Below are positions 1 through 33,966 of a stretch of DNA of 33,966 nucleotides, piece by piece; the first letter of the stretch is position 1, and every line of letters starts with the position of its first letter. Location of the stretch: assembly GCA_016649715.1 (NCBI GenBank), contig JAENXC010000028.1, positions 1 to 33,966 of the forward strand, written 5' to 3'. This DNA comes from Flavobacteriaceae bacterium (GTDB lineage: Bacteria > Bacteroidota > Bacteroidia > Flavobacteriales > Flavobacteriaceae). The translations under genes were made by a program, and so were the position numbers. The notes beneath the pieces were generated by a model. The model was not told the DNA's origin, searched no databases, and saw only the letters and a program-made list of their open reading frames with translations.

Positions 1-43
1 AGTTAATCCCATCCACCTGAGCCCCCAAGCCATTAACCTCGCT

Positions 44-270
44 TTGTCATTCCGACGCAGGAGGAATCTCATCCACCTGAGCCCCCACACAATTTTGTCA
101 TTCCGACGAAGGAGGGAACCCCATCCACCAAGTCCCTCCATTCTATCATTCCGATGAAAGAGGAAACCGAAGATTCAATGTAGTTAATCCCCTACCGCTG
201 AACTACCAATCTTTATTTAACAGCCGAAAAACCACTCTTATGGGATTTCTCCCTCTGGTCGAAATGACAA
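44..270. repeat. Cluster of palindromic intergenic repeats (left flank of cas9 module)
   Basis: Left arms starting TTGTCATTCCGACG recur near 44, 95 and 144. The last one continues to a right arm ending GAAATGACAA at 270, which is the inverted counterpart of the left arm. The 144-270 copy matches, in order and spacing, the complete copy at 4820-4949. The 44 and 95 copies are left arms only. The arms can fold on each other, so this is a REP- or MITE-like element. No gene is seen in 1-277. Confidence 0.75.
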
Positions 271-277
271 CTGTAGT

Positions 278-595
278 TTACAAAAACCGATCTTCCAAAA
301 ACTCAAAAGTAGCATTGAAAGAACGTATCAAATCCAATTTCTTGTCCCTACGCCAACCCTTAAGTTCCTTTTCCCTCGCAATGGCCAGCTGAACCCAAGA
401 AAACTCTTCATAATAAACCAAATGCTGTAATTGATATTTGGAAGCAAAGGTTTTAATCCCTTTTTCAATATTTTCTTGATGTTGCCGTAATCTTCTTCCA
501 AGATTATTGGTCACTCCAATATAATAAGTGGAACGGTATTTATTGGTAATGATGTAAACGTAATACGTATGGCTGCCTTCGTTAAATTCAATCAT
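278..595 (-). CDS. Small GIY-YIG endonuclease domain protein (YhbQ/UvrC-N type)
   Basis: A 105-residue single-domain protein. The GIY-YIG pattern is clear: YYVYIITN near residues 11-18, YYIGVT near 24-29, the catalytic-type Arg in GRRLRQH, and the later acidic residue in AREKELKGWRR. This family binds and nicks DNA, and many stand-alone members have no known role. The size is normal for the small YhbQ-like group. The gene sits within about 10 nt of palindromic repeat ends on both sides (ends at 270 and starts near 600), so it may travel with those repeats. It is co-oriented with cas9 and 64 nt downstream of it. A link to Cas9 function is not shown by the sequence; the repeat association explains the position equally well. 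Confidence 0.85.
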   Translation of the reverse strand: MIEFNEGSHTYYVYIITNKYRSTYYIGVTNNLGRRLRQHQENIEKGIKTFASKYQLQHLVYYEEFSWVQLAIAREKELKGWRRDKKLDLIRSFNATFEFLEDRFL

Positions 596-603
596 AATAC
601 ACT

Positions 604-639
604 TACTCTTATGGGATTCCTCCTGCGTCGGAATGACAA
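604..639. repeat. Solitary right arm of the palindromic repeat
   Basis: The sequence reads TTACTCTTATGGGATTCCTC and then a right arm ending GGAATGACAA at 639, like the right ends at 270 and 4949. It lies between the start of the GIY-YIG gene and the stop codon of cas9 (21 nt away). Confidence 0.7.
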
Positions 640-659
640 ATAAAGCCTGAACATTTCCA

Positions 660-3600
660 TTACTTAAATTTTATTTGTCCAGAAGGGAAAATATCAAAAT
701 CTTTTTCTTCAAAACTCGCTTTAAAATTACTCAAACTTATCCTGAGCTTTTGGGCAGGACTATCAAAATCCAATGTTGATTCTTTCTTTAAATCCTTATC
801 AGGCCCACCTTGTGCATGATGGCGCAACTGGATGCGCCCATCGCTTTCAAATTGCGCAATTTTATAAAGCCGTTTGCTCAATTCCAAATTTGACAATTGT
901 CTTAACTCTTCTTTATCGTTTTCATAGAAAAGCACCATTTGGTTAACTTTCAAAACATAAACAAGAGGAATTAGGGATTCAGATTTTTTCCCTTCATCTT
1001 TCAACATATTGTTATCAATGGGCAATTCCATTTTTTCATTACCGCAATTAAATTTTGCAACCTCCAAAGCTGAAATGGTCTTAAAACTTCTGTCAACTTT
1101 ACCATTTTCATTTATGGACTCATACACGGCCAAACCAAAAATATTTTCCAAAGTAGCATAATAATTTTCTTTATAGGGCTTTTTGCTTTTCTGTGAAACA
1201 TGGCTCTGTTTCTTTATAGTTGGCAATTCCTTGAATTTAGTTTTTATCCTTATCCGTTTTATCAACATGCTCTTTTTGCCATCTTCTTCTGGTAGCTCTA
1301 TGAAACCTTCTTCAGTTCTCACATTTTTTAGTCCATGCTTATTTATTCTTTCTTTTATTCCTTCATCAACAATATTGGACACATCAGTTTCCGCAAATGA
1401 GCTGTCCACAGGTTTTCTGATTACATACCAAATTTCCTTTTCTTCCTTTTCGTTTTTGCGCTCAATGGCACCATAAAAAGTATCTTTATGCAAAGAGCTT
1501 CTGATACCTTGACCTTTTTCGAAAATAACATTCCCAAATTTGTCATATTGAATTTTGCCGCGTTTGCGAAGTTTACGTTTGGTTTGCTTCAACAAATTAT
1601 CTTTATGCTTATGCACCACCAAGATTGATTGCTGCACTTCCAGAACATCTTCAGTAAATGATGTCCATGGTTTTGCAACCTTGAATTTTTCAACTCGTCC
1701 TATCTCTTCCGCTTGGCGGAAGGCCTTGGCCAAAGAATCCCGGATATCTTTAGTCATGCAGGTCAAAACGATGGCATCTACAGCATGATGATAATGCAAG
1801 TTCCTGTCTTTTTTAGGCAACCCCCAAGAATTTCGAATATCGGCAACCATAGTTCCCTTTGAAGGAAAAACACTATCGAATAGTGATTTTAAAAATAGTG
1901 TGGCATATTTTGTAATAACCCCTGTATCTACCAACTGACTGTTTTTGAATTTCGGATTGATTTCTTTGTCAGTGAACCTATTGTATTTATCCCTCCAATA
2001 ATTTAGTTCTAGCATCAAGTAATGCTTTTGTTGGATTGCCCTGTCTTTTTGTTCAACAGTTGAAGCAATTTTGGAAAAATACTTTTGTTGCTCCACCTTT
2101 TCTTTCAAATCTTCTATTGTGGTTTTCCAGTGGGCAATATTTATCAATACGGTTTGGACATATCGCTCATCCAATTCCTGTGGAATTCTATTTCCCTTAA
2201 TTTTTTGGTTGAAATCCCTATCGGTCAACGTTTTGTTCGCCAATGAATTGTCAAAAGACTTGCTTCTTGGGAATGTATGCTCGATATCAAATTTTGGATT
2301 GGGGCCAATCATCTCTGAAATGTCAATGGTTTTATCGGTATAGATACATTTTTCGCGCTGCTCCTTCCAAAATCTATATTTCATTACATCCAAATCTGAA
2401 ACAATATAGTTTGAATAATTCTTTTGAAACTCTTCTAGAAATGCCCTGTATTTATTATTTTCATTTTCCCGTTCGCGTTGCCATCTTTCTATCGCCAAAC
2501 GTTTGTTCTTGTCGTTAAGTTCTCTTGCCAATTCAATAATGACGGTGGTATCAGGTTCAATTTTGTTCTCTTCAATGAGCGAATTGACCAACTTCCTTAA
2601 ATTATGAAGGGTGCGCATCGCCATAGGGTTTCTAACGGAATCCGTGAACGGACTTCCCAATAAACCATTATCGCTTTCTGGATAAATATCAATTGCCGAT
2701 GGATGATATAATTTATCCGCCTGTTCTTTACCAACTTTGAATTCGTCAATTAGGAATTGTTTAATCTCTTCGTCCAATCGTGGTTTTTGCAGGAAATAGC
2801 CCCCAATTCTTCTTTTTTGAAGCTGTTTCTGAAATAGGGAAGTAATTTCCAAATCAATTTCGGATTGTTGGATATTATCCAATTTCTCCCATCGCTCCTT
2901 TCCATAAAAAGCAATGATTTTTTCAGTCACGTTTTTCCTGTCCGTCTCGTCCAAAACATACTCATTGTGGGAATTGTCATATTCTTTTATAAAACTGTCA
3001 ACAAGTTCATTTACAATGTCAACCTTTAATATTTTCTCTTTATACCCATCAATAATATCACAAATGGTATCTTGAATAAATTGTTGATTATCCTTCCATT
3101 TTTCCTTTCCTACTACTGCTTCAATATTTGCATAAAAAACTGCGTGGGAATAAATGATGTTTTCCTTCAGAAATGGTAAAATTTTGGTAATTGCTTTTTT
3201 GCTCAAAGAAGCGAAACCCTGTTTAAGATTGATCTTTTCATAAGTTTCAACCTGCTCTTCAGAAATATCAAAACGATCCCGAATGAATTTTTTAATTTTT
3301 TCTGAAGTAATGTCATTCAAAAAATCTCCTGCAAAATATAAGGTGTGCCATAGCTCATCTATAAGCTGGTCAGGATTTTTATCATCGTCATTTTTATAAG
3401 TTCCAAGTATTTTCGTTTTGCAATCCTCCCAATCTTCAGCATCAAAAACTGCGATAAACCTACTCATTGTGGGATTTCCGACAATAGGATATTTGTCTTT
3501 GTAATTAAAATCGAAATACAAATTTTCCTTTTTCGTCAAATTGTTGACCGTCTTTGATAAATCTGCAAACTTGAAATTGGGTTTGCTTTTTCTGAAGAAT

Positions 3601-4520
3601 AACTTCTTAGCAACCTTAAAATAAATTGGATATTCCGAAAGAAAACGAAACTTCTCGCTATTCCTTTCTTTAACCTTTATGGAGTTCAAGAATTGATACA
3701 TCCTATATTCTTCATACAAAGGATGGCTAACGGCACAACGTGGTTTGCTGGGTTCCAATGTACATTTGCCAATACTTCCTTTCTGAGATTTTAATGGTCT
3801 TTGAAAGAAAATGGCTTCAAAGAATTGGTCTGCCAAGTCATTATGAATGTTTTGACTATTCATCAAAGCATTGAATTCTTCAATATAACTTATCCGTGAT
3901 GAATTCACTTCATTATCATCAGCCTTATATTTGGTTTTTCTGACCTTTTCTCCTTTCTCTAATTGCTCAAACAAATATTCGCCAAGTGTCTTATTTCCTC
4001 TTTTCTCTTTTTCTACTTTATAAACTTCCAAATCCTTTCCGGCATCGGAATCTTTTCGCCCGCTCTTAAAGCCACGTCTTTGACAGATATGATATAAAGC
4101 CCTCCCCAATTCGAATTTTGAAACTCTTTCGGCAGGCGCTTTGGCTCGCACTTGGTATGGGTCTATTTTAAGCCATTCTTGAAATTCTAAATTTTCAATT
4201 GGATAGGCCATGTCACTACCTTTTTTGTAAACTGTCCACGCGTTCAATTCCTCAATGGATAAAGGGCAGTAACCATTGATTATAAGTAGCTTTAATAAAT
4301 CAGCTTTGCGTTTTCTTCGTCTGGCATAGAGTTTTCGCGCAGCCCTGTTTTTGGTGCGTTCAGAAGCTAAAGAGAATTCTACTCCTTTCACTTCACCTAC
4401 ACCCTGCGGAAAAATCAATACACCAGAATCCAAAATCTGGTTTTCATTTCCTGCATTATTGTCTCTGATTGCCCACCCAATCGAGTTAGTCCCCAAATCC
4501 AATCCTAATATTCTTGCCAT
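660..4520 (-). CDS. cas9: CRISPR-associated endonuclease Cas9 (type II-C, apparently orphan)
   Basis: A 1286-residue Cas9, an RNA-guided DNA endonuclease. RuvC-I is at the N-terminus (GLDLGTNSIGWAI, Asp8). An Arg-rich bridge helix follows near 55-80 (RTKNRAARKLYARRRKRK). RuvC-II has Glu663 in VIIELARE. The HNH domain has FDIEH with His748, and Asn771 at the position of SpCas9 Asn863. RuvC-III has HHAVDA with His912 and Asp915. All nuclease positions look filled. The HNH metal position is Glu747 rather than the more usual Asp; I recall this DIEH form from Bacteroidota Cas9s. No internal stop or frameshift is seen. Type II-C loci normally run cas9-cas1-cas2-array, but here only repeats and a GIY-YIG gene follow. 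The start at 4520 is set by the RuvC-I motif a few residues in. A tracrRNA gene is divergent upstream. Confidence 0.97.
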   Translation of the reverse strand: MARILGLDLGTNSIGWAIRDNNAGNENQILDSGVLIFPQGVGEVKGVEFSLASERTKNRAARKLYARRRKRKADLLKLLIINGYCPLSIEELNAWTVYKKGSDMAYPIENLEFQEWLKIDPYQVRAKAPAERVSKFELGRALYHICQRRGFKSGRKDSDAGKDLEVYKVEKEKRGNKTLGEYLFEQLEKGEKVRKTKYKADDNEVNSSRISYIEEFNALMNSQNIHNDLADQFFEAIFFQRPLKSQKGSIGKCTLEPSKPRCAVSHPLYEEYRMYQFLNSIKVKERNSEKFRFLSEYPIYFKVAKKLFFRKSKPNFKFADLSKTVNNLTKKENLYFDFNYKDKYPIVGNPTMSRFIAVFDAEDWEDCKTKILGTYKNDDDKNPDQLIDELWHTLYFAGDFLNDITSEKIKKFIRDRFDISEEQVETYEKINLKQGFASLSKKAITKILPFLKENIIYSHAVFYANIEAVVGKEKWKDNQQFIQDTICDIIDGYKEKILKVDIVNELVDSFIKEYDNSHNEYVLDETDRKNVTEKIIAFYGKERWEKLDNIQQSEIDLEITSLFQKQLQKRRIGGYFLQKPRLDEEIKQFLIDEFKVGKEQADKLYHPSAIDIYPESDNGLLGSPFTDSVRNPMAMRTLHNLRKLVNSLIEENKIEPDTTVIIELARELNDKNKRLAIERWQRERENENNKYRAFLEEFQKNYSNYIVSDLDVMKYRFWKEQREKCIYTDKTIDISEMIGPNPKFDIEHTFPRSKSFDNSLANKTLTDRDFNQKIKGNRIPQELDERYVQTVLINIAHWKTTIEDLKEKVEQQKYFSKIASTVEQKDRAIQQKHYLMLELNYWRDKYNRFTDKEINPKFKNSQLVDTGVITKYATLFLKSLFDSVFPSKGTMVADIRNSWGLPKKDRNLHYHHAVDAIVLTCMTKDIRDSLAKAFRQAEEIGRVEKFKVAKPWTSFTEDVLEVQQSILVVHKHKDNLLKQTKRKLRKRGKIQYDKFGNVIFEKGQGIRSSLHKDTFYGAIERKNEKEEKEIWYVIRKPVDSSFAETDVSNIVDEGIKERINKHGLKNVRTEEGFIELPEEDGKKSMLIKRIRIKTKFKELPTIKKQSHVSQKSKKPYKENYYATLENIFGLAVYESINENGKVDRSFKTISALEVAKFNCGNEKMELPIDNNMLKDEGKKSESLIPLVYVLKVNQMVLFYENDKEELRQLSNLELSKRLYKIAQFESDGRIQLRHHAQGGPDKDLKKESTLDFDSPAQKLRISLSNFKASFEEKDFDIFPSGQIKFK

Positions 4521-4543
4521 AACCTAAAATTTTTATGATGTTC

Positions 4544-4618
4544 CTAAATTACCTAAAAAGAATTTACCTGCTTTACGGTTTTCCGCATTGCAGGTAAAAT
4601 AAATTTTTAATACATTTG
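4544..4618. promoter_or_regulatory. Shared divergent promoter/operator for cas9 and tracrRNA
   Basis: A near-perfect palindrome TACGG-TTTT-CCGCA lies at 4574-4587. On the plus strand a perfect Bacteroidota -7 box, TACATTTG, lies at 4611-4618, 23 nt away, pointing at the tracrRNA; a TTG at 4588-4590 could serve as a -33 element. On the minus strand a near-match, TAATTTAG (4551 to 4544), lies 22 nt from the palindrome and points at cas9. The palindrome is enclosed by a perfect 9-bp inverted repeat, TTTACCTGC (4563-4571) and GCAGGTAAA (4590-4598). Binding by a regulator is inferred. Confidence 0.6.
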
Positions 4619-4622
4619 AAAT

Positions 4623-4712
4623 GTGAAAAATTATCCTAATCTATAATCTTATCACAATAAGGCTATATGCCGTAGATGAAAATCTTTAGTCCCGCCTCGG
4701 TGGGACTTTTTT
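4623..4712 (+). ncRNA. tracrRNA for Cas9
   Basis: Located about 100 nt upstream of cas9 and divergent from it. The anti-repeat is about 4623-4658. It is followed by a GGC-TATAT-GCC hairpin (4661-4671), an AGAT-GAAA-ATCT hairpin (4674-4685) and a strong terminator hairpin. The CACAATAAGGC junction and the AGTCCCGCC-type terminal stem resemble type II-C tracrRNAs of Bacteroidota as I know them. The start is placed from the -7 box at 4611-4618 and is approximate. The anti-repeat implies a crRNA repeat beginning close to ATTGTGATAAGATTATAGAT (with G-U pairing, GTTGTG at the 5' end). No such repeat was found by eye in this window. Confidence 0.85.
4688..4712 (+). terminator. Intrinsic terminator of tracrRNA
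   Basis: A 9-bp stem, AGTCCCGCC paired with GGTGGGACT (one G-T pair), is followed by a run of six T (4707-4712). It is the last hairpin of the tracrRNA. Confidence 0.9.
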
Positions 4713-4750
4713 ATTGGAGGAAGCAAAGATTTATGCCGATGCAATCCGCT

Positions 4751-5012
4751 TTGTCATTTCGATGCAGGGGGAAATTGAAGATTCAGTGTATTTAATCCCA
4801 TTAACCCAAGCCGCATACTTTGTCATTCCGACGCAGGAGGAAATCGAAGATTCAACGTAGTTAATCTCATACCGCCGAACCATCAACTATAAATTACAAC
4901 AGACGAAAACTTACTCTTATGGGATTTCTCCCGTTGGTCGAAATGACAAGTTCGACTTTCTTTTGTCATTCCGACGCAAAAGGCAATCGAAGATTCAACG
5001 TAGTCAAACCCA
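4751..5012. repeat. Cluster of palindromic repeats (right flank of cas9 module)
   Basis: A complete 130-bp element lies at 4820-4949: left arm TTGTCATTCCGACGCAGGAG, right arm the imperfect inverse ending GAAATGACAA. Left-arm-only copies start at 4751 and 4973. Three copies share the internal stretch GAAGATTCA. These are the same family as at 44-270 and 604-639, so the cas9-tracrRNA unit has copies within 21 nt (cas9 stop) and 39 nt (tracrRNA terminator). No gene is seen in 4713-5227. Confidence 0.8.
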
Positions 5013-5030
5013 TAAATTTGAATCTGTATT

Positions 5031-5074
5031 TCAAAAATTAATGAAGTAAAGTGTTGTTTTTTACCTCAGTTCTT
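5031..5074. repeat. 44-bp dispersed repeat, copy A
   Basis: This 44-bp block matches 18011-18054 at 41 of 44 positions. The conserved core read on the minus strand is GAACTGAGGTAAAAAACAAC. Copy B lies just beyond the stop of a minus-strand gene, so the block may be a 3' tail. Copy A lies downstream of a promoter-like block (5122-5200) with no gene between them. Confidence 0.75.
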
Positions 5075-5121
5075 CTTATGAGTGTCGTATATATATTGCA
5101 CATGTATGCAAGTTTATAATT

Positions 5122-5200
5122 CAAATATATAACAAACTCAAGCCCACTCATTACGGAAAACCATAACAGCCTGCATTTTAACCGGGGAGAATACCAAATA
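5122..5200 (-). promoter_or_regulatory. Promoter-like block (palindrome + -7 box + distal box), no gene after it
   Basis: The palindrome TACGG-AAAA-CCATA lies at 5152-5165. The minus-strand -7 box TATATTTG spans 5129 to 5122, exactly 22 nt away. A distal box, GGGGAGAATACCAAATA, starts at 5184, 32 bp from the palindrome start. The same layout is found upstream of DUF1883 and the 184-aa gene. Transcription from here would run leftward over copy A of the 44-bp repeat, where no ORF is seen. Confidence 0.5.
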
Positions 5201-5227
5201 AAGAATATTACTGACTAAAAATCCCTA

Positions 5228-5491
5228 CTATAGTACTTTTACAGAGGAGCCTAATCGTCCTGAATAACCCCCTAGATCAACAGTAACATGCCAAAAGCCA
5301 GAACTTGGCACTGCTATTCTATATGGTGAACTTGCTACATGTCCTCCGTAGTATGTGTGCTTTCTTCCCGCTTTATAATTTGAGAAATCTGAGCTATTCA
5401 TTAACTTAACATTGGCCGCATTTCCTGTTAAAGTTACTTCAACTATTTCGCCCTCTTTTAAATGTCCTAAGTCATAAGATAGAAATTTCAT
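5228..5491 (-). CDS. DUF1883 domain protein
   Basis: An 87-residue protein that matches DUF1883 along its whole length: MKFLSYDLGHLKEGEIVEV at the start, then GNAANVKLMN, a YKAGRKHTYYGG block, and a C-terminal WHVTVDLGG. The biochemical role of DUF1883 is unknown to me. The domain is also found fused to TIR-type domains in other bacteria, which hints at a role in defence or signalling, but here it stands alone with no effector domain. A promoter-like block lies upstream (palindrome 5585-5598, -7 box 5562 to 5555), giving a leader of roughly 57 nt. The family call is firm; the function is open. Confidence 0.85.
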   Translation of the reverse strand: MKFLSYDLGHLKEGEIVEVTLTGNAANVKLMNSSDFSNYKAGRKHTYYGGHVASSPYRIAVPSSGFWHVTVDLGGYSGRLGSSVKVL

Positions 5492-5554
5492 AAATAAAGT
5501 GTTTTAATTAATTAAGTTTTTACAGATATCAGGAATGTCAACCTGTTTATTCAC

Positions 5555-5665
5555 CAAATTTAAAACAAACGCAAACCCATCCATTACGGAAAACCAATAG
5601 AGTGGGCTTTTAACTGGCCCACCTACGCATAAAGCTTCGGTGGCCAAAGGGGAGAATACCAAATA
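5555..5665 (-). promoter_or_regulatory. Promoter-like block upstream of DUF1883
   Basis: A half-degraded palindrome, TACGG-AAAA-CCAAT, lies at 5585-5598. The minus-strand -7 box TAAATTTG spans 5562 to 5555, 22 nt away. The distal box GGGGAGAATACCAAATA lies at 5649-5665, 64 bp from the palindrome start rather than the 32 bp of the other copies. The extra 32 bp include a hairpin with GGCCCACC and GGTGGCC arms. This block and the next one fill the 5492-5827 intergenic region. Confidence 0.55.
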
Positions 5666-5755
5666 TAATAAATTTTAACTATAGATAGGCTAACTATCTT
5701 ATTTTTAGAATATCATAGCTTTTTCATTTACTGAAAAAATTAATTTCACTCCCAT

Positions 5756-5799
5756 TACGGAATCCCGTAAAAAAGAATAGAAAAGACAATGTAGGTTTG
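5756..5799 (+). promoter_or_regulatory. Promoter with perfect palindrome upstream of lipoprotein gene
   Basis: A perfect palindrome, TACGG-AATC-CCGTA, lies at 5756-5769, then 22 nt, then the -7 box TAGGTTTG at 5792-5799. The palindrome occupies the place where a -33 element would be expected, which suggests an activator or operator site. The gene starts at 5828. Confidence 0.6.
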
Positions 5800-5827
5800 T
5801 TAATACTAACCATTAAAATAAAATGAA

Positions 5828-6526
5828 ATGAAACACTTAACTCTAATTTTAATTGCTGTATTGCTTATAGCAACCTCCTGCTCAAGTTCAAAAAGCATTA
5901 GATTCTCGAAGAAACCGGATGATATTGTAAAAACCGAATCCCTAAAAAATTTCCTTGCAATTAATAAAAACCCAAAAGTTGTATTAAGGGTGAATGAAGG
6001 CTCTTATACCGTTACCGAGAATGAAAATATTGATTACCTCTATAATGCAATTGAAAACCAACTTTTAGCAAGTGGTTTTGTGGTTAGGGACAGGCAACTG
6101 TTTAACCAAATAATAGGGAACAAAGACAATAACATAGATTATGAAGTCCTTAAAAACAAGTCAGATACAGATTTAATTATTGAACTCACGAAGCTCGACC
6201 CAAAGATCAAATATTCTACCAATAAATACTACAATAAAAACAATGATGAGAAAATTGAGCAATCATATGTGCACGAACGCTTCGGAGCTTCGGTAGAATT
6301 TAAGGTAGTGCTGATCAAGTCAAATGAATTTGCAGGAGTTTATAAATTCAATTACACCCCTTGTACAGAGGGTTGCACTATCAAAAAATCTATGAAGGAA
6401 TTAAACAAGGAACGGCGGGTAAGAGAAAAAAACGGTCCTCAAGGCTATGAAGGGGTGGAAAAAGATGAATTGGAAATATTCATAAAAGATGCGACTCAGC
6501 AATTGGTAGCCGAGATGAGAGGTTAA
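5828..6526 (+). CDS. Predicted lipoprotein of unknown function
   Basis: A 232-residue protein. It has a lipoprotein signal peptide: MKHLTLILIAVLLIATSC, with Cys18 as the lipidation site, then a Ser-rich linker. The mature part is hydrophilic, with a repeated Lys/Asn-rich character and no domain that I recognise. The start at 5828 is chosen because it gives a proper signal peptide; the ATG at 5823 is out of frame and stops at once. Perfect TACGG palindromes lie both before (5756) and 13 nt after the gene (6540). The second belongs to the hsdM promoter. The lipoprotein lies immediately upstream of the restriction operon on the same strand but has no recognisable part in it. Confidence 0.8.
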   Translation: MKHLTLILIAVLLIATSCSSSKSIRFSKKPDDIVKTESLKNFLAINKNPKVVLRVNEGSYTVTENENIDYLYNAIENQLLASGFVVRDRQLFNQIIGNKDNNIDYEVLKNKSDTDLIIELTKLDPKIKYSTNKYYNKNNDEKIEQSYVHERFGASVEFKVVLIKSNEFAGVYKFNYTPCTEGCTIKKSMKELNKERRVREKNGPQGYEGVEKDELEIFIKDATQQLVAEMRG

Positions 6527-6539
6527 TTTTTTAGGACGT

Positions 6540-6583
6540 TACGGAAACCCGTAACTCCCCGCCCCCATCTTTCCTTATTATTG
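6540..6583 (+). promoter_or_regulatory. Candidate promoter of the hsdM operon with perfect palindrome
   Basis: A perfect palindrome, TACGG-AAAC-CCGTA, lies at 6540-6553. After 22 nt comes TATTATTG (6576-6583), one mismatch from TAnnTTTG. The layout is that of the other blocks. The predicted transcript would start near 6590, leaving a leader of about 90 nt to the ATG at 6678. Confidence 0.5.
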
Positions 6584-6677
6584 CACACATGCAGGCCTTT
6601 ATTACATTTTCAATGGAATCCCCTGCAAGGAATTGTTTACTTTTAGCGTTCAAAAAACCAAAAACCCCTTTTCCCGA

Positions 6678-8270
6678 ATGTCCGATGAACAAAAACGCTT
6701 GCTCGAAACGCAGCTATGGAACATTGCCAATATCCTCCGAGGCAAAATAAACGCCAACCAATTCCAGGATTACGTCCTTGGCTTTATTTTCTATAAATAC
6801 CTCTCGGAGAAAATGGAGAAGCATGCCGACAAAATCCTGATCCCCGATAACCTGAAATATACCGATATAGACGAAGCCTCCCCCACCGGCGGGGAATATC
6901 TGGAACATATAAAGGACGATGCCATCAATTCCCTCGGCTTCTTTCTTAAACCTTCGGACCTGTTCAAAAGCCTTGCCGCCAAGGGCAATTCCAAACAAAC
7001 CCAAGACGATGATGCCGATGAAAGCACCGAAAACTTCATCCTCGAAGACCTGGACCGCATCCTGAGGAACATAGAGAAAAGCACCATGGGCACCGAGTCC
7101 GAAGAAGATTTCGATAACCTCTTCTATGACATCGATCTGAACTCCACCAAGATCGGCCGTTCCGTAGCGGACCGCAACAGGGTTATCGTCAAGATCATCA
7201 CCGCCCTCAATGCCATTGATTTCGACTTGGACAATACCGAGGGCGATGTGCTGGGCGATGCCTACGAATACCTCATCGGCAAGTTTGCCGAAGGTGCCGG
7301 GCAAAAAGCAGGGGAGTTCTATACGCCCCAAGCGGTGTCCTCCATCCTCGCCAAGATAGTGACCACCGGCAAGAGCAGGCTCAAAAGCGTCTATGACCCC
7401 ACCTGCGGGTCCGGATCCCTGTTGCTGCGGGTGTCCAAGGAAGTGGATGAAGTGGCGCATTTTTATGGGCAGGAACAGAACCGTACCACCTATAACCTGG
7501 CGCGGATGAACATGATCCTCCACAATGTGTCCTACCACGACTTTACCATTAAGCACGAAGATACGCTGGAACGCCCCCAGCACTTGGACCTTAAGTTTGA
7601 GGCCATCGTTGCCAATCCCCCTTTCTCCGCCCATTGGAGTGCCAACCCGCTATTTATGAACGACGAGCGTTTTGCGCAATACGGCAGGTTGGCCCCCAAG
7701 ACCAAGGCCGACTTTGCCTTTATCCAGCACATGGTGCACCAGTTGGACGACAACGGCATCATGGCCTGCATTGCGCCCCACGGGGTCTTGTTCCGGGGCG
7801 CTGCCGAGGGCCATATCCGCAGATACCTGATCGAGGACCGCAACTATGTGGACGCCATTATCGGCCTGCCCGCCAATTTGTTTTACGGCACCAGCATCCC
7901 CACCTGTATCTTGGTGCTCAAGAAATGCCGCGAACAGCCCGAGGGTATCCTCTTTATTGAAGCCAGTAAGGAATTTGAAAAGGTAAAGAACCAAAACGTG
8001 CTGCGCGACGAACATATTGAAAAGATAGCCCACACCTACCGCAATCGGGAGGTACTGGACAAGTTTTCCGCCCTGGCCAGCTTGGAAGAAATAAAGGCCA
8101 ACGACTATAACCTCAACATCCCCCGCTATGTGAACACCTTTGAGGAAGCCGAAAACATCGACATCAATGCCGTGGCGCTGGAACTGCAAGAGCTTGATAA
8201 AACCCTTGCCGATACCGATAACGCCCTGGCTGCTTTTTGCAAGGAACTGGGCATTAAAACCCCTTTTTAG
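6678..8270 (+). CDS. hsdM: Type I restriction-modification system methyltransferase subunit HsdM
   Basis: A 530-residue N6-adenine methyltransferase. The N-terminal helical HsdM_N region starts LWNIANILRGKINANQF and includes GFIFYKYLSEK. A TP motif is seen in EFYTPQAVSSIL. The AdoMet-binding motif I is DPTCGSGSLLLR (Asp240), and the catalytic motif IV is NPPF (Asn313). I place the start at ATG 6678 (MSDEQKRLLETQLW); a TTG at 6633 would add 15 residues that look non-conserved. HsdM methylates the target DNA and, with HsdS and HsdR, forms the restriction complex. hsdS follows 2 nt later. The hsdR partner is more than 6 kb downstream, behind inserted genes. The region is noticeably more GC-rich than the genes around it. 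Confidence 0.96.
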   Translation: MSDEQKRLLETQLWNIANILRGKINANQFQDYVLGFIFYKYLSEKMEKHADKILIPDNLKYTDIDEASPTGGEYLEHIKDDAINSLGFFLKPSDLFKSLAAKGNSKQTQDDDADESTENFILEDLDRILRNIEKSTMGTESEEDFDNLFYDIDLNSTKIGRSVADRNRVIVKIITALNAIDFDLDNTEGDVLGDAYEYLIGKFAEGAGQKAGEFYTPQAVSSILAKIVTTGKSRLKSVYDPTCGSGSLLLRVSKEVDEVAHFYGQEQNRTTYNLARMNMILHNVSYHDFTIKHEDTLERPQHLDLKFEAIVANPPFSAHWSANPLFMNDERFAQYGRLAPKTKADFAFIQHMVHQLDDNGIMACIAPHGVLFRGAAEGHIRRYLIEDRNYVDAIIGLPANLFYGTSIPTCILVLKKCREQPEGILFIEASKEFEKVKNQNVLRDEHIEKIAHTYRNREVLDKFSALASLEEIKANDYNLNIPRYVNTFEEAENIDINAVALELQELDKTLADTDNALAAFCKELGIKTPF

Positions 8271-8272
8271 TT

Positions 8273-9427
8273 ATGGAAAAGTTGGTGCCAAGGTTACGCT
8301 TTCCGGGGTTTGAGGGAGAATGGGAAAGAAAGAAATTAGGAGATATTGCAAAGTTTTCCAAAGGAAAGGGCATTTCAAAAGCTGAAATAGATTCGGAAGG
8401 CAAACTGGAATGTGTAAGGTATGGAGAATTATATACTCATTACGGCGAAACGATTTCAGACGTAAAATCAAAGACCAATGTTCCTGCCGAAAACCTAGTG
8501 TTAAGCGAAGCTAATGATGTTATAATTCCTGCTTCGGGGGAAACACAACTAGATATTGCCACGGCATCCTGCGTAATGAGATCAGGGATTGCCTTGGGTG
8601 GGGATTTAAATATTATCAGGACTGATAATAATGGGGTCTTTCTTTCATACTATTTGAACTATTCAAAGAAACAAGATATTGCAAACTTAGCCCAAGGTAT
8701 TTCAGTGGTTCATTTATATGCATCTCAGTTGGCTACCTTAATGCTTCGATTACCCCTCGGTGATGAGCAGGATAAGATTGCAGATTTTATATCGACGATT
8801 GACACCAAACTCACCCACCTCAAAAAAAAGAAAACCCTTTTAGAGCAATATAAAAAGGGAATGATGCAAAAGATCTTTAATCGGGAGCTTCGGTTTAAGG
8901 ATTATGATGGGAAGGAGTTTGGGGAGTGGGAGGAAAAAACATTAGGGGATATTGCCACAAAACAATCTTCAAATATTTCAGCAAACAAAATTGAAGAAAA
9001 TGAGGGAAAATATATTATTTACGGGGCATCTGGTATTCTGAAAAAGGTTGATTTTTATAAAGAGGAAAATGATTATATCAGTATTGTTAAAGATGGTGCT
9101 GGCGTTGGCAGGTTATTTTATTGTGAAGGCTACTCATCCGTTTTGGGCACTATGGACATTATTAAACCAAACGAAGGAATTAATACATATTTTGTATATT
9201 GTTTGTTAAGTAACATTGATTTTAAACAATATGTCTCAGGCAGTACAATTCCGCATATTTACTTTAAAAACTATTCCAGTGAAATTGTGGGGATTCCATC
9301 CTTGTCGGAACAAATCAAAATCGCTAACTTCCTCAGTGCTATTGATAAAAAGATTACTTTGGTGGCGCAGCAAATAGACGGGATGGAGGGTTGGAAGAAG
9401 GGGGTTTTGGGGGAGGTGTTGGTGTGA
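8273..9427 (+). CDS. hsdS: Type I restriction-modification system specificity subunit HsdS
   Basis: A 384-residue specificity subunit with the usual two target-recognition domains. Each begins with a matching motif (KKLGDIAKF near residue 20, then KTLGDIATK in the second half). Each is followed by a coiled-coil spacer: the central one contains LEQYKKGMMQKIFNRELRF, and the C-terminal one ends in GMEGWKKGVLGEVLV. The protein recognises the two halves of a bipartite DNA target and docks HsdM and HsdR. The gene begins 2 nt after the hsdM stop, so translation is probably coupled. Base composition is lower in GC than hsdM, as is common for fast-changing recognition domains. The target sequence cannot be read from the protein. 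Confidence 0.95.
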   Translation: MEKLVPRLRFPGFEGEWERKKLGDIAKFSKGKGISKAEIDSEGKLECVRYGELYTHYGETISDVKSKTNVPAENLVLSEANDVIIPASGETQLDIATASCVMRSGIALGGDLNIIRTDNNGVFLSYYLNYSKKQDIANLAQGISVVHLYASQLATLMLRLPLGDEQDKIADFISTIDTKLTHLKKKKTLLEQYKKGMMQKIFNRELRFKDYDGKEFGEWEEKTLGDIATKQSSNISANKIEENEGKYIIYGASGILKKVDFYKEENDYISIVKDGAGVGRLFYCEGYSSVLGTMDIIKPNEGINTYFVYCLLSNIDFKQYVSGSTIPHIYFKNYSSEIVGIPSLSEQIKIANFLSAIDKKITLVAQQIDGMEGWKKGVLGEVLV

Positions 9428-9446
9428 AGACTAAATGGTTCGGATA

Positions 9447-9454
9447 TAATTTTG
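9447..9454 (+). promoter_or_regulatory. Possible internal -7 box for SIR2-HerA
   Basis: TAATTTTG fits the Bacteroidota -7 box and lies 29 nt before the SIR2 start. No clear TTTG -33 element and no TACGG palindrome are at the expected distance. The SIR2-HerA pair could thus have its own start site in addition to read-through from hsdM. Confidence 0.35.
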
Positions 9455-9483
9455 CGTAACATTAATCAATAAAAAACAACTAA

Positions 9484-10935
9484 ATGACACATTTTGACCC
9501 ATCAAAGAACAAGATCTTATTTGGTAATACAGACAAATTAGTTGATTGGATAGCTGAGAGTATCGACCACGCTAAAGTTATTGATAAAATAAAATTGATG
9601 CTTAAAAATTACCTTGAATTGGATAATGTTAGTTTTCTGTTTGGTTCAGGGTCATCAATTCATTTGGGAGCAGTAGCAATTCGCAATTTTCCTTTGGAAG
9701 TTGAAACATATATCAAGGAACAAGACGCAACAATTGCTGGAATAAACGACCACTTTGTTTTTGTGATAAAACAATTACAAGGGGATTTCTTGAAATACGG
9801 GAAAGCAAACTTAATTGTAGAAACACAAACATTTGAAAACGAAAGAAAGTGGAAATTTGAAATTGTAGCTGATATTGTTCGTGATTTTGAATCCAGGGAA
9901 ATCGTTATTGAATTTGAAAAGGTTTTAAACTATTTGATAGCGTTAGATTTTGTTTTCAGCGAAGACAAAAGCAAACAAAGAACTGATAAATATGCAGAAT
10001 TGATAACCGTAATTAAGGAAGGTTTATTCAACGTTTGCAATCTAGAAAACAGGAAAGTTTCTCAAACCATAATAGATAGAAAAAAAGCCAGTCAATTTGG
10101 AAAGGAAAAAGAACAAGGCGCTCTTTTAGAAACCCGAAGCAAGTATATATTTCACGAAAAATTTATAAAGGCATTACTTCAAAGGCCTCTCCATCTAAGA
10201 AGGGCGAATATTTTTACTGCGAATTACGATTTAGCATTCGAATATGCTTTTGATAAGCTCGGTGTACACTACATTGATGGTTTCTCTGGTTTTCATAAAA
10301 GGTTCTTTAAACCTGAGACTTTTGAATATGACATTTTTTATCCAGGTTCCACAACTTCTGGAAAAGTTCAACGAATTGAAAAAGTTGTACGTTATTTCAA
10401 ATTACATGGTTCTTTATCTTGGGTAAATTCTGAATCAAGGGATGCAAATAACCTTTACGGAATTGAAGAAAAGCCGTTGGAACTTATCGAATCATTAAAG
10501 AAAAAAGGTGAAATAATAATTTATCCTTCAGCAGTTAAAAAGTCATACACGCTTGACTTACCATACTCGGAACTGTTTCGTCAATTTGCTTCAACCATAA
10601 CCCAGTCGCAGTGTGTACTTGTAACTGTTGGATACTCATTTGGCGACGACCATTTTAATGACATTATTTATCAAGCATTATCAAATCCCACATTCACTCT
10701 TATCGTTGTTGATTTTCAAGGCACACGAAACGAATACATAAATAATCTTAAAGAACTTAACGACCCCAGAATTATTATTCTCGAAGGAGAATTTTTTGGA
10801 GACTTTTTAACCTTTTCTGATACATTGATGCCAAATTTTAATAGCATAGATAATAACGAAAAGGTGGCAAATACTTTAAATGAGATATTTAGCCCAAAAG
10901 CTAGTCAACAAGAACCTGCTAAAGAACCTGAATAA
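9484..10935 (+). CDS. SIR2-like domain protein, partner of HerA ATPase (anti-phage defence)
   Basis: A 483-residue protein with SIR2-family features. A nucleotide-binding-like FLFGSGSS is near residue 53, the FTANYD motif has Asn247, KLHGS has His308, and a late VTVGYSFGDDHFND block follows. Asn and His are the residues that support NAD+ hydrolysis in defence SIR2 proteins. In known SIR2-HerA systems, SIR2 and the HerA ATPase form a large complex that depletes NAD+ or cuts nucleic acid during phage infection. That family and the 1-nt overlap with the HerA gene support the same role here. The gene lies inside a type I restriction operon, 56 nt after hsdS, and is clearly more AT-rich than hsdM and hsdR, which suggests separate acquisition. 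NADase activity is inferred. Confidence 0.85.
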   Translation: MTHFDPSKNKILFGNTDKLVDWIAESIDHAKVIDKIKLMLKNYLELDNVSFLFGSGSSIHLGAVAIRNFPLEVETYIKEQDATIAGINDHFVFVIKQLQGDFLKYGKANLIVETQTFENERKWKFEIVADIVRDFESREIVIEFEKVLNYLIALDFVFSEDKSKQRTDKYAELITVIKEGLFNVCNLENRKVSQTIIDRKKASQFGKEKEQGALLETRSKYIFHEKFIKALLQRPLHLRRANIFTANYDLAFEYAFDKLGVHYIDGFSGFHKRFFKPETFEYDIFYPGSTTSGKVQRIEKVVRYFKLHGSLSWVNSESRDANNLYGIEEKPLELIESLKKKGEIIIYPSAVKKSYTLDLPYSELFRQFASTITQSQCVLVTVGYSFGDDHFNDIIYQALSNPTFTLIVVDFQGTRNEYINNLKELNDPRIIILEGEFFGDFLTFSDTLMPNFNSIDNNEKVANTLNEIFSPKASQQEPAKEPE

Positions 10936-13064
10936 TGAGTGAAAGAAACATTGGTAAAGTCATTTCTGTAGACAGCTTCAGGGCATACATCCGATTAGAT
11001 GATGACTTGAAAAGTCTATATAAAAGTGGTTACGAAGATATCTATGAAGTTGCGAGAATAAATTCGTATGTAATTATTCCAATCGGTGCTGATAGCATTG
11101 TGGCAATGGTCACCAGTGTTAGAGCAATTGACGAAACTGAATTGGGGAAAAATAAAGAAGCAATATTCTTGACCAAATCAGCAAGGTATTTAGTCGCAAC
11201 AATGATTGGTACAATTGAAAATAGCGGAAGGTATATTCAAGGAGTTTACAATTATCCAATTCTCGACAACCCCGTTTGGTATGTGACAAGGCAAGATTTA
11301 GATAATATTTTCGACCAAAAAGAGAAATCAACAATAGATTTTGATGAAGATTATTATTTACCTATTGGCACGTCGCCTTCATTTTCTGATTATAAAATCA
11401 AAATTAATCCCGACAAATTTTTCGGTAAACATGCTGCAATATTAGGGAATACTGGTTCAGGTAAATCCTGCACCTTCGCTTCGATAATTCAAAGTATGTT
11501 TGAATTTGAATATAATGGCAAGAAACTTCAAAATGCCCACATTATAATATTTGACACGAACGGAGAATATAAGCAAGCATTTCAAGGAACTAAAGAAAAC
11601 CCATATAAGAGATTAAATGAAGTAAATGCTTTTCACATTGACAAAAATGGAATGAAGGTGCCATTTTGGTTTATGAACTTTGCTGATTTTGACTTTTTAT
11701 TTGAACCAACTTCAGGTACGCAAGCACCAGTATTTAAAAGAGCATTAGGACTTGCGAAAAATCAAACTGTTGCTACGGTTAAACGGTTGATACCTCAAGC
11801 ATATATTTCCAGATTGGAAACAATAATAAACGAATGTGATGAAAACAATTTTAAAATAAAGAATACAATATTTTCTGAACTAGAACTATTTGTAACTGAA
11901 ATAACAGCATTAGAAACTGATTTTGACAAGACTCTCATTTTAACAGCACTAAATAATATTTTCGCTCAAAAGGGCACCCTTACAAAACCTGGGCAATATG
12001 TCAATGGTAATGTTAGTACACAAGTACTTACGCAAAGTAGCGAAATTTTAAAATCGCAAATATCACTTTACAATGTTTCGATCAGAAATCTTGAAGTAGT
12101 AGAAGAAAGGAATATTGATTTACCAATCTATTTTAATTTCAGCGAACTAATTGAAAGATTTTTTGACGAAGCAATTAATGAACAAGAAAACTCGGGAAAT
12201 AGATTAAGGGAATTTGTTTCAACATTGAGATTAAGACTGCAATCTTATTTAGGTGATGAGAGAATTGCTCAACCTTTATTGCTTAATCAAACAGAAGAAA
12301 TTACGAATGCTTTAGCTAAATTCATTTCTTTTATTTTGGGTGACTTTTGTAAAGTCTATAAAACTGAAGATACGGACTTATTCACCGAGTTTTTTAAGGA
12401 TCAATTGGCAAAAGAGGGTATTGAAAAACTAGTAGCTGATAAGCCAAGTCAAGTAACAATTATTGATATGTCTTTATTGCCTTATGAGGTTTTAGAGACA
12501 ATTACGGGTTTAATTGGAAGATTAATATTGGAGTTTGTTTCACGTTTCCCTGAAAGTGACCGAGGTAAGTTACCAATGGTTATTGCTCTTGAAGAAGCTC
12601 AAAATTACATCCCAGAAAAAAATCGAGGTGATAGAGAATCTATTGCGAAAAAAGTTTTTGAACGAATTGCTAGAGAAGGGCGTAAATATGGAATTTCACT
12701 ACTTGTTTCAAGTCAGCGGCCATCTGAATTATCAAAAACGGTATTATCGCAATGTAATTCGTTTATTATTCACAGACTTCAAAACCCGGAAGACCAAAAA
12801 TATGTACGACAATTGGTTTCAGCAGCTAATGAAGACATACTTCAACAATTACCAATTTTACCACAACAACATGTAGTAATTATGGGTGACGGTGTAAGGA
12901 CTCCTGTACAAGCAAAAATGAACACAGCGAATCCAAGACCCAATAGCAATAATCCAAAATTCATAGAGAACTGGACAATGGATTTACCGAATGATTTTCC
13001 AAACTATAAAGAAATCGCAGAAGCATGGGAGAAGGGAGAAAAGTATATTTCAAAAAATCTGTAG
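10935..13064 (+). CDS. herA: HerA-type ATPase (SIR2-HerA defence)
   Basis: A 709-residue HerA/FtsK-superfamily motor. The N-terminus looks like a HAS barrel (IGKVISVDSFRAYIRL). Walker A is GNTGSGKS with Lys177, and Walker B is MVIALEEAQNYIP with Glu553/Glu554. After it comes an arginine-rich block (FERIAREGRKYGISLLVSSQ) and RPSELSKTVLSQCN, typical of HerA DNA translocases. The start ATG shares one base with the SIR2 stop (TAATG), so the two are translationally coupled. HerA forms hexamers that scaffold and activate the SIR2 partner in known systems. No nuclease domain is seen in this protein. The AT-rich base composition matches SIR2 and differs from hsdM and hsdR. Confidence 0.9.
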   Translation: MSERNIGKVISVDSFRAYIRLDDDLKSLYKSGYEDIYEVARINSYVIIPIGADSIVAMVTSVRAIDETELGKNKEAIFLTKSARYLVATMIGTIENSGRYIQGVYNYPILDNPVWYVTRQDLDNIFDQKEKSTIDFDEDYYLPIGTSPSFSDYKIKINPDKFFGKHAAILGNTGSGKSCTFASIIQSMFEFEYNGKKLQNAHIIIFDTNGEYKQAFQGTKENPYKRLNEVNAFHIDKNGMKVPFWFMNFADFDFLFEPTSGTQAPVFKRALGLAKNQTVATVKRLIPQAYISRLETIINECDENNFKIKNTIFSELELFVTEITALETDFDKTLILTALNNIFAQKGTLTKPGQYVNGNVSTQVLTQSSEILKSQISLYNVSIRNLEVVEERNIDLPIYFNFSELIERFFDEAINEQENSGNRLREFVSTLRLRLQSYLGDERIAQPLLLNQTEEITNALAKFISFILGDFCKVYKTEDTDLFTEFFKDQLAKEGIEKLVADKPSQVTIIDMSLLPYEVLETITGLIGRLILEFVSRFPESDRGKLPMVIALEEAQNYIPEKNRGDRESIAKKVFERIAREGRKYGISLLVSSQRPSELSKTVLSQCNSFIIHRLQNPEDQKYVRQLVSAANEDILQQLPILPQQHVVIMGDGVRTPVQAKMNTANPRPNSNNPKFIENWTMDLPNDFPNYKEIAEAWEKGEKYISKNL

Positions 13065-13148
13065 TTAGAAAAGTTCCAATGCTTAACTAAAATTTTAATA
13101 AACTATATTTTCAACAATTTCTGATTTGCTCATTTTATATAAAGACTG

Positions 13149-13259
13149 ATGGGAGAAAATTTGTATCCCTATTATAACAACCGTGATGCCGTATTTAGAC
13201 AATACCTTGAAAACACCCCATATCAAAAATTCATAGTACTTTTACACAAACCATTATAA
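13149..13259 (+). CDS. Possible 36-residue leader ORF coupled to DUF433 gene
   Basis: An ORF starting MGENLYPYYNNRDAVFRQYL. Its TAA stop overlaps the ATG of the DUF433 gene by one base (TAATG). That overlap is the same type as SIR2-herA and suggests a real translated leader. There is no family match that I know. It may also be chance in the 194-nt gap between herA and the DUF433 gene. Confidence 0.35.
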   Translation: MGENLYPYYNNRDAVFRQYLENTPYQKFIVLLHKPL

Positions 13260-13930
13260 TGTTCGAGAATAGCCTGCAATTAGGAAATGGGATTTACACG
13301 GTACCAGAGATCGCGCAGATTCTTCGTTTGCCCTATCCCAAGGTATATAAATGGATCACCACCTATTGGGATGGGGAATTGGGCACGGCTTATAAACAGC
13401 ATTACTCGTGGAGTGTGGGCAATACAAAAGCGGTAGGCTTCCACACCTTGATTGAATTTTATGTGATGATGCAGTTTACCGAAGCTGGCGTAAAAATCAG
13501 GGAAGTATTGAACGCCCATAAATACTTGTCCAAAAAGTACAATACCCATTTCCCCTTCGCCCTAAAACAGGTAATTGACGATATCACTACCGATGGGAAC
13601 AAGATATTCCTGAATGTGGAGGGCGATATCCTGACCTTGGACGGCAGTCAACAGTTCAACCTGCACCTCGTAAATATTTTCTTTAAGAAGTTGGAGTTTG
13701 ACAGTGATATGCTGGCCTCCCGTTTTTGGCCTTTGGGCAAGGAAAAGAAAATTGTTTGCGACCCCCACCGAAAGTTTGGGCAGCCCATAATAGAAGGCAC
13801 CGGCATACAATCTGAAGCTATTTACAGGATGTACCTCGCCAAGGAGCCCATTCCCTTCATAGCTTCCCTCTATGAAATTACTCCCCAAAAAGTAAAGCAC
13901 GCCATTGAATTCCACCAAAGTGCGGCTTGA
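13259..13930 (+). CDS. DUF433 antitoxin with N-terminal HTH (VapB45-like)
   Basis: A 223-residue protein. The N-terminus reads like a MerR-type helix-turn-helix (YTVPEIAQILRLPYPKVYKWI, residues ~13-33). The C-terminal DUF433 domain is recognisable from FGQPIIEGTGIQSEAIYRMY and ITPQKVKHAIEFH. DUF433 proteins pair with DUF5615/PIN-like toxins, and the following gene is one, with stop and start overlapping as TGATG. The protein probably neutralises the toxin and represses the pair through its HTH. The pair sits between SIR2-HerA and hsdR on the same strand, so it may help stabilise or regulate the island. The family call is firm; the link to restriction control is inference. Confidence 0.85.
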   Translation: MFENSLQLGNGIYTVPEIAQILRLPYPKVYKWITTYWDGELGTAYKQHYSWSVGNTKAVGFHTLIEFYVMMQFTEAGVKIREVLNAHKYLSKKYNTHFPFALKQVIDDITTDGNKIFLNVEGDILTLDGSQQFNLHLVNIFFKKLEFDSDMLASRFWPLGKEKKIVCDPHRKFGQPIIEGTGIQSEAIYRMYLAKEPIPFIASLYEITPQKVKHAIEFHQSAA

Positions 13931-14355
13931 TGAAAAAACACTACAAAATCTATATCGATGAGAATCTGCCAAGCTCGCTGGCAAAAGGCTTACATGAATT
14001 ACAGCAACCGCAAAATATCAGGGACGGCATCGAAATAGAAGTACTTTCCATAAAAGAAGTATTTGGGCAAGGAGATCCGGACGAAGATTGGATCCCCAAG
14101 GTGGGCGCAGAAAAAGGTATTGTTATTACTCAAGATTTCAGAATTCAGACTCAAAAGCATCAACGCGAACTGTATATAGATAACGGCGTGGGAATTTTAT
14201 TTCTTAACCCTCCCTCCGCTTCAGGTTTTGCCTATTGGGATATGGTAAAAAAACTAATATCCGAATGGGAGGATATTAAAAAGATAATCAGGAAGAATAA
14301 AACCCCTTTTGCCTTTAGGGCGACCGCAAGAACAAAGTTTCAAAAAATGGAGTAA
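13930..14355 (+). CDS. PIN-like toxin (DUF5615 / VapC45-like)
   Basis: A 141-residue PIN-like protein. The start motif YIDENLPSSLAKGL holds the first acidic metal-site residues. Further acidic positions are seen in GDPDEDWIPKVG and ITQDFRI, the usual DUF5615 layout. Members are expected to be RNases that act as toxins of type II toxin-antitoxin pairs. I chose ATG 13930 over the TTG at 13927 because it overlaps the antitoxin stop by one base. The protein is longer at the C-terminus than minimal DUF5615 proteins, with a basic tail (KKIIRKNKTPFAFRATARTK). hsdR follows after 25 nt. Confidence 0.82.
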   Translation: MKKHYKIYIDENLPSSLAKGLHELQQPQNIRDGIEIEVLSIKEVFGQGDPDEDWIPKVGAEKGIVITQDFRIQTQKHQRELYIDNGVGILFLNPPSASGFAYWDMVKKLISEWEDIKKIIRKNKTPFAFRATARTKFQKME

Positions 14356-14380
14356 TGCATTTGACAAACACAGCTAATAA

Positions 14381-17227
14381 ATGACCTCCCAATCCGAACA
14401 AATCCTCGAACAAAACCTCATCTCCCAATTGGCGGCCAACGGCTATGAAAAAGTGGTGCTGCGCGATGAGGCGGCTTTGTTGGAAAACCTAAAGACGCAG
14501 TTGGAGAAGCATAACGGCAAAGTGTTTTCGGATAATGATTTCCAGCAGGTCCTAAACCACCTTACCCGTACCAACAATGTTTTTGAAAAGGCCAAGTTGC
14601 TGCGCGACAAGTTCTCCTTCCGCAATGATGCCAATGAGGTGGTTTATGTGGAATTCCTAAATATGGAACACTGGTGTCAAAACCAATATCAGGTTACCAA
14701 CCAGATCACCATGGACGGCACTTTTAAAAACCGTTATGACGTTACCCTGCTCATCAATGGCTTACCGCTGGTACAGATTGAGCTGAAACGCCGAGGGCTG
14801 GAGATGAAGGAGGCCTATAACCAGATTAGCCGTTACAGCAAGCACTCCTTCGGTGCCTCGCTGGGGCTGTTCAATTTTGTACAGTTGTTTGTAATAAGCA
14901 ATGGGGTAAACACCAAATACTTTTCCAATTTCACGGGCCAAAAGCCGGACTTCAAACAAACCTTCTACTGGACGGACGAAAACAACATCCGAGTCTCCCA
15001 ACTACAGGATTTTACGAACAGCTTTCTGGAGAAATGCCACCTCAGCAAGATGATCACCAAATACATCGTCCTGCACGAAACCAACAAGGCGCTAATGATC
15101 CTTCGCCCCTACCAGTATTTTGCGGTGGAGAAGATCATCGACCGCGTAAAAACGGGCAACAAAAATGGCTACATCTGGCATACCACCGGTTCGGGCAAGA
15201 CCCTTACCTCCTTTAAGGCCAGCCAGATACTCTCGAAACTACCCAAGGTGGACAAGGTGGTTTTCTGTGTGGACCGCCGCGACCTCGACTACCAGACCTC
15301 CAAGGAATTCAATGAATTCTCCCCCGGCAGCGTGGATGGCACCCACAACACCAAGTCGCTGGTAAACCAGTTTGCGGACGACAATACGAAATTGATAGTG
15401 ACCACCATCCAAAAGCTTTATACGGCCGTTACCAAGGAACACCACCTAAAGGTGATGAACAAGCTAAAGGAGAAAAAAATCGTGTTCATCTTTGATGAAT
15501 GCCACCGCTCCCAGTTTGGCGATACCCACAAAAAGATAAAGTCCTATTTCTCCAATTACCAAATGTTTGGCTTTACCGGCACGCCCATCTTTGCGGAGAA
15601 TTCGGTTTCAAAATCGGGGCTGCGCCAAACCACGGCCATGCTCTTCGACGAAAAACTGCACCAGTACGTGATCACTGATGCCATCAAGGACGAAAACGTA
15701 TTGCGGTTCTCGGTGGAATATGTGGGCAAGTACCGCGAGAAGGAAGGTTCCCGCAATGAACTGGACATTGAAGTGGAAGCCATTGACACCGCCGAACTGA
15801 TGGAAAGCCCCCAGCGGCTGGAGAAAATAGCCAACTATATCATAGAACAGCACCCTATAAAAACACATCGTGGGGAATTCACGGCCATGTTCTGCATCAA
15901 CAGTGTGGACACCCTCATCAAATATTACGACATTTTCAGGAGGCTGAAACACGAAGGCAAGCACAAACTCAATATGGCCACCATCTTCAGCTATGGGGCC
16001 AATGAAGACGAAAAGGACTTTACGGAAATGGATTACCGTGATTTCGATGAAGTGGCCGAACCTACCCCCGTGTACAAATCCATGCACACCCGCGACAAGC
16101 TGGAACTGTACATTCAGGAATACAACCAAGCCTATGGCATGAACTTTACCACTAAGGACAGCGCCTCCTTTTATAATTATTATAAAGATGTTTCGGACAA
16201 GGTCAGAAAGAAGCGGGTGGACATATTGTTTGTGGTGAATATGTTCCTGACGGGCTTCGACAGCAAAAGCCTAAATACCTTGTTCGTGGACAAGAACCTG
16301 CGCTACCACGGGCTTATACAAGCCTATTCGCGCACCAACCGGATTTTCGGGCAGAAGAAATCGCAGGGCAACATTGTAGTGTTCCGCAACCTAAAAAAAG
16401 CTACCGACGATGCCATTGCGCTCTTCTCCAATAAAGACGCGAAGGAAGTTATCATCATGAAGCCTTATGGGAATTATGTAGCCGACTTCAACAAGGCTTA
16501 TGAAAAGCTGTTGCAGGCAGCCCCCACGGTAGCTTCGGTGGATGCCCTGGAAAGCGAGGAAGACGAACTGGAATTCATCAAGGCCTTCCGGGAAATCATC
16601 AGGCTGCGAAACCTCATCTCCACCTATGCAGACTTTAGCTTTGACGACCTCCAAATGGACGCTCAGGAATTTGAGGATTATAAAAGCAAGTACCTCGATT
16701 TGTACGACAAGGTAAAAACCGATACCTCCAAGGACAAAGCCTCCATCCTCGATGAAGTGGATTTTGAACTGGAACTCATCCACCGTGATGACATTACCGT
16801 TACCTACATCCTAAACCTCTTGGCCAAGCTTAAAAACGCAACCCCTGCCGAAAAAGAAAAACGCCAAAAGGAAATTCTCGATATGGTGGCCGGTGAAGTA
16901 AGGCTACGGAGCAAGCGCGAGCTTATAGAGAAGTTCATCACCGAAAACCTCCCCCTCATAGCGGAAGGCGAAGTAGAAGAAGGCTTTGAAGCTTTTATGG
17001 ACGAAGAAAAGAAAAAAGCATTTGACAAATTTGTGGCAGAGGAAAAGATAAACAGTGAAAAACTGCAGGACTTAATTTCCGATTACCTCTTTTCCCAACG
17101 CCCCCCTACCCGTCAGGAAGTCATTGAAACCCTCGAACAACAACCCTCCGTCCTACAACGAAAAAAAATGGGCGAAACGCTCTTACTAAAGTTTAAAGGT
17201 TTTATTGATACATTTTTTGGGGAGTAA
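14381..17227 (+). CDS. hsdR: Type I restriction endonuclease subunit HsdR
   Basis: A 948-residue restriction subunit. The N-terminal PD-(D/E)xK nuclease has Asp120, Glu134 and Lys136 (RYDVTLL, then QIELKRRG). The superfamily 2 motor follows: Walker A TTGSGKT with Lys273, DECH at 372-375 (FIFDECHRSQFGD), motif III GFTGTP, and motif VI QAYSRTNRIFG. The helical C-terminus, rich in Glu and Lys, is where HsdR docks on the methylase. All motifs appear intact. With HsdM and HsdS it translocates and cuts unmethylated DNA. It is separated from hsdM-hsdS by four genes (SIR2, HerA, DUF433, PIN). Its base composition resembles hsdM, not the genes between, so the four genes look like insertions into a once-contiguous operon. 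Confidence 0.96.
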   Translation: MTSQSEQILEQNLISQLAANGYEKVVLRDEAALLENLKTQLEKHNGKVFSDNDFQQVLNHLTRTNNVFEKAKLLRDKFSFRNDANEVVYVEFLNMEHWCQNQYQVTNQITMDGTFKNRYDVTLLINGLPLVQIELKRRGLEMKEAYNQISRYSKHSFGASLGLFNFVQLFVISNGVNTKYFSNFTGQKPDFKQTFYWTDENNIRVSQLQDFTNSFLEKCHLSKMITKYIVLHETNKALMILRPYQYFAVEKIIDRVKTGNKNGYIWHTTGSGKTLTSFKASQILSKLPKVDKVVFCVDRRDLDYQTSKEFNEFSPGSVDGTHNTKSLVNQFADDNTKLIVTTIQKLYTAVTKEHHLKVMNKLKEKKIVFIFDECHRSQFGDTHKKIKSYFSNYQMFGFTGTPIFAENSVSKSGLRQTTAMLFDEKLHQYVITDAIKDENVLRFSVEYVGKYREKEGSRNELDIEVEAIDTAELMESPQRLEKIANYIIEQHPIKTHRGEFTAMFCINSVDTLIKYYDIFRRLKHEGKHKLNMATIFSYGANEDEKDFTEMDYRDFDEVAEPTPVYKSMHTRDKLELYIQEYNQAYGMNFTTKDSASFYNYYKDVSDKVRKKRVDILFVVNMFLTGFDSKSLNTLFVDKNLRYHGLIQAYSRTNRIFGQKKSQGNIVVFRNLKKATDDAIALFSNKDAKEVIIMKPYGNYVADFNKAYEKLLQAAPTVASVDALESEEDELEFIKAFREIIRLRNLISTYADFSFDDLQMDAQEFEDYKSKYLDLYDKVKTDTSKDKASILDEVDFELELIHRDDITVTYILNLLAKLKNATPAEKEKRQKEILDMVAGEVRLRSKRELIEKFITENLPLIAEGEVEEGFEAFMDEEKKKAFDKFVAEEKINSEKLQDLISDYLFSQRPPTRQEVIETLEQQPSVLQRKKMGETLLLKFKGFIDTFFGE

Positions 17228-17560
17228 ACATCCCTTCCTAAATCAACAAATCAAATGTCTGGTCGAGCGCAGTCGAGACCTCTTTATTCTATACAATTCA
17301 ACGAATCAACAAATCCCCCATTCCCACCCTTTAGAGCCGGGGCAAGAGAATTGGAAATTTCGTTCCTGGGCCATTACATCGCATGGTTTAGTAAAGCCCC
17401 GGTTGTGGTATAATGTCAGATTGGGTTTTAAAATGGGGAGAATACCAAAAGAGTACATATTGTAACTGCTTCATCTTTTTGTAATACAATTACAAATGGA
17501 CAAAGCTCACGTGAAAGCCAATAGAATTATATAGTACTGCAGGATATACAAGTAATTTAT
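17228..17560. other. Intergenic region after hsdR with repeat remnants
   Basis: No gene is seen. It holds a 20-bp sequence, GGTCGAGCGCAGTCGAGACC (17261-17280), of a kind dispersed in flavobacterial genomes. An inverted pair CCGGGGC / GCCCCGG lies near 17336 and 17395. A copy of the distal box GGGGAGAATACCAAA starts at 17437 without the TACGG palindrome that normally goes with it. There is no clear terminator for hsdR. Confidence 0.5.
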
Positions 17561-17689
17561 TTACTTCTTCTTCCGTACTGGCGGTTTCAAGGAAGGTGTA
17601 TTACCTGGTGTTTCTTTATTATCGCGTTGACGCTTATCTGGCTCTCCAGTAGATTTTGCTATTCTTTTTGGTCCTGTTTTAAGTGGCAT
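17561..17689 (-). CDS. 42-residue basic protein of unknown function
   Basis: A short ORF encoding MPLKTGPKRIAKSTGEPDKR, then a Thr/Pro-rich part, ending VRKKK. It is strongly basic with no hydrophobic segment and no Cys. A -7-like box TAAATTTG spans 17722 to 17715, about 26 nt before the ATG, and a diverged TACGG block lies at 17798. Reasons to trust it are the promoter-like box and the ordered Lys/Pro composition. I do not recognise the family. Confidence 0.5.
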   Translation of the reverse strand: MPLKTGPKRIAKSTGEPDKRQRDNKETPGNTPSLKPPVRKKK

Positions 17690-17797
17690 AATTTCTAAAA
17701 TTAAATTTTAATATTCTCAAATTTAAAGATTTAATTTGAGAACAAACTCCTAAAATTCAATAAGTTATAAACCATAAAAGAGAGACAAATCACCCAT

Positions 17798-17846
17798 TAC
17801 GGAAAACCATAAGAGTGAGTTTTTAAATTGGGGAGAATATCAAATA
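17798..17846 (-). promoter_or_regulatory. Diverged palindrome + distal box block
   Basis: The palindrome TACGG-AAAA-CCATA lies at 17798-17811 and the distal box GGGGAGAATATCAAATA starts at 17830, again 32 bp from the palindrome start. The -7 box expected 22 nt away is degenerate here, so activity is doubtful. It is upstream of the 42-aa gene on the minus strand. The rest of 17690-18075 holds no gene. Confidence 0.4.
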
Positions 17847-18010
17847 TAACGAATTATCTGTTTAAATTCCAGGAGTGCCTTTAAGACGCAAAATTGGGCG
17901 GGCTGCATGTTAATGAATGTGTTAGTACTAGAGGTGAAATAATTGGAACTAAAAATAAAAAAATAGCTCACAGTTCCATTTTTTCAATATGTAAGCCTAG
18001 AATAATAATG

Positions 18011-18054
18011 TCAAAAATTAATGATGAAAAGGGTTGTTTTTTACCTCAGTTCTT
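18011..18054. repeat. 44-bp dispersed repeat, copy B
   Basis: 41 of 44 bases match copy A at 5031-5074. It begins 21 nt beyond the stop codon of the minus-strand gene at 18076. The two copies bracket the DUF1883-lipoprotein-restriction region, about 12.98 kb apart, in the same orientation. Confidence 0.75.
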
Positions 18055-18075
18055 TGTTGTATGCAGTATTTAATC

Positions 18076-18928
18076 CTAATAAACATCTATCAAAACTTTA
18101 TTCTTATCAAATTCGTAATTATAATTTCCGACTCGAAATGTTTGATCGTCCGTTTTTTCAAATCTTCCCTTATTCATAAATAGAAACTCGTCTTGACCAC
18201 AATCTTTGGTGTAATGAGCAATTACCAAATTAAAGAAATTTATATTTCCTCTACCATTCTTATGGAGTGATAAATATTCATTTTTCATTGCATTTGGAAC
18301 ATTCATAAATGCTTTGGTTTGGCTATTAACTTCTTCCATTGCTTCAATTTCATTTCTATGATATTGTTTGGCTTCTTCAGTCATATTCTCAATCATCTTC
18401 TGGTTAAGGTCTCTCAACCATTTTGTTGATGAATTTTCCCATTCTGATGAAGAAAATGCCTTTAAAATATCGTTTTCAAAATGAAGGTAAAGTCCAAATC
18501 TATTTGATTTGTATAAGTTTTTATCTTCATTATTTAAATCGAGAATTGACTTTACAAATTCTAAATCGAAATTTTCCGATTCAATACCTTCTTGTAAAAT
18601 ATCCTCAACATTTAAGTCAGAGTATTCAAAGTCCCAATCAATATTTTTAGATGCTTTTAAAGCATCAGAATATGAAATTTTGGTTTGAGGATTTTTAGAC
18701 AATACGAATTGAAGTTTTCTTGTTAAAGTAGTAAAACCTAAGCAAGATATTTTATTTGAGTCAGATGTATGAATTGTATATATGATTTGTTGGAAATCCA
18801 ATAGTTTCGATACAGTCATTAATAGAGCCTTTTTCCAGTTCGTCTATTGGAATTAAATCTTCCTTATCAACTTTGAAGAAACCTGTCTTACTGTTATACT
18901 CTTTTTTTGTAAATAAATTTTTAAACAT
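18076..18928 (-). pseudogene. Unknown-function gene, probably frameshifted
   Basis: Two minus-strand frames overlap at 18761-18819. The upstream frame starts best at ATG 18928 (MFKNLFTKKEYNSKTGFF) and runs to ...GSINDCIETIGF; the downstream frame gives ...FQQIIYTIHTSDSNKISC and continues to 18076. Joined at the overlap they would form one protein of about 280 residues, which fits better than two small overlapping genes. A sequencing error or a real frameshift could cause this. An internal ATG at 18819 could still give a 247-residue product. The protein is hydrophilic and Asn/Lys/Glu-rich with no recognised domain. Copy B of the 44-bp repeat follows its stop. Confidence 0.55.
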
Positions 18929-19069
18929 CTGGGTTTTTTTATCTTGCGTACCTTTATCTATATAAGCTGTGGCGCGTCCCGGCACAGACCTTTCCTGATA
19001 AAAACTGGCCTTGGAAAATCTGCAGTATTTACCCTATGAGGACAGACCAAGCCATATCTTATATATAGT

Positions 19070-19668
19070 GTTAGCAAATCGGTTTTCTCAGTTTGATTTT
19101 CGTACTAATTCTTTAGATAAATCTTCGCAAAGTAAATTGACCTCTTTTTTACATTCCTCAATTTTATCTTTACTCGTCAAAACTCCTATGGGAAATGAAT
19201 TCTCTCTAAGTGTTATTAATTCTTGAATCCAATGTAAATATTCTTCTTTTTCTCTTTGAGACAATCCACCTTCTTTCAAGCGATGAGTACGTCTAATTTC
19301 TTGTTGTAATTTACTAACGTCCTTTTCAATTCCCTCAACGTATTCTATTTTGATAAAGTTCTCGTCAAAATTGGCGTTTCTATCAAGAATTAAAAATCTA
19401 TTTAGCTCCCTTACAAATTCATTCGAAAGGTATTTTAGTCTGTCACTATTTGCACAACTATCTATTTTAAATGACTTATCATTATGGTCATATTCCAATA
19501 CTGTTCGAGTATTCATTCGGTTATTAAAATCAGCTAAATTTTCATTTCCTATATGCAAGGCATTTCTATGTGATTGTTCTATAACATCGCCATCTTTAGT
19601 TCTTGTCGAAACAATTATTCCACTATATTTAATATTTTTCATAAAGTTTGTTTTAACTGTTTGCTAAC
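19070..19668. repeat. Inverted 9-bp repeats flanking the 184-aa gene
   Basis: GTTAGCAAA lies at 19070-19078 and TTTGCTAAC at 19660-19668, just outside the two ends of the gene at 19088-19642. The distances to the gene are 9 and 17 nt. They could mark cassette boundaries or be chance. Confidence 0.4.
19088..19642 (-). CDS. Hypothetical protein, 184 residues
   Basis: A hydrophilic protein with no signal peptide or membrane segment. It starts MKNIKYSGIIVSTRTKDGDV. The C-terminal half is strongly charged and likely helical or coiled coil (EKDVSKLQQEIRRTHRL, then KDKIEECKKEVNLL). I do not recognise a family. The start at 19642 is the first ATG after a well-formed promoter-like block (palindrome 19788-19801, -7 box 19765 to 19758). 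It is flanked by 9-bp inverted repeats and stands in an AT-rich run of unrelated small genes, which suggests acquired DNA. Confidence 0.7.
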   Translation of the reverse strand: MKNIKYSGIIVSTRTKDGDVIEQSHRNALHIGNENLADFNNRMNTRTVLEYDHNDKSFKIDSCANSDRLKYLSNEFVRELNRFLILDRNANFDENFIKIEYVEGIEKDVSKLQQEIRRTHRLKEGGLSQREKEEYLHWIQELITLRENSFPIGVLTSKDKIEECKKEVNLLCEDLSKELVRKSN

Positions 19669-19757
19669 TTATTTATACTTCCAAATTTATTGGGTTTATC
19701 TCACCGATCAAGCTGGCTAAGCACAAGTTATTAAAAAATTTTCTAAGTTTTGATTTT

Positions 19758-19836
19758 CAAATATAAAACAAACGCAAACCCACCCATTACGGAAAACCGT
19801 AGAAGGTGCATTTTTAAATGGGTGAGATATTAAATA
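19758..19836 (-). promoter_or_regulatory. Promoter-like block with perfect palindrome upstream of the 184-aa gene
   Basis: A perfect palindrome, TACGG-AAAA-CCGTA, lies at 19788-19801. The minus-strand -7 box TATATTTG spans 19765 to 19758, 22 nt away. A diverged distal box, GGGTGAGATATTAAATA, starts at 19820, again 32 bp from the palindrome start. CACCCATT (19781) and AATGGGTG (19817) also form an outer stem. The leader to the ATG at 19642 is about 109 nt. Confidence 0.6.
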
Positions 19837-19922
19837 TACATTTGTTTTATCTAAAGCCTATCAAAATAGCAAATCTTCTGACACAAGTAATTTAGGTTAG
19901 AAGGGGTTGATGCAAGAACTCA

Positions 19923-20639
19923 TTAATGATGTTTATTTATGGTTCTCCCAGTTTCTACAAGAAACTTCAAGAAATCTCGCCCTAACCAAGTAATTGAACA
20001 ATTACCATTTTCATCAAAAATTATTAAATCTCTATTTATTAAAAAATTTAAATACTGTTCATATGGATAATTAGCATAGAACTCAGGATAAGACTTAACG
20101 GCAATATCATAAAAGTTTTTTAGACTTTCTTTTGATTCTGTATGAGTATTTACACGTTCTAAAAGATATAATTGGCTCCCAAAAATAGTATTATAGGTCC
20201 TTTCAAAATTGAGTAATAAATATAATGCTTGGGAATATTTATATAAAATATTAATTTTATCTTCCGACCTATCGAATGTTTGCACCTTTGACTCTTCGTC
20301 TACTACGACCGAAGCTCTTTCAAGTGTATACTCACTATAAATACCCAGACCTTTTTCCACTAATTCGTTTTTACCTGAAATTTTTTGACCTTGTTCTGGT
20401 AGAACTCTATCAATTTCTTCCTTCTGCCGAGAAGCTTCGGCGGCAATTCCGCCAAATCCTATCTTGTTTATTCTATTTATAAGATTTATAATTGTTTTAC
20501 GTAGAATAAAAACAATTATAATAGTAACTAATGGCCAAATGAGAATTTTACATAGTTCCATTATCATTGAATAATTTTCCTCTGAAAATAGTTCATTATT
20601 AAAGGCTTTTTGCGTATGTTGAAGAGTATCTTGAATCAT
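19923..20639 (-). CDS. Membrane-anchored protein of unknown function
   Basis: A 238-residue protein. One strong membrane segment lies at about residues 30-50 (ILIWPLVTIIIVFILRKTII). After it comes an amphipathic stretch with a GFGGIAAEA motif, and then a soluble domain with no family that I recognise. That soluble part ends in a small winged-helix-like stretch (YLNFLINRDLIIFDENGN, then WLGRDFLKFLVETG). The N-terminus is short and precedes the membrane segment. A -7-like box TATATTTG spans 20750 to 20743, about 100 nt before the ATG, but no TACGG palindrome accompanies it. Context is a run of AT-rich accessory genes. Confidence 0.7.
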   Translation of the reverse strand: MIQDTLQHTQKAFNNELFSEENYSMIMELCKILIWPLVTIIIVFILRKTIINLINRINKIGFGGIAAEASRQKEEIDRVLPEQGQKISGKNELVEKGLGIYSEYTLERASVVVDEESKVQTFDRSEDKINILYKYSQALYLLLNFERTYNTIFGSQLYLLERVNTHTESKESLKNFYDIAVKSYPEFYANYPYEQYLNFLINRDLIIFDENGNCSITWLGRDFLKFLVETGRTINKHH

Positions 20640-21005
20640 CTATTTTGTATTTAAGGTCATAATAAGAAACAATTTCATCTTGATAAAATATTTTAAATCA
20701 AGTTATTATACAATTGGAATATAAAGTAGCTTTTACATTTTTCAAATATACTATAAAACTATAAGAGGTTATTGTTCAAAAATTTAGACTGACTATTTTT
20801 TTATAGCCTATGAGGAGACTGAAGAAAAGCTTAAATCAGGATAGAAAAATATTATTTGAACTTCGGAGCAAAAAGTACCATCATAAAAAAGACAGTAGAT
20901 GCCTGTCAAGTTGTTCTAAAGATACCTACACGGTAACCATTAAGCGAAGCCAAAAAGCTAGTACGTCCCCTTTGTGGACGGGAAAAATAATCTGAAAAGA
21001 ATTAA

Positions 21006-21116
21006 ATGAGTGTCATGGATAACTATGAAAAATTCTAACGAGAACAAATTAAATTCTCAATATTTTTGGCAATAATAGCGGAAATCGTTGTTTTCTTTTT
21101 GTGGATTTTCGGGTAA
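21006..21116 (+). pseudogene. Possible decayed small membrane peptide
   Basis: The frame reads MSVMDNYEKF, a TAA stop, then REQIKFSIFLAIIAEIVVFF and LWIFG before the final stop. Downstream of the in-frame TAA it is a clean hydrophobic segment with a charged N-terminal flank, as in a small membrane peptide. It could equally be chance AT-rich sequence. Confidence 0.25.
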
Positions 21117-21273
21117 CCATATACAAGTTTATACAAGATAAAAGAAATATACTGTAAGTTAATACGTTATTAACAGACTTAACGAGCATATATAAGTTAA
21201 GTATAATAGATATATAATTAAACAATTAATAAGTAGTTAGATATTGTTAACATCTTTGCATACAATTTTTATA

Positions 21274-21281
21274 TATATTTG
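21274..21281 (+). promoter_or_regulatory. -7 box upstream of the 67-aa/DUF2335 pair
   Basis: TATATTTG matches the Bacteroidota -7 box. A TTTG at 21255-21258 lies 15 nt upstream, closer than the usual 19. The leader would be about 37 nt to the ATG at 21325. No TACGG palindrome is present. Confidence 0.45.
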
Positions 21282-21324
21282 AACCGTTATACATAACACA
21301 TCATTTAACCACAATACCTATCTA

Positions 21325-21528
21325 ATGTTTGAAACAAGAAAAAGAACCGACTTCTTATTTCCTAAAAGAAATTTTTGGACTGGATTTTCTAGTATATTAG
21401 ATATTTTTGGCGCAGACAAAAAATTTAATACTTCGAAGTCTGGTAGAGAAGCTGATACCAAGGCTATTCAAAATGATTGGGAAATGATAGGTCAAGATTT
21501 TAGAGATGTATTATCTAAATTGACATAA
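21325..21528 (+). CDS. Small hypothetical protein, 67 residues
   Basis: It starts MFETRKRTDFLFPKRNFWTG and contains an ILDIFGADKKFN stretch, then SKSGREADTKAIQNDWEMIG. It has no clear membrane segment. The DUF2335 gene begins 3 nt after its stop, so the two form a tight operon and probably work together. I have an impression that similar small proteins accompany DUF2335-like genes in other Bacteroidota; that is memory, not evidence from this sequence. Function unknown. Confidence 0.7.
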   Translation: MFETRKRTDFLFPKRNFWTGFSSILDIFGADKKFNTSKSGREADTKAIQNDWEMIGQDFRDVLSKLT

Positions 21529-21531
21529 ATC

Positions 21532-22035
21532 ATGTCTTCTCCTAAAAAGAAAACAACTAAAACTAAAAAATCCCAAAAAGATTATCCAGTCTCAACGTCT
21601 AAAAATTATCCAAGAGAAGAATTTAACGACGATGTTATAACCCCTGAAATTGCTGAGGTTATAAAGGAGTTACCCGAGGAACAGAGAAAAACTGTTGTTC
21701 GGGCTTTAATCTTTAGAAGGAATCACTCAGGGCCTTTACCCGACGGTGAAACTATTAAGATCTATAGTGAAGTGATCCCAAATGGTGGTGATAGATTAAT
21801 GACAACTGTTGAAAAACAATTAGAGCACAGAATAGAAATTGAAAAAGAAGGTCTTCAAAAAACATACAAACAGAGCGGGCGAGGTCAAATATTCGGATTT
21901 ATAATAGCGATAATATTTGGAGTTATCGCTTGGGATTTAGGAAGGCGAGGTGAAGTTGTAATAGCATCTATTCTTGGCGCTGTTGATTTAGTTGCTTTAG
22001 TAACGGTATTTATTACAGGACAAGCACGAAAATAG
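21532..22035 (+). CDS. DUF2335 family membrane protein
   Basis: A 167-residue protein. The basic N-terminus (KKKTTKTKKSQK) is followed by the DUF2335 signature: HSGPLPDGETIKIYSEVIPN, then GGDRLMTTVEKQLEHRIEIE. At the C-terminus are two adjacent membrane segments (IFGFIIAIIFGVIAWDLG and ASILGAVDLVALVTVFITG), so it is a small double-spanning inner-membrane protein with a soluble N-terminal half. The biochemical role of the family is not known to me; members are often found in accessory or phage-related regions. It is preceded by the 67-aa gene in a two-gene operon. Confidence 0.88.
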   Translation: MSSPKKKTTKTKKSQKDYPVSTSKNYPREEFNDDVITPEIAEVIKELPEEQRKTVVRALIFRRNHSGPLPDGETIKIYSEVIPNGGDRLMTTVEKQLEHRIEIEKEGLQKTYKQSGRGQIFGFIIAIIFGVIAWDLGRRGEVVIASILGAVDLVALVTVFITGQARK

Positions 22036-22352
22036 CTAATAAAGGCTTTTCCAGACGTACAAACTTGCATCGACAACTTGGAAGAATTAAGATAGAACGG
22101 TAACGTAGTAAGCCCTTTTGATGCTACTTCTAACGGTCAACCGTTGTTAATATGTCATAGATATCTTATCGCCTATCGGGGTTAATGATTTATCTCTTCA
22201 AAAAAAATACCTAATTCCAAAGGTGAAAATTCTCTGTACTTCTTAGTGTAAAATTGTATATAGTTACCGATTTTCGGAGTAGTGGTTTTTTACCTTTTTA
22301 TATACAGCTTTGAATAGCGTAGTCCCAACAGAAACAGATTATGACTAAAAGC
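22036..22352. other. Intergenic region without a recognised gene
   Basis: I see no gene. A perfect palindrome, AACGGT-CA-ACCGTT, lies at 22132-22145. It differs in half-site and spacing from the TACGG palindromes. Confidence 0.5.
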
Positions 22353-22691
22353 TTAATTCTTTATTTCTAAAAGTTTATTATACTTCTCTAGTAATAAGTA
22401 ATATTTTTCTTTTAGTTTATCAATTTGTTTATGAGCAGCTTTAAGCGTGGTGGGTTTTCCTGTTTCCGTATAGTCAATACTATTAATTTCAGGAATATCT
22501 TTCGAAAAGTCAATTTCTAAATTTCTTCCATATTGAATTAGTATATGAAGAGATAGATTTACCTGTTCAATATGCTTGTAATAAGAAGATCTAGAATAAC
22601 CAGCTTTATGTGCTGCCACTTTAACGGCAATTCCACTATTTTTAATAGCATTTTTTAAAATATCCCCTCTATGTACACTTTTCTTACTCAT
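22353..22691 (-). CDS. Small HTH DNA-binding protein with C-terminal coiled coil
   Basis: A 112-residue protein. The N-terminal half reads as a helix-turn-helix (ILKNAIKNSGIAVKVAAHKA, then YSRSSYYKHIEQ). The C-terminus is a predicted coiled coil with heptad-like spacing (AHKQIDKLKEKYYLLLEKYN). This resembles small phage- or XRE-type regulators common in Bacteroidota. It is divergent from the susC operon, about 530 nt away. Its upstream DNA carries two TGTGTAAA repeats that could be autoregulatory sites. Control of the susC operon is possible but not shown. Confidence 0.75.
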   Translation of the reverse strand: MSKKSVHRGDILKNAIKNSGIAVKVAAHKAGYSRSSYYKHIEQVNLSLHILIQYGRNLEIDFSKDIPEINSIDYTETGKPTTLKAAHKQIDKLKEKYYLLLEKYNKLLEIKN

Positions 22692-22714
22692 GGATGTAAA
22701 TTTCTAAAATGATT

Positions 22715-22768
22715 TGTGTAAAAAAGTGTACATTTATGTGTAAATATGTCTAATTTTGTTTATATTTG
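22715..22768. promoter_or_regulatory. Direct repeats and plus-strand -7 boxes upstream of the HTH gene
   Basis: TGTGTAAA occurs at 22715-22722 and again at 22737-22744, with AGTGTACA between. On the plus strand two boxes fit TAnnTTTG: TAATTTTG (22751-22758) and TATATTTG (22761-22768). The repeats are plausible operators for the neighbouring HTH protein, and a plus-strand transcript toward susC may begin here. Confidence 0.4.
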
Positions 22769-23076
22769 AATTTTGCAATCCAAAAGTCTTTGTTAGATTT
22801 TAAATGCAAACTAAATTTGCGATTCTTCTAAGAGCAAAAAAACTAGAAGCTTTCGCTTTGAATCTCGACTTGAAAACTGGTAATTTTTAGACAACGAGAT
22901 GATAAGCAGATTGGCTCGTAACCCGGGGTGCGGCCTCTCTTATCGTTGTCAGGTATACCAGTACCCCAAGTCGGTAAGTTGAGTTCCGCGCCCTTTTGTA
23001 TGGGGCTTGGTCGCTATTTCTTCCCTCAACTTTCTTTCAAAGCATCAGTTTCGTTTAAGAAGCGTCGCATTAGCAT
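22769..23076 (+). other. Structured untranslated region upstream of susC
   Basis: Two inverted repeats suggest folded RNA or DNA. GACAACGA plus GATAAG (22890-22906, 3-nt bulge) pairs with CTTATCGTTGTC (22939-22950). AAGTTGAG (22976-22983) pairs with CTCAACTT (23025-23032) and encloses a GCCC/GGGC pair. A 28-codon ORF at 22804 (MQTKFAILLRAKKLEAFALN) is possible but unsupported. I cannot match this to a known riboswitch. Confidence 0.4.
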
Positions 23077-23132
23077 AAAGCTAACAGCCTACCGCTTTAA
23101 GCCTATAGCTTACAGCCTAAAGCCTACAGCTT
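23077..23132 (+). repeat. Degenerate 7-bp tandem repeat, eight units
   Basis: The stretch can be cut into eight heptads close to ANAGCYT: AAAGCTA, ACAGCCT, ACCGCTT, TAAGCCT, ATAGCTT, ACAGCCT, AAAGCCT, ACAGCTT. It lies 90 nt before susC. Confidence 0.6.
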
Positions 23133-23221
23133 TAAACAAAAATGACCCACTCCCAGTTTTCGACGACAACGGAGCAGGCCAGTAGTTAAATTAATGTATA
23201 ACACTTAACTGATGCAAAATT

Positions 23222-26218
23222 ATGAAAAATAATTACAGGCGCAGCCTTGCGCTTACAGGTATTTTTGCCTTTTTCCTAACCTATAACTCCCCAATTTTTT
23301 CACAGAACCTGCCACAAAAAAATATTAGTGGCAATATTACCGATGGTGCGGACCCGCTTAGTGGCGTCAACGTACTGGTAAAAAACACCGCTCGCGGTAG
23401 CATTAGCGATCTGGAAGGCAGATATTCGGTTACCGCCTCCCCTAACGATACGCTGGTGTTTACTTATGTGGGCTATAAATTGCGGGAAGTTGCCGTTGGC
23501 AGTGGCAGTTTACTAAATGTTACTATGCAGGTAGATGCCACTGCCTTGGACCAAGTGGTGATCAATGCGGGCTACTACAAAGTTTCCGATAAGGAAAAGA
23601 CTGGGAGTATTGCTCGGGTTACCGCTGAGGAAATTGAGAACCAGCCCGTCTCTAATCCACTTGCCGCTATGCAGGGCAGGATGGCAGGGGTGAATATTGT
23701 GCAGAACACAGGTGTTCCGGGCGGTGGGTTTTCGGTGCGCATCCGTGGGCGCAATAGCATCCGTGCCGATGGCAGCGAACCCCTCTATATTGTGGATGGG
23801 GTGCCGTATCCATCGCAGTCGCTTGGAAACTTTGAGGTCTCTACAGTAATGGGCGATGCCCAAAGTCCCTTAAACGGTATCAATCCGAATGACATTGAGA
23901 GTATTGAAGTCCTAAAGGATGCCGACGCAACCGCAATCTACGGTTCGCGTGGTGCTAATGGTGTGGTGCTGATAACCACTAAAAAAGGTAAGGCAGGAAA
24001 AACTAGGTTTAATGTAAGCTCCACCACTGGTGTGGGCGTATTATCCCGAAGAATGAACCTTCTAAATACGGAAGAATACCTGGCCATGCGCAGGGAAGCA
24101 TTTGCCAATGATGGCATTGCCGAATATCCGGCCTATGCGTATGACATTAATGGTACATGGGATCAACAAAGATACACCGATTGGCAAAAAGTTTTGTTGG
24201 GTGGCGCGGCAAATTATACCAATGTAAATGCTTCCGTACAAGGAGGAGATGCCTATACCTCTTTTTTACTATCTGGCAATCATCGTAAGGAAACCACCGT
24301 CTTTCCAGGCGATTTTGAGTATAACAAAAACTCGGTATTGGCAAATATTAACCATACCAGCAGGGATGGTCGGGTTGAGGTTCGGTTTACGGCAAATTAT
24401 GTGGTGGATGACAATAACATGCCTACAACTTCTATGGTATATGCTGCCCTCAGCCTCCCACCAAATGCGCCAGCTCTTTATAATGAAACAGGAGGACTAA
24501 ACTGGGAAAATGGCACCTTTCAAAATCCCTTGGCTGCATTGGAAGGAAAATACCTTTCACAAACTAACACGCTTTTGGGAAGTGGCTCCATAAGTTATAG
24601 GCTTTTTAATAATTTCACGCTCAAATCGAATTTTGGCTATAGCAATATTGCGCTCGAAGAGAGCAGCACCTCCCCAAATACAATCTACGACCCAGCGTAT
24701 GGACTTGATAGCAGTTTTTCGTCCATAAGTGTAAATAATGGAGAACGAAAGTCGTGGATTGTAGAGCCTCAATTGGAATACAAACGCGACTTTGGTAAAG
24801 CGGAAATAAGCGCCTTGGTAGGTTCTACATTTCAAAGTGAGACAATCACAAATCTGTATCAATATGCTTATGACTTTACAAGTAATAACCTAATTTATGA
24901 TATTGGTTCAGCTGCCTACGTTGATATTTTGGCAAGCAGTAAAGAAGAATATCGATACAATGCGGTATATGGTAGGGTCAATCTGAATTGGGCTGAAAAA
25001 TATTTGCTGAACCTTACCGGAAGAAGGGATGGTTCAAGCAGGTTCGGACCGGGAAAAAGGTTTGCGAATTTTGGTGCGGTGGGTGTAGCGTGGATTTTTT
25101 CCGAGGAAAAGGGAATCGCAAAGACCCTGCCCTTTCTTAGTTTCGGAAAATTGCGCGGCAGCTATGGAAGTAGCGGCAATGACCAAATAGGTAATTATGG
25201 GTATCTCGATACCTATCAGGGAAACGGCTTTTCCTACCAAGGGATTCCCACCCTTCAACCCACTAGGTTATTCAATCCTTCCTTTGGCTGGGAAACAAAT
25301 CGCAAACTGGAAGTAGCACTGGAGCTTGGTTTTGTGGAAAACCGATTACTGATTAATGCAGCTTACTATAGAAATCGTTCAACCAATCAATTGGTCGGAA
25401 TACCGCTACCGGCCACCACGGGTTTCCCTTCCTTACAGGGCAATTTGGACGCCACCGTTCAGAACACGGGTCTGGAATTGGAATTGAATACCATCAATAT
25501 TCAAAACGATAACGTTCACTGGAATACGACCATAAATTTTAGCCGCCCCCGAAACGAGCTAATTTCCTTTCCGGGATTGGAAACTTCCACCTATGCCAAT
25601 CAGTTTGTCGTGGGCGAACCTTTGGATATTATACTGCAGTATAATTATTTAGGGGTAGATCGCGAAACAGGCTTGTATACATTTCAGGATTATGATAATA
25701 ATGGGGAGATAACAAGCCCTGATGACAAAAAGAAGGTAACGCGAATTGGTGTTGATTATTTTGGAGGGTTGGGTAATAACCTGCGCTATAAAAATTTTAC
25801 GGTTGCAGTGCTGTTTCAGTTCGTAAAGCAAAAAGGATATAACTATTTATATACCTCCGCCTTACCGGGCGATATGGTAAACCAAGCCACCGAAGTCCTA
25901 GATCATTGGCAAAATCCGGGCGATAATGCTACCACACAACAATATAGTGCTGGTTTTAATAGCGATGCCTATAGCGCCTATGGCCGTTTATTGGGAAGTA
26001 CTGCCACCGTTGGCGATGCCTCCTATGTCCGATTAAAGAATATTGCACTCTCCTATCAACTGCCATTGAAGTCAGAGTTTGGTCTCGCGTGCCGGTTATT
26101 TGCACAAGGTCAAAATCTACTCACAATAACTGATTTTAAAGGATTGGATCCTGAAACCTGTGCGCAGCAACTCCCATCGCTCAGGCAAATAAGTGCCGGA
26201 GTCGAAATTCAATTTTAA
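23222..26218 (+). CDS. SusC/RagA-type TonB-dependent outer-membrane transporter
   Basis: A 998-residue outer-membrane protein. A signal peptide of about 28 residues (LALTGIFAFFLTYNSPIFSQ) leads to a carboxypeptidase-regulatory-like domain (ISGNITDGADPLSGVNVLVK). The TonB plug domain follows, with PLAAMQGRMAGVNIVQN, SVRIRGRNSI and EPLYIVDGVPYPS, then the ADATAIYGSRGANGVVLITTK signature. The remainder is a long beta-barrel ending in ISAGVEIQF with a terminal Phe. The length is normal for SusC. SusC pumps substrate across the outer membrane with TonB energy. It forms an operon with SusD (16 nt gap) and an S9 peptidase, which points to peptide rather than glycan substrate. No PUL enzymes or anti-sigma factor are adjacent. 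Confidence 0.95.
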   Translation: MKNNYRRSLALTGIFAFFLTYNSPIFSQNLPQKNISGNITDGADPLSGVNVLVKNTARGSISDLEGRYSVTASPNDTLVFTYVGYKLREVAVGSGSLLNVTMQVDATALDQVVINAGYYKVSDKEKTGSIARVTAEEIENQPVSNPLAAMQGRMAGVNIVQNTGVPGGGFSVRIRGRNSIRADGSEPLYIVDGVPYPSQSLGNFEVSTVMGDAQSPLNGINPNDIESIEVLKDADATAIYGSRGANGVVLITTKKGKAGKTRFNVSSTTGVGVLSRRMNLLNTEEYLAMRREAFANDGIAEYPAYAYDINGTWDQQRYTDWQKVLLGGAANYTNVNASVQGGDAYTSFLLSGNHRKETTVFPGDFEYNKNSVLANINHTSRDGRVEVRFTANYVVDDNNMPTTSMVYAALSLPPNAPALYNETGGLNWENGTFQNPLAALEGKYLSQTNTLLGSGSISYRLFNNFTLKSNFGYSNIALEESSTSPNTIYDPAYGLDSSFSSISVNNGERKSWIVEPQLEYKRDFGKAEISALVGSTFQSETITNLYQYAYDFTSNNLIYDIGSAAYVDILASSKEEYRYNAVYGRVNLNWAEKYLLNLTGRRDGSSRFGPGKRFANFGAVGVAWIFSEEKGIAKTLPFLSFGKLRGSYGSSGNDQIGNYGYLDTYQGNGFSYQGIPTLQPTRLFNPSFGWETNRKLEVALELGFVENRLLINAAYYRNRSTNQLVGIPLPATTGFPSLQGNLDATVQNTGLELELNTINIQNDNVHWNTTINFSRPRNELISFPGLETSTYANQFVVGEPLDIILQYNYLGVDRETGLYTFQDYDNNGEITSPDDKKKVTRIGVDYFGGLGNNLRYKNFTVAVLFQFVKQKGYNYLYTSALPGDMVNQATEVLDHWQNPGDNATTQQYSAGFNSDAYSAYGRLLGSTATVGDASYVRLKNIALSYQLPLKSEFGLACRLFAQGQNLLTITDFKGLDPETCAQQLPSLRQISAGVEIQF

Positions 26219-26234
26219 TTAAAAAATATAAGTT

Positions 26235-27626
26235 ATGACTACACATTTATATAATAGACCGACTAAATATTTATTCCCTATTCTACTCTTCCTATGCTTC
26301 AGTTTTATCTCTTGTGAGGATTTTGTGGAAGTTGATACGCCCAATTATCTCTTGAGCGGGGAAAATCTTTTTAATGATAAAAAAACAGTTGAGGCCGCTA
26401 TGGTGGGCATTTATGCCCAATTGAGAAATTCCTTCTTACTCACCGGCACCTCACAAGGGCTCAGTAATATGATGGCGCTTTACACAGACGAAATGGATTA
26501 TTATGGAAATAGCACTATAAGGGAAGCAAGCTTCTACCGTAATAATTTATTGGCATCAGACGAAACTGTGGCGGAACTTTGGAGTGCTTCCTACAATCAA
26601 ATATATACCTCCAATGCAATTATTGAAGGCGTGGCCGGCTCTTCCAATTTTACTCCGGAGGAAACAGCACATTTTACTGGAGAGGCAAAGTTTATCCGCG
26701 CACTGCTTCATTTTTATCTTGTGAATCTTTTTGGTGAAGTGCCGTATATAAAAACCACTAATTATTTGGAGAATCAGGTTGCAAAGAGACAACCACTAGC
26801 GGAGGTTTACGCAAGTGTAATAACCGATCTGGAAGAAGCGATCAACCATTTGCCTGAGGAAGATAGTAGCGGGGAGCGCGTAAGGCCCAATAAACGTGTG
26901 GCAAAAGCATTGTTGGCAAGAGTATATCTCTACATGGAAAATTGGGAAATGGCAGCAATCCTTGCCGAAGATGTAATAAATAACACCGCATGGGAAGCAG
27001 ACCCACAACGGGTTTTCTTAAAAGAAAGTACGGGAACAATTTGGCAATTTATGCCCGAGTTTGAAGAAAGTAATACGTACGAGGCACAGACATTTATATT
27101 CCAGACCGCACCGCCACCAGCAAGGGCATTGTCTGCCCATCTCATTTCGGCATTTGAGGAAGGGGATTTAAGGAGAGAATTATGGATCGGTGAGGTTTCC
27201 GATGGTGTGGATTCCTATTATTATTCCGCAAAATATAAATTGCTCCCTGGAGAAACTGGAAATGCAGAGTATTCCAAAGTACTGCGTTTGGCAGAACAAT
27301 ATTTAATAAGGGCAGAAGCCCGTACAAAAATGGGTGACATTGCGGGGGCGCAAGCCGATCTTAATAAAATAAGAAACCGTGCGGGATTGGCAAATACCAC
27401 TGCCGCTTCTGAGAGTGATTTGCTCAAAGCCATATTACATGAACGAAGAGTAGAATTTTTTGTCGAACATGGAAATAGGTTTTTTGACCTCAAACGCGCC
27501 AACCAATTGGATGATGCGTTAGGCTCCATTAAACCCGGATGGAATACCACCGATCGGCTGTTGCCCATCCCCGAAAAGGAGCTTTTGGTTAACCCTAACC
27601 TGCAACCCCAAAACCCAGGTTATTAA
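26235..27626 (+). CDS. SusD/RagB-type outer-membrane lipoprotein
   Basis: A 463-residue substrate-binding lipoprotein. The signal peptide ends in FSFISC, with Cys27 as the lipidation site. Typical SusD features follow: an N-terminal tetratricopeptide-like helical region (RALLHFYLVNLFGEVPYI), then AEVYASVITDLEEAINHLP and RVAKALLARVYLYME. The C-terminal signature is LNKIRNRAGL plus LKAILHERRVEFFVEHGNRF. It caps the SusC barrel on the cell surface and presents ligand. Its place between SusC and the S9 peptidase suggests a peptide-uptake unit. The ligand cannot be read from sequence. Confidence 0.94.
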   Translation: MTTHLYNRPTKYLFPILLFLCFSFISCEDFVEVDTPNYLLSGENLFNDKKTVEAAMVGIYAQLRNSFLLTGTSQGLSNMMALYTDEMDYYGNSTIREASFYRNNLLASDETVAELWSASYNQIYTSNAIIEGVAGSSNFTPEETAHFTGEAKFIRALLHFYLVNLFGEVPYIKTTNYLENQVAKRQPLAEVYASVITDLEEAINHLPEEDSSGERVRPNKRVAKALLARVYLYMENWEMAAILAEDVINNTAWEADPQRVFLKESTGTIWQFMPEFEESNTYEAQTFIFQTAPPPARALSAHLISAFEEGDLRRELWIGEVSDGVDSYYYSAKYKLLPGETGNAEYSKVLRLAEQYLIRAEARTKMGDIAGAQADLNKIRNRAGLANTTAASESDLLKAILHERRVEFFVEHGNRFFDLKRANQLDDALGSIKPGWNTTDRLLPIPEKELLVNPNLQPQNPGY

Positions 27627-27628
27627 AG

Positions 27629-30277
27629 ATGGAAATAAACACTTATAAATTAAGTTGGATTAGCAATCATTGGGTGGTTTTTTTCATTTGTTTTTGTGCG
27701 GCTTGTCCTCTATGGGGACAAGCTGCCAAAAAAATGGTCCTTACTCCCACCGATTACGGCCTTTGGCATTCGTTGAGGAATATTAATTTATCCGACGAAG
27801 GGAAATGGGCTTCGTTTCATCTTAGCTATGATGAAACGGATACCTTAGTACTTCAAAATACAGCAGATCTATCCAAAACTTATATACCAAAAGCACATAA
27901 GGAAAAAATTTTGCGCGGGGAGAGGTACTTTGTTTATTTGGATGCAAATGGCCTTACCAAACTAGAATTAAATGGCAATAAACGTCAACATTTTCCATTG
28001 GTTGTGGATTACACAATCTCTAGCAACCAAAAATATTGGGCTTTACAAAAAAGAGAAGTAAATACTGATGGTGAAATAAGGCAAACACTCGAAGTGGGTG
28101 AATTGGAAGACAAAACCTTAACTTTTATTGAAAATGTTGAGGAATATGGGTTTAACAAGGCAGGAGATGTGCTTGCCTTTGTTCAAAAAAAAAATTCGGG
28201 TTACAAATTGGGAGTGATAGTTCTCGGCGAAGGAACGGAACACACCATACAATTAAAGCTAAGTGAATTTCCAATCACAAAACTTGTGTGGGGTGCAGAT
28301 AACAATCTTGCTTTTCTTGAAACGATAGGTTCCAACAACCACACAGTTAATTGGATTGTGGATGTAATAAATGAACAACAGGTACATTCTTACAACAACA
28401 TCAATAATAAAATAAATGATAAGGACTTCCGAATTTTAAATACAGTGGGTACCACGCTTCATTTTTCGGGGAATGGCGAAAAATTATTTTTTCATTATCA
28501 GCAGGCTGAGGGGATAACACCACCAAACTCCTTAGATACCTTAGTACAGGTCTGGAATGCTCAGGATGAATTGATATACCCATACCGAAACGCTTACGGC
28601 AATTATTACAAGAATCCCAAAGTATTGGCGGTCTGGAAATTAAAACCCGACACCGTTCGATCGCTTGGCACAAAGGAAAGTCCCAACGCACTTTGGGGCA
28701 ACAGCGATAAATACGTTTATACGTACGGCCAGTTCGATGATAGGGCCCCGGGCTCGGACAATGGAAAAACTACCCCCGTGTATGTGTATAATACCGACAC
28801 AAACGATTCGTCATTCGTATTGAACCGAAAATATAAAATGCCGTTAAAACTATCACCCTCGGGTAGATATCTTAGTTATTTTGATGGCAGGGATTGGTCG
28901 ATATTCGATGCCTTGACCAAAAAGAATATAAATATTACTTCTGGAATGGACGCTGTATTTGCTAATGAGGATAAGAAATCCTCAGGCATTCTTACATCGT
29001 TCGGGAACCCAGGATGGGACAAAAATGAATCGAGGATATTATTATACGATAAATATGATATCTGGGCCATATCGCCCAATGGGCAATTAAAGCAAAGACT
29101 TACCCATGGCCAAAAAGAAAACATAACCTATAGAATCATATCCAATGAAAGAGGAAACCCGCTATTAACTGGATATACCACCAAAAGTTTTACCATGTCT
29201 AAAGGTTTGTTGCTCCGTGCACATAATAATTTGGACCACAGTACGGGCTATGCACTTGTATTGAAAAATAGGCCACCAACTACAATTATAGAAAGCAAGG
29301 GATATTTAAACAATCTCATGGAAGATAAAAATTGGGGAAATTTTATTTATTCCGAGGAAGACTTTCATCGTCCACCTGTCCTAAAAAAATATAGTTTGAA
29401 AACTAAGAAAACGTCGATACTCCACCAAAGCAATCCACAACATTTCAATTTCAAATGGGGCAAATCTGAATTGGTAAAGTATCAGTTGGAAGATGGTACC
29501 GAATTAAAAGGGGCTCTTTTCTATCCAAGTGATTTTGATAATTCCCGCACTTACCCTATGATAGTGAATATTTACCAGAAATTGAGTGGCACGGTAAATC
29601 GGTATCAAAACCCTACATTACTTACAGGGTTTGATCTAAATATTTCGAATTTTACAACCAATGGATATTTTGTTTTCTGTCCTGACATTGCCTATAAAAT
29701 TAATGATCCGGGACCATCCGCACTTCGGTGTGTAACTGCAGGTGTAGAGGCTGTGCTCGAAAAGGGAATGATAGATAGAAAAAGTATCGGGCTGTTCGGG
29801 CACTCTTTAGGAGGCTACGAGACCTCCTACATTGTAAGCCAGACCGATTTATTTGCGACTGCAGTTTCGGGCGCAGGCACCCATGACCTAATCAGTTTTT
29901 ATTTCTCCATGGCCTGGCTGTGGCAAGTCCCCCAATCCCATAGATTTATTAACGACATCATGTTTTTTGGTAATACATATTTTGAAATTCCAGAAATATA
30001 TAAAAAGAATTCTCCAATTAACTTTGCAGAAAATATTCAGACCCCGTTACTTACTATTACAGGGGACAAAGACACTAATGTAAATTGGGAGCAATCGGTA
30101 GAGATGTTTAATGCCATGCGCTTACTGGGTAGGGAGCATATTATGTTGATATACGAAAATGAGGGACATGAATTTTTTGATCCATCCGTTCAAAAGGACT
30201 ATAACAACAAACTTTTTGACTGGTATGGCCATTATTTGAAAGGAGACGCCAAGAAGGAGTGGATGATAAAAAAATAA
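27629..30277 (+). CDS. S9-family prolyl oligopeptidase-like serine peptidase
   Basis: An 882-residue protein. The N-terminus has a short hydrophobic signal (WVVFFICFCAACPLWGQA), so export to the periplasm is likely. The large middle part reads as a beta-propeller, and the C-terminal 250 residues form the alpha/beta hydrolase. The catalytic triad can be placed: Ser726 in GHSLGGYE, Asp815 in GDKDTNV and His847 in NEGHEFF. S9 peptidases cleave short peptides, often after Pro or Ala. The gene begins 2 nt after susD, so it is part of the operon and probably processes what SusC/SusD import. A bidirectional terminator follows 4 nt after the stop. Confidence 0.92.
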   Translation: MEINTYKLSWISNHWVVFFICFCAACPLWGQAAKKMVLTPTDYGLWHSLRNINLSDEGKWASFHLSYDETDTLVLQNTADLSKTYIPKAHKEKILRGERYFVYLDANGLTKLELNGNKRQHFPLVVDYTISSNQKYWALQKREVNTDGEIRQTLEVGELEDKTLTFIENVEEYGFNKAGDVLAFVQKKNSGYKLGVIVLGEGTEHTIQLKLSEFPITKLVWGADNNLAFLETIGSNNHTVNWIVDVINEQQVHSYNNINNKINDKDFRILNTVGTTLHFSGNGEKLFFHYQQAEGITPPNSLDTLVQVWNAQDELIYPYRNAYGNYYKNPKVLAVWKLKPDTVRSLGTKESPNALWGNSDKYVYTYGQFDDRAPGSDNGKTTPVYVYNTDTNDSSFVLNRKYKMPLKLSPSGRYLSYFDGRDWSIFDALTKKNINITSGMDAVFANEDKKSSGILTSFGNPGWDKNESRILLYDKYDIWAISPNGQLKQRLTHGQKENITYRIISNERGNPLLTGYTTKSFTMSKGLLLRAHNNLDHSTGYALVLKNRPPTTIIESKGYLNNLMEDKNWGNFIYSEEDFHRPPVLKKYSLKTKKTSILHQSNPQHFNFKWGKSELVKYQLEDGTELKGALFYPSDFDNSRTYPMIVNIYQKLSGTVNRYQNPTLLTGFDLNISNFTTNGYFVFCPDIAYKINDPGPSALRCVTAGVEAVLEKGMIDRKSIGLFGHSLGGYETSYIVSQTDLFATAVSGAGTHDLISFYFSMAWLWQVPQSHRFINDIMFFGNTYFEIPEIYKKNSPINFAENIQTPLLTITGDKDTNVNWEQSVEMFNAMRLLGREHIMLIYENEGHEFFDPSVQKDYNNKLFDWYGHYLKGDAKKEWMIKK

Positions 30278-30280
30278 AAA

Positions 30281-30303
30281 AAGGCTGGAAATCCAGCCTT
30301 TTC
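30281..30303. terminator. Bidirectional terminator between the two converging gene sets
   Basis: AAGGCTGGA (30281-30289) pairs perfectly with TCCAGCCTT (30292-30300). T-rich sequence follows on the plus strand, and a T-run results on the minus strand from the A-run at 30270-30282. It can end both the S9 gene and the DUF6520 gene. Confidence 0.88.
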
Positions 30304-30319
30304 TTTGCTACTAACCGCA

Positions 30320-30580
30320 TTAAGGAATATATTGAAATGCCGGCAAATCACATCTAGTGTTTCCCGCATTCATCCTTTTGGCGGTAAGCCCACCACTAGT
30401 ACAAGCTGGACCGTTCGTCAAGGAACAATCTACTTGTACCTTACAAGGTGTGGGGTGATCAATAAATCCAGCTACCCACACTGCATCTTTTGGTTTCTCT
30501 ACATTACTGGCAAATGCGCCGGCAATGGCAATGGCAAATACCGCTATGGGCAAGAGCCATTTTTTTCTTAAATTTTTCAT
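30320..30580 (-). CDS. Secreted Cys-containing peptide, DUF6520 type
   Basis: An 86-residue precursor. A signal peptide of about 25 residues (KKWLLPIAVFAIAIAGAFAS) precedes a mature part with four Cys: PCKVQVDC, then PACTSGG and RCDLPAF. The size, signal and Cys pattern fit the small DUF6520 proteins of flavobacteria, whose function I do not know. Four Cys could form two disulfides or hold a metal or modification. It is followed upstream on the same strand (55 nt) by a MauE/DoxX-like gene whose family is linked to disulfide formation. That suggests, as inference, that the peptide is a substrate of the membrane protein. Confidence 0.75.
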   Translation of the reverse strand: MKNLRKKWLLPIAVFAIAIAGAFASNVEKPKDAVWVAGFIDHPTPCKVQVDCSLTNGPACTSGGLTAKRMNAGNTRCDLPAFQYIP

Positions 30581-30635
30581 GTTTTAAAATTTAAATTAAT
30601 AATTAGTGCCTACTCTTTAATTAGGTTTTCGGCTT

Positions 30636-32162
30636 CTACCTGCCATTGCGCAATGGATTGTCGTCCTCCGGAAATTCCAGATTACTTTTTTTAATGTCGT
30701 ATGTATATAAACTTGTTCCAATTAATGCATATATTTTCCTGCCATTTACCCAAAACGAAAGCAATTTTTCTTTGGGATCATGATACAAATAGAAACTAAA
30801 CTCATACGCCTTATCTTGAATTGAATAAATGTCAATAATTGCGGCATAACCCAAAATTTCATCCGATTCGTATCGTCCTAATCGATTGGAGTGTACAAAT
30901 AGATAATTGCCATACGTTGCGGACAAACCATTTACCCGTACTGATTTACCGCCTAATCTTATTTCTTGCGTGGATCTTAGTTCCTTAACATCAATTTGGG
31001 GTGTTTTAATTGTGTCAATGGTATTTTGAACCTGAATCTCTTTGAGGTCAGGCGCCATTACTAAAAACTCATTTTTATAATAATACACATACAACATTTT
31101 TCGAAGTTGTTTATTGAAGAACAGCTGCCCATCCCTATCAAAATATCCATCCAAATCCCCTTCTAAAATATCAGGTTTCAATTGAACCACAGGTACAGTG
31201 TCCAATAAAATGGTGCCTAAAATATTATTGCCCGTTTCACTGCTAATTGTTCTGATGGCAAGTGAATTTCTCGAAGTTGGTTCAGCAAAAGTGAAATATG
31301 CCAACGGGTAAAAGGTTTTATCGACAACCCAATCATTTATATTTCCTGTATGAATAATGGGCACAGTACCATCAAATAAAAAGAAAATACTATCTATTAT
31401 TCTTACCCGCGGGTACCTATATTGGATCTCGCTCTTTGGTAGGTTTATTTTAATAAAATTAGTGTCTTTTAGATTTTTCGAAACGCACATAATATGTTTT
31501 GGAGCAGTAAGGTTTCCTAGAAATAGATAATCTCCAGCTTCGCCTGCGAAGTAATAGGAATTATATCGTAGCGCTAATGTGTCATTATTCCTAATTGGAT
31601 TATGTAAATACCTCCGCTGAAAAGCATTGTTCCGATGCATCTTCTTCTCAGAAAAGGCAAATAACAGCGAAACGGTACCAATACCAAAAATGGCAAGGGT
31701 GGCTAGTAAAAACAAGGTCTTTTTTGACCTATACCAGCCAGTAAGCAAGACCGCCACCCCCGCCAGAATTATGAAAACAACATTAAAAATAAGGTGCTGC
31801 GTCCAACTCAATTTTTCAAGCACCCCTCCGCATGAACAAGGCACAAAATCCGAATAATTAAGGATAATATAGATATAGGCAGTAAACATCACCATTAAGG
31901 TAAAGGCTGCGTAAAGGGCCAAGAGTCTAAACCTTTCAAATACCAACAAGAGTGCAATCCCTATCTCTATTCCAGGTACCAGCCAGGCAATAATTCCGGC
32001 GTACGCACTAAGTAAGGGCGACTGTGCCAATTGGACGGTAAAGGTTTCAAAGTCGAGTAGCTTGCTGGAGGCAGCATATAAAAATAGCAGCACAAACAAA
32101 TATGAAACCGCAACTACTGCATTGTGTTTTAGGCTTTCTTTATTTAATACTGCAAAGGCCAT
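30636..32162 (-). CDS. MauE/DoxX-like redox membrane protein with C-terminal extracytoplasmic domain
   Basis: A 508-residue protein. Four or more membrane segments lie within about residues 15-175, starting VVAVSYLFVLLFLYAASSKL. A redox-like FVPCSCGG (Cys109, Cys111) is between the third and fourth, which is the MauE/DoxX arrangement. The remaining ~330 residues are soluble and read as a beta-rich repeat domain (YRYPRVRIIDSIFFLFDG and similar). MauE proteins assist disulfide formation in the periplasm. The C-terminal domain could bind a client. It is co-oriented with the DUF6520 gene and the LuxR-type gene (124 nt gap). The MauE call rests on topology and the CSC motif, so it is good but not certain. 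Confidence 0.78.
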   Translation of the reverse strand: MAFAVLNKESLKHNAVVAVSYLFVLLFLYAASSKLLDFETFTVQLAQSPLLSAYAGIIAWLVPGIEIGIALLLVFERFRLLALYAAFTLMVMFTAYIYIILNYSDFVPCSCGGVLEKLSWTQHLIFNVVFIILAGVAVLLTGWYRSKKTLFLLATLAIFGIGTVSLLFAFSEKKMHRNNAFQRRYLHNPIRNNDTLALRYNSYYFAGEAGDYLFLGNLTAPKHIMCVSKNLKDTNFIKINLPKSEIQYRYPRVRIIDSIFFLFDGTVPIIHTGNINDWVVDKTFYPLAYFTFAEPTSRNSLAIRTISSETGNNILGTILLDTVPVVQLKPDILEGDLDGYFDRDGQLFFNKQLRKMLYVYYYKNEFLVMAPDLKEIQVQNTIDTIKTPQIDVKELRSTQEIRLGGKSVRVNGLSATYGNYLFVHSNRLGRYESDEILGYAAIIDIYSIQDKAYEFSFYLYHDPKEKLLSFWVNGRKIYALIGTSLYTYDIKKSNLEFPEDDNPLRNGR

Positions 32163-32286
32163 AATCTATAAATGTTGTTTTTAACATTCATAAAATTAGA
32201 TAGTTGCCTAAGGTTTAAAGAAATTTTTTCCTCGTATTTAATACGGAACAAATGGAAATTTTTGAGGGAATCACCATAAAGGGTTT

Positions 32287-32988
32287 TTACAAAGCACCAC
32301 TCTCCCGAGCTTTAAGAATGAGCATTCTGTCGTCCTCCCCTTCCACTTGAAAGCGTTCCTTCAGCCGCTTTTTGCGTTTCTCAATGGTGCTTATGGACAT
32401 GTTCAATATGCTTGGCAAGGCTGCCATACGGGTTCCTTTGGAGAGTTCGTATAATAGCTTTTGCTCAAAGTCATCCAAATCAATTTTGCACGTTAAATGA
32501 TTCAAAATAGCAACCTGAATGCTAGGGCAAATATATACTGGCCTTTTAAGCGCTTTGATTAGGTGGATAGAAAGTTCGGAAACCAAGTCAAAATCATCTG
32601 CAATCACGGCCTGGGGATCTATCAGTTTAAGAAGGTTCCAAAAATTATAAGTGCGGGAGAAGTTAGCACCCAGAATAATGATAGCATCCGGAAAGCGGTG
32701 GCGCAGCATCATTCCCACCGTACTTCCATCTTCGTCTTGGCTATGGATGCCAAAGGGATTGCTGATCTGCAGACAGACAACATCAAACAGTTCGCTGGCA
32801 TCCATTTTCTTAATAAAATCAATAGCCTTATCATAGCCCTCCAGTTCGGTAAATGCAAAGGAATAGTCTAGGGAGGAGCTTTCAATCTTTTCAAAAGCAG
32901 TCCGATAGTCTCTTAGATAAAACACCTTATCCGAAACTAACAAAACCCGTAATGTTCTTTCTTTTACCATTGGTAAACTATCTCTCAA
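32287..32988 (-). CDS. LuxR-type regulator with receiver-like N-terminal domain
   Basis: A 233-residue protein. The N-terminus resembles a response-regulator receiver fold (LRVLLVSDKVFYLRDY, then FDVVCLQISNPFG), but the usual phosphoacceptor Asp is not obvious: LQI follows the beta-strand where LMD would be. It may be phosphorylation-independent. The C-terminal HTH is near residues 175-225 (TRMAALPSILNMSISTIEKR). The alternative start at residue 7 (32970) is equally good. It is upstream of the MauE-like gene on the same strand and may control it and the DUF6520 peptide. Confidence 0.8.
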   Translation of the reverse strand: MRDSLPMVKERTLRVLLVSDKVFYLRDYRTAFEKIESSSLDYSFAFTELEGYDKAIDFIKKMDASELFDVVCLQISNPFGIHSQDEDGSTVGMMLRHRFPDAIIILGANFSRTYNFWNLLKLIDPQAVIADDFDLVSELSIHLIKALKRPVYICPSIQVAILNHLTCKIDLDDFEQKLLYELSKGTRMAALPSILNMSISTIEKRKKRLKERFQVEGEDDRMLILKARESGAL

Positions 32989-33265
32989 TCACATAAACAT
33001 AATTCCTATATATTGTAAACCTATTCAAAAACACCGCGTTTCTTCGAAGGCTTTTCCGTAATTATCAGAGGACTACCCGCTTATGCCTCGTCTGGCATAT
33101 TCAATCCCACAATTGAAAACTATTTTAAAGTTAGAGAACCCATTTTTAAATTAAAGGCTATTTGACCTTACAATAAGTAAGGTTAAGCCTTACATTTTTC
33201 TCAAAAATAATTCCTATAGTGCATTCTATTTTTTTGGCAATATAAATTCAGAAATTCAGAAAGTG
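32989..33265. other. Intergenic region upstream of the LuxR-type gene
   Basis: No gene is seen. The stretch is AT-rich apart from a short GC-rich patch around 33030-33100. No promoter is clear. Confidence 0.4.
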
Positions 33266-33303
33266 TGAGTGTTGAACCCTCAAAATTGAGGGTTCAACAC
33301 TCA
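33266..33303. terminator. Long perfect hairpin, possible terminator
   Basis: An 18-bp perfect inverted repeat: TGAGTGTTGAACCCTCAA (33266-33283), 2-nt loop, and its exact complement at 33286-33303, followed by TTTTTAT. On the plus strand this looks like an intrinsic terminator, but no plus-strand gene precedes it within the window region. Confidence 0.55.
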
Positions 33304-33347
33304 TTTTTATTCAATATTACTTCTAATAAAAACGCATTTTCCCCCAA

Positions 33348-33641
33348 GGTGACCGAGTGAATTCCAAAGAACGCAGCAAAACGGTGACCGAGTGAATTCC
33401 AATCATGACGGTGACCGAGTGAATTTGAAATGCGCCAGCAATTTCAAATTAGTATCGAGGCCACCCCAGTTACAATCATCCCGGTGTCCAAGTGAATCCC
33501 AAATCACCCCGGTGACCGAGTGAATTTTAGAGCGCGAAGCGAGCTAAAATTAGTATCGAGGCCACCCCAATCCTAAATCATAATCGGTGACCGAGTGAAT
33601 TCCAAAGAGCGAAGCGAAGTGGAATTTGTATCGAGGCCACC
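33348..33641. repeat. Cluster of 56-bp palindromic repeats and half copies
   Basis: Left arm GGTGACCGAGTGAATT; right arm ending ATCGAGGCCACC. Full 56-bp copies are at 33410-33465, 33511-33566 and 33586-33641. Left-half copies are at 33348, 33383 and (variant) 33483. The inner stems differ but stay paired, e.g. AATTTGAAAT/ATTTCAAATT and AATTTTAG/CTAAAATT. Confidence 0.85.
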
Positions 33642-33647
33642 ACCAAC

Positions 33648-33966
33648 CTAAACCTCAACCCCCAACACCTCAACCCCCACAGCATTAGCACTTTTAAACA
33701 AATAATAAGTACTGTCCACCTCCTGATAAAACTTTATTCCCAAAACCGCCATCGCTGTACCGTCCACCTCAGGCAAGTCAGTAGTCATTTCAAAAGAAGT
33801 AGCACCGTAGTTCCTATCCATATACAATGGGGCACTGTTCTTTAATCGGTATGCTAGCGCGTCAAAGTCAAAATGCAACAGCCCAAGCGTAAGCGCCATA
33901 TGTGTGGCACCAGAGGGAAATTTCACGCTTTTTATATCAAAATTCGTAACGTTAAGAGTCCGCGAA
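33648..33966 (-). CDS. C-terminal part of an unknown protein, cut by window edge
   Basis: The frame is open to the right edge of the window: residues before the GTG at 33926 read ...TLNVTNFDIKS without a stop. The gene therefore starts outside, and the visible ~106 residues are its C-terminus. It contains GATHMALTLGLLHFDFDALA and ends VGVEVLGVEV. No domain is recognised and no signal can be judged. Any shorter start at the GTG is unlikely given the open upstream frame. Confidence 0.6.
   Translation of the reverse strand, partial: SRTLNVTNFDIKSVKFPSGATHMALTLGLLHFDFDALAYRLKNSAPLYMDRNYGATSFEMTTDLPEVDGTAMAVLGIKFYQEVDSTYYLFKSANAVGVEVLGVEV

Follow-up and report, generated by a model that had tools for sequence, protein, structure and literature searches.

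A palindrome at fixed distance from −7 boxes of cas9, tracrRNA and other genes as the predicted operator of a Bacteroidota two-component system

To our knowledge, the switching-on of CRISPR-Cas9 and other defences is understood in few bacteria. The Rcs phosphorelay includes RcsB, the closest solved relative of the response regulator (RR) discussed below; RcsB activates a small RNA (RprA), and Rcs reportedly affects CRISPR-Cas in Serratia. The resemblance noted is that of the RR; the present system is a kinase-RR pair of Bacteroidota with a TPR sensor part and another operator. In GacS/GacA-RsmY/Z, a FixJ-type RR activates a structured RNA that has a palindromic site upstream, a similar arrangement for which no homology is claimed, and the small RNA described here differs in having a GGGG tetraloop. 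VicRK and KinB/AlgB are two-component systems linked to cas expression in passages of a review that calls the VicRK mechanism unclear (PMC10013973); here, in contrast, one operator lies in cis at cas9, tracrRNA and cas1. In Riemerella, deletion affecting the two-component system RAYM_RS09735/RS09740, from a related family, altered expression of cas9, cas1 and cas2, and passages of that report contain no operator (PMC5399024). We reject it as the same system because its regulator is called OmpR family there, a type other than the RR considered here. A study of a Flavobacterium Cas9 published in 2023 says in its own passages that it left the mode of tracrRNA transcription unrevealed (PMC10309648). 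A literature search by titles, covering few subscription papers and no bioRxiv preprints, found no account of the present system, and the letters of the palindrome led only to unrelated subjects (a mosquito and a food enzyme, by titles). Nor is the palindrome known to resemble the operators of LexA, CRP, LacI and others.

The window, meaning the whole 33,966-nt stretch of DNA analysed, contains recurrent copies of the palindrome TACGG-N4-CCGTA, for which the most likely role, as predicted from sequence, is to be bound by a Bacteroidota sensor-kinase/RR pair. With a probability of roughly 80%, we read it as the operator of a two-component class II activator for CRISPR-Cas9, a small RNA and additional genes, some of them for defence. 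Comparison across genomes supports the motif, its fixed spacing, its co-occurrence with the RR, its DNA-level conservation in the kinase gene, its recurrence at cas9 and cas1, and a covarying small RNA. An earlier note on this DNA had listed seven palindromes, all of which are present: three are exact (5756, 6540 and 19788), three have one mismatch (4574, 5152 and 17798), and at 5585, a site absent from the two-mismatch list, one of the arms is degenerate and reads ATTGG in promoter orientation. At up to two mismatches the window holds 16 matches, against a mean of 6.28 and a maximum of 15 in 100 shuffles, and the genome of the window holds 13 exact palindromes against 1 in the control. The distances to −7 boxes proposed in the note were likewise borne out, at 22 nt for cas9, a block at 5122, DUF1883, a lipoprotein gene, hsdM and a 184-aa gene, and 23 nt for the tracrRNA, as was the single mismatch in each of the cas9 and hsdM boxes. 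A weight matrix built on 250 pooled sites from outside the window's genome gives five window promoters 28-45 bits, whereas the best scores of shuffled windows average 9.6 and reach 19.1 bits at most; the cas9 side (18.6 bits) and hsdM (13.2 bits) alone do not exceed that maximum.

The cas9 gene (660..4520, minus strand; 1286 aa; Pfam HNH_4, RuvC_III and Cas9_a) and a tracrRNA-like transcript (4625..4712, plus strand) have a common putative operator, TACGGTTTTCCGCA (4574..4587), identified by palindrome scan. Weight-matrix and box checks place the cas9 box TAATTTAG at 4544..4551 (minus) and the tracrRNA box TACATTTG at 4611..4618 (plus), and the single symmetric site between them would work in both directions. 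The transcript, with approximate ends set by eye from the sequence, consists of an anti-repeat followed by a terminator hairpin, and the anti-repeat resembles the CRISPR repeat seen at one end of contig C63 of the same genome.

The remaining promoters follow the same layout, with putative operators from the palindrome scan and weight matrix and boxes from the box check unless stated. On the minus strand, the gene-less block has its operator at 5152..5165, the box TATATTTG at 5122..5129, and a conserved upstream element, TTTATTTGGTATTCTCCCC (5184..5202, from sequence), 18 nt from the palindrome. The DUF1883 gene (5228..5491, minus; Pfam) has the box TAAATTTG at 5555..5562, the degenerate putative operator at 5585..5598 (28.4 bits by weight matrix) and the upstream element TATATTTGGTATTCTCCCC at 5649..5667 (from sequence), 50 nt from the palindrome. 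A lipoprotein-like gene (5828..6526, plus; called from sequence, without a Pfam match) is preceded by an operator at 5756..5769 and the box TAGGTTTG at 5792..5799, both on the plus strand. Searching its profile against the PDB gave nothing credible; its relatives lie directly 3' of the kinase-RR pair in three source-genus genomes (L237, L242 and L247). Also on the plus strand, hsdM (6633..8270; Pfam) has an operator at 6540..6553 and the weak box TATTATTG at 6576..6583, located by weight matrix, and is followed, up to 17227, by hsdS, SIR2_2, HerA, DUF433/PIN genes and hsdR. The 184-aa gene (19088..19642, minus; an open reading frame) has no match in Pfam, NCBIfam or PADLOC at the thresholds applied, and has the top-scoring putative operator (19788..19801, minus; 44.8 bits by weight matrix), with the box TATATTTG again at 19758..19765 (minus).

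The genome-wide scan suggested in the note was run on 28 source-genus genomes, pairing TACGG-N4-CCGTA with TAnnTTTG at gaps of 14-34 nt (21 lengths), and returned 93 matches against 5 in the reversed control; in 80 of the 93 the gap equals 22 nt. Comparison strongly supports the proposal of a shared operator near −33, at fixed spacing and read by one factor. The site borders the −33 region, and a repressor could act from there as well; the RR might instead repress from the palindrome, and TTG does occur in the first two spacer positions of 33 of 252 distinct sites (about 9 estimated from base composition). The other 219, however, lack TTG where we take the −33 element of these promoters to lie, and the 22-nt gap is constant, whereas repressor operators usually tolerate varied positions. 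Repression is improbable, and an activator fits the site better, as far as sequence can tell. Under activation, a TPR histidine kinase would phosphorylate the RcsB-like RR, perhaps on a signal reaching the kinase, and the RR's C-terminal DNA-binding domain would bind TACGG-N4-CCGTA as a dimer. The bound site, centred by our estimate near −41 relative to the start, would replace the −33 element, and the RR would recruit RNA polymerase to TAnnTTTG in the manner of class II activation.

The candidate regulator is encoded next to the TPR histidine kinase in the window's genome and in 9/9 loci examined in relatives. The kinase has TPR repeats and a weak HATPase_c match (Pfam). In the RR receiver, D10, D59, S94 and K117 are invariant in 13 sequences; we take them to be the acidic pocket, phospho-Asp, Thr/Ser and Lys of a receiver domain, as in NarL/FixJ (LuxR-type) response regulators. 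All five RRs searched match Response_reg (E 1e-4 to 1.6e-7), two passing the Pfam cut-off and three missing it, while the Pfam GerE model matches none of the five C-termini and DUF5932 weakly matches one. By profile and predicted fold, the nearest PDB entries are RcsB structures, including RcsB-DNA complexes, and RcsB is the best match of the whole-length model (Foldseek E 2.1e-12, TM 0.64/0.69).

In an even sample of 247 Bacteroidota genomes, 22 contain the strict promoter (control 0), and all 22 encode the RR (E<1e-60), a count that ignores kinship among genomes and loci of shared descent and uses a profile (A1) derived from RRs mostly first noticed next to such sites. Two further genomes among the 24 RR-encoding ones lack a strict site, and 223 have neither. 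This association, and phages in which the operator is followed by an RR-type DNA-binding domain alone, argue against a different DNA-binding protein reading the palindrome with the RR as merely one of its targets; such a reading, for which the other NarL-type RRs encoded in these genomes could speak, is unlikely. The earlier note had envisaged a regulon of defence genes under one unknown factor. A single factor acting through a shared operator is what the spacing and co-occurrence support, and the RcsB-like RR now gives that factor a candidate name, but the regulon is wider than defence. The commonest gene downstream of pooled sites is the RR itself (27/258), and others include the small RNA, DUF4177/YidD, DUF1508 and a nuclease-like protein. 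The RR would drive its own gene, the small RNA, cas1-cas2, the lipoprotein gene and the type I restriction operon, together with mobile accessory genes, and many of its targets would be defence genes. One testable operator would unite cas9, tracrRNA, cas1-cas2, restriction genes, the sensor-regulator pair and the new small RNA, and could serve as a marker to predict which uncharacterised genes join the same response.

Within the source genus the co-occurrence is less clean than across Bacteroidota: gap-22 sites occur in 4/6 RR-negative genomes, including the 99% complete G010 (one site) and G011 (two). Such sites would suit a palindrome that is part of a repeated mobile promoter unit, alike through shared descent and not through regulation by the RR. 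So would the near-identical spacers of several window sites and the recurrence of TATATTTGGTATTCTCCCC upstream of 28/258 sites, mostly at 18 nt (about 3.5 expected). Even so, the cas9, cas1, RR and small-RNA sites differ in their flanks and agree in palindrome and spacing, and a mobile unit could spread and still be under RR control. The RR gene's own putative operator, moreover, is preserved within the kinase gene, where its coding sequence ends. Reading 43 of the 50 such loci supplied showed the kinase motif in 42; within the operator, Arg codons are CGT/CGC in 42/42 (background 24%), Asn codons AAC in 29/29 (34%) and Ala codons GCG in 21/21 (11%). These codons are fixed at the DNA level, although the palindrome here is mostly imperfect, with the full consensus in only 4/43. 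Shared descent alone is an improbable account. The repeated unit of about 110 bp containing the palindrome was also ground for considering an integron, recombination-site or cassette reading, which is only a rival because palindrome and spacing recur at sites whose flanks are unrelated.

Recurrence at the CRISPR-Cas loci points to the RR-operator reading. A palindrome with up to two mismatches lies at the equivalent place in 8/9 cas9 loci of the source genus, the window's included, with a chance of about 0.5% per locus of such a match in the narrow position. The cas9-side box in relatives is TAGTTTAG at gap 22 in four and other variants in three, and the tracrRNA-side gap is 23 nt in 7/8 loci and 22 in one. 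Before cas9, the palindrome is found at up to two mismatches in 9/12 RR-positive loci, and at up to three in 10/12, versus 0/3 RR-negative loci in both cases; RR-positive G400 and G502 have cas9 and lack the palindrome. In G377 and G285 a clean box stands on the tracrRNA side alone, the one towards cas9 being poor. Where cas1 is a separate unit, an exact palindrome accompanies it in 5/5. Contig C63 carries, in a row, the kinase, RR, small RNA, cas1, cas2 and a CRISPR array (cas1 and cas2 by Pfam, the array by eye), and these genes, with cas9 and the tracrRNA-like transcript of the window, would fit a type II-C system.

The small RNA is structured and covarying, with a GGGG tetraloop. It is a new one. 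Searches of Rfam gave no match for five RR loci, with E values allowed up to 1, nor for the window at the gathering threshold. In some relatives, a second palindrome after the RR doubles as this RNA's terminator hairpin. As a general account of the palindrome, a REP or terminator reading is rejected despite that overlap.

The same promoter is found in phages, at 115 viral sites. Four of these are directly followed by a homologue of the RR C-terminal domain on its own, which lacks a receiver to be phosphorylated. The phage genes with an exact palindrome upstream, four in all, lie on the seeds' own contigs. Since some phages carry this stand-alone domain, hosts and phages may compete for a single switch, and the phage copies suggest that the switch itself may be in conflict. 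We tentatively consider that the host pair could turn on CRISPR-Cas9 and other defences while phages use the bare domain and the same promoters to borrow the alarm or interfere, the small RNA, with a loop complementary to the conserved element preceding mobile defence sites, adding a second control layer; this extended scenario is possible but doubtful.

The palindrome at 17798..17811 (minus strand; palindrome scan and weight matrix) has no −7 box 22 nt away and is likely a remnant without a promoter. It retains a conserved upstream element, TATATTTGATATTCTCCCC (17830..17848, minus; from sequence), 18 nt from the palindrome.

The seven palindromes of the form TACGG-N4-CCGTA that an earlier note placed in the window are all present; three are exact, three carry one mismatch, and that at 5585 has one degenerate arm. 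The distances claimed from palindrome to -7 box (TAnnTTTG) also hold, at 22 nt for the six promoters of cas9 (4574), the gene-less block (5152), the DUF1883 gene (5585), the lipoprotein gene (5756), hsdM (6540) and the 184-aa gene (19788), and at 23 nt for the tracrRNA; the palindrome at 17798 has no -7 box at the 22-nt distance. When scored with a matrix built from 250 pooled sites, the window's own genome excluded, five window promoters reach 28–45 bits, above the shuffled maximum of 19.1. The cas9-side promoter (18.6 bits) and the hsdM promoter (13.2 bits) fall below this maximum and both therefore need comparative support, which related sequences provide for the cas9-side promoter and not for the hsdM promoter.

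Both the palindrome and its spacing are enriched across genomes. The window's own genome contains 13 exact palindromes, against 1 for the control, and the scan for palindrome plus box suggested in the earlier note, run on 28 genomes of the genus with gaps of 14–34 nt, gives 93 matches, compared with 5 for the reversed pattern. The gap is exactly 22 nt in 80 of these 93. A scan of named genomes with a TTTT centre matched at least 118 stretches, and the 80 matches listed by name we take, from titles and taxonomy, to be Bacteroidota; genera among the matches listed include Aequorivita, Flavobacterium, Chryseobacterium, Elizabethkingia, Pedobacter, Sphingobacterium, Mucilaginibacter, Niabella, Dysgonomonas and others.

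A candidate reader of the palindrome emerges from 258 distinct strict sites (palindrome and box at a gap of 22 nt), pooled from all loci collected, whose downstream genes were clustered. The commonest downstream gene, at 27 sites, encodes a response regulator (RR) of ~220 aa, and 108 of 138 clusters are single. The residues expected of a receiver are invariant across the RR sequences aligned, and RcsB is the nearest solved relative by both profile and predicted fold; Pfam recognizes the receiver weakly and does not recognize the C-terminus as GerE. The RR is adjoined by a histidine kinase whose TPR repeats and UhpB/LiaS-like kinase domain all score under the NCBIfam cut-offs. Among 247 Bacteroidota genomes, each at least 90% complete, the strict promoter occurs in 22 (59 matches, control 0), all of which are among the 24 that encode the RR at E<1e-60; three further genomes, with weak RR matches only (E 1e-21 to 1e-34), lack the site. 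This co-occurrence is less clean within the genus, where gap-22 sites are found in 18 of 22 RR-positive and 4 of 6 RR-negative genomes. Of the latter four, two come from incomplete assemblies (89% and 69%); G010 and G011, both 99% complete, hold 1 and 2 sites, respectively. The best reading, to which we assign a probability of roughly 80%, is a two-component regulon with a class II-type operator. Our confidence was slightly lowered because of these genus exceptions, the imperfect operators within the kinase gene, and a recount of phage loci that left exact palindromes only on the seeds' own contigs.

The promoter of the RR itself sits within the kinase gene, in the last part of its coding sequence. 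Because coding alone could keep the residues there, codon choice was compared with the remainder of the same kinase genes. Fifty RR loci from protein searches were submitted, of which 43 were read and 42 have the kinase motif. Operator arginine codons are CGT or CGC in 42/42 (background 24%), asparagine codons AAC in 29/29 (34%), alanine codons GCG in 21/21 (11%), and threonine codons ACG in 5/6 (11%). This bias points to selection at the DNA level, although the loci share descent. Both half-sites are altered jointly to TGCGG...CCGCA in six loci; in most others the left arm alone deviates (TGCGG or TGTGG with CCGTA), producing an imperfect palindrome, and the full consensus is matched in only 4 of 43. 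The kinase gene contains another exact palindrome at L233:6867-6880, by eye in the H-box-coding part, in the window's own genome and in L399. This palindrome has one-mismatch forms in some relatives and, in the forward direction, no -7 box at 22 nt.

The proposed regulon would extend to CRISPR-Cas9. Contig C63 of the window's own genome carries the kinase, the RR, a small RNA, cas1 (Pfam E 1.3e-25), cas2 (E 1.7e-16) and then, by eye, an array start, and the same genome's cas9 and tracrRNA are located in the window. The order kinase, RR, cas1, cas2 is found in G000, G016, G019 and G023, and all five cas1 genes separate from cas9 have an exact palindrome. An HNH_4 model matched ten genus genomes, from which G006 was dropped, having no cas9 by tblastn; a second, weaker match in G019 was left out. 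Eight of the nine genus cas9 loci have a palindrome (≤2 mismatches) 52–57 nt upstream of the start codon, with a cas9-side gap of 22 in 8/8, boxes varying, and a tracrRNA-side gap of 23 in seven and 22 in one. The ninth, in G013, has no palindrome even at 3 mismatches and is the sole locus of the nine lacking the RR. Outside the genus, two of six cas9 loci have the palindrome, G377 (2 mismatches) and G285 (3 mismatches), both RR-positive and with a clean box on the tracrRNA side only; the four without it are G400 and G502, which are RR-positive, and G380 and G506, which have weak RR matches only. Overall, the palindrome precedes cas9 in 10 of 12 RR-positive loci (9 at ≤2 mismatches) and in 0 of 3 RR-negative ones, with a chance match in that narrow place of about 0.5% at 2 mismatches and 1.8% at 3. 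CRISPR under two-component control is already known in outline from VicRK and KinB/AlgB, and RcsB-BglJ affects CRISPR through LeuO, according to PMC10013973; in Riemerella, an OmpR-type system is tied to CRISPR (PMC5399024). Within the partial texts returned by our literature searches, we found no description of this RR family with its operator, nor of the operator at cas9, tracrRNA and cas1, the small RNA or the phage copies.

Phages connect the operator to an RR-type DNA-binding domain along a path that does not run through the host locus. The same promoter architecture is found in Bacteroidota phages (L401-L527). Viral contigs carry the strict promoter in 109 stretches, whereas the reversed pattern gives 20 and a gap of 18 gives 2. 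At 4 of 115 viral sites the next gene encodes a 63–70-aa homologue of the RR C-terminal domain, and such a stand-alone domain is encoded in 5 of the 109 loci. A profile from the four phage domains matches 19 viral loci, including the five promoter-bearing ones, an overlap far larger than a random meeting in 2.9 million contigs, a comparison tempered by the probable restriction of both lists to phages of Bacteroidota. In 4 of the 19, all on the seeds' own contigs, the domain gene has an exact palindrome directly upstream. Of the remaining 15 loci, five have a palindrome with 1–2 mismatches within 110 nt and ten do not. The phage link thus depends chiefly on the four adjacent pairs and the common spacing. 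In a phage collection, relatives of the domain occur in 69 records, all Flavobacterium phages. One, FCV-1 gp66 (L528:12786-12995), annotated as hypothetical, is a stand-alone homologue of the RR DNA-binding domain, with no palindrome within 2 mismatches nearby.

Besides the RR, putative targets include DUF4177 together with YidD, DUF1508 (frequently accompanied by a restriction-like gene), a secreted nuclease-like protein, DUF4236, the lipoprotein family seen in the window, TerB and others; some of these names were given by eye from sequence. Relatives of the lipoprotein follow the kinase-RR pair in three genomes. When 206 non-redundant first genes are scanned with Pfam and PADLOC, the 25 commonest families listed per scan include restriction, GmrSD, Shedu, OLD/AAA_15, SLATT and further families of defence type, along with many unknowns. 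Ten of 18 hand-picked accessory genes match PADLOC at E≤1e-8, and two window genes scanned alongside do not. These counts give an impression, rather than a test, of defence enrichment.

Downstream of the RR, a promoter of the same design precedes a hairpin, whose apical part reads AUUCU-GGGG-AGAAU, and a terminator. This small RNA, with two hairpins and a GGGG apical loop (L233:8190-8271, equivalent to C63:26189-26270; covariance model R2), is found in 21 of the 28 genus genomes (E≤0.001). These comprise 20 of the 22 RR-positive genomes, always right behind the RR, and the RR-negative G011, with a weak match (E 3e-4). Rfam gives no match. In an alignment fitted to the model, and thus favouring it, the outer stem of 22 sequences has both-side changes at 8/8 pairs, the whole structure has 47 cells changed on both sides (shuffles 20.7), and paired cells drop from 86% to at most 52% when the partners are slid. 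The loop GGGGAGAAUAC is complementary to GTATTCTCCCC of a conserved upstream element, which occurs at 28 of 258 pooled sites (about 3.5 expected), typically 18 nt before the palindrome and, by eye, mostly at accessory genes. This TATATTTGGTATTCTCCCC element may serve as a second promoter or as a target for pairing with the loop. At L234:3463 and L235:4773, a second palindrome after the RR forms the small RNA terminator hairpin and doubles as the operator for DUF4177, the gene that follows. In the window, the TATATTTGGTATTCTCCCC-bearing element lies at 5184-5202, 5649-5667 and 17830-17848, in each case upstream of the palindrome. Near accessory genes, TTTTTTACCTCAGTTCTT occurs in two sequence copies (5031-5095 and 18012-18060) that look like a common gene tail or cassette end.
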